Assembly (NCBI GenBank): GCA_963921795.1 | Contig: OY997640.1 | Coordinates: forward strand, 9,755,237-9,819,236 | DNA: 64,000 nt | Direction of reading: 5' to 3' | Origin: Nannobrachium achirus | Lineage: Eukaryota; Chordata; Actinopteri; Myctophiformes; Myctophidae | Shown: positions 1 through 64,000 of the stretch, piece by piece | How positions within the stretch are numbered: the first letter of the stretch is position 1 | Layout: every line of letters starts with the position of its first letter | The notes under the pieces: generated by a model | Databases searched by the model: none | What the model saw: only the letters and a program-made list of their open reading frames with translations | What the model was told of the DNA's origin: nothing | Position numbers and translations under genes: made by a program

Positions 1-3000
1 GACATAGGTCGTTTTGACGCTCCCGTTCCTGGCCTTCAATCTGGTCAAGGTCTCTTGACTGAAACGTTTGTTTTTTGCAGATTTGATCAACGTAGACCAA
101 GGGAACAGTCCGAGTCCCATTTTTGACGCTATCAGCTCGGAGGTTTTACAAGTAAGCAAGTCTCGTAAGATGGGATGCGAACGAGATATCATGTGATTCA
201 TACAGTATTTTTCATCCTTGTACAGCGTCTTCACAAGAGCAACAGGGCAATCTCCCTCTGTTGTGTGGAGTACAACCCCTGTCACGGAAAACCCTGCGTC
301 TAGCTGTACGGTTTCAATCGTGTGTACAGAGTGTACACCAAGAGCTGCTTCAGCCGTATCCAGGTCAACCCATCTTCCTGAGTCGTCGAAACAAATGTCC
401 TTTTTCAGATACAGCACTTTATCTCCTGGTACCAGCTGGTGCCACGGGCAGGTTGTGAAACAGGAAATCTTGTCGGTTTCCAACTTGACACAGTCGCCTC
501 TCATCACACATGCTATAAAGGTATCGGTGACAGCAGAGTCGCAAGGGGATCTGACACTCTTAAAAGCAGTCAACCCTCTAACCTTCACAGAAATTGACGT
601 TATCTGGTTTCTGTCTGTAGTGTGGGTGAGCGCCACGTATGTTTTCTTAGCCACGTGGCAGTACACAGAACAGCTGTTTTCATACTCCAAGTTCACCCGT
701 CTGTTTTTCGCAAACGCACTCGTCACTTCAACGAGTCCATGATCAGGCACATCTGCGTAATACAAGGGGTATCCGTCTTGTGTGCGCAATTCGTCTGCAG
801 CCTTGATCAGAGGAGTGACCCCGTTGCCTTTTGTTATCATGTACATACGATCAAGGGTGTCTGTGACCAAAGCTCTTTTCACGTATGCCAGGAAGTCAGG
901 TATCTGCTCGTTTGAGCGCATAAACTTGTCTTCTATGGCTCTCTGAGCTCGACAAGCAAAGTCCCGCAAGTCTCCCATGTTAAGATCACACTCATTCAGC
1001 TTTTGATACCTTGAGCAGTCGGATACATCCTTTTCTGTGACAGTGTTAGGATCGTAGCCTACAGATACCATCACACTATCCGTGTCACCGTACACCACGG
1101 GAGAGCTGTACTGGAAAAACTCGGCTACGCAACTGTTCACAACCGCTATCTGTTGCCTTCCGTGACCAGAGATGAGCGGTCCGCAAGGGTATGGAGCAGT
1201 ACCGTAGAAAGAATTGGCCATGACCTTGCATTCACTCTCTTGAAGTTTGTAATACGCTCTTGTGGCGTTGTCAATGGGGAGTTTTAGTTTTTTCTTAAAA
1301 TCAGCCCGCTTGTCCAAATAGTATTCCACTGATGAGGCCAACACGGCCGGCGCACGGACAAACTGTCCTGTCTTTCTGTCAAACTTCAAGATCAGAGTTG
1401 CAAATTCAAACCCTTCCTTTTCCCAGCAGTAACACACCCAATCCGACAGATCATGCGGGAATGAACGGGGTGGCCATGGGATTGTTGTCTCTGGTGAAAT
1501 GTTCAGCGCACACATGATTGAAGGGTACATACTTGAGAAGTCGAAAGATAGCTCCAATCCCATACCGGGATTCCCGTAGTGCAAACCCGTCAAAGGATCG
1601 CACACGGAGCCTCCTTTCCACAAGTCTGTCTTGAGTCTATGACTAGACAACTCGTTGTTCACTCTCAACCGGCAGTCTTCCGTCGCGCCAAGTGGCCCGG
1701 CTCTGGCTCTCATGTTATCCATGGTGAATTTTAACTGAGGCAGCTGCACAGAATGGATGCTTTGCACAAAACCTCCAAAGTTGTCTCCTCTGCCATGGAC
1801 TATAACATCAATGTTGAGTGTAGTCCTGCATCTGTGAAACAGCGCAGAGACCGGTTTCAGCACTTTTGCTATTCGAGCGCAAAGCTGAGAGTCCACCAAG
1901 TTGTACACAAGCACAGCGAATAGGCTCGTGCCTCCACTGCTGATCATCTCGTCCATTTTTCCGTACTCTACATCTGCCAGCTTGCGGATTTTTTTTCGGT
2001 CTTTCAAATGTTTGTTATGCAGTTTTCTCTCTTTGTCAATGATGAACGGTGCAACCTCGTTCAGTCTCATGCTTAAACATGAAAATTTTACATCTCTGAT
2101 TCCTGCCATTCTGTACAAATCCACTATGTTCATTCCACAGCTGTTGATTTTAAAATGCCCCAGTTTTCCTTTGTCTTTGTTGAACTGATTGATCAGCATG
2201 GAGATGCGATGCAGCTTGTGGCTGGCGTAGGGTTTTGTCAAACACTTGCCAATTTCTTCTAGCAAGGTTCTGTACATGTCCAGATATTGGACAGTTTCAA
2301 ACTGAAGGGTGTACATCAGTTTGCTGCTGCCGGTGTCAACGTCTGATATGAACAGCTTGTTCCACATTTCCTCCAGTGCACGACAGCGGGTTTTATCGAA
2401 GTTTTGAGTTTTGCCATTTGCGTAAAAGAAAACTCTCTGTTGAATGACTCTAATGTCAAACTCTGCGTTGTACACGTACAGCAGCTCAATCTGATGCGAT
2501 GAAAGCATTCTCAACAGGACTTCAATGAGTTCCAGTTCACTCGAGCAGGCGTGGAAATGTATCCTGCTCGGGTCAGCGATTCCGGCGTTTTGCGCCAGCT
2601 CGGTGTCCTGTTCCAGGTCGGGGCCCCTGATTTTCTTTGTGTTGTACAACACAAACAGATCTTTTCTGTGATGTTGCTTGTTGAGTTTGGGGATGTGTGT
2701 GTTTAACATCACGAGTGACACGCACGTTATTTCGTGCTGCTGCCCAGGCATGTCTATAGCAATGTTTGGTATCGAGACGTCTTTACTGCCTTTCACTTTT
2801 GTTCTTGCTGCATTGTACGTGATATTCAGACGATCCCTGTATACTTTTAGCTCACGCACAGTGTTTTCTGTGCAGTACGGATGCCTGTAGGCGAAATGAG
2901 CCGGCATCAGAGTTTTGTCTTTGTACTTGTCGTCGTAGACAGTCTCGATGTCAAGACAGGCAACTTTGTAAAAGTTGTCCATGTGTTTGCTATCAAAAAC

Positions 3001-3603
3001 AGTAGCTTCGGCCTCAGATAGCTTGTGATCGTATATGAGATCAGAAGGCTTGACTGTTGCACCGAGCTTGTCCGCTGGTAGGAAATACACTCGACCAAAC
3101 ATGACTCCGAAGCATAAAGCCGGTGTGTTGCCATCTCTGCTCATGTAAAACCCTCGGTTGGGGCAGAAATCTCCAAATGTCAATGCCTCTTTCACACTCC
3201 CGAAGTATTCCAGACCCATTTCTATTGTAGTCAGAGGAAACACCTGTGCTGTTACCTCTCTCTTAATGTCATCGTGAAACACTTTCACTTGGACAGGTGA
3301 AGCCGCAAAGTGCCGTGACCAGTTCTTCTCAAATTCAAACCACGCGTCATCTTCGTTTTCATCTTGATTCATTTCCATGTCATAGCCCACAATTGGGTTG
3401 AGAGGATAGATACGGAAGCACAATGTGCTGTTGAGTTTGGCATGCTGGCCGCTGATCACCAAAGCTCTGCACAGCAAAACATTTCTCTGGAAAAAGACGG
3501 ATTTAACGAGCAATCCAATCAGTCCCGGCTCTTCGAAACTGACTGGTCTGCGAATGGGATATATGGCAGGAAATTTTTCTTCAAAGGATAAGGGATTATC
3601 CAT
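1..3603 (-). CDS. Herpesvirus-type family B DNA polymerase, C-terminus beyond left edge
   Basis: This frame is open from an ATG at 3601-3603 to position 1 (1201 codons) without a stop, so the C-terminus is off the window. Going from the N-terminus I see exonuclease motif Exo I (DIE, near position 2950), Exo II (YNAEFD, near 2480), palm motif A (DFSSMYPS, D near residue 688), motif B (NSFYG, near residue 795) and motif C YGDTDS (residues 838-843), in the order of proofreading replicative polymerases of the herpesvirus/eukaryotic delta type. It would copy the viral genome in the nucleus. It diverges from the SF3-like gene at 3876, with a minus-strand TATA box 54 bases upstream of the ATG. All catalytic residues seen are intact. 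Family assignment is secure; the specific alloherpesvirus affiliation (ORF57 of the channel catfish virus) is inferred from the neighbouring genes. Confidence 0.95.
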   Translation of the reverse strand, partial: MDNPLSFEEKFPAIYPIRRPVSFEEPGLIGLLVKSVFFQRNVLLCRALVISGQHAKLNSTLCFRIYPLNPIVGYDMEMNQDENEDDAWFEFEKNWSRHFAASPVQVKVFHDDIKREVTAQVFPLTTIEMGLEYFGSVKEALTFGDFCPNRGFYMSRDGNTPALCFGVMFGRVYFLPADKLGATVKPSDLIYDHKLSEAEATVFDSKHMDNFYKVACLDIETVYDDKYKDKTLMPAHFAYRHPYCTENTVRELKVYRDRLNITYNAARTKVKGSKDVSIPNIAIDMPGQQHEITCVSLVMLNTHIPKLNKQHHRKDLFVLYNTKKIRGPDLEQDTELAQNAGIADPSRIHFHACSSELELIEVLLRMLSSHQIELLYVYNAEFDIRVIQQRVFFYANGKTQNFDKTRCRALEEMWNKLFISDVDTGSSKLMYTLQFETVQYLDMYRTLLEEIGKCLTKPYASHKLHRISMLINQFNKDKGKLGHFKINSCGMNIVDLYRMAGIRDVKFSCLSMRLNEVAPFIIDKERKLHNKHLKDRKKIRKLADVEYGKMDEMISSGGTSLFAVLVYNLVDSQLCARIAKVLKPVSALFHRCRTTLNIDVIVHGRGDNFGGFVQSIHSVQLPQLKFTMDNMRARAGPLGATEDCRLRVNNELSSHRLKTDLWKGGSVCDPLTGLHYGNPGMGLELSFDFSSMYPSIMCALNISPETTIPWPPRSFPHDLSDWVCYCWEKEGFEFATLILKFDRKTGQFVRAPAVLASSVEYYLDKRADFKKKLKLPIDNATRAYYKLQESECKVMANSFYGTAPYPCGPLISGHGRQQIAVVNSCVAEFFQYSSPVVYGDTDSVMVSVGYDPNTVTEKDVSDCSRYQKLNECDLNMGDLRDFACRAQRAIEDKFMRSNEQIPDFLAYVKRALVTDTLDRMYMITKGNGVTPLIKAADELRTQDGYPLYYADVPDHGLVEVTSAFAKNRRVNLEYENSCSVYCHVAKKTYVALTHTTDRNQITSISVKVRGLTAFKSVRSPCDSAVTDTFIACVMRGDCVKLETDKISCFTTCPWHQLVPGDKVLYLKKDICFDDSGRWVDLDTAEAALGVHSVHTIETVQLDAGFSVTGVVLHTTEGDCPVALVKTLYKDEKYCMNHMISRSHPILRDLLTCKTSELIASKMGLGLFPWSTLIKSAKNKRFSQETLTRLKARNGSVKTTYV

Positions 3604-3875
3604 TTTTGTAAGCCATTGGTGTGCCAAATTCAACAACGGTAGATCCTAATGAGACCTTTTATAGGCTTGCTAGGTTTATTACTCCACCCCTCCCCCAAGG
3701 TCTCAGAGAGAAAAGAGGCAAGCTGAAAGTAAATGTTTGCAGAACACAGTTTTTTTTTTACTGTGTATGTCTTTAAAATACTCACATGTTAGTTCACATT
3801 AAGATAAAGATGGTACTTTGAAACAAGATCTATTCCTAGAGTAGAGACTGTACCAAACTTATGTGACAAGCCAAC
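3604..3875. promoter_or_regulatory. Divergent promoter region between polymerase and SF3-like gene
   Basis: This 272-bp spacer separates two head-to-head genes. On the minus strand TATAAAA lies at 3663-3657, about 54 bases upstream of the polymerase ATG, a usual distance for a short leader. A C-rich run (3685-3700) and a T-run near 3752 lie between. I see no equally clear TATA for the plus-strand gene. Confidence 0.55.
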
Positions 3876-6800
3876 ATGCCGGCAAACAAGCAAACCGGAG
3901 TTCCTACGTTTACTCGCAATTGTCTACCACATAGAGATAAAACTACCGCAGCAATCAGCACTGTCAAACTGCCAGCGAACAGAGCTGCCCTATTTTTAGC
4001 TTTGGAGTCGGACACTCTACACGATAGGAAGTTTGACGAACTCACGTTCAGCAGCTTGTCCGATGAAGACAAGGCCGCTTTCCAGTTGCTGCTGTACGTA
4101 ACTTATTGCTGCAAAGGTCATGTTTTTCAGGTGACGCTCGAAAACCCCGACTTTGGCACGATGTCTCCGGCTGTACGAGAAGATTTTGCTCATGGGAGAC
4201 TTTTTTGCTTTGTGTTAGACATGGACACTGAAAGCACCGGGTTCTCGTTTGACACCCCTGGGGTAAGAGATGCCATACCTTGTGGTCAAATCTATGACAT
4301 GTTAGGTATCTCAAACAGTGCTGCTGCAGAAGATCGAGTGAATGAAAATCTTCTCGAAGAAGTGTACAAGGCTTTTATGAGATTGCAGTTGGTCAGGAAA
4401 AAGGCCACTTCGTTGAACAATGCTATGGTGGGCATGAGAGACAGTAAAAATGAGCTCGCGCCGTACTTTGACTGGGTAGACATTGCAAGGGACACGTTGA
4501 ACTCTGAGAAGATTGACAAAAAGAAGGTGAAGGAGTTGCAGGGATCCATGCTCACGCCTTGTACATCGAGGCAACATGTGGAGATTCCAAACACAATCCG
4601 TTACATGAACCTGAAGACGTTAGAGCGATCTCTGTGTAAACACAGCGACAGCTCGGCGAAAGGGAAAGGTGAAGGTTTACTCAACGACATTGTCTCCAAG
4701 CTGACGGTGGGGAAGCTGAAACGGCAAAATGTTATGCGGCGGTATCTGGGTGAGGTTCCCAGCGACAAAGCTTTTTTGGCTAAGCTGATGACATTTGCCC
4801 GAGAGCTGGACTCGAACTCTGGTGCTGCCGTCTCGGTGAACGGGCTTGTGGTGTTCGAGTACGACATGGCAAATTTGGTGACCGTCGAACGCCCCGACTC
4901 GTTTGTGAACTTCATGATTCACAAACACGTTCCAGTGTCACGCGATCGCACACTGCAGGCTCTGAATGATATCAGTGCTACAAAGATGACACGCTCGCTC
5001 GCTCGCATGTACCTCGACCAATGTGATTGCAAAGACCGAAACGGAGCCTGTCAAGGAGACTGTCAAGCGGCCTACTGTTGCTTCTACAACACATACGCTC
5101 AGCATCCCTTCACAGTGAGCCAAGGGGATCACACTTACTACTTTGCTCACCTGTACCCGTACCTGGGCAAACTCGAGCGACTGAGTAAAGAGATGAAAGT
5201 GAAATGCAAAAACAGTCGCACGCAATTTGAGAGCATAGCCGACATGGTGTTTAAGGTCTTGACCAAGAACCGCTTTGGTGACGAAAACGGGCTATACCAG
5301 GGGCTTCACGATGTCTTGGGAGGAAAAATGAAAAATTCTTACTTGTCGATTGGACAGAAATTTCCTGAGCTGCACGAACAACTGTATCTGCTGCCGGCAG
5401 TCGATGCAGCAGAAAACTACACAACGGCAGACGAGTTGGCTCCCGTCAAGCTGTACGACCAAGCCGTCGTCAGATATCTGTTCAGCGATCATCTGAACGT
5501 AGGGAGACTGTACCAGGCCTCTACCACGTTCAACTACATCATCACCAACACGGCTCCCAGATACACAATAGAGCGCATCATGCTCTTCAACACAGCTGGT
5601 CCCGGTGAGGGCAAGAGCTACGCTAATTACGTGCTAACCAGCCAGTTCAAAAGAGTCCCTAACTGCATTGAGCTGTTGACGTCTTTCACGCCGCAAGCCT
5701 TCAAGTACACAATCAGGAGAGAGTCCTGTATTGTAATGATAGATGATGGGCACATAACGCATGAGAAAAACATAAAGCACTCTGACCAAGAATCCAACGT
5801 CATCCCCAATGTGTTCAAAAATCTGCTTGATCAAGGTATGCTTGCAAGCCAAGTGGTCATGAGGGATCCCACGAATGGTAAAATAGACACCGTCAAGGTG
5901 AACTCTGTGAACAACTGCGGGTTCGTGTGGAACACCAACACCATGAACTTTGTGAGCAAAGCCTGGGAAGATCGGTGTGTAGTGATGAAGTCCGAGTTTC
6001 CAAAGCCTATAGTGTGCACAAGAAGCACTAAGCAAATTCTTGACACGGTGGAACGATGTAGCATGGATAGGGTTGTTCCTGTGTGGTTGTACAGACAGAA
6101 CCTGATTCAGTCTGCAACTATGATTGCGGAATCTGAGGTTGCGCAGTTCAGCGAGAAGTTTGACAAAGCTAGGGACGCTTGCTTAGCCGCGCTGCAGGCA
6201 AGTCACATCTTGTGCATTACCAGTATGAGCCACAGGCTTTCTTTCTGCATCAACCAATTGGTCTACGCAGAAGCGCTGAAGCTCGCCTGTCACTTTGTGT
6301 TCGACATTTGGATACCACCGTGGACAAAGATTCCGGGCACGTGCCATCCGACCATTAAGTCTTTTATGACCCAGCTCAACAAAAACAGATTGGATGCGCT
6401 CGACAAGCTTTCGTTTGGGCAGATATGTCTGGACACCAACTCGGTGTCCAAACTCTGCGCGGCGGCCTGTCTGCCTGACATTGTACCCAGAGTTGTAGAC
6501 ACTCAAGGTAGGTTTGCCTGCGACATTCTGGCTCGAGTTTTGGTCAGTGTTTACAGCCGCAAGCTCAAGCACAAAATAGAAGATCGCTTTCTGTCGATCT
6601 GGGGTATTGACACGCTGTTCGTCACAAACACCCGGCAGCAAGATAAAGGAGCGCACGAAATGCTACAGCTGTGCGCTTCGTGTAATGTGCCTGCTCGAAA
6701 GCCGGACAGGATGGTCAAGCTGTGTACGTACACACTAACAACAGCGCTTTCGTCACAGCACAACAGACGAGGTCATCAGCCTGCTGCGAGAAAAGTGAAA

Positions 6801-7757
6801 TCCGTTAAAGTCCCCCTGGAAGCGGTCTATGACATGTGCGCAATGTACATGGCCGACTCGCACAAGCTTTTCTGGGAACAGGTTGAGACAGCAATGGTCA
6901 ACGCGTATCAGACTGGAAGTCATGACTCGGACAATGCCTTTGCGCAGTGCACCCCGGACCAGAGCGAAGTTGTGAATCTGTCGTTTCGGTTGGACTTCAA
7001 CGACAATCCGCTGTGCTCTTTGATACTCAAGTCTACAGCCGGGTTTGAGCCTTTGAACGAACTGTCGTTCACAAAATGCACCTTTGATGAGTTCTCGTTC
7101 CAGTGTGCGGCGCCCGTGTACTACGGCGGTGTCCTAGTGCACGCGCTGGGAGACAATGCTCCGCCTGAAGCGCACAATGCGCAACACATGGGCGAATTCG
7201 CCTTGGGGCCGACAGGTACTTTCCATGGACCGAGATTGAGTGTGCACTCTAGCAACTACACTGGTGTGCCTGTAGAAAATATGAGTTCTTTTTGCAACAC
7301 TCGAACCGTGTACCATCAAGACACGATTCGTCTCACGGTTGACAAGCAAGACAGACAATTTCTGCACAGTCTTGAAAAAGATTGGGAGTGGAAAGATGCG
7401 GCTGAAGTGTTCAATAAAATCAACTTTAGTAGCGCTCCTGTTACCGTGGACATGCTGAAGGACGACTATTCCTTAACTATGATGGCTCTGAAAGGTGAAG
7501 ATCCGAGTAAATGTCCTGCAAGTTCACACAAATTGAAAAAGCTCATCCGCGCACTGCTCATGGCAAAGGATGGCAAGGCCGCGATCGCTCGCCGAGGCGG
7601 ACTGCGTAAACGGGTATTTGACGATGCCAACTCTACCACGGATCGTTCAGAGAGCGCTCCTGAGGCTCGATTGCAAGCAATCAGGCGAGTGATCCAGTCG
7701 ACGAATAAGCGCCGTCTGCCTCAGAAAGCTACTGTGTCTAAAAGGAGAAAAATGTAG
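3876..7757 (+). CDS. Large SF3/D5-like P-loop NTPase, putative replication helicase
   Basis: 1293 aa, starting at AACATGCCG. A Walker A motif GPGEGKS is at residues 575-581, Walker B CIVMIDDGH at 618-626, an SF3-style motif C/sensor GFVWNTNT near 682-689, and a basic AWEDRCVVM segment about 20 residues later that resembles the arginine-finger region of D5/SF3 helicases. A VLDMD segment (D115, D117) near the N-terminus looks like the hDhD of archaeo-eukaryotic primases, but I cannot confirm that. A Cys-rich stretch (about residues 387-408) precedes the ATPase. The C-terminus is very basic (RKR and KRRK clusters), fitting nuclear localisation. The position next to the polymerase supports a replication role. 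It could instead be one of the conserved alloherpesvirus proteins of unknown function; a similarity search is needed to name it. AATAAA follows the stop by about 70 bases. Confidence 0.7.
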   Translation: MPANKQTGVPTFTRNCLPHRDKTTAAISTVKLPANRAALFLALESDTLHDRKFDELTFSSLSDEDKAAFQLLLYVTYCCKGHVFQVTLENPDFGTMSPAVREDFAHGRLFCFVLDMDTESTGFSFDTPGVRDAIPCGQIYDMLGISNSAAAEDRVNENLLEEVYKAFMRLQLVRKKATSLNNAMVGMRDSKNELAPYFDWVDIARDTLNSEKIDKKKVKELQGSMLTPCTSRQHVEIPNTIRYMNLKTLERSLCKHSDSSAKGKGEGLLNDIVSKLTVGKLKRQNVMRRYLGEVPSDKAFLAKLMTFARELDSNSGAAVSVNGLVVFEYDMANLVTVERPDSFVNFMIHKHVPVSRDRTLQALNDISATKMTRSLARMYLDQCDCKDRNGACQGDCQAAYCCFYNTYAQHPFTVSQGDHTYYFAHLYPYLGKLERLSKEMKVKCKNSRTQFESIADMVFKVLTKNRFGDENGLYQGLHDVLGGKMKNSYLSIGQKFPELHEQLYLLPAVDAAENYTTADELAPVKLYDQAVVRYLFSDHLNVGRLYQASTTFNYIITNTAPRYTIERIMLFNTAGPGEGKSYANYVLTSQFKRVPNCIELLTSFTPQAFKYTIRRESCIVMIDDGHITHEKNIKHSDQESNVIPNVFKNLLDQGMLASQVVMRDPTNGKIDTVKVNSVNNCGFVWNTNTMNFVSKAWEDRCVVMKSEFPKPIVCTRSTKQILDTVERCSMDRVVPVWLYRQNLIQSATMIAESEVAQFSEKFDKARDACLAALQASHILCITSMSHRLSFCINQLVYAEALKLACHFVFDIWIPPWTKIPGTCHPTIKSFMTQLNKNRLDALDKLSFGQICLDTNSVSKLCAAACLPDIVPRVVDTQGRFACDILARVLVSVYSRKLKHKIEDRFLSIWGIDTLFVTNTRQQDKGAHEMLQLCASCNVPARKPDRMVKLCTYTLTTALSSQHNRRGHQPAARKVKSVKVPLEAVYDMCAMYMADSHKLFWEQVETAMVNAYQTGSHDSDNAFAQCTPDQSEVVNLSFRLDFNDNPLCSLILKSTAGFEPLNELSFTKCTFDEFSFQCAAPVYYGGVLVHALGDNAPPEAHNAQHMGEFALGPTGTFHGPRLSVHSSNYTGVPVENMSSFCNTRTVYHQDTIRLTVDKQDRQFLHSLEKDWEWKDAAEVFNKINFSSAPVTVDMLKDDYSLTMMALKGEDPSKCPASSHKLKKLIRALLMAKDGKAAIARRGGLRKRVFDDANSTTDRSESAPEARLQAIRRVIQSTNKRRLPQKATVSKRRKM

Positions 7758-7828
7758 AGATGTTTTGCATATGGATGTTGTGTTGTTACATGTATGTCAC
7801 AGAGTGTGTTATTTCTGTATCGTTGTTG

Positions 7829-7872
7829 AATAAAGACTCCTGAAAACAGTCATTCGATTGAAGCTTTTTATT
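7829..7872. terminator. Opposed polyadenylation signals
   Basis: AATAAA at 7829-7834 serves the plus-strand NTPase gene and TTTATT at 7867-7872 is AATAAA for the minus-strand membrane protein gene. The two genes converge here. The remaining spacer to 8077 holds only A-rich and low-complexity DNA; no further gene is visible. Confidence 0.7.
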
Positions 7873-8077
7873 ACAAATAACGATTGAAGCTTTAAGTTTC
7901 ATTGTAAATAACAGTTGAGGTCTGAGGTTTACTGTTGTCCAGTTTGAAGTCGAGTCAGAGGGTCCGGGGTCCTATCAAAAAAAAAAGAAAAAGAAAATGT
8001 TAGTGTGAATCCAATATATGCTAATTATTGTTCTCTCGCCTTGTTAATTTTACACGACCGATACTCACAGACTTTAA

Positions 8078-8626
8078 CTAGATAGTCTCTACTCGGCTGG
8101 GCTGCGCTGTAACACTGGGCTTCATGGTTAACCTGTGAGCATCGGCGTCCCCAGCAGGGTCGGATCTCATGGGTTGTAGCTCGGCGTCCCCAGCAGGGTC
8201 GGATCTCATGGGTTGTAGCTCGGCGTCCCCAGCAGGGTCGGATCTCATGGGTTGTAGCTCGGCGTCCCCAGCAGGGTCGGATCTCATGGGTTGTAGCTCG
8301 GCGTCCCCAGCAGGGTCGGATCTCATGGGTTGTAGCTCGGTGCCCCAAGCAGGGTCGGATCTCATGGGTTGTAGCACGACTGGGTCTGTGTGTACGATAA
8401 CATCTTCTTCATATGGCGGTAAAGTTTTGGGTATGGACATGACAGGGATGTAGATACTTGACCCAGGATGATGAGTAGTTTTCACGCTGCGCTTACATAA
8501 CTTATATGACAGTAAAGTAGCTCCGAACACCACCATAAGCGGAGCAGCCACTAAGCCAATGTTGTACCAGTTTCCTTGAATGTCGGTGTAATACCACCAG
8601 TAACTGGAAGGATCAGTGGGTTGCAT
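8078..8626 (-). CDS. Small membrane protein with PPxY motif and 13-residue repeats
   Basis: 182 aa from the ATG at 8624-8626; the upstream extension of the frame begins with a non-ATG codon and is not needed. There is no signal peptide. A Trp/Tyr-rich N-terminus is followed by one hydrophobic segment (about residues 23-44) and a basic KRS flank, which suggests a single-pass protein with a cytosolic C-terminus. Residues 70-73 are PPYE, a PPxY motif of the kind that binds WW domains of NEDD4-type ubiquitin ligases. The tail is six copies of a 13-residue unit (LQPMRSDPAGDAE type) encoded by a perfect or near-perfect 39-bp tandem repeat. I do not recognise the family. Adaptor or budding/trafficking roles are inference from PPxY alone. 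Confidence 0.6.
   Translation of the reverse strand: MQPTDPSSYWWYYTDIQGNWYNIGLVAAPLMVVFGATLLSYKLCKRSVKTTHHPGSSIYIPVMSIPKTLPPYEEDVIVHTDPVVLQPMRSDPAWGTELQPMRSDPAGDAELQPMRSDPAGDAELQPMRSDPAGDAELQPMRSDPAGDAELQPMRSDPAGDADAHRLTMKPSVTAQPSRVETI
8143..8376 (+). repeat. 39-bp in-frame tandem repeat, six units
   Basis: Six head-to-tail 39-bp units (13 codons) inside the small membrane protein gene. Four or five are identical and the last unit (8338-8376) carries a few substitutions. Being a multiple of three, the array can change copy number without breaking the frame. Confidence 0.95.
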
Positions 8627-8725
8627 CTTATCCACACGTTTACAAAGCAAAGTTTGGAACTGGAAGAATCGTAAATGAACATTAATAATTCGAAATAGTT
8701 CTTGGGGAAGAGCCTGAGCTGCGCC

Positions 8726-8733
8726 TATATAAA
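8726..8733 (+). promoter_or_regulatory. TATA box of the primase gene
   Basis: TATATAAA lies 38 bases upstream of the ATG at 8771. It decides the primase start: the longer open frame back to 8702 begins with TTG and would place the TATA box inside the coding region. Confidence 0.7.
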
Positions 8734-8770
8734 CGCTTGCGCCCGAGAAGTAGTTGACAAAAACGCTATC

Positions 8771-11023
8771 ATGGCCACTAAGAAAACTTCAACAAGGAAA
8801 AGGTCTGCAGGGTCAAGAGAAGACACATCTGAAACTGTACATAACAACGACTCATACAACAGGGTTGTGTATCTGACAAAAAGCAGAGCTGCCGATCGTT
8901 GGTACTTTTGGAACACATGTCAGGAAAAACTGTCGTGGAATGAAGGCGATTCTTTTGAAGCTATTCCAGTTTCATCGTGCATGTCAGCATTACCCCGTGT
9001 CACGCTGACGACTCTGGTTCCTTTTTCGCTGCAGGCATCCAAGAGCAAACAGTTTGTGAAAGGAGAAAGTTTCAGCTTTCCGACTGATGAGTGTAATGTG
9101 AATGATGTTCTCGCGCAGAACAAACTTTTAGAACTCTGTAGAGAGAAAGGAGTTTCATGTCCCGTGTTTCTGGATACATTGATAGGAACCCGTGTGAATG
9201 ACCCCGAAGTTCGAGCTGGAGAGCAGCTCTATTCCTTGTTCACACACAGCGTGTCACGGATGTTGGAAAATAGATATGACATCATGCACCATTATCCTCT
9301 CTTCAGCCGAGCCCTTGGGTTGTATTACTCTGACAAGACCGATTTGCTCCCCGTGCCAGATGTTCAAAGTTTTGTTAAAACGGACGGGATTTTGGCTACC
9401 GGCGCCAAAGTGCACGAGGAAATCCATGGAATACCTTTAACAGGGACGGACTGCGACAAGTTCAGCAGGTGGAACGTGACACGAGATACTGACACTTTGA
9501 GTGCTCAGGTGAGGACCGATGTCTCGGAGCAAAGCAGTAAGAAAGGAACTGAAAAGGAGGAAACTTGCCCGTTGACAGTCGAGAGCGTCTCAAATCTGAG
9601 CTTGAGCGGGGGAGACGAACAAGTCAGTCGGCACAGCAGTCGCCTTGAAGACGGGAAGGATCTGCCAACGAAAACAGTCAGTGGGTCTTTGACCGATCCG
9701 GAAACCTCTGTGGCAGATCGTGTTGCGAAATTCAATAATTTGACCGGAACACTCACAGATAGGTACGCAGACAAACGTTTGTACAATGTGCACGTAAGCG
9801 AGTCTGTCACGTTTGGTGATCTGGTAACTTACTGCGTATCGCACAATTCCAAAGAACTACAGGGTCTGCCGCCTAGGAAAAGCTGGGGTGCTGTGAACCC
9901 AGTGTTGCTCATGGAAGACGTGTGGGATTCTGCTGCAGAAAAAGTGTGCAGAGGGTACGTGATCACGTCTAGAGGATATCTGGCATCTATGGAAAGGGGG
10001 GTTGTGTGCTACTACAACGAAGTATTTTTACCAGGACGGCCCGTGAGCAGGCTGAATTTGGATGTGGATCTGAAGTGTTGTGCGACCTGTAAAGATGACT
10101 TCTCCGCCAAAGCTTCAAAGGGCACAAAATACGATGTGTCTAAAATCATCAGCGCCAGTGTGATTGCCATCATAACCGAATCTCTCATTTGTTTAACGAG
10201 AAAACAGGTCGACAGGGAGTGGGATCAGACAGCCACCGCTGACGTGGCCAAAGCCCTCGGAAAGGTGTCTGTGTACATGAGAGCACCCAGTACCAGCAGA
10301 TCTTGTAAACTCAGTCTCAGGTTACTGTGGTGTCTGCCCATTGAGCTGTGTAGCGCGACGGGCATATCGGCGTACGACACACTGCTGAGAAAAATTGAGC
10401 AGGTTTCGTTGAGCCATGTGTTATTGTCCTACAAGAAGGAGCAGTGCGGCTTGTGTCAACTGAAAGCTGACAAGACGGCTTTACGCTTCAAGCTCTCAGA
10501 TGTGAGTTCAAGACAGTCGGCCATAGATAAAGCTCCTTACGTCGTTAGAAAATGTGTTAGGTTGCCTAACTGCTACAAAGAAGAAACCCGGTTCGAGTAC
10601 ATTGGGACATTCAACCGTCACAATGTGCAAGAGGCGGGTAATGAAAATGTTCACAACATTGCCATCGGGTTGTCTTCAAACCCTGTGCAATCGGACGTCA
10701 CTACGCTTGGATCTCCCTTTGCTACAGTCCTGACATCATCTCATCAACGCACAGGATTTAAATCTGTGACAAACAGCTGTCCGAATGTGGATCGTGTTCA
10801 AAAAGAAGCAGAACGGTTGTCCGATCTGTGGGGAGTACCTGTAACGGTGAATCGGTCTAGTGCTGGATTGTACATAGTTCAAGCGTTGCAAGAATCTCAA
10901 TACCCGTGCCCTATTCACAAGAAGATTCACGAGAATCGCACTAAATTTAGACTGAGAGCTATAGTATTTGCTCACGATACTATCCCAAAATGTTTCGTCA
11001 ACTCCTGCAATCCCCCTATGTAA
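8771..11023 (+). CDS. UL52-like DNA primase
   Basis: 750 aa from ATCATGG at 8771, chosen because a TATA box sits 38 bases upstream. The catalytic motif of archaeo-eukaryotic primases, LDVDL, is at about residues 430-434 (D431, D433). Further on is a VRLPNCYK segment like the conserved R-P-C-K block of herpesvirus primases. The C-terminus carries a probable zinc site of the UL52 type: CPIH (C713, H716) followed by C741 and C746 just before the stop. It would make RNA primers with the UL5-like helicase encoded at 26956. Residues about 240-340 are Ser/Thr/Glu-rich and probably disordered. It corresponds best to the primase (ORF63) of channel catfish herpesvirus; the functional class is supported by motifs, the orthology is inference. 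Confidence 0.85.
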   Translation: MATKKTSTRKRSAGSREDTSETVHNNDSYNRVVYLTKSRAADRWYFWNTCQEKLSWNEGDSFEAIPVSSCMSALPRVTLTTLVPFSLQASKSKQFVKGESFSFPTDECNVNDVLAQNKLLELCREKGVSCPVFLDTLIGTRVNDPEVRAGEQLYSLFTHSVSRMLENRYDIMHHYPLFSRALGLYYSDKTDLLPVPDVQSFVKTDGILATGAKVHEEIHGIPLTGTDCDKFSRWNVTRDTDTLSAQVRTDVSEQSSKKGTEKEETCPLTVESVSNLSLSGGDEQVSRHSSRLEDGKDLPTKTVSGSLTDPETSVADRVAKFNNLTGTLTDRYADKRLYNVHVSESVTFGDLVTYCVSHNSKELQGLPPRKSWGAVNPVLLMEDVWDSAAEKVCRGYVITSRGYLASMERGVVCYYNEVFLPGRPVSRLNLDVDLKCCATCKDDFSAKASKGTKYDVSKIISASVIAIITESLICLTRKQVDREWDQTATADVAKALGKVSVYMRAPSTSRSCKLSLRLLWCLPIELCSATGISAYDTLLRKIEQVSLSHVLLSYKKEQCGLCQLKADKTALRFKLSDVSSRQSAIDKAPYVVRKCVRLPNCYKEETRFEYIGTFNRHNVQEAGNENVHNIAIGLSSNPVQSDVTTLGSPFATVLTSSHQRTGFKSVTNSCPNVDRVQKEAERLSDLWGVPVTVNRSSAGLYIVQALQESQYPCPIHKKIHENRTKFRLRAIVFAHDTIPKCFVNSCNPPM

Positions 11024-11060
11024 TGAGACTGTTCTTTCTTTTGCAACAGCATAAAATACA

Positions 11061-11234
11061 GTTTATTTTGCCACCATAAGCCATTGCGATTTCCCAGCTC
11101 AGCACCAGAACAATATATACCTCGGACGGTTTAAGTCATTGACACTGACAAACGATTCTTTGGCCGATCAAGGGATGTACTACTGCGGCACAAAACGTGG
11201 ACCTTCGGTTGCTAACTGGCTGCATGTGATGTAG
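11061..11234 (+). pseudogene. Ig V-domain fragment, probably a relic or unannotated exon
   Basis: A 57-codon open segment ending in TAG encodes the second half of an immunoglobulin V-type domain: an RFKSLTLTNDS strand followed by DQGMYYCG, the typical D-x-G-x-Y-x-C of strand F. The first half, with the partner cysteine and tryptophan, is missing. A polypyrimidine run ending in CAG (near 11049) and a second CAG (11060) look like splice acceptors just before it, so it could be a last exon. It lies directly behind the primase stop. It shows no close resemblance to the intact Ig gene at 24243 that I can see by eye. Confidence 0.5.
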
Positions 11235-11872
11235 CACGAAGACCAACAAGACGTTTTTAATTCTTCGGAACTGTACCAGTACAATGTTTTATTCAAGCAG
11301 GAAGAACGGTTGTGCTACAATCCAAACTCAGTTCTTCGGTCACCTGAAAGGGGCTCAGAGAGGACTAGTCGACCTTGTTTGAAAGACATTGGGCGACCAA
11401 ACTGTATGGCGTTACCTTTAACACTGATGATTTTGACTACAGCGTGTTTGCTTCTTGTGCATGTTGAGACTTTGTGAAATCTAATGTACATCGCTAATAT
11501 TTTCTTTTGTTTCTGCTTGTTCTCTTGTAAAAAATAAACCAAGGACACAAAAAAGGCTTGTGTAGTGTATTTGTTTTTTATTTCAAAATCACTTTTAAAA
11601 AAATGTTGGGAGCTGTAAAAAAAAATGACAACACTCTTTGAGTTAGCAATTATTGTAAGATATTTTGTGAGCTGCAAAAATTAACAGCATCACTTGAGTT
11701 AGCAAATTTTCAACCTTTTACGGTCACAGGAAGGATTTTTCTCCTCACCATTGCTGTTAGATTTACGAAAGGTTCTTTTAGCATTATTGGGTGCAGGAAA
11801 GATTTCTTCTTTCCGTCAGTTTTAGGCCTCGGAGAATGAACATTCCACAGTTTACCGCTTCCACGGTCGCCA
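11235..11872. other. Gene-poor spacer with poly(A) signal and small direct repeats
   Basis: No convincing gene. AATAAA at 11533-11538 could end plus-strand transcripts. An imperfect direct repeat (GAGCTG..AAAAA..CAC..TGAGTTAGCAA) occurs at about 11609-11652 and 11669-11710. The minus-strand frame between about 11712 and 11880 is open for some 55 codons just downstream of the methyltransferase stop in a shifted frame; see findings. Confidence 0.5.
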
Positions 11873-13447
11873 TTAGATTTTTTTCTTCACTCGACCGAGT
11901 CCGGGTTTCGGAAACCGCATAGTCTTTACGCGACCGCTTATGGGTCCACCGGTAGATCCTTTTTTCACCCGACCGGGTCCGGCTCTCTTCGTGCGATCAG
12001 CCGTGTGGCCAGTTTTCTTCACCCGACCGGGTCCGGCTCTCTTCGTGCGATCAGCCGTGTGGCCAGTTTTCTTCACCCGACCGGGTCCGGCTCTCTTCGT
12101 GCGATCAGCCGTGTGGCCAGTTTTCTTCACCCGACCGGGTCCGGCTCTCTTCGTGCGATCAGCCGTGTGGCCAGTTTTCTTCACCCGACCGTGTCCGGCT
12201 CTCTGAGAGCACAGCGTCTTCGTGCGATCAGCCGTGTGGCCAGTTTTCTTCACCCGACCGGGTCCGGCTCTCTGAGAGCACAGCGTCTTCGTGCGATCAG
12301 CCGTGTGGCCAGTTTTCTTCACCCGACCGTGTCCGGCTCTCTGAGAGCACAGCGTCTTCGTGCGATCAGCCGTGTGGCCAGTTTTCTTCACCCGACCGGG
12401 TCCGGCTCTCTGAGAGCACAGCGTCTTCGTGCGATCAGCCGTGTGGCCAGTTTTCTTCACCCGACCGTGTCCGGCTCTCTGAGAGCACAGCGTCTTCGTG
12501 CGATCAGCCGTGTGGCCAGTTTTCTTCACCCTATCAATCTCAGGTTTACCAGAAGATCCTTTTTTCTCCTGAATCTCAGATTCAACAAAAGACCCCCCTT
12601 TTGCTTGACCAAATGGTAATATTTCAGGTTTGGGCATCTCAGGTCCTACACTCGGTCTGACGGTAGATGTGTTTTCGGAGACGTGCTGAAACACAGCCTT
12701 TACTAGCTTCTCCGGGTAAGCCTGCAGCTCGTCTAGAGTGTGTTTAGATTTATCCTGAGCAAAACGAGGCCCTCTTTGAGCGACTTCTACATGTTTCCCA
12801 TCAACAATATTTGGACATTTTGTCTGATTGCATAGAACACCTCGGAATGGATTGTTGGTCATTATCCGAGTTCTTTTTCTGTACTTAGCCCCGTACTGAC
12901 AGTAGTCCAGTCTTACCACGTGCCTGTCTTTGCATGCGGTTCGAAAGCATGATGTCTTAAGTTTTCTGATCTCATCGTAGCTTTTCTTGGTACGATTTTG
13001 ATTTATCTTCTGGGCAAACAGAGCCATGTAATGATTGTCCGCGCTGGAGAAAAACCTGTGTGACACCCATCTTTTCCACAGCATGCTAGAGTCTGGGTTT
13101 TCTATGAAAAACTGCAGCTGAGGATTGAGTTTATGGAAATAATCGATCACCGCAGCGGTCTTAGAAACAAGCCTGTCTGCTAGATCAAGATTTCTTTCCG
13201 TGTTTGCCTTAGTCCTGGCCACGCTGTAATTTTCACAAGGAGGTCCTGCGAATATAACGTCGGGAAACGGTCCTTCCCAGTCCTTCTCAGGATCCCAACA
13301 TAGTATGTCGGCAACGATATCAGCACCATGCTGTCCATTGATGTCCAACCTGCGCACGAGCCAACCAGCTTTGTAAAAGGGCTTGCATATACTGCCCGTC
13401 CCGTCAAATAAACTTAGGAGCGTGCGGGTTTGTGCAGAAGGGGTCAT
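11873..13447 (-). CDS. Cytosine-5 DNA methyltransferase with tandem-repeat tail
   Basis: 524 aa. The N-terminal half has the C5-methyltransferase motifs in order: motif I LFDGTGS (about residues 13-19, S-adenosylmethionine binding), motif IV GPPCENYS with catalytic Cys71, motif VI IENP (115-118) and QYGAKYRKRTRI (184-195) matching motif VIII. These indicate an enzyme that methylates cytosine in DNA. Residues about 305-500 are a basic low-complexity array of 23- and 18-residue units (KKTGHTADRTK core), probably a DNA-binding or disordered tail. Methyltransferases are known in amphibian alloherpesviruses (ranid herpesviruses), so the gene fits the virus. It diverges from the glycoprotein gene at 13556 over a 108-bp spacer without a clear TATA. 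Specificity cannot be read from sequence. Confidence 0.9.
   Translation of the reverse strand: MTPSAQTRTLLSLFDGTGSICKPFYKAGWLVRRLDINGQHGADIVADILCWDPEKDWEGPFPDVIFAGPPCENYSVARTKANTERNLDLADRLVSKTAAVIDYFHKLNPQLQFFIENPDSSMLWKRWVSHRFFSSADNHYMALFAQKINQNRTKKSYDEIRKLKTSCFRTACKDRHVVRLDYCQYGAKYRKRTRIMTNNPFRGVLCNQTKCPNIVDGKHVEVAQRGPRFAQDKSKHTLDELQAYPEKLVKAVFQHVSENTSTVRPSVGPEMPKPEILPFGQAKGGSFVESEIQEKKGSSGKPEIDRVKKTGHTADRTKTLCSQRAGHGRVKKTGHTADRTKTLCSQRAGPGRVKKTGHTADRTKTLCSQRAGHGRVKKTGHTADRTKTLCSQRAGPGRVKKTGHTADRTKTLCSQRAGHGRVKKTGHTADRTKRAGPGRVKKTGHTADRTKRAGPGRVKKTGHTADRTKRAGPGRVKKTGHTADRTKRAGPGRVKKGSTGGPISGRVKTMRFPKPGLGRVKKKI
11961..12529 (-). repeat. 54/69-bp coding minisatellite in the methyltransferase tail
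   Basis: Nine in-frame units: four short (18 codons) nearest the C-terminus, then five long (23 codons, with an extra TLCSQ segment). In the long units AGH and AGP alternate, so the array expanded by copying a two-unit block. All unit lengths are multiples of three. Confidence 0.9.
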
Positions 13448-13555
13448 TACAAAGAGACGTTGTATTAGATGTGCATTTTAGACAGTACTTACAAGTTCTC
13501 GTCGTTAATGCTTTGTGTTCGAAAAGTCTAAGCCAAACCTGACAAACTGACAAAC

Positions 13556-16500
13556 ATGAGGTTGTTGGTTATTTTGTGTCTCATCGGGTTCAGTCAAACT
13601 GCGCCCGTATCGACCAAAGTTTCACTCTGTCGCTCCAAGAGGAACACATGCCGAAAGGCGAACCTAATCTTGACAAGTTGTTGGGATGGGATACCTGTGT
13701 GCAGATACCGCTGTGGATTAGGTCAACCTACAGTCTCAAATGAGGATCTGGACTGCGGAGACGAATGCGTACCCGGATTTTTCATGAGCCGATCCAACGG
13801 AAAAGAGCAATGCAAGCGGCACTCAACTTGCAAAGGACCCGTCGTGATTCACGGGACCAGCTGGCACGACACCGTCTGCGGAGATCCTACAAAATACATT
13901 ATATCAGACATATCGATTCCGATTGAATCCGACAAACTACTCGATGTGCTCAAGTTGCACACGTTGAGCTGGTTACCAGCACTGGATGAGGATGAAGCAA
14001 ATTACATGTGCAAAAATGTTGGCAAACTCACAACCTTAAACCGGATTCGTGAGTGTACGAGAAACTTGGCATGGGTGTTTGAGAGTCTGGAGAACCCGCT
14101 TGAAGTGCTGTATTATCAGCTGAATGCAATGGGGCACTCGATGAAAGCAACGGAACTGTACTCAGAAGTGGTGAAACCCTTTGTGAAAAACCAAGAGTCG
14201 TTGCCTTACCGGTTCTTGTTCAAAACTACAGAAACAGTTTTGGAGCAAGGGAAGTCAGCTGTGATAAGTGCTCATTTCGTGATCCCCAAAGGTGCACACC
14301 AAGATCCGGTGGATTCGGTAGCCTGGTTTCGTAAAGGTTCCTCATTGATGCTCAAGGCTAACGAGACTGACATTGTCGAAGCTAAGCCTGGCCTGAGTCT
14401 GTCTAAAACTTGGTCGCAGAAAAAATCCTTAGGGTTATTTTTATGGGGATACGACATTTCTCTCACGATGGACGACATTCAGTGTATCTACGGAGACCAT
14501 CTGGTGATTGGGCTGTACATTAAAGATATTGTATCGGGAGTAGAGCGATTAATCCCCATGATTGACTTCCATAACGTGAAATGCATCTGGAAACCTCAAC
14601 TTAACCCTCGCTGTAACTGCTCTGAGGCTTTGCTCCATTACACTAACCCCGAAGGTCTGTGTTCCCCCAGCTGCATAGATGCAAACTTCAAACACGTGCA
14701 TTTTGGGATAGATGGGAACGATAACGACTGGGCTTTAACTGTATCTCGCGCTCCACCGGACACAAATGTAGAAATGCAAGGTCGTGTAATATATGGCGAA
14801 GTACAACCCAAAACCGAAAAGTTTTGCCTTGTCACAAGTGATCTATTCGACCAGACTACCCTGAAAACCACTGCACCCTCTGCTCCGTTGGACGTACGAC
14901 GGTGCGAAGTTGTACTTTTAGAAGTACGTGTCGTCAATGACCTTGACCGGGCAACACATAACTCTGATCTCCTCGTGATTCCCGTGAGAGACTTGAGAGG
15001 CGCAAGCAAGCACGTTTATATTCATAGATCAGCCCAATCCACTTTGGATGTGTTGCTGCGCCGAGTGTGGGGAGAAAGGCAAGGGGTCAAAATTCACTTT
15101 TCTGATCGCACCAGAGCTCCTTACCAGGAGGAGATCGCAGCTGTGTTTGATTGGTTTGCACTGAGACAACATTCCAAGACAAGACAGGTTGTTGTGATCG
15201 ACATAGCTTTGGACTTTGCAACCTCGGCGACTTTTTCTGCTCTGGCAAGAATGTACGGCTCCAAATTTGAGATAATCCCTGGTCTGTCAAGTAATGAACT
15301 GTCCACAGTCCTTGTAACTCAAAGCAAGCCTCTGATTGCGCAGTATAGTTGCGACTACCCCGACTGTATCACTCTAACGTCAGTCGCAGATGCGAATGGT
15401 AAAATACTGCTCACAAGATCCACGACAGACGCGTTCCCCAGCTGCTCCTCGGCACGAGCGTCATATACCAACACACACTGTGTTGTGTGCCGAGAAGCGG
15501 AGAAAGTGATTCTCGTATGCCCGAGCCTTTTCGTCGTGGGAACATGCACCGGCGACTACGAGAGTTTAATTTTTAATCCTATAGAGCAGTTCCACGTCGC
15601 CAGCTGGCCGGCTATAGACCGAGAACGAGTTCGTGCGGCAGAAAAATTTAAGGATCTCGGTTCGCTTATAACCGTACACGGGGCTTTTCTGAATCTAGAC
15701 GACATAAGCCTGTTTCCTGCGCACTGCACAGATTGCCACAAGGTGTCTATCAGTAGATGGAACTCAGGCGTGTACACTGAACATGACGAATACAACCTCC
15801 GGTTTGATATTGAAAGGCACATGTGCAAAACGGGTGTTATAGTCTTTGAACATTTGTGCATGCTATCTAACAACAGAGCAGGAATAATTGTGACAATCCC
15901 GTCTTCGAAATACATCAAGGAAAATTGTACAGGTTTGACAATGGCAAGCAGACACGCCATAGCTTCAGCTGACAAAGCTCACCACCAATACAGCATAACA
16001 GACTTGACAGCCATAATTGTCGATATGGCCAAATGGGGTGTGAGCAGATATTCCCTTGGTTACTTGGATTACACATACAGAGGAAGCCAGAGATTTTCCA
16101 CTTTTTCAGAGTTGACCAACGCCATAGTCTCTGCGACCAAAGCTCATCGCACTCTACATTATCGTTACACGAGAAGTTCCAAATACGGCGACGGAGGTTA
16201 CTCTTACGCCATGGCGAACAATGTGTATAAACTCGAGGGGGGTATGTTCTTTCAATTCACACAACCTTCAAGTCCCATGCTAAAAAGTTTTGTTCGGGTC
16301 CCGGGGTATCCGAACCTGAGACTTGGGATGTCTTCCGATATGAACGTAGGAGCTCCGGCGTCTGGCCTTGAACCGACCGGACGATCGATGATCGACAATG
16401 TAAAATTTATACCCTACGGAGCTGAAATCATCACCTTGGAAAACGGAGAAAGGGTATTCGTCGACCAAGAGAGAGAGATTATTTGTATGCATGTGCCGCC

Positions 16501-17497
16501 TGCGAGTTACAGTCAAACTATGAGGGTCAAATGTGAAGGCGTACAACGAGATGTCATGAGACCCCCGGAGGACGGATACTGTTATCGGAACATAGAAAAA
16601 CACAATCATCGCGCCGCTGTGTCTGTACGCTTAGCCATGCAGAGCAACTTCACAGAAGCCGCTTTGAACATGTTTCATGTAATAAATGAAGCTTTAGAAG
16701 GAGAACAGATGCTCGACGACTCTGAACTGTCATGGGTCGCTGACACAGAGGCGGAGTCTTCCTATGCTTCACCGGTAGACGCCGAACAGATTCAGGACAT
16801 GTTACAAAGTAAAACCACGGCGGCTGATCTTTTTGAATGCATCACAGGTTCTGACACATGCCTGCGGCTTGCCAACCACGCCAACAACAGCTGGCCTCAA
16901 GGAGGCACAGGAGCACCGATCGCCGTGTTCGCCGAGATCGAAGACAGCGATGTCATCGTCAAGATGATAATACGGGTCTCACACGGCGCACATCGTGCGA
17001 CTGTGCCATGCTCATACGAACCCTTACACTTTGGCTCACTCGCCAGTCTCGTCTTACCCAAATATTATACGTCTACCGCAGATCCGATCAAAGAAGCTCA
17101 ACAGTACATAGCAGGCGTAGGGCTATTCGTGGAAAAAATCTTAAGCTCCCTATCTTTGCTGTACTGCAAGTCAGCTCTGATGGATGCCTACGAGGAAGAG
17201 CCATCGGTTTCCAAAAACACTCCTGCCACTGGTAGATGTCTAGAAGCAACATACGACAAGTATATTGAAACAAAAGCCACCTTTGACGACTTAAGCAGAC
17301 TGTTGAGCCAAGAGGCCGAGTGGGACTTGAAAATACGTCAGCGTGTACAGGATGATGCAGAACAGTTATCTGTGCTAGCTGGATGTGCTGTGTTACTCGC
17401 TGTATTAATCTACATAGGACTTTTCTCAATACTGTTTAAATGCTACTGCCAATGCCATAGTGCACGGTCCAACAGAGATTATTACAAACTGAAGTGA
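13556..17497 (+). CDS. Large envelope glycoprotein with TNFR-like N-terminus
   Basis: 1313 aa type I membrane protein. It has a signal peptide (residues 1-15), a long Cys-rich ectodomain with several N-x-S/T sites, one transmembrane segment near 1271-1295 and a short Cys/basic tail ending in YYKL. Residues about 25-110 contain a cysteine spacing and the signature GTSWHDTVCGD typical of TNF-receptor cysteine-rich domains (C..C.PGFF....C..H..C....GT...DTVC). The remainder shows no domain I recognise. Length, topology and context suit the major conserved membrane glycoprotein of alloherpesviruses (ORF46 of the catfish virus), expected in the virion envelope; that match is inference. The stop codon overlaps the ATG of the next glycoprotein gene (TGATG). 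Confidence 0.75.
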   Translation: MRLLVILCLIGFSQTAPVSTKVSLCRSKRNTCRKANLILTSCWDGIPVCRYRCGLGQPTVSNEDLDCGDECVPGFFMSRSNGKEQCKRHSTCKGPVVIHGTSWHDTVCGDPTKYIISDISIPIESDKLLDVLKLHTLSWLPALDEDEANYMCKNVGKLTTLNRIRECTRNLAWVFESLENPLEVLYYQLNAMGHSMKATELYSEVVKPFVKNQESLPYRFLFKTTETVLEQGKSAVISAHFVIPKGAHQDPVDSVAWFRKGSSLMLKANETDIVEAKPGLSLSKTWSQKKSLGLFLWGYDISLTMDDIQCIYGDHLVIGLYIKDIVSGVERLIPMIDFHNVKCIWKPQLNPRCNCSEALLHYTNPEGLCSPSCIDANFKHVHFGIDGNDNDWALTVSRAPPDTNVEMQGRVIYGEVQPKTEKFCLVTSDLFDQTTLKTTAPSAPLDVRRCEVVLLEVRVVNDLDRATHNSDLLVIPVRDLRGASKHVYIHRSAQSTLDVLLRRVWGERQGVKIHFSDRTRAPYQEEIAAVFDWFALRQHSKTRQVVVIDIALDFATSATFSALARMYGSKFEIIPGLSSNELSTVLVTQSKPLIAQYSCDYPDCITLTSVADANGKILLTRSTTDAFPSCSSARASYTNTHCVVCREAEKVILVCPSLFVVGTCTGDYESLIFNPIEQFHVASWPAIDRERVRAAEKFKDLGSLITVHGAFLNLDDISLFPAHCTDCHKVSISRWNSGVYTEHDEYNLRFDIERHMCKTGVIVFEHLCMLSNNRAGIIVTIPSSKYIKENCTGLTMASRHAIASADKAHHQYSITDLTAIIVDMAKWGVSRYSLGYLDYTYRGSQRFSTFSELTNAIVSATKAHRTLHYRYTRSSKYGDGGYSYAMANNVYKLEGGMFFQFTQPSSPMLKSFVRVPGYPNLRLGMSSDMNVGAPASGLEPTGRSMIDNVKFIPYGAEIITLENGERVFVDQEREIICMHVPPASYSQTMRVKCEGVQRDVMRPPEDGYCYRNIEKHNHRAAVSVRLAMQSNFTEAALNMFHVINEALEGEQMLDDSELSWVADTEAESSYASPVDAEQIQDMLQSKTTAADLFECITGSDTCLRLANHANNSWPQGGTGAPIAVFAEIEDSDVIVKMIIRVSHGAHRATVPCSYEPLHFGSLASLVLPKYYTSTADPIKEAQQYIAGVGLFVEKILSSLSLLYCKSALMDAYEEEPSVSKNTPATGRCLEATYDKYIETKATFDDLSRLLSQEAEWDLKIRQRVQDDAEQLSVLAGCAVLLAVLIYIGLFSILFKCYCQCHSARSNRDYYKLK

Positions 17498-19140
17498 TGC
17501 CAGTGACAATGATGCGATCCATTTCCTTCTCGGGTCAGTGTTTGTTGCTTGTAACGTGTTTGTGTAACCTCAGACTTTGTCAGTGTAAAGAAGATTACAC
17601 CGACGACCGCAATCGGTACGCAGCTACGCCTGGCGATGCTGACTACAGAGTTCAGCTGCAGCCCGGAGTGTGGAAGATTTTGACCTCAGAACTTACATAC
17701 GTGGCATATCAGTTTTTCATAGGTTACAATTGGACGGAGGTGGAAATCTCTTATCCCGAGTGTGAACATGTTGCATGCACCGGATTATCTACTGTGAATC
17801 AAGGCTGTTCAAACATGTGCTCCTCTCCAACGATGAAAGATGCTCAGGCTACGCTGAGGGCTGCTATGAATGACTACACGCAAGCCATTACCATGCTGGA
17901 CGCCACGTTCAACGACTTGGCAGCTCTTATGGACACTCGCATCATCAAACATCATTCAAACGCGGCTCCTTACAACCAGCCTACTTTCCATGGAACTGGC
18001 ACAATCACAAGCCCTCGCATCGTGGACGTCATGTTCACTCACAGAAGCCTCATCCTGCACGCTTTACAAGGCCTAGTCGAAATGTTTTCAAATCCCGTGG
18101 TGTCGGATTATGTAAAAAACAGTCCATCGCCAGGAGCCTCCGCAAACGGTTCATACCCTCTCACAGTGATCACGGACGCGTGGAAGAGCGGGGCGTTCAA
18201 GCTAGCTGTATTGTTAAACTCTGCTACATTTGCTTTTCACGGCGCAAATGAACATCTGCTTAGATGCACCCAAGGTGTCGCACGAAATGACATGAGCGGC
18301 TGTTACCCCGAGTTTACGAATACGTTTTACGTAGACACGCCGATATCAAGCAGTTCTCTGTCAGCTTCAAAGTTAGTTACACTCACAGTACGTAACACGT
18401 GGAGACCAACAAGGCTGTCTCGCTGGTACATGCCCTTTCTCGACTCTTCTAAGGGTAATCGTACATGTTGGCTGGCTAGACCTATGGTCATGGATGAGCA
18501 AGGTGTGAATTATGACACTCCGGAATGTGACTGCAGAGGCCTGTGTGAGCCTCTGGTGCGCAATGATGATATTTTGTCTAAATGTGATGTCGTAGATGGG
18601 CGAGTTGCGAACATCGACTGTCCAATCTCGTGCCACGGACCTTGTTTTGGCCCCACGTGTTATCGCAAAGACACTAACGTCTTTGAGATGAAAACCTCAA
18701 CGCATGTACACACGGGGACGAGTGGTGGATCAGAAATGGACCAGAGTATAATTACCACTCCCGAACCTCGAGTGCTCACCAATGTTCTTTCCTTGTCTGA
18801 TAAAGACATACACGTGAGCTTGGACGGCATGAAATCTATGTCTGCGGATGCGGCCGACATGTTGACAAGAGGGGCGGCTATATTGAAAGACTTGGAGCAA
18901 ATGAAAAGTGAGGCTGCAAGTTACATTACCAAAACCAAACCCAAACCTCGATCTAAAGGCATTACGTGTCAGGAATGTGAAAAGACATTAGCTCGCATTA
19001 GGAATGTGGCAACAGTCTCGATCCTTTGTTCAATGCTGACATGTCCGTTTCTTGTTTTCCTGGCCTTGATAGCAAGAACTAGCAGGACCCCATCACTCGG
19101 AATTGGTGGCAAGAGTAATGTTTACCCACCACTCCATTGA
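17497..19140 (+). CDS. Second envelope glycoprotein, type I membrane protein
   Basis: 547 aa if the first ATG (17497, overlapping the upstream stop) is used; an ATG at 17512 gives a more typical signal peptide start (MRSISFSGQCLLLV). The ectodomain contains paired cysteines (CEHVAC, CSNMC, CDCRGLC, CPISCHGPC) and several N-glycosylation sites. Near the C-terminus a CQEC pair precedes a hydrophobic transmembrane segment (about residues 502-525). I do not recognise the family. The tight TGATG coupling to the upstream glycoprotein suggests coordinated expression and perhaps a shared complex, by analogy to paired herpesvirus glycoproteins; this is inference. Confidence 0.75.
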   Translation: MPVTMMRSISFSGQCLLLVTCLCNLRLCQCKEDYTDDRNRYAATPGDADYRVQLQPGVWKILTSELTYVAYQFFIGYNWTEVEISYPECEHVACTGLSTVNQGCSNMCSSPTMKDAQATLRAAMNDYTQAITMLDATFNDLAALMDTRIIKHHSNAAPYNQPTFHGTGTITSPRIVDVMFTHRSLILHALQGLVEMFSNPVVSDYVKNSPSPGASANGSYPLTVITDAWKSGAFKLAVLLNSATFAFHGANEHLLRCTQGVARNDMSGCYPEFTNTFYVDTPISSSSLSASKLVTLTVRNTWRPTRLSRWYMPFLDSSKGNRTCWLARPMVMDEQGVNYDTPECDCRGLCEPLVRNDDILSKCDVVDGRVANIDCPISCHGPCFGPTCYRKDTNVFEMKTSTHVHTGTSGGSEMDQSIITTPEPRVLTNVLSLSDKDIHVSLDGMKSMSADAADMLTRGAAILKDLEQMKSEAASYITKTKPKPRSKGITCQECEKTLARIRNVATVSILCSMLTCPFLVFLALIARTSRTPSLGIGGKSNVYPPLH

Positions 19141-19207
19141 CAGTATTTTTCGCACTATTAAAAATATTGCTTTACATCATTCTCTGTATTGTTTCATTTC
19201 ACCACTC

Positions 19208-20188
19208 ATGACCATGGCTTCCAAGGCAAGGTCTGCAAAAGCGGTTAATAAGCCGCTCATCCCTGACAGGGTCAAGTATATGTACAAACCAAGTGCCATC
19301 AGAAACGCCAAAGATCGAGTGGTTGAAATCATCGGTAAAAAGAAAAAGAACACCACGCCTGTTCCGGATACAACCTACGAGACAGCTAAGCTTGTGCACG
19401 CTCTGTGCAACGCAGCCCTCACCGACTCCTGGAATGATGAGTGTGAGCAACTCATGATTGCCAACCTCGCAGTCAGAGAACACCATAAGGCCCTACTGTC
19501 TCACAGTTTATTTGTGACCATGGTAGGTACTCTGGCCGCGAAGGCACTCGAGGAGGTGAGTGTAAAACTAACAGTGCCTAAACCTATCGACCTGTTGAGC
19601 GATCGCTACTACATCAGAGATATCATTTGCCACGACTCAAGCAAGACCAGCGTCGTGGAAGTTGCTTCCTACTCTGGGCTTATGGCATTGCATATGGACA
19701 AACTGACTCTGGCTAAAAAGCCAAATATGGAAAAGCTACTGAAAGACCTGACTGATGGTAACAAGGAAGATGACATCAAGACCATGATGGCCAACTTTGG
19801 GTTCAAACACCATTATGAACACAACCGGCACCATCCTGAGTATTACTGTGGCAAGTCAATGGACAACAGCCAGGTGGTGCAGGCTGTAGTGGATGGCCTA
19901 GCTTGCATTCTGGAAAGAAAAAATGTGGCTTCGATCAAAGAGTGGCTGGACAGCTTCTATGTACAAAGATTCAAAGGAGGAAATCAAGTTCTTGCCCAGA
20001 ATGTGCTCCAGGCTTTGGCTGAAACACTCACTGAAAACGACTTTCTCCATCTGATGGGCTTCAAAAAGTCCATCCAAATGCTCATCGGAGAGTCTCCTCT
20101 TTGGAGCAAAATTATCATGTCTGTTGCATGTAAAGAGAACGCCCCGGCTGATGAGACCATCACAGATTTCACCGGCTGTTGTTTTTAA
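19208..20188 (+). CDS. DUF5662-like HD-type protein
   Basis: 326 aa from the ATG at 19208; the ATG at 19214 (ACCATGG) has the better initiation context. Residues 142-146 read HDSSK and about 60 residues later HHYEHNRHHPEYY (208-213 within HHPEYY). This pair of histidine-rich motifs with a Y/E-rich middle part matches the pattern I know from DUF5662, a family related to HD phosphohydrolases and found in phages and large DNA viruses. A metal-dependent phosphohydrolase activity, possibly on nucleotides, would be the first guess but is inference. The N-terminus is Lys/Arg-rich. AATAAA follows at 20232. The ORF overlaps nothing else; the open frame continues back to 19103 without ATG. Confidence 0.65.
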   Translation: MTMASKARSAKAVNKPLIPDRVKYMYKPSAIRNAKDRVVEIIGKKKKNTTPVPDTTYETAKLVHALCNAALTDSWNDECEQLMIANLAVREHHKALLSHSLFVTMVGTLAAKALEEVSVKLTVPKPIDLLSDRYYIRDIICHDSSKTSVVEVASYSGLMALHMDKLTLAKKPNMEKLLKDLTDGNKEDDIKTMMANFGFKHHYEHNRHHPEYYCGKSMDNSQVVQAVVDGLACILERKNVASIKEWLDSFYVQRFKGGNQVLAQNVLQALAETLTENDFLHLMGFKKSIQMLIGESPLWSKIIMSVACKENAPADETITDFTGCCF

Positions 20189-20231
20189 AAATGGTGGAGG
20201 TGTATGTGTGAAAAAAATGTGCCTAAAAAAA

Positions 20232-20281
20232 AATAAAAACAAAAGAAAAAGAACCATGAGTGACTCAGCAAGACTTTTATT
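20232..20281. terminator. Opposed polyadenylation signals
   Basis: AATAAA at 20232-20237 ends the DUF5662-like gene. TTTATT at 20276-20281 is AATAAA for the minus-strand GPCR gene, about 210 bases after its stop. The stretch 20282-20490 is AT-rich 3' untranslated sequence with no gene seen. Confidence 0.65.
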
Positions 20282-20490
20282 GTTTCATTTGTTTAACAAC
20301 CCTCGTACCAAATACAGTTTAAGTGCATACAAAAACTACACATCATTTTGACAAACAATGCAGAACAACCACTGTTTTGAGCTACGTATAACAGTTAAGG
20401 TGTACAAAAACAAAATATGAACAACTACTGTACTTAAACCGTACCAAGAAACGTGTACACAAAAACAGAAGTGATATTTACAAGGTTCAT

Positions 20491-21647
20491 CTAATGTACA
20501 GGTTTTATCAATTTACGCACAGGAATCGGGGAGTGCACAACGTCTTGACAGCTGCTGCCCCATCTAGTTCTCTCAATTTGTGAACTGCGATTTCTTAGGC
20601 GCATGAATATGTACAAACATGGACTTGTGATACAGTGCATATGTCCAACAGCCAAACAAACGTTTTGTACTATGAACACAGTGATGGGGCAATGTAAATC
20701 TTTCGAGGTCTTGTAGTAAATGCTGCCCGTAACCCACGGAAGCCAGCAAGCCATAAACATCACAGTTGTCAGTCTAGCAAACAACTGAGCTCTTAAGATG
20801 CGGCGATTCTTTTGCATAACTCTGTGTTTTATATGTATCACAAGGACTATGTTGCTTATAGCGACAGCTATCATAGGTATCATGTAACTGACAATAATTT
20901 TTGCCCAAAATGTTACTCCCTGAAAATCCTGAGATATTGTACACACACAGGTACGGGTCACAGGGTGTAAGATCACATTGTGATGTGTCACGTCTAAAGC
21001 CGAAAAAATCACCGGCACACAAGAGCAGATGATCGTCCTGAAGATCCATCTGTAGCGTTGATTGACCGGCTGCAGCAGATGTCTATTGCATTTGACTTTG
21101 ACGCATCTGTCCAAGTTGATGTACACCAGGAGACAGATTCTGTGCTGAAAGCAAAACTGTTACAACAGACAAAGAAAGCAAACAACAAGTTAGTTTTTGT
21201 CTAGCTCTACATATTTTAATTTATTTTTTATAGGAAATAAATAGATTTTGTTCTTACCGTAATACCACCTTTCATTATTTTACACCACGTTGTGCCGTAC
21301 ACCCATCCTACTGATGCCACATTTTGTGTCAGCCAGAGAGGAGTTGCCAGTAAAGTGACAATGTCACACACGGCCAGTGCTGCAAACACTCCGTCAGTCC
21401 GGTGCTTGGAAGCCGATTGTTTTCTTGAAGTCCCGCTGGCCAACTCCTGCTTTTTCTTTCTTCTCAAAGCAAAAAGCATGTACACGTTCACAACCAGCCC
21501 CGCAACCATAATCAGAACGTGTAATGTAGGTATGGCAATTTGCATGATTGTTAGATTGACATCTGCACAAAGTCTACGGACACGAAAGGTCTCCGGTAAG
21601 ACTGTGATGGTGTCTCTCGAGACCGCGGTGTTGTTTGCAGAGTCCAT
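20491..21647 (-). CDS. Chemokine-receptor-like GPCR, two exons
   Basis: Exon 1 runs 21647-21258 and exon 2 21156-20491, with a 101-bp intron (21257-21157) that begins GTAAGA and ends in a pyrimidine-rich stretch plus CAG. The predicted product is 351 aa with seven hydrophobic segments. Exon 1 contains an N-terminal tail with N-glycosylation sites and a lone Cys, TM1 (VVNVY), TM2 (LAVCD) and the TM3 cysteine (WCK). Exon 2 begins inside TM3, carries DRC in place of DRY, CWLP in TM6 and SPCLY in place of NPxxY. With this splice, the distance from the TM3 Cys to the DR(C) Arg is the canonical 25 residues, which supports the junction. An extra Cys in the third extracellular loop fits chemokine receptors. 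Alloherpesviruses are known to carry captured GPCRs. Altered DRY/NPxxY may change signalling. Confidence 0.85.
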
Positions 21648-22376
21648 GGTCTGTGCCTTAAGATGGTGCAGAAGAAGAAACCAGAAGGGGAAGGTTCCTT
21701 AAAAACACAAAATAAAAAGCTTCTTGGTGAAGCAGAATAATCTTCGGTGTCCAAAGCTGAGCTCAAACTGCTTTTGTTTTAAAGTGGTGGAAAGGATAGT
21801 GTAGAAAATCAGGATACGACAAGAAAGAAGTCTGCAAACATAAAAAGCTACTTGGTGATAGCAGAATGAATCTTGAGTGTGCGGGAGCTGAGCTCAAACT
21901 GCTTTTTGGTGATGAGATGGAGCGGTAAAGCTTTATAGTTTGCACTTGGCCTCGAAGACGAAGTTCTGAGTTCACCAGCATATCGTTTCACTCGCTCCCT
22001 TCTCAGGAACCAACCCCTCCTATTTCCTGTCCGTCCAAAATGCTTCTCCGTACAAAAAAGTCAGTCTAAATCACTTCTCCTTAGCTGAAAGTCCGTAAAA
22101 AATCACTCCAGGGTAATAATAAAAAAACCCTCCTCGAAACTGCCTTCATATCTAAGGTCCGTCCAAATTTGCCTTTCGTATCTAAGTTAACAGTCATTGC
22201 TTGTGTGCCCACTCAAGCTCACAACTCTCATTTGTGATGTTTAATAGTCCGTCGAGTTACTCGTTAAAAAGTCTCTCCAAGTTACACAGTTTCTCTCTTT
22301 CACTTCTCTGTTAAAAAGGCCCGTACAGAAACCAAAGTCCTGTGAGGCCTTGAGTTGAACTAGATCTAACTGGAAG
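21648..22376. repeat. Non-coding spacer with direct repeats and leader-like repeats
   Basis: No gene is seen. An imperfect direct repeat of about 63 bp occurs at 21714-21776 and 21842-21906 (both end in GCTGAGCTCAAACTGCTTTT). From 22025 to 22300 there are degenerate short repeats of the form AAAAAGTCAGTC or GTCCGTCCAAATTTGCC, similar to those upstream of the gene at 25605. The SPRY gene start follows directly. Confidence 0.6.
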
Positions 22377-23495
22377 ATGGATCGCATTCAGGGAGTGAAT
22401 CACTTCAGGGACCACTGGAAGCAGGAAAATGAAGACGACGGAACAAGACAAAAGCGTGAGATTGACAAGATGATTGAAGAGAAAAAACGTAAAATCCAGG
22501 ATATCAGGAGATCTCTAGAGCTCAGCAAGAAACACACAGCATACGTGATGGATCATGGATTGAGATCTATCCGTATCATGCAAAAGAATATCGACGAATG
22601 CTTCATGAAACTCAAAGAGGAGGTTGTTAAGACGGCAGATGAAAGAGAGAAACCGGTGAGCCACTATGTTAGACAGCTACAAAAGGATATCGATGAGCTT
22701 GAAAACGTCAGCTCTGTAAATCTACTCACCACAGAAATGCCTGAAAACGGGGATGGTTGGAAAAAAACAGTCAACTCCCATCTCTCTTTATTTGCACGCA
22801 CTGCGCAGTTTGCTGAGGATGAGATGGTTAAACTTGTCCAGAATTTGAGCAAGAGCGATCAAATCGCAGGCAAGAGCTCTATTCTTAACAGAATGATGCA
22901 GGTTAATGAGCAGGCTAACCTCAAGAGGGTCAAAGGCATGCATGTGAATGTAACTACGGATCGAGACGAAGTGGAAGGCAACCCTGGGAAAAGGAACTAT
23001 TCTCTAGGAAAACAGAGCATGTCCTCGGGTATGTTTTACTTTGAAGTTTGGGTGAAAGACATGACGTTCTGGTCTGTAGGAGTTGTTCAAGAGTCCTTCG
23101 ACACTGGGGAATTTAAGAACAAGAGAGAGTTTTGCAGGAGCAACGGTTGCTGGGCTTTAACCATGGAAGAAGGAAGACTGAGCACTGGGGAACCGGAAAC
23201 TGGAGAAACATCCTCCAGAAAACAATTGTCAAAGTATCAGGCAGTGGGAGTGTGGGTGGACTATGAGGGAGGTCAGGTCTCCTTTTTTGACGTTGAGTCA
23301 AAAGTTCAAATCTACTCTTTCGTAGATTGCGGCTTCATCGGTACACTCTATCCGATGAAGAAGATGATCCCTCGTGAGCTGGTGGGTGCCCCTCTCAGCA
23401 AAGAGCTTACGGTGCAGGCTGACACACACCATTTTTCTTCGTCTCCACTTTCTAAGAAGAAAAGGGTTTCCGTTAGACCATCTGTGATGGACTAA
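22377..23495 (+). CDS. Coiled-coil / SPRY (B30.2) protein, TRIM-like without RING
   Basis: 372 aa. Residues about 10-110 are charged and heptad-like (coiled coil). Residues about 185-345 form a SPRY/B30.2 domain, with recognisable blocks FYFEVWV, FWSVGVV, CWALTMEEG, VGVWVDYEGGQVSFFDV and LYPM. This is the C-terminal half of a fish TRIM/finTRIM-like protein; no RING or B-box is present. It probably came from a host gene. A plausible role is to bind a TRIM target or co-assemble with host TRIMs, interfering with antiviral signalling; that is inference. The tail carries KKKR. The gene's leader and first codons are repeated downstream at 23823-23931. Confidence 0.85.
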   Translation: MDRIQGVNHFRDHWKQENEDDGTRQKREIDKMIEEKKRKIQDIRRSLELSKKHTAYVMDHGLRSIRIMQKNIDECFMKLKEEVVKTADEREKPVSHYVRQLQKDIDELENVSSVNLLTTEMPENGDGWKKTVNSHLSLFARTAQFAEDEMVKLVQNLSKSDQIAGKSSILNRMMQVNEQANLKRVKGMHVNVTTDRDEVEGNPGKRNYSLGKQSMSSGMFYFEVWVKDMTFWSVGVVQESFDTGEFKNKREFCRSNGCWALTMEEGRLSTGEPETGETSSRKQLSKYQAVGVWVDYEGGQVSFFDVESKVQIYSFVDCGFIGTLYPMKKMIPRELVGAPLSKELTVQADTHHFSSSPLSKKKRVSVRPSVMD

Positions 23496-23501
23496 TTCTG
23501 T

Positions 23502-23588
23502 ACATGCTGTACAGAAAGGACCCAGTCTGTACATGCTGTACAGAAAGGACCCAGTCTGTACATGCTGTACAGAAAGGTCCCAGCACCA
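23502..23588 (+). repeat. 29-bp tandem repeat, three units
   Basis: Three units of 29 bp, each containing CTGTACATGCTGTACAG, an imperfect palindrome built on GTAC. They start six bases after the SPRY stop codon. A frame from 23504 to 23815 is open through them and includes CIVCGHVYCPC, but I do not regard it as a proven gene. Confidence 0.85.
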
Positions 23589-23822
23589 CGCTCAAAACTG
23601 CTCCTTGCATTGTATGTGGCCATGTGTACTGTCCTTGTGTTTATAAACTCAATGAACTCCAGGGTAGGCTGAGCAGCGGTTATAAACTGCCTAACCATCC
23701 TGCTCAAGTCTTCCCCAAGCGATTTGGTACTCATTGCAGACAGGAGATGTTAGACGTGTTAAAGAACAACTGGCCCGCTCCGCTCTGCTGCAACGCAAGG
23801 ACACTAAAAGACTGACACTGGT

Positions 23823-23931
23823 ACCTAAGGTCCGTTCAAATTGCCTTTCGTATCTAAGTTAACAGCCAACCAAAGTCCTGTGAGGCCTTGAGTTGAACTA
23901 GATCTAACTGGAAGATGGATCGCATTCATGG
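23823..23931 (+). repeat. Duplicate of the SPRY gene leader and start
   Basis: This stretch repeats 22151-22193 and 22329-22388, including the ATG and the first codons of the SPRY gene (ATGGATCGCATTCA), but lacks the 135 bases between those two blocks. The copied reading frame does not continue. It is a relic of a second gene copy or a recombination product. Confidence 0.85.
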
Positions 23932-23956
23932 GTCGCATTCATTTCATTACACTATG

Positions 23957-24006
23957 AATAAAAAACAAAACACTGAGAAACGCAAATTGTCTTATGTTGT
24001 TTTATT
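23957..24006. terminator. Opposed polyadenylation signals
   Basis: AATAAA at 23957-23962 serves the plus-strand SPRY gene and TTTATT at 24001-24006 serves the minus-strand Ig receptor gene. 24007-24242 is AT-rich with no gene seen. Confidence 0.65.
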
Positions 24007-24242
24007 TCATGTTACAAAGATGGTTATGTAAAACACAATACATGGGTGAACAGTCGAGCAAAGCCGTAGTCATAGTACGTTACGTTGTACCATAAACTTT
24101 TCAATTGGGTCAGAATAAAGTAATACACACAACAAGTTCAGTGCTTGTGTTTAAATACATTTCGTGCATATTGAAATACTATGTGTAGCTTGGGTTAAAA
24201 TTGAATTTTTGATTTGTTTTCAGATTGTTGTCTCAAAACTGT

Positions 24243-25043
24243 TCATGCTACCACCATAGTGAATTTCTTTTTCTCTTCTTCATCGTCGCACACGTTAAGA
24301 AGTATAAGACATGTAAAGCCAGAAAACATTAAAGGCGCAAAGACTGTCAAGACATATAAAACCATCCATGTTGAGGATTTACTTGTGCTATCCTCTGACA
24401 CATCAGTGGGATTTGGAATGTAGCTGGTGTAGCTAACTGTTGTAACAGTGTCCATGCTGGTAGTAGAAACATTGCTGGTAGAAGCGACGAACCAGTCTGC
24501 CCTTTCTCGAGTGACAGAAACAGTAGGCGAAAGCTCTCCTCTCAGAAGGCAGCTGTATTCTCCTTCGTCTTGTTCTGAGAAGTCCATCAGCGTCAAAGAC
24601 GTATTCCTTCCTATGAAAACGCTGTCTTTGTAAAACCGTGCAGCCTGAGGTCCGTTTGCGTTGCTATCGCAGGTCATTGTCATGTTGTCACCTAGTCGAA
24701 TCGGCTGAGGTGCTCGTAACACCACCTTGGAGGGGAAGACGTTCACAGTCACGCCTCGGCTTCTGGCCCCATTAGGATACTGGCACCAATACACACCGCT
24801 GTCCCAAGGCACGGACCGTTCGATCAAACATTGGTTAGTGTCCGAATCCACGGTGAATTTGCCAAATCTGCTGCAAGGTTTCAGGTAACCGGATAATCCA
24901 CTGGTGTACACTTCTGCACCCAAAGGGCATTGAAAGCCGATCGACTCATGAGGAAAATATACGCTTGTTCCTCTCACGAGCGTAATCTCAGTCTGCGCTG
25001 CAGACAGCAGCATTGTTATGAACAGACAAAGGAGCAGCTTCAT
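24243..25043 (-). CDS. Two-Ig-domain type I membrane receptor, host-derived
   Basis: 266 aa from the ATG at 25041-25043; the longer frame starts with TTG and would put charged residues ahead of the signal peptide. A signal peptide (KLLLCLFITMLLSAAQ) is followed by two Ig domains: the first with FQC and SGVYWCQYP, the second with MTMTCDSN and EGEYSCLLRG. A Ser/Thr-rich stalk (STSNVSTTSMDT) then leads to a transmembrane segment near residues 225-250 and a short Glu/Lys-rich tail without ITIM or ITAM. The domain type resembles fish Fc-receptor-like or leukocyte Ig-like receptors. It is intronless, consistent with capture from mRNA. It may act as a decoy or ligand-binding receptor; this is inference. 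Confidence 0.85.
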   Translation of the reverse strand: MKLLLCLFITMLLSAAQTEITLVRGTSVYFPHESIGFQCPLGAEVYTSGLSGYLKPCSRFGKFTVDSDTNQCLIERSVPWDSGVYWCQYPNGARSRGVTVNVFPSKVVLRAPQPIRLGDNMTMTCDSNANGPQAARFYKDSVFIGRNTSLTLMDFSEQDEGEYSCLLRGELSPTVSVTRERADWFVASTSNVSTTSMDTVTTVSYTSYIPNPTDVSEDSTSKSSTWMVLYVLTVFAPLMFSGFTCLILLNVCDDEEEKKKFTMVVA

Positions 25044-25604
25044 CTTCGGCGATTTGATAATGTTATTCAAAAATAATCAGAGAGATTTCTTCAAAATAAT
25101 CAGTTTTCCTTGAGAAAAAATCAGAGATTTTTTTTTTCAGAAAAACAATCAGAGAGTTTTCCTTAGAAAAAAAACAGAGAGTTTTCCCTTAAAAAAATCC
25201 GAGAGCTTTTTCTTTACGTAAAAAAAAACAGAGTTTTCCTTTTAAAAAAAATCTTTTTTTTCTTAGAAAAAAATCAGAGAGTTTTTCTCTTAGAAAAAAA
25301 ACAGAGAGTTTTCCCTTAAAAAAATCCGAGAGCTTTTTCTTTACGTTAAAAAAACTTCTGCTTAAAAAAGTCAGTCGAAATTGCACCCTTTCTCTCCCTC
25401 TGTTTTAAAAAGTCAGTCCAATCTACACATTGTTTTTCCTCTACTAAAAACAGTCAGTCGAAATTGCACCCTTTCTCTCCCTCTGTTTTAAAAAGTCAGT
25501 CCAATCTACACAGTTTTTGTACGCTGTCTTTTCTGTTAAAAAAAAGTGTCCTATTTGCACGTAGTATTTACACAATTTTCCATCACAAAACGTAAGTCTT
25601 CAAC
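25044..25604. repeat. A/T-rich spacer built from short direct repeats
   Basis: No gene is seen. Copies of an element AGAGAGTTTTCCCTTAAAAA..TCCGAGAGCTTTTTC occur near 25173-25216 and 25301-25345. A second unit of about 62 bp (AAAGTCAGTCGAAATTGCACCC..CCAATCTACACA) occurs at 25366-25431 and 25449-25512. The second unit resembles the leader repeats upstream of the SPRY gene at 22377. Confidence 0.8.
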
Positions 25605-26876
25605 ATGGAGACTAAAAGAAAACGCAGCAGAGCTACAAAACGTACGTTATGTTCTGACAATAATGAGTCGGATACAGCAAAAGTAACCTGTCACTTATGT
25701 TCCCAGGCTTCAGTTACAATTTCTGAACTGAAGGAAGAAATCTTCAAACTGACTCGACTGCTTGAAACCGAGAAGAGTAAATCTCTTAGTCTTGAAACTC
25801 AACATCGTCAAGAAAGCAAAGCTTACAATCTCAAACACACACCGGATCCTTCAAACAACGCCGGTTGGCATGTAACTAAAGAGCTAGAGTATTGTAAAGA
25901 GGAACTGGAATATACAAAAAGGACACTGGAAGAGACTTCTCAGGAGTTGGAGCGTCTCAGAAACAAGTGTTTACAGGAGACCATCAGTGACCCGCAGCCC
26001 TTATTATGCACAGACAAACCCACTGAGGAACTCCGAGAAGACCTAAGCTGGTTAGGCAAACACTATCTGGCGACAACAATTCTCGAAACGCAAATGTTTC
26101 GAGCAGGAGAGTCTATAACACCTGTAAAAGTTCTACACAAGTTATTCGAATCCCACACCGGGAGTAAAGATTCAGGACGGTTTCCTGTGTTGTTAGACAC
26201 GTTTAACACTATGTTGGCGCAATGTTACCCAGATTGGTATGCTGCAAACTTTGGTTTTTGCAAACCAACTAAATGTGGAGAAAAAGTGTCCACTGAGCGA
26301 TTACCTGCAGAGGACTTTGCTTGGTTGGTGTTCGAGTACGACACGCAAACAGTATTGGTCATGATTTTAGTGACAACCATGAACATGTGCAATGGCACGA
26401 CTAAAGGTGGAGTTACGGCGTCTGCTATTGGAACAAGCAAGGCTATGTATAATGCCTATTTGACCATGTTCATGACAGCTGCGGCAAAGGCCGCAAAGAC
26501 ATTTCGTAATGTCATGAAAAAAGCAAAAGCTGTCAGAGAAGCTCAAGGTGTTTTGTACATGCCTGTTACAGCTGGGCTAATCCCTCAAGCAGAAGAACCC
26601 CGACCAAACGGGGATAAAAATCAGGTTTTGATATCTGTGTTCGAAGGATTGCATAAAGCGACTGCTCAAGTAAAAGCTCCTATTTCAAATAAGGACACTT
26701 TGGCGAATGATCCTTTGAAATTGGGTCAATCCGTAGCAACATTTATAAAACGTAAACATTTGCTGGCTTCAGACAAGACACTCGATTTCGACGGGCGAAA
26801 TGTCAATGAGTTTGGTGCGTTTCAAATCCCCCGTACTTTTCCCAAACATTCTCTGGCGACCATGCAACCATTGTAG
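25605..26876 (+). CDS. Unassigned viral protein with basic N-terminus and coiled coil
   Basis: 423 aa, starting at AACATGGAG. The first 20 residues are highly basic (KRKR, TKR), a likely nuclear signal. A CHLC pair (about residues 31-34) and a Glu/Lys-rich coiled coil (about 45-125) follow. The second half is largely alpha-helical with an Ala-rich stretch (FMTAAAKAAKTF). I do not recognise a family. It lies just upstream of, and in the same direction as, the UL5-like helicase. A DNA-binding or virion role is possible but unproven. Confidence 0.7.
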   Translation: METKRKRSRATKRTLCSDNNESDTAKVTCHLCSQASVTISELKEEIFKLTRLLETEKSKSLSLETQHRQESKAYNLKHTPDPSNNAGWHVTKELEYCKEELEYTKRTLEETSQELERLRNKCLQETISDPQPLLCTDKPTEELREDLSWLGKHYLATTILETQMFRAGESITPVKVLHKLFESHTGSKDSGRFPVLLDTFNTMLAQCYPDWYAANFGFCKPTKCGEKVSTERLPAEDFAWLVFEYDTQTVLVMILVTTMNMCNGTTKGGVTASAIGTSKAMYNAYLTMFMTAAAKAAKTFRNVMKKAKAVREAQGVLYMPVTAGLIPQAEEPRPNGDKNQVLISVFEGLHKATAQVKAPISNKDTLANDPLKLGQSVATFIKRKHLLASDKTLDFDGRNVNEFGAFQIPRTFPKHSLATMQPL

Positions 26877-26892
26877 GCGGGGACCTCGTGGC

Positions 26893-26899
26893 TATATAA
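26893..26899 (+). promoter_or_regulatory. TATA box of the helicase gene
   Basis: TATATAA lies 57 bases upstream of the helicase ATG at 26956 and just after the stop of the preceding gene, arguing that the helicase has its own transcript. Confidence 0.65.
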
Positions 26900-26955
26900 T
26901 AGCTCACATGAGCAGTTGACTGTGTTGGTTTCTTTCAGTGTGGGTACCGTCATAT

Positions 26956-28734
26956 ATGGAGCAGCCTTGTGTTAAAAAACCTCGCAGGGTTGCAAGTGAG
27001 ACCACACGGGAGCAAAAACAAGGGCGTGAAAATGACGGAAAACATACAAAGACACACTGCCAGGATGCCAAAGTCCAAGCTCTGTTGGCTCTGTCGAACT
27101 ACTGCCAAGAACAATGGGTGGACAAAGTCATCCGATTGCACATGACTCGAGGGACAAAGCGTAAGATGGTCTTACTGAGCGGCGATGCGGGTTGTGGGAA
27201 ATCGTACGCCATAGCAATGCTTGAGCGTAAGCTGAAAATACTGAATGTGAGTGTAACCCTGAGTGCGATGACCAACAAAGCAGCGGGAACGCTGGCAGAG
27301 ACATGTGGCGCGGGCACCGTGTACACCTTTCACAAAATGATGGGTTACAAAAGACATCTGCTGAACGACAAATCCACCACAGAAGAGTTCAAGCAATTGT
27401 ATTACCAAACATACTTTCCCTCTATGGCTAATTTCAGAAACCTGAGGCTCAAACCTTGCGACAACACACAAAGCAGAGTGCACAGTTGTACACATTTTCG
27501 ACCAGAGTCCTGTGGCGTGTGCAGCAATGCGATGGCGCCCATGAGAACGAATAACTTCCAAGGTCTTAGTTTGGAAAACACGCCACTGTTCGTGGGATCC
27601 AACGTGCTCATCATCGACGAGTACGGACTGATGACAGCAGACGCGTTCGAAAAAATGCAATGCTGTTTGGATTTGTACTACGACTCGCCCAACGGACCTC
27701 TGATAATCTTCGCAGGAAGCGTGTCCCAGTTGCAGCCGCCGGGAACCAACCCTCGCATATGGCAGACGGACACATTTGAGACTTCGCTGGCTCTTTCGAC
27801 CTCGCTCTTTGTCAACAGAAGGATGTTTGTGGACCCGGCCTACTCTGAAGCAGTCGCCTATCTGCAGTTCAACACCGTCACAGAGGACGCTCGGCGTATA
27901 TTCCACAGTCAGGTGAAGGTCTCACTTCAGGAGGTTATGAGACCTGACTACGAGCCGGAAAAATTAAGGATATTTCACCAAGACTCCCAAGTGGCCGCTT
28001 TCACGGGCTCGTATCTGACATCGATTGAGCAGAAAAAAATACTCACAGGGGACAAGTACATAAGGACGGACCGTTTGCCCAGAAGGGGTTCGGGACCCTC
28101 GGTACCGTGGTATGACGCCATGAAACAGGCTACACAAGCATTCCCGAAGCTGTTTAGTGTACCAAAGGTGTACAAAGACGCAACTCAGCAGGATTATCTG
28201 AAAGTGAACAAGCTGTGGATTGGCTGTAGAGTCAAACTCATATGGCATATGGACACTAACGGGATACAGATACTCAAAGACAAGAGATCCTCTTTTGTCA
28301 ACCTGCTCGACCAAGATCAGAGCAGTAAAGTCTCAGATGCCGAGGGTACGGTCACGGCGATAAAGTACAACACAACTAAAGGTTACAACGAGTTCACAGT
28401 CAAGGGAGACAGCGGCGTCTTGTACAACGTTGGCATATCCGAGTGGCTCCATCAAAACTGGATTGTGAGTTCACACCCCTTAGCTTGCCTCTTAGCGATG
28501 AATACCTATGATTGCCAAGGTGCTACAGTAAAGGGCGGAGTACTGTATCACCCCCCCGCAAATTTCAATCGCTCTCCTTTAAAACCTTCAGTGTACGTTG
28601 TGCTTTCCAGAGTGGTGACCAGAGACAATCTGGAAATGACAAACTGCAACTTTGCTGAAACAGTTGGAACCGTACAGCTATATCCGAGCCAGTTGCTAGC
28701 ATATCGCAAGAGAGTTGAAATGAACTACTCCTAA
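26956..28734 (+). CDS. UL5-like superfamily 1 DNA helicase
   Basis: 592 aa from the ATG at 26956; the longer frame begins with GTG. SF1 motifs are present in order: Walker A GDAGCGKS (residues 76-83), Ia SAMTNKAAGTL, Walker B LIIDEYG (D221, E222), motif III AGSVSQLQPPG, a late DCQGATVKGGVLY block and motif VI VVLSRV (about 547-553). It belongs with the Pif1/UL5 group of helicases and would unwind DNA at the fork with the primase encoded at 8771. It corresponds to ORF25 of the catfish alloherpesvirus by family and by its downstream neighbours. All motifs look intact. Confidence 0.9.
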   Translation: MEQPCVKKPRRVASETTREQKQGRENDGKHTKTHCQDAKVQALLALSNYCQEQWVDKVIRLHMTRGTKRKMVLLSGDAGCGKSYAIAMLERKLKILNVSVTLSAMTNKAAGTLAETCGAGTVYTFHKMMGYKRHLLNDKSTTEEFKQLYYQTYFPSMANFRNLRLKPCDNTQSRVHSCTHFRPESCGVCSNAMAPMRTNNFQGLSLENTPLFVGSNVLIIDEYGLMTADAFEKMQCCLDLYYDSPNGPLIIFAGSVSQLQPPGTNPRIWQTDTFETSLALSTSLFVNRRMFVDPAYSEAVAYLQFNTVTEDARRIFHSQVKVSLQEVMRPDYEPEKLRIFHQDSQVAAFTGSYLTSIEQKKILTGDKYIRTDRLPRRGSGPSVPWYDAMKQATQAFPKLFSVPKVYKDATQQDYLKVNKLWIGCRVKLIWHMDTNGIQILKDKRSSFVNLLDQDQSSKVSDAEGTVTAIKYNTTKGYNEFTVKGDSGVLYNVGISEWLHQNWIVSSHPLACLLAMNTYDCQGATVKGGVLYHPPANFNRSPLKPSVYVVLSRVVTRDNLEMTNCNFAETVGTVQLYPSQLLAYRKRVEMNYS

Positions 28735-28762
28735 AGAAAAAGAAGAAGGAAAAAAAGGAACC

Positions 28763-29146
28763 ATGAATTCTCACTGGCATCTTCTCACGCTTCAAGAGCT
28801 GTTAACATGTTCGCCTGAACGCCATCCGGAAGAAGATCCTCGACGGAGCAACGACAATCCGAAGCCTCCGCGAGCAAGGCAGTCGGACAATCTCAGCGAT
28901 TATATATTGCTGCGATGGTGCCCATGGTTTATTGGCACATTTGGAGCTTTGACCGAAAGACATATTAACATGCTGACCAGGCAGGTGCTCTTGGACCAAA
29001 AATCAATTCCTCTCGGTTTGATGACCGCGTTTGCTTTCGCTGTACATATCCTAAGACAACCAAACAGCACACAAGCTAGCGTTTGGTACAAGCACCGCGA
29101 GTTGGCTGAATCGTATCTGCTAAAAAACACAACTCCGGTAGACTGA
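28763..29146 (+). CDS. Small conserved-position viral protein
   Basis: 127 aa, starting at ACCATGA 28 bases after the helicase stop. The N-terminal third is Pro/Arg-rich and probably disordered; the rest is predicted helical with a Trp-rich patch (RWCPWFIG). No family is recognised. It sits between helicase and candidate triplex protein, the place of ORF26 in the catfish virus, which is a positional argument only. Confidence 0.6.
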   Translation: MNSHWHLLTLQELLTCSPERHPEEDPRRSNDNPKPPRARQSDNLSDYILLRWCPWFIGTFGALTERHINMLTRQVLLDQKSIPLGLMTAFAFAVHILRQPNSTQASVWYKHRELAESYLLKNTTPVD

Positions 29147-29194
29147 GAAGAAGTGGACTTGGCAAGATTTGAGACCTGACGAATCTGAGCGACC

Positions 29195-30061
29195 ATGAGC
29201 AGCACGCGAATATACGAGCCCATCAGAATATACACACACGAGTTGACAGAACACCGATCACAGAGCGACTCGATGCCGTACGGTGCTTATCAGTATGACT
29301 CTTTCAACAACTACCTGCCTGAAGGACTGTTTCATTTCGTGAAAAACGGGTTCTATGTCCCTACATTACACGGACTGTCTGATAAGTACATTATGGACTT
29401 GAAAGAAGTGTCTCTCTCCGGCGGCACCAATTCGATGTCTAATCAGACATTTCTGGATTCACCTCACACTCACGAAGTCACCTTGATCAACACTGGTTCT
29501 CAGGATCTCAGGCAAGGCGACGGTTTTTGTGTTCAGCTGCCGAACGGTGAAGACGTTGCTACACAGAAAGAGTTTGGCCGCACCGTCGACTTTCAAAATG
29601 TGAACAATGGGATTTGGGGAGGTCTGCTTGCTATCAGAAAAGTAAACTCTGAGCTAGGAGGTTGTCCGGTGGAAGAGTTTTTACAAGTTATCAAAAACGA
29701 CGAAGAGTTCGATTGCAGCCAGTTGATATCGCCTTACGCGCCCCAGGCCGTCAATTCCATTATGAGAATGATTGCAACCGGAGGATTCTACTCTAGAGTA
29801 CCTATCCATGCCAGACAAGCTGCTGCAAATGTCATCAATGAAGAATACGACGGGGTGTACGATGTGAATATGATAGTGCAAGATCGCGATACGGGCCTAT
29901 ACGTACGCGACATGATTTGCCTCGTTGCGCCCATTTGGGAAAGTATGCAAGGGTTTGCTACAGGGCAAGTGGTTCGAGCTTGCAAAGGAGAAAATAGCAG
30001 TGTGATCAAACCTGGTGATAGATTTGCAGCATTTTTGAGGGTTGGTAGATGGCTGAAATAA
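29195..30061 (+). CDS. Candidate capsid triplex protein 2
   Basis: 288 aa, starting at ACCATGAGC. No signal peptide or transmembrane segment. The composition is that of a soluble beta-rich structural protein. The call rests mainly on context: helicase, small protein and triplex protein occur in this order as ORF25-27 in the catfish alloherpesvirus, and the length is near what I expect for the VP23-like triplex subunit. It would join capsomers in the procapsid. A structure or profile comparison is needed. Confidence 0.5.
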   Translation: MSSTRIYEPIRIYTHELTEHRSQSDSMPYGAYQYDSFNNYLPEGLFHFVKNGFYVPTLHGLSDKYIMDLKEVSLSGGTNSMSNQTFLDSPHTHEVTLINTGSQDLRQGDGFCVQLPNGEDVATQKEFGRTVDFQNVNNGIWGGLLAIRKVNSELGGCPVEEFLQVIKNDEEFDCSQLISPYAPQAVNSIMRMIATGGFYSRVPIHARQAAANVINEEYDGVYDVNMIVQDRDTGLYVRDMICLVAPIWESMQGFATGQVVRACKGENSSVIKPGDRFAAFLRVGRWLK

Positions 30062-30104
30062 AATGAAATTTGAAATGTGTGTTGTATGTGTGTTCTGTAA
30101 AAAA

Positions 30105-30151
30105 AATAAAAATAAACAACAAACTTTAAATCAAACACGGTTCACTTTATT
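30105..30151. terminator. Opposed polyadenylation signals
   Basis: AATAAA at 30105-30110 follows the triplex candidate. TTTATT at 30146-30151 is AATAAA on the minus strand and implies a minus-strand transcript from the region 30150-30560. Confidence 0.6.
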
Positions 30152-30338
30152 TTTTGTTACAAATGAGAAACATAGACAAAAAGAAAAGAGTCAGAAACAC
30201 AGTGCCGATTAAATTATTTGTTTCCGAGGGTTGTACATCAAGAATCTTTTTTTTTCTTTCACATGGCTCTTGTTCTGGTCTCTCTTAGATGCATGTTTCT
30301 TCTGCATGGCTTTGTCAGAAATACCGCCGTTGGAGTTC

Positions 30339-30560
30339 TTAGAACTGCTGTGATGGTGATCTCTTTTCTACACAATCTTTTAGAGAGATAGATTTCACAG
30401 ATGCTGCCTCAAGGTCATCCACAATTTCGGATGGGTTGTGCATATATAAATGGCAAAATTCACAGTGATACTGGTAATTCTTGCGCCTGTTGGTGACTTT
30501 GGCAGTATCCGTATTCCCAATCTCCTGGATATTATTTTCTGACTCACCCTTGAAATTCAT
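30339..30560 (-). CDS. Possible small minus-strand gene with CxxC motif
   Basis: 73 codons from an ATG at 30558-30560, including HCEFCHLYMH, which could bind zinc. Support is a minus-strand AATAAA downstream (30151-30146) and the lack of any other gene here. Downstream, in another frame, a basic open stretch continues to about 30220, so an intron or frameshift may be present; AAGGGTGAGTC just after the ATG resembles a splice donor. Its ATG is only 9 bases from that of the divergent gene at 30569. Weakly supported. Confidence 0.3.
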   Translation of the reverse strand: MNFKGESENNIQEIGNTDTAKVTNRRKNYQYHCEFCHLYMHNPSEIVDDLEAASVKSISLKDCVEKRSPSQQF

Positions 30561-30568
30561 ACACAATC

Positions 30569-32104
30569 ATGGAAAAGCAGAAGGCGCAACTTTCCACTGA
30601 TGATTTCAAACCTCTTTTGGGCATTGTAGCTAAAGCCTTGACAGAGGTCCCCGATTGGACACTGGAATACCATGTTAAAGTAAACATCTTCACGGGAGAC
30701 AGAGCCACGGATGTGAGCCTCTCGGGTGTTGAACGCGAGAGACTGGGAGATTTCATATCTCTTAGATATGATGAATTTCCTGAATTAGTTTCATTACATT
30801 CAGCTTTGACCAATAGTTGCAGAGTTTTCGCATCTGCCTTGCGCAGAGATCTGGAGCAAGCAAGCTTGCTTGGTACCCGAAACTCCAGCTGGGAGGAAGG
30901 AGAGGACAATCAGGAGATCATTTTCAGAATGTATTTGTTAGGGTTAAAAGAGAGACGCATGGTCATTTCATTTGGCGACGCCATAACACAAGAGATCCGA
31001 AAGTACACCCTGGCCATGATCGAAGCTGAACAGATCTGGGCTGATGTGACCTCTCTGACATACTACATGATGCTGGAATTGTTGAGTCGCGTCGACGAGA
31101 GCGCTGATGTGGATGGCAGGGAGAGTGAAAGCTTAGTCCGTGATCTTTCATCTGCATTAGCCCACACGCCAAAAAGTATTCTCTATTCTGAACTTTTGCT
31201 ATGCACAACGCATAGCACCTGCGACAGTCATGAACGTGAATGGCCAAAGGATGTCATCTGGAGCACTGATGAATGTGAATGGGACCAATTTGGAAAAACA
31301 GTTAGACCTGCCATGGCATCCTTGGTTAGGAGAATTGTTACCACCGGGGGGACCATACCGCGTATTCATCTGCAGGTAGATTGGCATCTGAACATCGCTG
31401 AAGGACCCACAAAGCAGTACATAGGGTACTCCCATTTCCCGGGGCTCCAAACAATTGTGGAGACCATACTCAAAGACGAAAAGTGCCAAAGGCCCTTGTT
31501 TAAGAGATTGCATGCATTTGCATCTGCAGTGCGAAGAGCTCTCAAAAGAGCCGGCTTGGGTGCAGCCAACTCGAGCGAAGAGGTGGTTTTTACACTGGCA
31601 TGGTGGAACATGGTGAACAAATTTGAAATTTTGTCATTTGGCGAAAGAACCACGGAACATGTGAAAAGGGAATCTCTGTGTGTGGAACAGAAAAGCATCT
31701 GGGAAGCTATGGAGACTATGCTCTGCAAAGTTGTGACCGAAGCCTTGGAATTCTTAGAAGATGCTAATCTGACCAAAGCCCTCAAAGGTGCCAATAGCAA
31801 AAAGCATTGCAGAACTAAGAAAATGAGTAAGAAGAACAAGAAGGAGAAGAGCAGCAGCTGTGCAAATATACACTCAGCATACCATGTGCCCGATGGACTT
31901 GAACGAGTGAAAGTGTTATCTGAGAATTCTGAATCTGAGGATTCTCCAGAGCTGGAATGGATAGGAACGCACTATGGTGCAGCAGCGACTGGATGGCTCC
32001 CCGATTCAGTCCGGGATAAAGGGTTGGACAGGCTCTCGTTGCTGGCGGCCAACCAGATGCCAGCCTTGTGGCAGATACCAGTGTCACAAGGCCCCGAATA
32101 CTAA
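30569..32104 (+). CDS. Unassigned 511-aa protein with an internal domain duplication
   Basis: 511 aa from ATCATGG. Two parts align with each other by eye: about residues 84-190 and 313-400 share FASA-RR, an NSS turn, EIIF/EVVF, a SFGDAIT/SFGERTT block and an E-x-IW segment. The protein is therefore a tandem of two related helical domains. Near the C-terminus is a strongly basic stretch (KKMSKKNKKEK), a probable nuclear signal, followed by an acidic Ser/Glu run. No family is recognised. AATAAA lies at 32420. Confidence 0.65.
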   Translation: MEKQKAQLSTDDFKPLLGIVAKALTEVPDWTLEYHVKVNIFTGDRATDVSLSGVERERLGDFISLRYDEFPELVSLHSALTNSCRVFASALRRDLEQASLLGTRNSSWEEGEDNQEIIFRMYLLGLKERRMVISFGDAITQEIRKYTLAMIEAEQIWADVTSLTYYMMLELLSRVDESADVDGRESESLVRDLSSALAHTPKSILYSELLLCTTHSTCDSHEREWPKDVIWSTDECEWDQFGKTVRPAMASLVRRIVTTGGTIPRIHLQVDWHLNIAEGPTKQYIGYSHFPGLQTIVETILKDEKCQRPLFKRLHAFASAVRRALKRAGLGAANSSEEVVFTLAWWNMVNKFEILSFGERTTEHVKRESLCVEQKSIWEAMETMLCKVVTEALEFLEDANLTKALKGANSKKHCRTKKMSKKNKKEKSSSCANIHSAYHVPDGLERVKVLSENSESEDSPELEWIGTHYGAAATGWLPDSVRDKGLDRLSLLAANQMPALWQIPVSQGPEY

Positions 32105-32515
32105 CCGATGAGTCTACTGACGTTATATGTAGACCTTCTAAGAGTAGTCAAGGAAGCTAGGGAGTGGTGGGCTGGTATTCAGATGATAGTCAAGCCATTG
32201 GGGCCAATGTGATGGCTCTGTGGGCTGCTCAGCGATCTCTCTATAACGCTGCTGCTACTCAAAGATTGACAATTTCAGACTCCAACAGTTCCTTGATTGG
32301 CCTGAAACTGACGGCTCGTAGGTTGTGGTAACTACACTAACTTGGGACTCACGAGGATAGTTTTTAATGTGCATGTTTAAAAACTTGGGGCTATGATGTC
32401 ATCTTGAAACAGAAGGTTTAATAAAAAATGATACATAAGACATTTTTGATATGTTTTTGTTGTTTATTCCATACAATACAACAGTCAAATATTCTTGCTG
32501 GCATACAATACATTG
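32105..32515. terminator. 3' spacer with opposed polyadenylation signals
   Basis: No gene is seen in 32105-32410. AATAAA at 32420-32425 (plus) and TTTATT at 32463-32468 (AATAAA on minus) mark the convergence of the gene at 30569 with the minus-strand block 32516-40222. Confidence 0.6.
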
Positions 32516-32926
32516 TTATACATTTTCAAGGTCTTCTTTCCTCGCACGTTTTTTTTTCTTCATACACAATGGTTTTTTCCACATTACAGTCTGAGGTCTG
32601 TTCTTGGTCACCATTGGTCGTCGAAGATCCCAGGATTTCTGTCTTTCTGCTCTACAGCTCGGTTTCGACTTTTCACATTTTTCAGTATACTTTTGAGTCA
32701 AATAAAGTTTTGTTTCAGATAAAGTGCGTTCTCTATCCAACCGGTGTTGACTCAAAGCTGACCTCTTCCACTGTAGATTCACCATAGTAGTTACAGGTCC
32801 TGTTCCATAGTACACGAGAGCGTCGTATGAACAGTCAGAGTTTGCTTTAGTTAGCTTATCAGCGAAGTCTTTCTTGAACTCTGTCTCGCACTGCAAGCAG
32901 TTCCAAAACTCTTTCGAATGGCACAT
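32516..32926 (-). CDS. Possible small Lys-rich viral protein
   Basis: 136 codons if the ATG at 32924-32926 is used; this overlaps the end of the upstream gene by 68 bases in another frame. It contains CHSKEFWNCLQCE, a possible metal site, and a basic tail (KKKKRARK). It sits between that gene and the minus-strand AATAAA at 32468. Composition and position favour a real gene, but there is no recognised homology. Confidence 0.45.
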   Translation of the reverse strand: MCHSKEFWNCLQCETEFKKDFADKLTKANSDCSYDALVYYGTGPVTTMVNLQWKRSALSQHRLDRERTLSETKLYLTQKYTEKCEKSKPSCRAERQKSWDLRRPMVTKNRPQTVMWKKPLCMKKKKRARKEDLENV

Positions 32927-34391
32927 AGTAGCAGCAGGGTGTTTGCCACGCGCAGCTTCCGTGGCCTCCTCTTGAACACATGAACCCCACATGGTCTTGG
33001 TCGAACACGTAGATACCGTCGAGATCAAGCGGCTGGGGCGAGTCTCCCATTCGGACATAATCATGATGCAGCTGCCGCAGGACACAATAAGCGGTTATAT
33101 GTGAAAACAGCCAAACCAAAGACGCGATTTTTCTGTTGTAGCTGCTGGGCCTGGAAATGTTTTTCAGTTGCAACGTGACACCTTCGTCGTGCGAAAGTAA
33201 TATCATAGAGGTGCGATTGCACCGTAGTATGCTCTTGATGAGATTCCAAGCGGTTTCTGTTGAAAACCCTGATGCCACCAGGTGCTTAAATAACACCACT
33301 CTCTGGGCAAGGCTGGTGTATCGTGAGCTGTACCTTCGAGCCGGCGTTATGAGTGCGTCACACATGTAAGAAACCAGCCTATCGTTAGAGCCCGTGGCGG
33401 CTGCAGAAGCAAGGTTACGTCTGAGCTCTGCCACTGTGTGCAGCGCCGCAGCTCGGTCGTCACTCAGACGAGGATGGCGCCACTCAAGCTTACGTGACCG
33501 TAACCTGCTTCTGTTCAAAGATCCGTACAACTGACAGAGATATTGCAAAGGGTACGTGCTCAAATATCTAGGAGCTTTGAGTTCAGTGAGAGTGTGCAGG
33601 TGACATTTCATTCTGTTGTACATATCCTTACTCAGCATTTTTTGTTTTACAATCTCGTCTCTTATTTTCAACAGCCGAAGTTGGTCCATGAACTTTGACG
33701 TGAGCGGACTGCATTTATCACGCTCATCATCTACTGCGCGTGCAATCTCTGACGGTTCCGCTCGAACCATCTCGTGTCCTGTTTTGAATTGATACGTCTG
33801 ATCGTCCAAGATTTGGGCTGTGTGCTGAAAAGCTTCGTGTCGTAATGTGAAATGGAAACACGCTATGGTTTTCTTCACATCTTCCCAAGTGTCTAGAGTG
33901 ATTTCACTTTCAAACATGCATTCAGGGCATATCTTTGAGTCCATCGCAAGTTTTGGTACAATGGGATACTTCAGCATGAGCGCAAAAAAATTCTGGAGGT
34001 TTTCGAGCATGTTAAGCACATCTTCTCGAGAGCTGGTTACGAACTCTCTGTTCAACTTGAAAACCAACAATATAGTCTGAGCCATTGTTACTGCTTGATC
34101 GGGTTTGCAAGCTATTACATGGGCGTTGGCTATGCCGTACGCCGTGAGCCAGAGTACGTATTTGTTCACAAAGTCAAGACACGGTTCAGTCGGGAGCTCT
34201 GTGGCTACACGAGGTTCCGAAAAGGTATCCATGAAAAAACGGAGCTCTTCGGTCAGTTGTCCTGTGACTCTACTCAAACATGCGGAATTGTACAATTGCG
34301 CTATCACCGTGGCTTCTTCGCAACCGTCTTCTCCGTCGATTCCAACGCCCCTGCTGCTAGCAGATCTGCTACGGGATAATGTTCCTGCCAT
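32859..34391 (-). CDS. Unassigned viral protein, Cys/His-containing, 510 aa
   Basis: Start taken at the ATG 34389-34391; the longer frame begins with GTG. The N-terminus (MAGTLSRSRSASSRG) is Ser/Arg-rich. A CPEC pair occurs near residue 154, and further cysteines and histidines are spread to the C-terminus (CSRGGHGSC). The body is helical, with a basic middle part (SRLRSRKLEW). No family is recognised; Cys/His spacing loosely recalls herpesvirus packaging proteins, but that is a guess. Its start overlaps the end of the 1972-aa gene by 88 bases. Confidence 0.65.
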   Translation of the reverse strand: MAGTLSRSRSASSRGVGIDGEDGCEEATVIAQLYNSACLSRVTGQLTEELRFFMDTFSEPRVATELPTEPCLDFVNKYVLWLTAYGIANAHVIACKPDQAVTMAQTILLVFKLNREFVTSSREDVLNMLENLQNFFALMLKYPIVPKLAMDSKICPECMFESEITLDTWEDVKKTIACFHFTLRHEAFQHTAQILDDQTYQFKTGHEMVRAEPSEIARAVDDERDKCSPLTSKFMDQLRLLKIRDEIVKQKMLSKDMYNRMKCHLHTLTELKAPRYLSTYPLQYLCQLYGSLNRSRLRSRKLEWRHPRLSDDRAAALHTVAELRRNLASAAATGSNDRLVSYMCDALITPARRYSSRYTSLAQRVVLFKHLVASGFSTETAWNLIKSILRCNRTSMILLSHDEGVTLQLKNISRPSSYNRKIASLVWLFSHITAYCVLRQLHHDYVRMGDSPQPLDLDGIYVFDQDHVGFMCSRGGHGSCAWQTPCCYYVPFERVLELLAVRDRVQERLR

Positions 34392-37300
34392 TCGCTCAGA
34401 AACAGCATGAGTCCGATCCACCGTGGATCTTTTGAACACGCGGGATGTTTAACGTCTTTTCTGTTCAAAAGCGCCGGGTACAAACATGACAGTTTTGCAA
34501 ACAGCTTTGCTCCATGTTCGCTGGCAAATGTGTCAGGGTAGGCAAACGGCTGGCAGTCAAACAGTCCGTTGGTTCCACCGGCTGCTTCGCCAACAGTGTC
34601 AGGTAGAGGTTCAAATGTGTATGTGGGCATGTGATTTTTTCTGGGAACAAGGGTGTACCTGGTTATGGACCGTGCGATCTCTACCATGCGATTCCTGCCT
34701 TCCCGAACCACAACTGTAAGTTTCATCCGTGCCGGCTTTATGTTAGACAGCAGCTTGTTAGCTCCAGCCACCGCAGCAATTGCGAGATACACAAACCTTA
34801 TCCCAATTATATCCTCTTTGTCATGATACAACAGAGGTTGTAGCCCGCAGCCAAATGTGAAAACTGTGCACAGATCTTTTGTGAGCTCGGAAAAGCTGCA
34901 ATGTTTGTAGTATTTTACCACTCGACCGTCCGTAGACAGTTCAACTTTATTTTTGTAAGCATCGTTAGTTGTGGATTCTAGAACTACATGACCCTCTACC
35001 AGCGGCTCCACTGCCGTGAATTCAATCTGCAACCTCGAGTTTAGTGTAAGAAAGCAAGATAGACCGCTTTCATGCCACGTGCTTTCGAGTACCACGCTGT
35101 TCACAGTCCAGCCGGTTTCAATGTCGCTCACGTCACCGTCGTCAGTGTGGGAATCAGAATCACCCTCGTCGGCAAGACTCTCGCTTTCGAGCTCCCCGTC
35201 GAGGCTATCTGACGAATGGAGGCTCTCTGGGTCGTCAAAGTCATCCAAAGTCCACATTTGTAAGGAGTCGATGGCACTACGTGAAGGACTCAGAGTCCTT
35301 TCTGATTGTAAAAGAGACTTTGTGGAATCGATCACATTCCACACTCTCTCTTTAGAACGGAAGAGTTCACCGTCGGGGCTTCTGATGACCATCTCCACAG
35401 GCGTAGATGTTGAACATATGGCTTCGTATCGATCCGCCGACCGCCCCGTCTCCCACCTGTACTTTATTCTAGCCACGTTTCGGCAAAAACTACCCGAATC
35501 CCTTTTAACCCACGGTGTTTTCTCCCACATCTCTGGTCCTCTGATACCTTTGGGTAGGTCATGTATTTTACAGAAATCCTTCACCGAGGCTTTGCATCTA
35601 ATGTACAACACCGGGCAGTCGGACTGATCGTTCAGATGCTCTGACGCAAAGCTTGCCACGGCGTGAAACCCGGGATCCTTTTTAAGCATAGCAAGATTGT
35701 AGCTTTTTTGACTATCGTGAAGCACGAGGTTTCCTCGCGCCGATACGAAGACCACATCCGTAGAAGACGAAATGGCTTCAATCAGATCGGGTCTGCTGGT
35801 CGAACAAGACACAAGATAAACAGACCGCTCGGTTTTTAGCACGTCAAGTTTGTCTGGTAACGAATATACCCAAGGTACAACAGACCCGTGCTCGATGTCG
35901 GGTGTAAAAACTGTAACAGACCGAGACCTGAATGGGCCTGTGGCTCCCGCAAACCACACTAGGGCTCGTTGTATGTACTCGTACAGGCCTGCCTGAAAAC
36001 ATCTGATTTCCAAATCTTCGTGTGCCTGATCCGAGAGCATACGTTGACCTAAAACTGCCACAAACTCTGTAGCCGAACACACTTCAGCGTAGGTCACGTT
36101 GAAGTTATCGCTGTCAAGAGGATAACTCGGCTGCCATTCGGGGAGTTCTCCTTGATTCTCGACTGACGCGGGGCTGGCACACCACTGTCCAGGATTTACA
36201 ATCACAATCAGATTGGCCATGGGCACGATGGCTTTTGCGGAGAAGACGCTTAGAGGTTTGTTGCTTACTCTGCACAGACCTCTGGACCAAAGTTTTTCAG
36301 TGGGGCACACAAGAACACGAGAGCATATTACGAGGAATCCTTTCCACGCTTCCGGATCTTGTCTCACGGCTGTTCTGTAATCACTTTCCAGACCTTTGAT
36401 TTCCAAAGTGCGCTTGGAGTCTTGAGAGCAAGTCAGCATCAATCTTTTAGGAGGAGCAAGGCACATCCACTTGGTCACACCGGGCCCCGTTGACTGTCCT
36501 ATTGTTGTCAAACTGGCAGTCGTCGGACAATCCCATTCCCAATCTCGAGACGGCGGAGCTTTCCGATAACTCCAGATCAGAGTCGTTAAGAATTTCCAAG
36601 ACGCGCCTTCTGTTGCAGTGTAACCTTCCAGAGGATCCCGAGGTCCTTTGCGTACAAACATTTCATCCAGAACCACACTTTTAGGTCTACATTTTATCCT
36701 ATCTCCCTTTGCGATCGGATGAGGTTCAGGCCACTCCGGGTTCTCGTTTTTCTGAACGTCGGTCCTGTAAGATGAACTGCTCTCTACTACGATTGCTACC
36801 GATTCTAACTTGTGCACCAGGGGCCCGCATCCTTTCAGGTAGAACAAAGGCGATTCGGCTGCAAAAGCCACTGTGTGACCGTCTATCACAGACGTACCAG
36901 GCTGCCGAGATACCTTGTCTGTTTTAGTTTCCAATTTCATAAAAGACCAATTTCCTAAACTGGTTTTTACTTTGCGAGGGCTATTGTGCACTCTCTCAAA
37001 TATGTACACAGGACCAAGCGTTCTAGAATACGCAAGCAGTAGCAGTTCGGCTTCGTCGCCTCTAGGTAACAGCAGAGATCCTAAATGTAACTCGCAGGGC
37101 TCCAAAGGTTTGGGGTCACAGCAGCGAGCGAGCAACGGAGCGAGGCGATGATCCTGTGCGCACAGAAACGCGCCTATAATGTTCACTCGTACCCGGCGAG
37201 TGTGAAAGGGCTGATCCGTCCCTCTGGTCCACACCGAGGCCGATCTGTGTCTGGTTATAGTTATAAGCTTGTAATCGGAGAAACTGTTGACCCTGCAGCT

Positions 37301-40222
37301 TTCGGCTAGATGGCTGAGGATCCCGTACACGGGTGAAATTTCGCCTCTGCCGTGTATGTCGAATTCGTAATCAAGAACAATTTGTCCTACTTCGATGTCT
37401 AAAACGCAAGGATGAACGGATTTGTAAAACCACGTCAGACATGCACTCACGTCAAAGTTCTTCTTTGCGCCACCCGTGCCACATAACCTTGCACAGTGAC
37501 CCAGCAGCACAGCCTCGTCCAAACACGCTTCATACACCGACCCACATTCTCCGGGGGATCTATCCGCTCTGAACACGCACATGGGATTCGGAGAGGACTT
37601 TGCGGTGAGATGAAGTTTGTATTCGGCAAGTGGACACGACAACATGGAATCCTCGTCTTCTTCCAGTTCGCCGTCACCCGCAACAGCCACTTTAGGGAAG
37701 AATTCGCCGTCTCCTATCGATGTGTCTACTTTTACGTCGTTTTCATTTTTCACGGGCCCCAGCCACGATTTTGTATACAGAGACTCGATGCTTTTCTGTA
37801 ACTCTGCCACAGACGGTTCATCCGTGTACACTGTGTACATACACCGTCTGGTCCTCTCCATGGTAGCTTTAAAAAGACGCATCAGCTTACGCTCCTCGTA
37901 CCCTTTCGCATGGTCGCTGCAGACCGCCTGCTCCAGAGCCGACATTTCTGTCGTGTCTCTGTGTTCAAGAGACAACCTGTCCGTGTCTCGCATTGATCGA
38001 GAGTAATTTAGTTGGAAAAAACATCCTTCCAGAAAATCGTCTAACTGAGCGCTTTTGTTTCGGTTAGAAGCAAACACGTCCGTGTCATCCACAAGTTTCG
38101 TTTCGCCCCAGACCCATCTAGGTTCGGGGACAACACCTTGTGTGCTTGGAAGTTTCAACGTTACTCTTGCCGAACAGTGCCTCAAAGAAAAAAGATTGCA
38201 ACACTTGAGGATTTTCAGATTCACCAGACCTAGCGTTCGAATGCCAAGTGAGACGTATTTTCTGCTGTGTTCAGTTGCACCTTGACCGAATAGCACTGTG
38301 TGACTTGTATTGTACAAGCCTGGGGTGAACTCGTGCACTGCGTTGCATGCTTTGGAGATGTCAAAGGGACTATGTTGTTCGATATTTTCATCGCAATCTT
38401 CCTGTGATATATCTTCCCAGTTGTCCTCATCGTCGTCATCCTCGTCCTCATCATCTTCGTCCTCGTCCTCGTCCTCGTCGTCTTCGTCTTCGTCCTCGTC
38501 ATACGCTGGATCACTCAGTAGCAGCATACTCTCTAGCTTTTCTGTCATGGCGGTCTCTTGGTGCACCGTTATGCCTGTAAACGGCGTGTGCACAACAGGA
38601 TGTTTAGATAAAATCTTACGCAAATTATTTAGAATATCGCTGCGTTCAACGCAAGCTGTGATTGTGCTATTTGGTGCATGAAACTCATCGAGACACATGT
38701 AGCACAGCAAGAGCTCTTGAGATTCTTGCAGTGACAAACTTGGCAATAGAAGATTCAATTCCTTACGAGTAAGCTGGCAGGCTACGGAGAAGGCATAGAA
38801 CACAGCCACTGCGCTCGTGAAACAAATGGTCGAAGGAATGAATATTTTTTGCTTTTCAGGAATGAGCACAGCAGAATAACGACACAGCAAGTCTGAGCCT
38901 TCAACGTCAACTGCAAACGTTTCACTCAATTCGTCATGTTTGATCATTTGAACACATCTTGTGTCTGTCGAGGTCGTGTCAGCGGTATTTTGGGTCGTTG
39001 CTGCGATCTCAAGAGAAGGCACGTCTTGCCTTTTTGACGAGACAACCAATAGTTGATGGCCGCAAGGAAACCATTCCGTCAACCGACCTTCCGACGAGGC
39101 CTCTTGAGGATGTAACACGTTATCTTTGGTAGTTTCGAAGCGACAGGCTTTTTTTGGTATCACCAGAATACTTTTTCTGAGCACGTGTCTGAGGATGACC
39201 ACGTCCTTACAATCAACCAATACAGCAAACCCGCATGGTAATAACTTCACATCTGCGAGAGTGACTGAAGCGACTCGATCGGCGTTGCATAGTCGATGCG
39301 GTGTTTTGGGCATATGCGTGAAAGCGCTGTGGTCTAAACAAACAGGGGTTTCTTTCAGAGGCTCCAGTTCTGTCAGATCTACTCGCAGCGAGTCTGGCAA
39401 GATGCACTTTAATCTGTACAGTGTGCCCAGATTTGGGTCGCCGAGTGCCATCGAGCATAGTGTTTGCACAATGTCGGTTCTGCAGTTTTCGTGAAACAGC
39501 AATACACAATTGACCCTCCAGGTTGAAATGAGCTTGTACAACGCCGCTCCGTCCACTGTGTATATACAGTCCGATTCCACCCGTACACCTCGTATGTCCT
39601 TTTCCTTCACTGTGTACTTTAAGGACCACGCTGACAGAAGATCAGCTAAAATAACGTGAGGCTCTCGTTTGTTCCGTGTCAACACCAAAGACAGTGCAAA
39701 GTCCTGTCGCGTGAAAGCGATTTCTGAGAACGTAATGTGGTTAGACGGATGTCTGGCGGAATGGTTTGTTTTTGGTTTGTGTGCGTATTGGAGTTGGATC
39801 ACTTGACCGTTTTCGTTCATTGTGACATACTCCCCCTGTGATGTCTCGCGCACAAACGCTCGCTTCGAGCAAGGCAGGATCAGATTTTTGGCTGCGCGGT
39901 CCGCTATTGCCGTGTGTGCGGATTGTGTTTGAGTAAAAAAATCGGAAAACCAAAATGGGTCCAGTTCCGCTGCCAAGGTCTTACCCTGTGGACCGAATAG
40001 TCTGATCTGCTCTTTATCCGTCAACCGTCGTCTTCCTGAAGATATGCAGCTATACACATATAGCATGTATTTATCACACATACGGGTCATGGTTCCAGGA
40101 GTGTATCTGCAACCCGCATCGAGCCTGTCGGGGTGACACGCCGGCACATTTTTACTTTCGTCATGTCCGTTGACACTCAACCAATCTCCCTTTGGAGGAA
40201 CACGCCATCGGTGCAGAGCCAT
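34304..40222 (-). CDS. Giant tegument-like protein, 1972 aa
   Basis: The ATG at 40220-40222 is used because the frame upstream has no ATG. No signal peptide or clear transmembrane segment. A run of almost pure Asp/Glu occupies about residues 570-605 (DNA 38405-38510) and a second acidic Ser/Asp/Glu region lies near residue 1700. The rest is mixed alpha/beta with no motif I recognise. By size it resembles the large tegument-class proteins of herpesviruses; function is unknown. It is the longest frame in the window and is completely open. The gene starts head-to-head with the plus-strand gene at 40163. Confidence 0.7.
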   Translation of the reverse strand: MALHRWRVPPKGDWLSVNGHDESKNVPACHPDRLDAGCRYTPGTMTRMCDKYMLYVYSCISSGRRRLTDKEQIRLFGPQGKTLAAELDPFWFSDFFTQTQSAHTAIADRAAKNLILPCSKRAFVRETSQGEYVTMNENGQVIQLQYAHKPKTNHSARHPSNHITFSEIAFTRQDFALSLVLTRNKREPHVILADLLSAWSLKYTVKEKDIRGVRVESDCIYTVDGAALYKLISTWRVNCVLLFHENCRTDIVQTLCSMALGDPNLGTLYRLKCILPDSLRVDLTELEPLKETPVCLDHSAFTHMPKTPHRLCNADRVASVTLADVKLLPCGFAVLVDCKDVVILRHVLRKSILVIPKKACRFETTKDNVLHPQEASSEGRLTEWFPCGHQLLVVSSKRQDVPSLEIAATTQNTADTTSTDTRCVQMIKHDELSETFAVDVEGSDLLCRYSAVLIPEKQKIFIPSTICFTSAVAVFYAFSVACQLTRKELNLLLPSLSLQESQELLLCYMCLDEFHAPNSTITACVERSDILNNLRKILSKHPVVHTPFTGITVHQETAMTEKLESMLLLSDPAYDEDEDEDDEDEDEDEDDEDEDDDDEDNWEDISQEDCDENIEQHSPFDISKACNAVHEFTPGLYNTSHTVLFGQGATEHSRKYVSLGIRTLGLVNLKILKCCNLFSLRHCSARVTLKLPSTQGVVPEPRWVWGETKLVDDTDVFASNRNKSAQLDDFLEGCFFQLNYSRSMRDTDRLSLEHRDTTEMSALEQAVCSDHAKGYEERKLMRLFKATMERTRRCMYTVYTDEPSVAELQKSIESLYTKSWLGPVKNENDVKVDTSIGDGEFFPKVAVAGDGELEEDEDSMLSCPLAEYKLHLTAKSSPNPMCVFRADRSPGECGSVYEACLDEAVLLGHCARLCGTGGAKKNFDVSACLTWFYKSVHPCVLDIEVGQIVLDYEFDIHGRGEISPVYGILSHLAESCRVNSFSDYKLITITRHRSASVWTRGTDQPFHTRRVRVNIIGAFLCAQDHRLAPLLARCCDPKPLEPCELHLGSLLLPRGDEAELLLLAYSRTLGPVYIFERVHNSPRKVKTSLGNWSFMKLETKTDKVSRQPGTSVIDGHTVAFAAESPLFYLKGCGPLVHKLESVAIVVESSSSYRTDVQKNENPEWPEPHPIAKGDRIKCRPKSVVLDEMFVRKGPRDPLEGYTATEGASWKFLTTLIWSYRKAPPSRDWEWDCPTTASLTTIGQSTGPGVTKWMCLAPPKRLMLTCSQDSKRTLEIKGLESDYRTAVRQDPEAWKGFLVICSRVLVCPTEKLWSRGLCRVSNKPLSVFSAKAIVPMANLIVIVNPGQWCASPASVENQGELPEWQPSYPLDSDNFNVTYAEVCSATEFVAVLGQRMLSDQAHEDLEIRCFQAGLYEYIQRALVWFAGATGPFRSRSVTVFTPDIEHGSVVPWVYSLPDKLDVLKTERSVYLVSCSTSRPDLIEAISSSTDVVFVSARGNLVLHDSQKSYNLAMLKKDPGFHAVASFASEHLNDQSDCPVLYIRCKASVKDFCKIHDLPKGIRGPEMWEKTPWVKRDSGSFCRNVARIKYRWETGRSADRYEAICSTSTPVEMVIRSPDGELFRSKERVWNVIDSTKSLLQSERTLSPSRSAIDSLQMWTLDDFDDPESLHSSDSLDGELESESLADEGDSDSHTDDGDVSDIETGWTVNSVVLESTWHESGLSCFLTLNSRLQIEFTAVEPLVEGHVVLESTTNDAYKNKVELSTDGRVVKYYKHCSFSELTKDLCTVFTFGCGLQPLLYHDKEDIIGIRFVYLAIAAVAGANKLLSNIKPARMKLTVVVREGRNRMVEIARSITRYTLVPRKNHMPTYTFEPLPDTVGEAAGGTNGLFDCQPFAYPDTFASEHGAKLFAKLSCLYPALLNRKDVKHPACSKDPRWIGLMLFLSEWQEHYPVADLLAAGALESTEKTVAKKPR

Positions 40223-41626
40223 GATTTGAATGTTCAAATGCAAGCAGTGGTTGCGGGTCTGTTTAACAAACACAAATCGATGCAAATGACTCAGAAACCT
40301 CCATCGGCCTCGTCAGTTGTGGACTACACAAACACTGGCGATTCCGCCGGCTCCGTTGAAATGAAGCAAACGCACCGAAACGTGGATATGGAATCCGTGT
40401 CGTCAGTACACATCCGCAAGGGTCCGGTTGAATTCGTACAGTTTGACTCGGGTGACAGTGACGAAGATGAAGGTATGTCAGTACACGGTCCATACGAACC
40501 CGAGTGGCTCGCAGAGAATAACACTCAGAGTAACATGCATCACCGAACACGAGAAAGTGTTGTTGGAGCGACCGTGAACTACGATAGCACAGGCGGTCGT
40601 GTGAAAAACGCTCGACTCTCGAGTGCTCGGTGTGTGAGATGCGAAGCTTACGATGCTAACTGCAAGAGAGCAGCCGAAAATTACCGTCGCGCATTAGGGA
40701 AGTACACAAAGACGGTATCCGAGCTGATGGTGGGATTTCGAAGTGTTTTGGTTCGATACCCGGACCTAAAAACGGATTGCTCGGACGAGCGTGTGCATTA
40801 TATAGTTGAAGCGGCTCTTGGCAGAAAGAACCTTATACAGGAGATGATTAAAATCAATGCCAAGGAGAGGGAGATTACACGACGCGACTTGCAGGAACAG
40901 TCTCGGAGTCAAGGGTTGGACCACCACGCTGCCGCGTCAAGTTGCGGTATCACGGAAATGCAAGAGGCTCTTAGAGAATGCTATTCCGACAGCGAAGCTG
41001 TACGACTTCTGCTTGGCCGATACAGCGAGCTTTTTGTGCGGTACGTACAAGTCTGGCAAGGCCTGTGCGCGAAAATAACACGAGAACTCTCACTCGCAGA
41101 GTTTATGGATTTGACGCGCGAACGTCCGGGAGTAACTAAGGACGGAGAACCTTGGTTGATGGCAAAAATGTTTCTTTCACGTATGACCCATAAGGCAAAG
41201 TCGCTTTTGCCTAGATCCTTTGCCAATACCTGTTGTGATACCATGATCGAGTTGAGCAACGACCTGACTGTTGTGCCCACTACAAACTTCATCATGTTCA
41301 AAGATCGAATCGCTAGACAAGTGGCTCAGATCCGTACTATGCTAGACGATAACGGTACATCCGGACGGCAATGGGACGCTTTTATGACGGATCTTTACCT
41401 TGACATACGCAGTGATCTAGCTGTGCTGGAAACATTAGTTGACATCGGCGAGTTGTCAGCCAAGACGTTGCTGTATGAAAGATCTATGCTAGTTACCAAA
41501 ATGAAACAATTGACCCTGAACGAAGCCACTTTGCAGACACGGCTTAGCGCAACTCAGACTGAACTTAGAGAAAAGACTTTACAACTTCGAGGACAACGGC
41601 AGGGTGCCTTTTCTTTCCAAATGTAA
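40163..41626 (+). CDS. Unassigned helical viral protein, about 487 aa
   Basis: The first ATG is 40163, which would overlap the divergent giant gene by 60 bases; the ATG at 40238 avoids this and is equally plausible. The N-terminal 130 residues are acidic and Ser-rich (DSGDSDEDEG), probably disordered. From about residue 150 it is helical, with a CVRCEAYDANC cluster and a C-terminal coiled coil (LQTRLSATQTELREK). No family is recognised. Confidence 0.65.
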   Translation: MSVDTQPISLWRNTPSVQSHDLNVQMQAVVAGLFNKHKSMQMTQKPPSASSVVDYTNTGDSAGSVEMKQTHRNVDMESVSSVHIRKGPVEFVQFDSGDSDEDEGMSVHGPYEPEWLAENNTQSNMHHRTRESVVGATVNYDSTGGRVKNARLSSARCVRCEAYDANCKRAAENYRRALGKYTKTVSELMVGFRSVLVRYPDLKTDCSDERVHYIVEAALGRKNLIQEMIKINAKEREITRRDLQEQSRSQGLDHHAAASSCGITEMQEALRECYSDSEAVRLLLGRYSELFVRYVQVWQGLCAKITRELSLAEFMDLTRERPGVTKDGEPWLMAKMFLSRMTHKAKSLLPRSFANTCCDTMIELSNDLTVVPTTNFIMFKDRIARQVAQIRTMLDDNGTSGRQWDAFMTDLYLDIRSDLAVLETLVDIGELSAKTLLYERSMLVTKMKQLTLNEATLQTRLSATQTELREKTLQLRGQRQGAFSFQM

Positions 41627-41696
41627 AAGAACCACGTTGTTCGCACCGTTGGTCGAGTCGGCACTACAATACTAACAATCGGAACGACTCGACAGC

Positions 41697-44600
41697 ATGA
41701 GACTGCAGTCTCGTTGTATATTTCTTTCCGCGGCAATATATCGCTTGGCCGGTTGGCTCAACTGGTTGCAAATGGATTGTACGTGCCATGCGCTTACGTT
41801 TCAGAACGACGCAGAAGAGGACCCGCAGTCATGTACATTATGCCGAGATGCAGGAAAAATACAAGATGACATTGTCACTCAAACCCAGGCAACCCGACCT
41901 ATTCCCTTCACCGAAGCCTTAACTGGTGCGATGGTACCGTATGTGCAAGTGTTAGATTCTTACGGCACATCTGCAGCGGCTACCCCGTTATACTATGTCA
42001 CCAATAATATACTGTGCGCGGTTGAAGGAGACGTGCACACAAAGGACGTTCCTCCGTACGGACCATGGTTGACAGATTTCGACTCTTGTTTGAAGTCATA
42101 CTGCAGATTAAGACAAGCGGGAACGGTCTGTCTGTGTATCCCAGAGCTTAACAGAATTGTGCTTGAACAGAAAAACGACGATGGGCTGCTGATGACACTG
42201 AATAAATGCGTGCTGAACGACGGCTGTGTTAAGCAAGCCTTGCAGTCGTTCGGCCCCTTTGCGTGTGATGCTATATTCGCACCTGTCATGGGGACAATAC
42301 TTCGCTCACAGTGGATCACTTCCCTCAAACGTGAGCGCGATGCCGTCAACGGACTCAAACCCGGCTGGGCGTCTGAGTTTTATGATCGTACAAACGTACC
42401 GTTGGGTACCGGTAACAGACGCGTCTTCTCGAGCAGTTACAGTTCTCACGTATCCAGAACGTCCCATGGTGATCCCGATGTGATCGTGAAAGGTGTTTTG
42501 CACAAAATGAGACTGTGTGGTTACACACCTTGGTCAGCAGTGCAAGCTCTGCGCTGTTTCGAAGACAAGCTCCTTGCTCTAGCTTGCCCCGAATGCAAAA
42601 CTCAAATTGCATCCATGTGCGCCTATCTGGCCGAAAGCGCAGCGGTTGAAGCGTCAAGAGCTCACGATTGGTTGGTGCGAAACGAAGCTGTGATTCAATT
42701 GTGCTGGACGTTGAGTGTCCTGAAATCTGTCATGGCCACAGAGAACAAGCAGCTGCGCGCATGGGCAAGATCCGCGATGGCTCACAGTTTAAGTTATGTC
42801 TCTGTATGCGATACAATCGGAGAACTTCAAAGAATCGTCGCCGTATACGCGATCGACCACGTGGTCGACTCCGATGTCACGGAAAGCACTTATCGTGTCA
42901 GCATCAACAACCCCCCTGTACCACAGCGCATCGTTTCAGCTTTAACCAATGCATGCGAGGGTCGCCAACCCTGGCGTCCGTGTCGTGTCGCAAGGCCTAT
43001 GTCGGAGTTTTCGGTGGCAAAGGTTTTGAAGAGTGCAACACAATTCGATGTCGACCGAGCGCCTCACGTTGCCAGCTCTGTTGCTGAAGTGATAGTTGCG
43101 TGTTTCCCCGGTGTGCCGGAGTGTGCCCTCGCGTGCTTAAATCTGAAAGCTCCAGAGTCCCCAAGGTGTATGTGCAAACTTTGGCCCGCGTTTGTAAACG
43201 GTACACGAGCGTGTTACGCGCTGTTTGAGAACTTGAATTTTCCTGCATCTTCGACCGCGCAGTACTTGCTAGAGACTCTAGCTAAAGCCTGGAGACTCGT
43301 ACCCGACGAGACAATCTGTCATTGGTTGCCGACGACGGCTGGCGATAACATCGCTTTGACAAAGAGTAACTTTGACTCGCAGCTTCTTAGTCCTGTGAAA
43401 ACCTTGCTGCGACATGGGATCATCGACGAAGCTGAGCGAAAACACATCATCACGGTTCTAACAAAAGGCGCCTTGCCTGCGTTTGCAGGCATCCAGCAAA
43501 GCATACCTGATCGTATCACAAGTTTGACGCTGTCGGTGGCCTTTGCCGCATGCGGCAAACGGATTTCGCTCACAGAGACCGCTGCAACCGGTAAGCCCGG
43601 AGCTGTCACAGTCACAGAGGCCGGGCTGCTGTATTATGCGGTGTGGTACGTTCTGGTATACATGCCTGCAATTGCACTGCAGCCATCGTTAAAGAGCTAC
43701 TTGACGCTTAGGGGTTCGGTCGCCGATAAATGCATATGTGCAGGGTTGACGGTGACAGACGCGAACACCGTTCACAAAGACCTTTATCGTAGATATCTCA
43801 ACGTCAATGTTTCACGGGACAGCTCGCAGATATTCCAAGCGATGACTTTATTTTTTAAAGATCTGCTGGATGAAGACACTCTGGCTTACGTGGTTCGCTT
43901 ATGTGTGCCTGTTACCATCGCACAGCTTCCCTTCGCGAAAGAGCGCGACATTGTCCCGGGCACTGTGACAAACGCACTGGACGCCAGAGACGCATGGCTT
44001 GCCAAATTAGAGGATCTGCCGGATGACCCACCGACGTTTCGATACGTGGGTCGGATAGAGGGAAGGGTGCACAGTAGCATAAACGGTATGCTCGGGATAG
44101 CTCCGTATAGGGGCTCGTGTTCACTAAGCAGACCCAAGCAAAACTTTGACCCTTGGTATGACACGCTGATCCGAGTGAGTCGCAATGCCAGCTGTGTCAG
44201 TCTCGACGTCGAAGACGAAAAGCTCACAGAAAGCACCCCGTTGTCTTCAGGACCGCCCGTGCAGGTCACAGCGACCAGTCCTCGTTCAGTCGAACGGTCT
44301 ACGTCGCCTCAGACTGTGCTCATTGTGAAAACGGACTCCAGTTCTGTTCTTACAGAAAATAACAGCCAGCAACCCGGTTCCGATACAGAATGTAACAGCC
44401 AGCAACTCAGTTCCGAGACGAAACTTAACAACCAGCAACCCGGTCCTGTTTCTCTGCACACAGAATGTGGCAACCAGCCGGCCACTTATGTTTTGAACCC
44501 TAACCCGATTTCCGTCGAATCCCCTGCTGTAATTGCAGGGCAGACCACTGACGAGTCAACGGCTTCGATGCGACTGTGTAAGGCTTTGACAGTGTGCACA

Positions 44601-45620
44601 AGTTGCAAATCCAAACGTTTGGATTTGAGTTGTATAACGACTGCAGACTTTACTGAGAAATACACTTCTAAACCCGTCAGCTACTCTCCTGCGTTGAGTG
44701 AACCATGCATGGTTGCATTTGAAGACACGAAATGTTTCAAAATACACCCAGTATCGAATTCACAATGGCACAAATTCCCTTTGGCTAATGGGTATGATAA
44801 TCTACTCCCTGCTCTTTGGACCGTCTTTGTAGGTCACAACATCATAAACGGAGCCCCGAGCTGCCCTGAACCTTCATCTGCAGAAGCTCTCGCTGTAATG
44901 GTACACTTGACAGCTAAGGCTTTGGATCTGAATTTTCCTGTCTGTCACAGTATAGACAACTTAAGTGGTGCGTGCGAGAAGGAGAAGGATTTCGCATGCG
45001 TAATAGCAGTCTGCACGGGACTGTTCAACCTGAGTATGAGGCTGTATACTGAAACGCACACCTTTGTCTTCACAAACACAAAGTACACATCTCGGCCGCC
45101 CTACGATCTTGTGTTAAAAAACCAGAAGTGGTATGTAAAAACGCGCAATACCAACACTGCTTTCAAATGCAAAATTCCCATAGAAAGTCAGACAAACTGC
45201 TATCACGGAAAGGAAATCGCAGCGTATCTCAGACTTAACAACTTGCAATTGATTAAGGTAGCCAGCGACCACTATTGCGGATTTCACACCGTATCTAACC
45301 TTTGCGACTTGGGCAATCGTGCAACCCAACGGTCTCGCGATGATATACTTGACACATTTGTGGGTTACGTTGAAAAACGTAAGCTCGACCCCGAAATTGC
45401 AGCGTACATACAATCAGCGGGTGTAGTAGACATTAGCAAACTGAAAGACAGACTGTCCGCATCGAATAGATGGCTAAGTTTTGACGAAGTTAGTTTGATC
45501 TTGAAAGCATATGGTAAGACGCCATGCGGTTTGACTGTCTATTCTTTTCCCATATACAACAGTCAAAGCTCTGTGTTTCTGTGTGCAAATAATCATTTTG
45601 AGCCTATAGTAGCTATGTAG
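41697..45620 (+). CDS. Large tegument-like protein with C-terminal OTU-like protease fold
   Basis: 1307 aa from the ATG at 41697; an ATG at 41772 (MDCTC) is an alternative. Residues about 870-960 are low complexity with repeated NNQQPG/CNSQQ units. The last 130 residues contain DHYCGFHTVS (D1191, candidate nucleophile C1194), a WLSFDEVSLIL helix and NNHFEPIV (candidate catalytic H1300). This D-x-x-C...H-F-E-P pattern is that of OTU-type cysteine proteases that remove ubiquitin. An OTU-like protein is known in cyprinid herpesviruses. The rest is unassigned. A deubiquitinase role is likely by motif but unproven. Confidence 0.65.
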   Translation: MRLQSRCIFLSAAIYRLAGWLNWLQMDCTCHALTFQNDAEEDPQSCTLCRDAGKIQDDIVTQTQATRPIPFTEALTGAMVPYVQVLDSYGTSAAATPLYYVTNNILCAVEGDVHTKDVPPYGPWLTDFDSCLKSYCRLRQAGTVCLCIPELNRIVLEQKNDDGLLMTLNKCVLNDGCVKQALQSFGPFACDAIFAPVMGTILRSQWITSLKRERDAVNGLKPGWASEFYDRTNVPLGTGNRRVFSSSYSSHVSRTSHGDPDVIVKGVLHKMRLCGYTPWSAVQALRCFEDKLLALACPECKTQIASMCAYLAESAAVEASRAHDWLVRNEAVIQLCWTLSVLKSVMATENKQLRAWARSAMAHSLSYVSVCDTIGELQRIVAVYAIDHVVDSDVTESTYRVSINNPPVPQRIVSALTNACEGRQPWRPCRVARPMSEFSVAKVLKSATQFDVDRAPHVASSVAEVIVACFPGVPECALACLNLKAPESPRCMCKLWPAFVNGTRACYALFENLNFPASSTAQYLLETLAKAWRLVPDETICHWLPTTAGDNIALTKSNFDSQLLSPVKTLLRHGIIDEAERKHIITVLTKGALPAFAGIQQSIPDRITSLTLSVAFAACGKRISLTETAATGKPGAVTVTEAGLLYYAVWYVLVYMPAIALQPSLKSYLTLRGSVADKCICAGLTVTDANTVHKDLYRRYLNVNVSRDSSQIFQAMTLFFKDLLDEDTLAYVVRLCVPVTIAQLPFAKERDIVPGTVTNALDARDAWLAKLEDLPDDPPTFRYVGRIEGRVHSSINGMLGIAPYRGSCSLSRPKQNFDPWYDTLIRVSRNASCVSLDVEDEKLTESTPLSSGPPVQVTATSPRSVERSTSPQTVLIVKTDSSSVLTENNSQQPGSDTECNSQQLSSETKLNNQQPGPVSLHTECGNQPATYVLNPNPISVESPAVIAGQTTDESTASMRLCKALTVCTSCKSKRLDLSCITTADFTEKYTSKPVSYSPALSEPCMVAFEDTKCFKIHPVSNSQWHKFPLANGYDNLLPALWTVFVGHNIINGAPSCPEPSSAEALAVMVHLTAKALDLNFPVCHSIDNLSGACEKEKDFACVIAVCTGLFNLSMRLYTETHTFVFTNTKYTSRPPYDLVLKNQKWYVKTRNTNTAFKCKIPIESQTNCYHGKEIAAYLRLNNLQLIKVASDHYCGFHTVSNLCDLGNRATQRSRDDILDTFVGYVEKRKLDPEIAAYIQSAGVVDISKLKDRLSASNRWLSFDEVSLILKAYGKTPCGLTVYSFPIYNSQSSVFLCANNHFEPIVAM

Positions 45621-45704
45621 ACCTCAAATTGAGTAATCCTACAAGGTGTGTTCAAGTGATTATGTTCACCATTACAATGTTGTAAATTTGTATTATTGTG
45701 CAAC

Positions 45705-45745
45705 AATAAAAACATACACAACACGTTTTTGATTGAATCTTTATT
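45705..45745. terminator. Opposed polyadenylation signals
   Basis: AATAAA at 45705-45710 ends the OTU-like gene. TTTATT at 45740-45745 is AATAAA for the minus-strand kelch gene, whose stop is at 46013. 45746-46012 is AT-rich with no gene seen. Confidence 0.65.
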
Positions 45746-46012
45746 GTCAGGTACACAATTCAACGACATGATAACTTTTATGATGATGACAATTCCAACT
45801 TGTTATAAAGCACATTCCAGACAGAGAACCATCCTTTTATTATCAGTTTTTTACACTTATACGCTGTTCAGGATCAGAGGAAGAATCCAGGCTAAGGTCT
45901 GTGATTATTCGAAACACACCAAGGGTGACTCGATAAACAATCTGAAAAGAATTAACTTGGAAAAAGAAATATCAGTCTAATATCAGTGTCCAAGGGGATC
46001 TTCTTTTCCCGT

Positions 46013-47089
46013 CTAAGTGACTTTATACATGTCAGCGAAATCCTCCCTGATCTTCTGTGGGAGTTCAGACTGCTCTAGACCGTGTTGAGGATTAAAGTCT
46101 AAGATGTACAAGCCACGTTCGTCTGTGGCAAAGCAACGATCTCCCACCACGTGAAAGCTCATCGACTGTAGCCCATAACAACCATTAGGAGATGGGCCCT
46201 TTATTCCCTTTGGGGAAACCTTTTTCCAGGAGAAGGTGTTCGGATTGAATTTCCACATGTCCTCATGGACTTCTAAGTGAGTATCCCGTGCATAGTTCAT
46301 ACCACCAAATATGTACAGCTCTCCCTTGTAGGCAAAGGCTGAATGACACCAGCGGTCTTTCGGAAGAGGCTGTGCAGAAGACCGACTGCTCCAGCAGTTG
46401 GTAAGCGTGTCAAACACTCTCATTTCATTGTCCCCATAGGTCTCCATGCCATTGCGGTCGGTGTAGTTGTAATTCATTCCCCCGAATACAAACATCTTTG
46501 TCCCGATGATGGTGGCAGAGTGACGTAGTGTGGCACGCACTGTAGTGCCACTGGTGTTAACTAAAGACCAGACCATTGTGTCAGTGTTCAACGTGTGGAC
46601 GTCACTGGTGTACACCAGTGTGTTGTAGAGCTGTCCTCCGTGTATATACATGACCTTCCCCAAGACACAGGCGGAGTGGTAGTACCTCCTCTCCGGAACA
46701 GCCCCAGAAACCTGAGGTTTGGACCATCTGCCGGTTTCGACATCGTATGCACGAAGGACCCCACGAAACGTATTCTCTTGCTCGTTATTCTCCAGTGTAC
46801 CCCCCCAGAGGTAATCGTCATTCTCCAGTGTACCCCCCCAGAGGTATATGGTACTGTCTATCGACACAAGCGTGAAGCCCGATCCGGTGGGGGCACTTCC
46901 TTCTCCTCCTCTGGTTGTCCCTGGGAGCCTTTCCCACTTCAGAGTATCTGCGCGTAAGACATGCACAGCAATGGGGAGAATTCCATATCGGTCCTCTTGG
47001 AAACAGTACAAGTCCTGACCCACAGCCACAGAAGCACATAAGTCTCTAAAATGGGGTTGTTGCCGCCGACTCGCTGTCCAGCACAACAT
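46013..47089 (-). CDS. KLHDC3-like kelch-repeat protein, host-derived
   Basis: 358 aa from ACCATGTTG at 47087-47089; the longer frame starts with GTG. It is a kelch beta-propeller with repeated blades (SACVLGKVMYIHGG, SATIIGTKMFVFGG, SAFAYKGELYIFGG) separated by W-containing strands. Wording of the blades, the FNPNTFSWKK region and the ILDFNP segment match vertebrate KLHDC3, a Cullin-2 substrate receptor that reads C-terminal degrons. It lacks introns, as expected for capture from mRNA. A 27-bp duplication (within 46790-46850) repeats YLWGGTLEN. The C-terminus (SELPQKIREDF) differs from the host Cullin-2-box region, so ligase binding is uncertain. It could redirect or block degradation of C-degron substrates; inference. 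Confidence 0.8.
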   Translation of the reverse strand: MLCWTASRRQQPHFRDLCASVAVGQDLYCFQEDRYGILPIAVHVLRADTLKWERLPGTTRGGEGSAPTGSGFTLVSIDSTIYLWGGTLENDDYLWGGTLENNEQENTFRGVLRAYDVETGRWSKPQVSGAVPERRYYHSACVLGKVMYIHGGQLYNTLVYTSDVHTLNTDTMVWSLVNTSGTTVRATLRHSATIIGTKMFVFGGMNYNYTDRNGMETYGDNEMRVFDTLTNCWSSRSSAQPLPKDRWCHSAFAYKGELYIFGGMNYARDTHLEVHEDMWKFNPNTFSWKKVSPKGIKGPSPNGCYGLQSMSFHVVGDRCFATDERGLYILDFNPQHGLEQSELPQKIREDFADMYKVT

Positions 47090-47589
47090 GGTGCCGGAAA
47101 ACACAGTGGTTGTGATAAGCCCGTGTTGCAGGACGAGACTTGTTTTATTCCCTCGGGGAGGAGGCGGGTCCAGAGAGACAGCAGCTACCTTGTTTTAATC
47201 ATTGCATGTACGTGTCACTGCGTACAGTAAAATCATATTTGAGTCAAGATCAAGCTTGTGTAACATTACAGGCAGGCAAATGTTCTTCTTACAAATGACC
47301 TATGCAAGCTCACTAGTTATTTCCACCAGCGATAATATCATCTTCAAATCATCACAATCGTCATCAAATCATTATTCGTATGTAGAATAAAACGGTACTT
47401 GAAAAAGTAAGATCTTTGACAGTGCGAGTCCAACACTCTGCCTTTTTAACACAGCCGGTGATGTATTTGTTTGATTTCTCGCACCTTGTGCCGTCGCAGT
47501 GGCACATACCATGACCGAAGGTCTGTCGATGGTGCTATGAGCGAGGTCGATGGTGCTAGTCGAGCTGTATGAGCGAGGGTCAACAAAGC
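47090..47589. other. Spacer without a visible gene
   Basis: Mixed AT-rich sequence between the kelch gene and the FIIND relic. No long frame, tRNA or clear promoter motif was recognised. A short direct repeat (GTCGATGGTGCTA) occurs near 47525-47560. Confidence 0.4.
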
Positions 47590-48692
47590 GACTCTGGGTA
47601 TGGAGACGCCGCAATCCTCCGAAACAAGTTCAAAGTTCTCGTTTCTGTCAAGTATGGTCAGGGTTACATTTCTAGGTGGCTTGTGAAGAAACATTTTGAA
47701 CCATATTGTCTTTAGGCACAACCCGAGTTGGTTTAGATTCCAATTGAGCCCTAATTTCACTTGACATGCTCACGGTCGAACGAGAAAGTGTGTACATGTG
47801 ATCATCTCAAAGCAAGAATTCTCCTTGTGTTGGGATAAACATCTCATGATCATCCGGACGGTATTCTTTCACCGTTCTCATCATGTCTCTGATTACAGCA
47901 TTGGTCGGCTGTATGTAAACAGACATAGAGCTTGAGACAGTATCCGTGACAGGAGCTGCGTAGAGCAGTATCGCCTTAGCCTTGAACGGAGCATTGGGGA
48001 AGCTAGGCTTTTGAACGATACCACAGTTCAACTCACTGGCGTCTTCAACACAGACGGTGACACAGTCTTTGTTTCCCTTGCACAAGGAGAAAACCGCTCC
48101 CGTAGTTGATCAAATCGATAACCGCCGGGAAGCTATGCCAGTAAACAAAAGTCTTTTTTTTTTTGAAGGAAACACGCTTTACATGATGCAACAGATTCTT
48201 TTCGATTGGTCATTGGGAGCACTTGGGGGGTCTACTTCAAGACGTTTGACTGCTGCATTTTCAATCAATTTGATCACAAATTCCAATGCTGTAAACCGGA
48301 TCGTCAGGAAGAACGGATTTGTTCGCCGACTCAGGCAGAACTTTTATCGTGTCACAACTCAGAGCTTTTGAGTCCGTTTCCTCTTGCTGCAGTGTTTTCA
48401 CAATGCGGTATGTTACTTCACAGTGCGGTATGTGAATGAGAGCCAAGGTCTTCTCCTCGCAATTGATGTTGAACAGCGGCCCCGCTGTGTTGACGTTGAT
48501 CTGCTGTATGGTGTTGTTGTAATCGGACCAGTTAAGGATACTGTAAAACACATGTCCAGGACCAGCCATTTCGAACACCAACCCTGTGACCTTACATTGG
48601 TACTGGCCGGGCTGGGTGCATTGGATCCAGTAACACTCATCCTCCCTGGAGGTACTGATGGCAGGCATGAAGATGCAAGTGTTGCTCGCCAT
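47590..48692 (-). pseudogene. Broken FIIND (ZU5-UPA) domain gene, NLRP1/CARD8-like
   Basis: The 5' part (48692-48261) is an open frame from AACATGG. It has the ZU5 half of a FIIND domain: YWIQC, GQYQCKVTGLVFEM, a W in a Y..LNWSDY segment, AGPLFNINCEE and LIHIPHCEV. The UPA half follows in pieces: one frame shifts near 48290, a UPA core with ILLYAAPV and MSVYIQP reads from about 48085, a stop interrupts at 47807-47809, and a last block with VTLTILDRNE is in another frame near 47650. FIIND is the self-cleaving module of the inflammasome proteins NLRP1 and CARD8 and is common in fish NLR genes. The gene begins with its own start codon as a stand-alone domain. It is no longer able to encode the full domain as it stands. 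Confidence 0.7.
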
Positions 48693-48792
48693 GTTCTTTT
48701 TCTCCTAAGTTTTGCAAACCAAACGGTATCTTGAACAGTGCTGTGTGGCTTGGTTTACAGTTTTCTTTTAGTGCATATGTATATATATTTTT

Positions 48793-48904
48793 CGGAGGCC
48801 CTGCCCTGGGTTCAGGCACCCTGCCCTGTTTGGAAGGGGAGGGCGTTTTTAAAAAGCCCCCCCCCCTCCGCGAGGAAGCCCCCCCGGTCGTGTTAATTAA
48901 CCCG
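48793..48904. other. GC-rich junction with C-runs around a T/A tract
   Basis: Contains CCCTGCCCTG twice (48804, 48824 region), then GGAGGGCG-TTTTTAAAAA-G followed by runs of ten and seven C. The layout is reminiscent of herpesvirus pac1-type cleavage signals (A/T tract flanked by C-runs), but no functional claim can be made. It directly precedes the left TTAA of the piggyBac unit. Confidence 0.35.
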
Positions 48905-51500
48905 TTAACCCTCGCGGTCCCCCAGGGCGAGCTCCGCGAAGGAGGGCCCTGTCGCAGTCGGGGCAGCGCAGGACGGAGCAGGACCGGCACAGGCCGACGG
49001 CGCAGGCGACGCAGCGCGAGGTGGTCTTCCTGTCGGCGCCGGGCGGACAGGCCCCGCACCTGGTCCTGCCCCGCGGGCCGGGGGGGCGCGCGGCCGAGGC
49101 GGAGGGCCCCCCGTGGAGCGCGGCCCGCGCCCTGGCCTCCCCCTTGGCCTGCCTCACCATGAAGGCGGCCGCCGGGGCCCTGGGCAGCCGGGCCCTGCGG
49201 CACAGCAGCGGGGCCACCATGTCGCGGCCGACGCGCTCGAGGAAGAGCCTGCGCGAGTCGCGTCTGCCGGAGGCCCAGCCGGGGCGCAGCTCCCTCCACA
49301 GCACCAGGGCGTTGTAGGCGGACACGTCCAGCACGTTGTGGAAGACGACGACGGGCCAGCGCCGCGTGGCCCTCCTGCAGCTGTAGGCGGCCACCAGCTT
49401 GTCCAGGTTGTCGACGCCGCCCTTGCAGCGGTTGTAGGCGAGCACGACCAGCGGCTTGCGCCGACGGCTTCCCTCGTCGACGTCGGGGGGCACGTGCGCG
49501 GTGCTGAGCACGAGCACGCTCTTGTCCTTCTTGGCGGCGTAGCAGACCAGGGTGGCGTCGCGGGTGAAGGCGAAGGCCGAGGCGAAGGGCTCCAGGCCGC
49601 CCTTGGTGGGGGGCCTTCCCCTGCCGCGGCGGGCGGCGGGGGGCTCCTCTCCCCCGCGGCGGCGGGCGGCGGCGGCGGCGACGAAGGAGCGCCTGAGCCT
49701 GAGCTCCAGGGCCGAGGCGGGCAGCTCGGGCCTGTTCTTGCGCACGGTGCCCACCAGCCTCAGGTCCCGCTCGCGCAGCAGCCGCAGGGCCAGGGGGAGG
49801 GAGGTGAAGAAGTTGTCGCAGGTCACCGTGCGGCCCCGCAGGCCCTCCGTCAGCTCCGTCACCACGCGCTCGCCCAGGGTGCGCCCGGCGGGCCCGACGA
49901 CGGGACGGACGAGGTCCTCCCCGCTCTTGCCCGTGTACAGCTGCATGGCGCACGCGTAGCTGGACCTGGCGTCGCAGGCGACCCACGTCTTCAGGCCGTA
50001 CCGGGCGGGTTTGCTGGGCATGTACTGCCTGAAGGAGCAGCCGCCTGCGTAGGGGAGAGGAGAGGGAGAGGGAGAGGGAGAGGGAGAGGAGAGGGAGAGG
50101 GAGAGGGAGAGGGAGAGGGAGAGGGAGAGGAGATCAGAGGAGAGGAGAGGAGAGGAGAGGGGATCAGAGCGGTGAGGAGAGGGGATCGGAGCGGAGCGGA
50201 GGCTAGAGCGGAGCGGAGACAGGGCAGAGGAGAGGACAAGCGCAGAGTAGCGAACGACAGAACGGAAGATCGGAGCGGAGCGGAGACGGGGCAGAGGAGA
50301 GGAGAGGACGAGCGTAGAGTAGCGAACGACAGAACGGAAGATCGGAGCGTAGCGGAGCGGAGCGGAGACAGGGCAGAGAAGAAGAAGAGGACGAGAGCAG
50401 AGCAGAGGAGAACAGAACAGAGGATCGGAGCGGAGGACGAGAGGAGAGGGGAGGACAGGCCGGCGGCGGCGGCGGCGGCGGCGGCGCGTACCTCTGAAGG
50501 GCACCAGCTGCTCGTCCACCGTCACGTCGGGCCCCGGGTCGTACAGCAGAGGCAGCCGGGCGGTCCACGCGTCCCACAGCTCCCTCACGGCCGCCAGCTT
50601 GTCTCCCCCGGCGGCCTCGGCCCTCGCCTTCCTGGTGGCCCTGTCGTCGAAGCGCAGCGCCGCCGACAGGCGGAAGAACCTCTTCAGGGGCATGGCGGCC
50701 CTGAACACGTGCCTGCCGCAGTCGCGGTCCCACAGGCTGCGGCAGGCCTCCCCTCTGGACCTGTACACCCCCGAGAGCAGCAGGAGGCCCACGTAGCCCA
50801 GGAGCTCCGTCTCGTCGGCGTCCCTCCAGCCGGAGCCGGAGCCGGAGCCGTCGTCCTCGTCCTCGCCTTCGCTCTCTTCTTCTTCTCCTTCTTCTTCTTC
50901 TTCTTCTTCTTCTTCTTCTTCTTCTTCCTCTCCCTCGTCTTCTCCTCCCTCGTCCTCTTCTCCTTCGCCCTCGTCGTCCTCTTCGTCCCCGTCCTCCCTT
51001 TCCTCTTCGCCCTCGGCCCCTTCCCCGTCGTCCTCCTCTTCCTCCCCTTCCTCCCCTTCCTCCTCTTCCTCCTCTGCCTCCCCGCCGCCGGCCGCCCCTC
51101 GCGCCCTGAGGCGGCCCTCCCTGTTGGTGTGGGCCAGCACCGACGACAGGATGGCGGGCGTGAGGAACGCTCGCACGGCGGACGTGGGGTCCGTGGCCAG
51201 CCGCCGGGCCAGGGCCGTGGGTCCCCGCGGCCCCGACGGCCGGCTCCTGCCCGGCGGCAGCCTCGTCCGCGGGTCCAGGGACCACCTCGTCGTGCCGTCC
51301 CTCGACGGCAGGACCGTCTCGTCCTCCTCTCCCTCCTCCTCCTCCTCCTCCTCTTCTTCCTCCTCGGCCTCCTCTTCCGCCTCCCGCGGACGTGCTCGGC
51401 CCCGCTGCGGAGCTCCCCCGCGCCTGGGCCTCTCCTCGGAGGCGCGCCGGGACCCGGGTCTTTTCGACCCCCCCGGGGGACCGCGAGGGTTAATGTCCAT
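48897..51500 (-). CDS. piggyBac-family transposase, two exons
   Basis: Exon 1 is 51500-50492 and exon 2 is 50044-48897; the 447-bp intron has a GTACGC donor and a CTACGCAG acceptor. Spliced, it encodes 718 aa with the family block LVPFRG joining to CSFRQYMPSKP at the junction. The DDD catalytic aspartates are in VTVDEQ, VTCDNFFTS and KGGVDNLD. The C-terminus is a Cys-rich zinc domain (CGAC, CVAC, CRSC, CPDC). Several acidic Glu-rich tracts lie in the N-terminal third, together with the usual DNA-binding start. It would cut and rejoin DNA at TTAA. It looks complete. The ATG is five bases outside the right TTAA and the stop lies beyond the left one, so the frame reads through both terminal repeats. 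GC content is far above the viral genes. Confidence 0.9.
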   Translation of the reverse strand: MDINPRGPPGGSKRPGSRRASEERPRRGGAPQRGRARPREAEEEAEEEEEEEEEEEGEEDETVLPSRDGTTRWSLDPRTRLPPGRSRPSGPRGPTALARRLATDPTSAVRAFLTPAILSSVLAHTNREGRLRARGAAGGGEAEEEEEEGEEGEEEEDDGEGAEGEEEREDGDEEDDEGEGEEDEGGEDEGEEEEEEEEEEEEEEGEEEESEGEDEDDGSGSGSGWRDADETELLGYVGLLLLSGVYRSRGEACRSLWDRDCGRHVFRAAMPLKRFFRLSAALRFDDRATRKARAEAAGGDKLAAVRELWDAWTARLPLLYDPGPDVTVDEQLVPFRGTRRRRRRRRRPVLPSPLVLRSDPLFCSPLLCSRPLLLLCPVSAPLRYAPIFRSVVRYSTLVLSSPLPRLRSAPIFRSVVRYSALVLSSALSPLRSSLRSAPIPSPHRSDPLSSPLLSSDLLSLSLSLSLSLSLSSPSPSPSPSPLPYAGGCSFRQYMPSKPARYGLKTWVACDARSSYACAMQLYTGKSGEDLVRPVVGPAGRTLGERVVTELTEGLRGRTVTCDNFFTSLPLALRLLRERDLRLVGTVRKNRPELPASALELRLRRSFVAAAAARRRGGEEPPAARRGRGRPPTKGGLEPFASAFAFTRDATLVCYAAKKDKSVLVLSTAHVPPDVDEGSRRRKPLVVLAYNRCKGGVDNLDKLVAAYSCRRATRRWPVVVFHNVLDVSAYNALVLWRELRPGWASGRRDSRRLFLERVGRDMVAPLLCRRARLPRAPAAAFMVRQAKGEARARAALHGGPSASAARPPGPRGRTRCGACPPGADRKTTSRCVACAVGLCRSCSVLRCPDCDRALLRGARPGGPRGLTG
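48905..48923 (+). repeat. Left TTAA and 15-bp terminal inverted repeat
   Basis: TTAA (48905-48908) followed by CCCTCGCGGTCCCCC (48909-48923). A second TTAACCC occurs eight bases further out (48897-48903). Confidence 0.9.
48909..51489. mobile_element. piggyBac unit, 2581 bp, flanked by TTAA
   Basis: Both ends carry the identical 15-bp inverted sequence CCCTCGCGGTCCCCC and each is bordered by TTAA (48905-48908, 51490-51493), the target duplication of piggyBac. The unit consists almost wholly of the transposase gene. It lies at the border between viral-type genes and fish repeats. It may be a self-contained transposon, or one end of a larger virus-transposon composite whose other end lies left of the window. 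Confidence 0.9.
50045..50491 (-). repeat. Transposase intron filled with GA/TC microsatellite
   Basis: The intron consists of GGGAGA, GGAGCGGA and GGCGGC repeats. Its length, 447 bp, is a multiple of three and it has no stop codon in the transposase frame, so an unspliced transcript would insert 149 residues rather than end. Confidence 0.8.
51475..51493 (-). repeat. Right 15-bp terminal inverted repeat and TTAA
   Basis: GGGGGACCGCGAGGG (51475-51489) is the exact reverse complement of the left repeat and is followed by TTAA (51490-51493). Confidence 0.9.
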
Positions 51501-51911
51501 TATCTCCTAACAACACTTTCAAGTGGGAGGATGGCAATAGATGCTCGCTAATAAAACACATGTTGAAAAGCTCCGTTCCGCCATTACACAACACCACGTG
51601 GACGACGAGCGTCATGACGTCATGACACGATGACGTCAGACCGGAAGTGTTAACGCTATGGACTTCTGGCCTTCAAAATAAGAGACAGGCCGTTAATGGA
51701 GCCAGCGAGAGGCACTCTGGACATTTTAATCCGTTAATTTCTGGGGCACAGAATGGGTTAAAGGCAGAAAAGACCCCAAATAATCTTGAAATAAATGATA
51801 CAGTATATGTTGTGTGATAGTGGCATAATTTTCAGAGGCCTAGTTTCAGACTTTAGGTTTAGGGTGTCACCTTGCTGCACCCATGGGTGTCGTCTCTACA
51901 CAGTAACTAAC
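51494..51911. other. Flanking DNA, no gene recognised
   Basis: Besides the promoter-like cluster this stretch has a TTAA-rich part (51690-51761) including GGGTTAA at 51755-51761, and CTATGGACTTCTGGCCTTCAAAATAA-type sequence that looks like a dispersed fish repeat. Whether it is host DNA or an outer part of the composite is not settled. Confidence 0.4.
51595..51648 (-). promoter_or_regulatory. E-box, two CRE sites and ETS site upstream of transposase
   Basis: CACGTG (51595-51600), TGACGTCA (51615-51622), TGACGTCA (51631-51638) and CCGGAAGT (51641-51648) are clustered 95-150 bases upstream of the transposase ATG. Together they resemble a TATA-less CREB/ETS-driven promoter. All are outside the right TIR. 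Confidence 0.45.
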
Positions 51912-57122
<5,211 letters not shown>

Positions 57123-57173
57123 CTAGAAACAACAACAGTGACTTATAAACATCTATTGATGTGAAGTGATTCC

Positions 57174-60100
57174 AAGATGGCGGCAGCAGGATGGCGTGGT
57201 GCTGCCGGCTCCTCTGGCCACACAAAATCAGAAGTTTATCGAACTACTGATAATAAGGTGATTGTGGAAGATGAACTTTTGAACTTCCTTGTCATCAAAA
57301 TGAGAACAATGAACCACAATGACATTGTTTTGTTGGCCTCAAACAACTTCAGTACCGAGTGGATTGAAACCTCGAAGAAGCTACTGTTTGAGCTGTGCCC
57401 TCAAACAACGCAGCGCTGTGTCGCACACAAAGGAGCACAGAAGGACGCCAACAACATTAAAACGTGCCTGAAGCTGCTTAATGAATGCAGTGAGGATATA
57501 CCAAGATTTTGTTTCACACTATCTGGATGACCTCCACCCTGTTTCATATGACAACATTGACGTCTCTGTGTTGTTGGGGCTGATGGAACAGCTGAATAAG
57601 GACCTATGCTCTGTGAAAAAAACACTTGAAGCCCAAACGGAGGCATGTGAGGGTCTGCAAGCGACAAACATGGCCATTGAAGACCAAGTGTCTGCAATTG
57701 AGAGGCACCGTGGTCGTGGACCATCCACTAGCGTGGACCCTCGAGGGGCTGGGTAAGAGAGGCCAAGCAAGCGACAGAGGCCAGCAGCAGAGAACGCCGA
57801 CCAGGAAGAAATGGTGGCGGGAGGAGGCAACGGCAACTCGGCAGGACCAGCGTCCACGCCAAAGCCGATAAAGTCTCCTACATGGACCCGTGTCGTTAGG
57901 GAAGGACGCCGCCGCAAGGCGACACCAGAGCCCAAGCAAGCAGCGCCAGGGACTGGGAGAGGATCCAGCACTCGGGAGAGGAAGAGGACGCAGACAGGCA
58001 TTGTTGGAACGGGCACAGTGAGCTCCAATATACAAGTTGTTAACACAAAGATGGTGAGTGTGTTTGCCACTACGTTTGCCCCGTAACTGGAAGCTAACAC
58101 GCTATCTGAGTATCTGAAAGAGAAACTTGGCCGAGACGTTACTTGTCGGAAGATTGAGTCGGCACAGAGCAGGTTCAGCTCTTTCCACATCACTGCTGAA
58201 TGCAAGGAGGTGGGGGAAATGTATGACCCAGAACTGTGGCCCGCTGTCCGATATGTCCGACGCTTTTATGAGCCAAGGCGACCTGCGAGTGATGGCACGG
58301 CCACTGTGAGTATCAATAACAATGTGGCCGCTACTGTACAAAACGTGAATCATGCATCTGCAGTTGTAACCAACACATAGAAATATGCGGGTGGTGTCAT
58401 ACAACACGCGTGGCCTACGTGTGGGAAACAGTGCTTGTGATAAAGCAAGGCGTCTGGTTGTTGATAAACTGTTGGAGGAATGTGACATTTTGTGCCTACA
58501 AGAAACTTGGTTACCTAAACAAGACCTGGAAATGCTTAATACGATACATTCTAATTTCCATGGGCACTGATCTTAGTGAAGAAATAGCACACGGAAGAAT
58601 ACCGGGTGGTGTTGCAATTCTCTGGAACAGTAAATATGACTCTGTGGTCACAGTGGTAAGACTTGATGTAGACTGGGCCATTGGTATCGAGATCAAGTAT
58701 GAAAATAGGTATTTTATTATTTAAAATATATACACCCCTTATGAGTCATACCAAAATGAGGATAAATATACCAATAGATTGGCATGTATTAATGCATTTA
58801 TCAGTGATAATGCTACATCCTGTGTCTATCTGGTGGGTGATATGAATGCTGACATATCAGATGATAAATCTCTGTTTGGCAAATGCCTACTGAATTTTTG
58901 TGATGATGATAATCTTATATTGTCCAGTAAAGCTCTACTACCAGAGAATAGCTATACATTATATTAGTGAAGCATGGCATACAGTGTCATGGCTTGACCA
59001 TTATATATGTACTGCAGATGCACATGCTTCTATTGACAACATAGACATTTGTTACGAGCTGGCCACTACTGACCATATTCCTTTTGCTTTGACCCTAAAT
59101 GTTGAAATTATACCTATTCTAGCTGGGAAGGATGATACAACAATCACTAAGAGGCTGGATTGGCTAAAATTAAGTGAGAATGATATCAATCAATATACCT
59201 TGCTCACTGACCAATTATTTGACTCTGTAGTTTTACCTAAAGAAGCAATGCTGTGCAGTGGCACCAACTGTACAAATTAGGAACATGGTAGAGAGTTATG
59301 TCTTACCTATGATTTTATTATTCATGTTTTAAATACCTCTAGTAAAGGTTTTTATAAGGGTAAGAAAAAGGAGCATAGCATAAAACCTGGATGGAATGAG
59401 CATGTAGCTGAGCTACACACTGCTGCTAGAGATGCCTTTAAAGCTTGGTCAGAAGCAGGAAGGCCGAGACAGGGGCCCTTATTTGAACAAAAACAAACCT
59501 TGAAACCTTGCAAAATTTAAATACGCTGTCCGCTTCATAAAGCTTCATTGCCAGAAAACTGCGCAACAACAGCTGTGTTGATTTCTGGCAAGAGGTCAAG
59601 TTGGTAAACAACAGTAAAATGTCTCTGCACTACCAGGAATTATTCAACTGTGTTAAGAGTGATGCTTTCGTGGTTGATAAGGTTGACTCTACTGAGAACT
59701 TGACTGTAAGATCAGAAGAAGTATACAACACTATAGTATAATGAGTCTAGATAATAACAAATCGTGTGGCCTGGATCACATTTCAGCTGAACACTTAAAA
59801 TATGCCAGTCTTAAGTTAGCTCCTCTTCTTGCTCTGTGTATTACTGGGTTCCTTCATCATGGTGTCTTACCAGATTCCATGTTAACAGTTCTGCTCGTGC
59901 CAGATATCAAGGATAAAGCTGGGAAAATTAATGGTATGGATAACTACAGACCTATTGCATTAGCTAGCATACTTTCCAAAGTACTGGAGAAAATCCGGTT
60001 GAACAGGCTGGAAATGTATGTTACCATAGCTGACAACCAGTATGGTTTTAAAAGGAAACATGGCACAGATATGTGTATTCTTGCCTTAAAAGACATTATA

Positions 60101-60444
60101 TCAAATTATAGGAATCAAAACTCCACTATATTTGTGTGTTTTGTTGATGCATCTCGAGCTTTTGACAGACTAAACCACTACAAAGAGGGGTACCTAGGTA
60201 CATCATCAGGATTTTAGCCTTTTGGTATGCACACCAGACAATGCAGGTGAAGTGGGGTAATACTATGTCTGAGCACTTTCATGTTGGTAATGGAGTAAAA
60301 CAAGGAGGGATTTTGTCCCCTTTCTTATTTAATCTGTACATGGATGATCTGTCCAGAGAATTGCTCAGGCAAACATGTTTATGCGTAAATTTCATAAGTG
60401 CTCTGTAGATGTTAAGGTTTCACTTTTTAAAGCATTCTGTACAC
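57174..60444 (+). mobile_element. Degenerate non-LTR retrotransposon (LINE)
   Basis: It starts CCAAGATGGCGGCAGC, a usual LINE 5' end. ORF1 fragments lie at 57177-58086. ORF2 begins near 58385 with an AP-endonuclease start (SYNTRGL, LQETWLP). Reverse transcriptase follows at 59741-60217 (DNYRPIAL, QYGFK, FVDASRAFDRLNH) and, after a frameshift, GVKQGGILSPFLFNLYMDDL near 60290-60350. Stops and frameshifts break it, and the part with the second catalytic motif is missing before FKAFCTP at 60430. It is inactive. The lineage within non-LTR elements is not certain. Confidence 0.85.
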
Positions 60445-60609
60445 CAGGGGTCGGCAATAGGCGGCCCGCGGGCCAAAATTGCCCCCCCAGAGATTTTATC
60501 TGGCCCCTGAGATAGTATTGGAAAAATAAAATAAAATAAAAATACGACATATCTTTTTTTTTCTTTTTTTTTTTTCAACATCAGAGCGACAAGTCTCACA
60601 TTATCGCTA

Positions 60610-60647
60610 CTAGAAGCTGGGCCGCCCTTCGGGCGGCCCAGCGTCTA
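60610..60647. repeat. 18-bp near-perfect hairpin
   Basis: CTAGAAGCTGGGCCGCCC and its inverse copy (one mismatch) flank a 3-base loop; inside the hAT region. Confidence 0.8.
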
Positions 60648-61039
60648 GTCGGCGACCTGGCCAACTCGGGAACGATGTAAATAGGGAATGAATCCCCCGC
60701 CCTTTAATGCAAACCCCATTATACCTGTTGTCATAGACATGGACGGATTAACCCCCGCAAGGGCCCCTGGCCGTTAATTTTTTAGGGCCCCCCCCACCCC
60801 CCACCATAAGCCATGATGATCATCTGTGGGCCAAGAAAGCACCTGTAGACCACAGAGGAGGGGCCCACACATTTGATTTTTGATTAAAATATACATTTAT
60901 TTTTTGTAAATTGTCATTGACCACGCGGGCCAGTTCCCCCAAGGGCCCCTGAGAGCCAAGGGCCCCTGGCAACGGCCCCACCGGCCCAATGGTTAATACA
61001 GCCCTGGTCATAGAACCCGTTTTGACCATCTGTTTGCCT

Positions 61040-61300
61040 GTGTCCATTTATGCCCATATATGGAGATATCTGTATCTGTCTGTCTGTCGGCGTCCATTTT
61101 ATGTCCATATATGGAGATCACTGCAGATATAGTTCTGGGTCCATTTTATGCCCATATGCCCATATATGGAGATATCTGTCTATTTGTGTCCATTTTATGC
61201 CCATATATGGAGATCTCTGTATCTGTCCGTCTGTGTCCCTTTATGCCCGTATATGGAGATATCTGTTTATCTGCGTCCATTTTATGCCCATATATGAGAT
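61040..61300 (+). repeat. Tandem repeat around CCCATATATGGAGAT
   Basis: Five to six diverged units of 40-60 bp with TTTATGCCCATATATGGAGATATCTGT. A further copy is near 61605-61627 after a duplicated 80-bp segment (AATGCAAACCCCAATATACCTGTTGTCATAGG). Confidence 0.75.
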
Positions 61301-61659
61301 CTCTGTCGCTTTTTGTTTGTTTCTTCTTTAAGCAGAATACACAGCCTGCTTAAATCTGCATCATTCAAGTCATCCTCCCAGTCCCACGCTTTGTCGCTTG
61401 TCTTATGTTTGTTTTTGTTTCTTTTATTTTCTTTTTTGGAGCGGACCCCATGAATGCCCCATCCTTTAATGCAAACCCCAATATACCTGTTGTCATAGGA
61501 CCCGTTTTGACCATCTGTTAGCCTTTGTCCCCACCCTTTAATGCAAACCCCAATATACCTGTTGTCATAGGACCCGTTTTGACCATCTGTTTGCCTTTGT
61601 CCCCTTATGCCCATATATGGAGATCTCTGCACACACAGTACCGGTTGCGGAAAACTCTG

Positions 61660-62090
61660 ATGTCAGACATCAGCTCCGCATTCGGGGATTCATTTTATGC
61701 CTATATCTGGAGAAAGCGTGTGCCGGTGGGAAGAACGGTTCTCGAGATTCACATACATACATACACATTCACAGAGATTTTTTGTTGACTCATGTGGCGT
61801 ACGTGATGTCACAGCCTTTTATGAAGTGATGTCACAATGAGTCAGCGCTTGCGCCGATTTCCTCCGGAACAGCCTGATGTCAACAATCAGCTCCGCATAA
61901 GGAGATTCCGAACGTTTTGCGCCGGTTTCGGAAAACCGCGAGTCAGGTCGGGTCGAGGCCCTGCACTGCACTCCGCGCGGCGGCGGGGAACGCGCGTGCT
62001 GAATCTGAAGCCGGTGGGACGAACGGTTCTCGAGATACGTGGATTACAAACAAACAAACAGACAGACAGAGATTTGTCGCATTTATAGAT
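61660..62090 (+). repeat. Two diverged copies of a fish dispersed repeat tail
   Basis: ATCAGCTCCGCAT...CCGGTGGGAAGAACGGTTCT occurs near 61667-61745 and again near 61887-62035. The second copy ends in ACAAACAAACAAACAGACAGAC, a usual 3' tail of fish retroposons. Confidence 0.65.
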
Positions 62091-62597
62091 AGATTATAGC
62101 TGCTACTATGCCCAAATAGAGAAACAATCCCCACCTAATGAACAATAATTATTAGGATACGTGTAGGCCTATTATCGTCCATGAAACATGACAAGCAGGG
62201 CGGCAGGCAGTATAACGGTTGGGAGGTGCGCTCGCTGCGCACGCTCTCTCTCTTTCTTTCTTTCTCTCTCTCTCTCAAAAAGAAAAAGTCAGTGGACAGC
62301 ACTTAGTGCTGAAATAGCAAACAGGCAGTTCAGTAAATCAATCAAACGTTATCTTCACTTATATGTGACTGTGACGGCACCAGGCAAAATGACAGTAACA
62401 ATTATGCAATTAAGCCAACTTAAAATGAAATAAAAATAAATAAAAGCTGAATCCACTTGATCATCGAGTGCTTGATCTCAGAAGCCCCTGAAACGACAGA
62501 GCACAGCATTGTGCGCAACATTAGGTATAAGAATTACAATGTGCTATTTATTAACTAAATTAAAACTACAATTAGGCTTTTTAATAACAGGTCAGGT

Positions 62598-64000
62598 TTA
62601 GTACTCACTTAGTGTGAAAAATGGCATCTCCCGGCAGGTCACGATTTTCTTGTAATCTGGTGATATGGATGTCACTTTAATCCGCAGGCAGTTCTCCAGG
62701 TTTTTATCTGTCAATCGATTCCTCTCGTGCGTCTTTATTGCATTCATTGATGAAAAGGCCGACTCACAGACATAGGTGGAAGGGAACATTGTGAGCACAT
62801 AAAATGCGAGTCTCTTGATGTTACTGTACTCATGCGAGCATGCAACCCAAAATGCACTCTTGGACTCCGCATTTTTTAGTGCAGCGCTGACCACGGAGCT
62901 TGTTTGGAAGTCAATTAATTCCATTTCCAATGCAGCCTCATCTAACGAGGGGATCATTTCTTTCGCCTTGGAGGAGAAGTCGCCGCCTTGTTTGTCGGTG
63001 AGCGGGTCACGTACAAAGGCAATGAGTTCTTTTGGGATAAAGTAGTCATCAAACCTAGACGTGAAATTGTCTCGTAGCTGCTTGATAAAGTCAGTCATCA
63101 GATCTGTCAAATGTCCCGGTCCCTGCTTTTTAAGTGTACTGAAATGAAGGAGCCTGCCAGAGGTTATGTCTGTCTCTAACAACTCCAGCTTCGCTGTGAA
63201 TGCCTCAAGCTTTTCAACCATATCCACGATGATTTTCTCCCTCCCCTGTAGCTGCAGGTTAAGCAGGTTTAGGTGGCCAAATATATCAGATAAGAATGCT
63301 ACAGTGGACATGAACTTGACGTCTCCGAGAAGGGCGAGGTGATCAGCTGCTGCTTTATTTTTGCTCAATTTAAGGAACGCTTTGACCTCTTCATTAAGTG
63401 AGCAGAAGCGCTCCAGTGCCTTTCCCTTGCTCAACCAGCGCACGTCATTGTGTATGAGCAGATTGTCGTGGGTGGCATCTTCGGACTCAGCCACTAGTTT
63501 TCGGAAAAGACGATGCTGTGTGTTTGACGTGGCCCTGACAAAATTAATGACTTTCATCACTTTATCCATAACGCTCTTCAGCTCACCACTGAGCCTGGCA
63601 CAGAGGACACTTTGGTGAATGAGACAATGCAGGGCATGCATCTTGGGGGCTTGCTCTTTCAACCTGCTAACTAGACCCCTGTGCCTTCCCACCATCGCGG
63701 GAGCTCCGTCGGTCACAATTAAGTTAACCCTCTCAAATGACAAAGAATGCAGCCTGAACAACTCCTCCAGTTTAGCAAATAAAACGTCTGCAGTGGTGTG
63801 CCCTTCTAATGGGATGAGAGACAGCAGCTCTTCCTTGAACTCTTTTCCATCAAAATAGCGAACATAAACACACAACTGGGCTATATCTGTGTTGTCAGTG
63901 CTCTCATCTATTGCCATGGAAAAGTCATTCGCACGACAGAGTCCATCGATAATGACATCCTCCACCGCGTCGGACAGAGCCTCGATGCGGCGCGTAGCGG
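62598..64000 (-). CDS. hAT-family transposase, N-terminus beyond right edge
   Basis: The frame is open from the right edge to the stop at 62598 (467 codons; no start in the window). It has the RNase H-like hAT core: FSMAIDESTD, a VTDGAPAM block, HCLIHQSVL, DVRWLS and, at the C-terminus, the dimerisation part with YVCESAFSSMN and NRLTDKNLENCLRI. This is the type found in domesticated ZBED5/GTF2IRD2-like and Charlie-type genes. The visible part has no break, so the element may be recently active, or the gene may be conserved. The BED zinc finger would be outside the window. Confidence 0.85.
   Translation of the reverse strand, partial: ATRRIEALSDAVEDVIIDGLCRANDFSMAIDESTDNTDIAQLCVYVRYFDGKEFKEELLSLIPLEGHTTADVLFAKLEELFRLHSLSFERVNLIVTDGAPAMVGRHRGLVSRLKEQAPKMHALHCLIHQSVLCARLSGELKSVMDKVMKVINFVRATSNTQHRLFRKLVAESEDATHDNLLIHNDVRWLSKGKALERFCSLNEEVKAFLKLSKNKAAADHLALLGDVKFMSTVAFLSDIFGHLNLLNLQLQGREKIIVDMVEKLEAFTAKLELLETDITSGRLLHFSTLKKQGPGHLTDLMTDFIKQLRDNFTSRFDDYFIPKELIAFVRDPLTDKQGGDFSSKAKEMIPSLDEAALEMELIDFQTSSVVSAALKNAESKSAFWVACSHEYSNIKRLAFYVLTMFPSTYVCESAFSSMNAIKTHERNRLTDKNLENCLRIKVTSISPDYKKIVTCREMPFFTLSEY

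What the first reader, a model, noticed from the sequence alone, without database searches (positions are those of the whole stretch)
1..51493. Alloherpesvirus genome segment joined to a piggyBac transposase in a fish chromosome
Herpesvirus polymerase, UL52-like primase and UL5-like helicase, all intact, lie in one array that ends at a complete piggyBac unit, beyond which fish introns and repeats start. The Teratorn class of virus-transposon composites is known; this copy carries its own set of host-derived cargo and appears young.
Basis: partly seen in the sequence, partly recalled or inferred. Interest (0 to 1): 0.9.

Follow-up and report, generated by a model that had tools for sequence, protein, structure and literature searches.

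The report
Herpesvirus provirus framed by twin transposons
A fish chromosome carries a young, 168,000-base herpesvirus genome with a copy of the same jumping gene at each end, and the differences between its sister copies suggest that it spreads as replicating viral DNA rather than by simply jumping from place to place.

Summary
Window 1-51493 is the right-hand 51.5 kb of a Teratorn-like alloherpesvirus/piggyBac composite. The whole copy is 167,848 bp, TTAA to TTAA, with two complete piggyBac units in direct orientation, one at each end. Six more copies were found; all seven right ends stop at the same TTAA with different host DNA beyond, so an assembly join or free virus is very unlikely. The class is known (Inoue 2017, 2018, 2023); the lineage is divergent (helicase about 50% identical to medaka Teratorn).

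Two results go further. (1) In 5 of 6 composites the two units differ by 0-1 substitutions, against 2-14 in other left-right pairings (own pairing lowest of 720). Like LTR pairs, this points to insertion from circular or head-to-tail DNA with one unit per genome, not plain cut-and-paste. The window's own pair (6 substitutions) is the exception. (2) The transposase frame has no start or stop inside the unit (13 of 13). Viral DNA offers left units a start and right units a stop, so the gene looks whole only in circular or tandem viral DNA (inferred). The primase label was not confirmed.

The parts
1..3636 (-). DNA polymerase, family B (cut by the window's left edge)
   Evidence: Pfam DNA_pol_B 8.4e-21; exonuclease domain 1.2e-4, 22 bits, just below its cut-off of 23
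3876..7757 (+). 1293-aa viral ORF, function unknown (P-loop-like motif by eye)
   Evidence: no Pfam match, best PDB match E 0.7; relative beside the polymerase in a diverged provirus on C5
8702..11023 (+).
   Evidence: no Pfam match, no PDB match, fold failed, pLDDT 31.5
11873..13447 (-). cytosine methyltransferase-like ORF with 54/69-bp repeats
   Evidence: Pfam DNA_methylase 15.3 bits, below cut-off 22; repeats
13556..17497 (+). 1313-aa membrane/envelope-type ORF (type by eye) with an N-terminal TNFR-like cysteine-rich region
   Evidence: Pfam TNFR_c6 2.4e-4, below cut-off
17494..19140 (+). 548-aa secreted/membrane-type ORF (by eye)
   Evidence: open frame; no Pfam match
19103..20188 (+). 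DUF5662 ORF
   Evidence: Pfam 3.7e-16
20491..21647 (-). chemokine-receptor-like GPCR in two open pieces with GT..AG borders (intron by eye)
   Evidence: Pfam 7tm_1 3e-6 and 8e-5, both below cut-off; sequence
22377..23495 (+). SPRY protein with TRIM-like coiled coil, host-derived type
   Evidence: Pfam SPRY 4.7e-13; TRIM_CC 0.001, below cut-off
24243..25070 (-). Ig-domain membrane protein, host-derived type
   Evidence: Pfam Ig_2 4.4e-8
26938..28734 (+). helicase-primase helicase (ORF25/UL5 type)
   Evidence: Pfam AAA_19 2.3e-9, Herpes_Helicase at its cut-off of 27 bits; 44 relatives incl. medaka Teratorn and Ictalurid herpesvirus 1 ORF25; tree
29195..30061 (+). capsid triplex subunit, ORF27 family
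   Evidence: Pfam VG27 1.9e-33
30569..32104 (+). 511-aa ORF shared with a diverged kelch-bearing stretch in the same genome
   Evidence: 81% DNA identity to a C24 stretch; no Pfam match
34304..40285 (-). 1993-aa viral ORF
   Evidence: open frame; no Pfam match
41697..45620 (+). 1307-aa viral ORF
   Evidence: open frame; no Pfam match
46013..47104 (-). kelch-repeat protein, last long intact ORF before the transposon
   Evidence: Pfam 8.3e-48; 5 near-identical places incl. the window, and diverged ones
48261..48692 (-). ORF with the first half of a FIIND (NLRP1/CARD8-type) domain; looks like a remnant
   Evidence: Pfam 2.5e-26, NLRP1 structure 6e-5; longest minus-strand open stretch 147 codons in all 7 copies; second half not recognised
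48905..51493 (-). complete right-end piggyBac unit, TTAA to TTAA
   Evidence: TIR pair; 13 such units in 7 composites
48909..48923 (+). inner TIR of the right unit (viral side)
51475..51489 (-). outer TIR of the composite, followed by TTAA and host DNA
48905..51492 (-). transposase frame, one inferred intron (about 50045-50491), open through both TIRs with no in-frame ATG before codon 266
   Evidence: Pfam DDE_Tnp_1_7 4.5e-55, solved piggyBac transposase 6x67 at 6e-56, frame check
51494..64000 (.). host flank: Ig-receptor-like tail exons (by eye, about 51.9 and 52.7 kb), LINE, hAT, minisatellites

Best explanation
This is the right part of a young endogenous Teratorn-like alloherpesvirus. A piggyBac unit sits at one TTAA of the viral genome, between a viral region with a possible start codon and a FIIND remnant. 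When that genome is circular or head-to-tail, piggyBac transposase cuts at the outer TIRs of two successive units and inserts one viral genome plus two units at a host TTAA. Shown: the two-unit structure in 6 of 7 copies, the seven different right flanks, the TTAA borders, the near-identity of the two units within 5 of 6 insertions, and the lack of a start or stop codon inside any of 13 units. Inferred: that new copies arise through replicated or recircularised viral DNA rather than by moving the composite; and that the transposase gene is whole only in circular or tandem viral DNA, because integration leaves the left unit with a viral start but a host stop and the right unit with a viral stop but no viral start, so that transposase output would be tied to the viral rather than the integrated state. 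My confidence is about 0.97 for the composite, 0.7 for the replicative route and 0.5 for the split-gene switch.
For: Seven right ends end at the same TTAA with different flanks. Six left ends carry a second unit in the same orientation. An exact TTAA+TIR scan of the genome gives 29 sites = 13 units in 7 composites, a C20 pair and a C18 single, with 0 in the reversed control. Own-pair substitutions are 0, 0, 0, 0, 1 and, for the window copy, 6; other left-right pairings average 6.7 (2-14); the own pairing is the lowest of 720 for substitutions and for indels; no site separates left from right units. From viral divergence between copies about 10 substitutions would be expected in the five matched pairs; 1 is seen (Poisson P 4e-4 on rounded inputs typed by hand). 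All 6 left units have the same in-frame ATG 16 codons upstream in viral DNA; at right ends 5 of 7 host sides meet a stop first. No in-frame ATG lies before index 265 in any of 13 units. In the window unit there is no ATG in any frame in the first 800 nt, against 5.5 expected by base composition.
Against: The window's own two units are not a matched pair (6 substitutions; its right unit groups with C19's). Gene conversion between the two units could mimic matched pairs. An in-frame ATG before a stop has roughly a 1 in 4 chance at any site, and the six near-identical left ends count as one observation. Stray units without virus (C20, C18) also run into the TIR without a start of their own, so a non-AUG start is possible. 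No RNA, reads or virions were examined. In 4 of 13 units a one-base length difference shifts the C-terminal frame. The copies compared are not independent, so the Poisson figure is rough. The two-unit concatemer model itself is already in print (PMC10175614).
Confidence: 0.7

Rival explanations
1. The composite moves by ordinary piggyBac cut-and-paste (with gain of copies through replication timing), and later gene conversion between its two direct units makes them alike.
For: piggyBac transposition of a Teratorn plasmid is shown in print for medaka (PMC5601938, passages seen). The window's own unmatched pair is what an unconverted, older composite would look like.
Against: Conversion would have to cover all 2.6 kb, including repeat lengths, in 5 of 6 composites across about 160 kb, while the viral part still differs between composites.
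Confidence: 0.2
2. The transposase starts at a non-AUG codon or from a spliced outside exon at any site, so the missing start and stop are incidental and integration does not switch the gene off.
For: Two stray units (C20, C18) keep the same frame up to the TIR. In-frame CTG, ACG and GTG codons exist from index 58 on.
Against: The first such codons lie 58 or more codons into the frame. The C20 stray looks close to neutral (7 synonymous against 16 changed codons, 13 gapped codons left out), as expected if start-less units are dead.
Confidence: 0.3
3. Assembly join or contaminating free virus next to a host piggyBac.
For: piggyBac is a repeat, where joins can happen; reads were not available.
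Against: Seven right ends with seven flanks and six left ends, all at TTAA; six of the seven copies lie on contigs of 61-90 Mb, one on a 174-kb contig.
Confidence: 0.02
4. A stand-alone piggyBac happened to insert beside an unrelated old viral fragment.
For: The 2.6-kb unit is itself complete TIR to TIR, and stray units without bordering viral DNA exist.
Against: The same viral DNA lies inside the unit in 7 of 7 copies and a second unit closes the other end in 6.
Confidence: 0.01

Closest known systems
[quoted passage not shown] PMC5601938, PMC10175614)
   Same: Herpesvirus genome between two piggyBac copies; homology from outer TIR to outer TIR and none beyond; linked piggyBac copies described as phylogenetically polyphyletic.
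   Different: Here left and right units are shown to match within 5 of 6 composites, and the frame lacks start and stop in the unit. I had no tilapia DNA to compare.
Medaka Teratorn
   Same: Alloherpesvirus genes, piggyBac transposase, TTAA, CCYT-type TIR; methyltransferase-, CXCR- and TNFR-like cargo.
   Different: Medaka has the transposase inside with TIRs at the ends; helicase 49-51% identical; kelch and FIIND do not occur in its paper's main text.
Exogenous alloherpesviruses (Ictalurid herpesvirus 1, Silurid herpesvirus 1, Acipenser herpesvirus 2)
   Same: Helicase ORF25 family; triplex ORF27 family.
   Different: 26-29% identical helicase, outside the Teratorn-like clade; not usually integrated (PMC5822658).
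LTR pairs of retroviruses (analogy, recalled)
   Same: Two direct terminal copies generated from one at each insertion, so their divergence dates the insertion.
   Different: DNA transposon units, piggyBac transposase, no reverse transcription.

Membership tests
Teratorn-like herpesvirus | Core genes fall in the Teratorn-like clade of Alloherpesviridae | tested here: met
   Helicase only: 36 rows incl. the window and medaka Teratorn against 3 alloherpesviruses, 100/100, midpoint root, long-branch warning
Teratorn-like herpesvirus | All 13 alloherpesvirus core genes | not tested
   Only the right 51.5 kb was annotated; polymerase, helicase and triplex recognised
Teratorn-like herpesvirus | piggyBac transposase inside or beside the virus | tested here: met
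Teratorn-like herpesvirus | Whole composite bounded by TIR and TTAA in host DNA | tested here: met
   6 of 7 copies at both ends; for C19 the right end only, with 271 N in one sample of its far part
piggyBac superfamily | DDE_Tnp_1_7 domain with catalytic aspartates | tested here: met
   (which aspartates are catalytic is recalled; their presence read off the alignment)
piggyBac superfamily | TIR of 12-19 bp beginning CCYT, TTAA target | tested here: met
   15 bp, CCCT
Autonomous piggyBac transposon | Transposase gene complete within the TIRs | tested here: not met
   0 of 13 units have an in-frame ATG before index 265 or an in-frame stop before the end of the unit
Teratorn-like herpesvirus | Transposition activity | not testable with these tools
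   no bench data
UL52-type primase (ORF 8702-11023) | Sequence or fold match to herpes primases | tested here: inconclusive

The most novel reading that the evidence does not exclude
The transposase gene of this herpesvirus is assembled only when the viral genome is circular or head-to-tail: viral DNA gives it start and promoter on one side and stop on the other. Every integration splits it, so the provirus cannot jump and new insertions come only from replicating viral DNA. The matched unit pairs would be the genomic record of that cycle.
Probability: 0.4. Interest if true: 0.85.

Novelty: new variant of a known kind. Interest (0 to 1): 0.62.

Why it matters
Whether Teratorn spreads by viral replication or by cut-and-paste is left open by its discoverers (PMC5601938). 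Paired terminal units give a sequence test, usable on any assembly with several both-end copies, that also dates each insertion. A transposase gene broken by its own integration would be a simple switch that couples a DNA transposon to a herpesvirus cycle. The divergent lineage, with kelch and FIIND cargo, widens the known range.

Tried and rejected
Rejected: assembly join, chance piggyBac neighbour and contamination (see rivals). Rejected: a broken GPCR; the two pieces have intron-like borders (by eye). Rejected: a different piggyBac beside the kelch gene on C425/C7, suggested by weak tblastx matches; the ORFs there are a 1373-aa membrane-type protein and a semaphorin-like protein, named by eye. 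Rejected as uninformative: the primase fold (pLDDT 31.5). Led nowhere: IMG/VR scans for polymerase, TIR and helicase (one search gave two distant loci, not used), the word-based protein search for the FIIND piece (1 candidate, none below 1e-3), tRNA and Rfam scans (nothing), literature searches for viral FIIND and for alloherpesvirus kelch (listings only, nothing relevant seen). Dropped before the helicase tree: 6 of 44 hits (P0036-P0040, P0044); the tree warned of long branches meeting, so the exact place of the lineage is unsure. The host species was not identified; a copy count by helicase and an empty-site search did not complete.

Papers seen: PMC5822658 parts 1-3 of 6 and term finds; PMC10175614 outline, sections 5, 8, 9 and term finds; PMC5601938 outline, sections 7, 8, 13, part 1 of 2 of section 14 and term finds; all others as search listings with starts of abstracts. 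That the start-less unit and the matched pairs are not in print rests on term finds in these three papers and on the listing; their supplements were not readable, and 'matched pairs' itself was not a search term.

Full report
WHAT IS THERE. The window lies at C3:9755237-9819236 of an unnamed 1.66-Gb, 564-contig assembly with contigs of up to 90 Mb. Bases 1-48904 hold a dense array of long open frames. Recognised by profile are a family B DNA polymerase (8.4e-21, cut by the window edge), a herpes-type helicase, a capsid triplex protein of the Ictalurid herpesvirus ORF27 family (1.9e-33), a DUF5662 protein, and host-type genes: SPRY, Ig, kelch, half of a FIIND domain and, below curated cut-offs, TNFR, chemokine-receptor and cytosine methyltransferase-like frames. 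The label may be right, but it is untested.

AFFINITY. A protein search with the helicase listed 44 relatives (only the 7996 candidates sharing most words were scored): one at 82% (unnamed source), medaka Teratorn at 51%, croakers at 46-53%, and three exogenous alloherpesviruses at 26-28% (49% and 26-29% by the multiple alignment). A tree of 39 rows (the window plus 38 of the 44 hits) puts window + the 82% relative on a long branch inside a clade separated at 100/100 from the three alloherpesviruses; its exact place is open and a long-branch warning was given. So it is a Teratorn-like virus of a divergent lineage. For the transposase's C-terminal part the first hit is an unnamed 65% relative, then Aldrovandia affinis (40% over 65% of the query), then pike, salmonids and Sander at 46-49% (236 hits, 120 listed).

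THE RIGHT END. The piggyBac unit runs from TTAA at 48905 to TTAA ending at 51493 with identical 15-bp TIRs. Its transposase aligns to a solved piggyBac-type transposase (6x67; T. ni by recall) over the catalytic region (6e-56) and has one inferred intron with matching phase. Beyond 51493 comes host-type DNA with minisatellites, a LINE fragment and a hAT transposase; tail exons of an Ig-type receptor were read by eye only.

COPIES. The kelch gene gave five near-identical places including the window, two at 93%, and 40 further rows at 73-85% (47 rows; only 40 of 2535 candidates were scored, so lower bounds). I fetched the right ends of the six other places at 93% or more. In all six, homology to the window runs through the kelch gene, the FIIND remnant and the piggyBac unit and stops at the TTAA (within 3 bases by alignment), with seven different flanks in all. 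In the 1.7 kb before the unit the copies differ by 0-5 substitutions.

THE LEFT END. Sparse samples of the window copy and the C15 copy matched in 7 of 10 places at 99.5-100%, and one C15 sample showed a unit starting exactly at its TTAA. Left ends of six copies carry a second complete unit in the same orientation, with different DNA outside and the same viral DNA inside. A genome-wide exact scan then gave 29 TTAA+TIR sites and 0 in the reversed control: 13 units in seven composites, a pair 5.9 kb apart on C20 and one on C18. Outer lengths are 165,481 to 168,985 bp; the window copy is 167,848 bp and its left end lies 116,355 bp left of the window. The C19 copy matches at its right end and in two sampled viral stretches but has no left unit near the expected place; of six further samples of it, one of the three placed opposite C15 samples matched, and one holds 271 N. 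A search with transposase exon 2 found these 13 units (about 100%) and four stray loci at 93-98%; the strays show no match to the viral DNA that borders the units.

TEST OF THE ROUTE. If composites moved as units, left units should resemble left units of other copies. They do not: own-pair substitutions are 0 (C15, C5, C1, C7), 1 (C345) and 6 (C3, the window), other left-right pairings average 6.7 (2-14), and the own pairing is the lowest of all 720 for substitutions (sum 7, mean 34.7) and for indels (sum 13, mean 33.3). No site separates all left from all right units; a simple distance tree joins left with right for 5 of 6 composites. The viral part differs between seven copies by 0-3 per about 1390 bases and 0-4 per about 1315 bases in the shared parts of two sampled stretches, about 0.08% by hand; at that rate about 10 changes would be expected in the five matched pairs against 1 seen (Poisson P 4e-4; rate and pair length of about 12.7 kb typed in, copies not independent). 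Thus in five insertions the two units seem to have split after the copies' lineages had diverged, as expected if each insertion is cut from circular or head-to-tail DNA with one unit per genome. The window's own copy breaks the pattern; recombination between co-replicating genomes, conversion, age or assembly mixing could explain it. With recalled neutral rates of 5e-9 to 1e-8 per site per year, one change in 12.7 kb points to insertion within the last ten thousand years or so; this is rough.

TEST OF THE GENE. In 13 of 13 units the transposase frame is open from TIR to TIR and into the neighbouring DNA; the first in-frame Met is at index 265-273, inside the conserved region. The window unit has no ATG in any frame in its first 800 nt (5.5 expected by base composition). 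On the viral side of the left unit the frame continues to an ATG 16 codons upstream in all six copies, which are near-identical and so count once. On the host side of right units, 5 of 7 frames meet a stop first, and 2 of 7 (window, C1) have an ATG, about what chance gives. The stop of right units lies in viral DNA in 7 of 7 (5 bases in for five, 97 and 265 bases in for two whose frame is shifted by a one-base difference); left units stop 1-377 bases into host DNA. So the virus offers start and stop on opposite sides, and both are present together only when viral DNA lies on both sides of one unit. Whether this start is used is inferred; a non-AUG start is the main rival, and two stray units show the same frame running into the TIR.

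WHAT IS KNOWN. The composite class, the both-ends arrangement and the concatemer model are in print (PMC5601938, PMC5822658, PMC10175614); at least 42 of 53 species with Teratorn-like viruses have piggyBac close to or inside them. The 2017 paper leaves open whether copies spread by viral replication or by cut-and-paste. Words such as start codon, stop codon and promoter, where they occur at all in these main texts, do not concern the native gene's start; one wider search listed nothing on it (listing only); supplements could not be read.

VERDICT. The finding is real and correctly interpreted in its main point; the element belongs to a known kind, with a divergent lineage and two features that make an open life-cycle question testable.

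Noticed in passing
C5:69190000-69198000 (L050) and places on C70, C518, C24, C14, C15:56.14M, C1:80.67M: A second, diverged provirus lineage in the same genome: in L050 relatives of the polymerase and the next ORF (single tblastx segments of about 32-74% identity, first 30 rows shown) beside a kelch gene; tandem kelch genes at the other places, and an 81% DNA match to the 30569-32104 ORF on C24.
   Followed up: partly
C425:20000-29500 (L052) and C7:29624000-29632000 (L051): A third kind of kelch-bearing stretch; in L052 with a 1373-aa membrane-type ORF and a semaphorin-like ORF, both named by eye.
   Followed up: partly
C20:59942839-59948734, C18, C2, C22 (L044-L047): Stray piggyBac units or pieces, 93-98% identical, without the viral DNA that borders the composite units; possibly left behind after loss of the virus between two direct units, like solo LTRs.
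   Followed up: partly
window 48261-48692: Half a FIIND domain next to the transposon, the same open length in all 7 copies; the word-based protein search found no relative. A FIIND gene carried by a herpesvirus would be unusual (opinion).
   Followed up: partly
window 11960-12531: 54- and 69-bp repeats at 98% matches inside the methyltransferase-like frame, unit lengths divisible by three.
   Followed up: no
window 8142-8375: Six 39-bp tandem repeats between two viral ORFs; the array differs in the C1 and C5 copies but not in C19 and C15.
   Followed up: no
window 45100-45620: The end of the 1307-aa ORF resembles an OTU-type cysteine protease by eye; no profile match.
   Followed up: no
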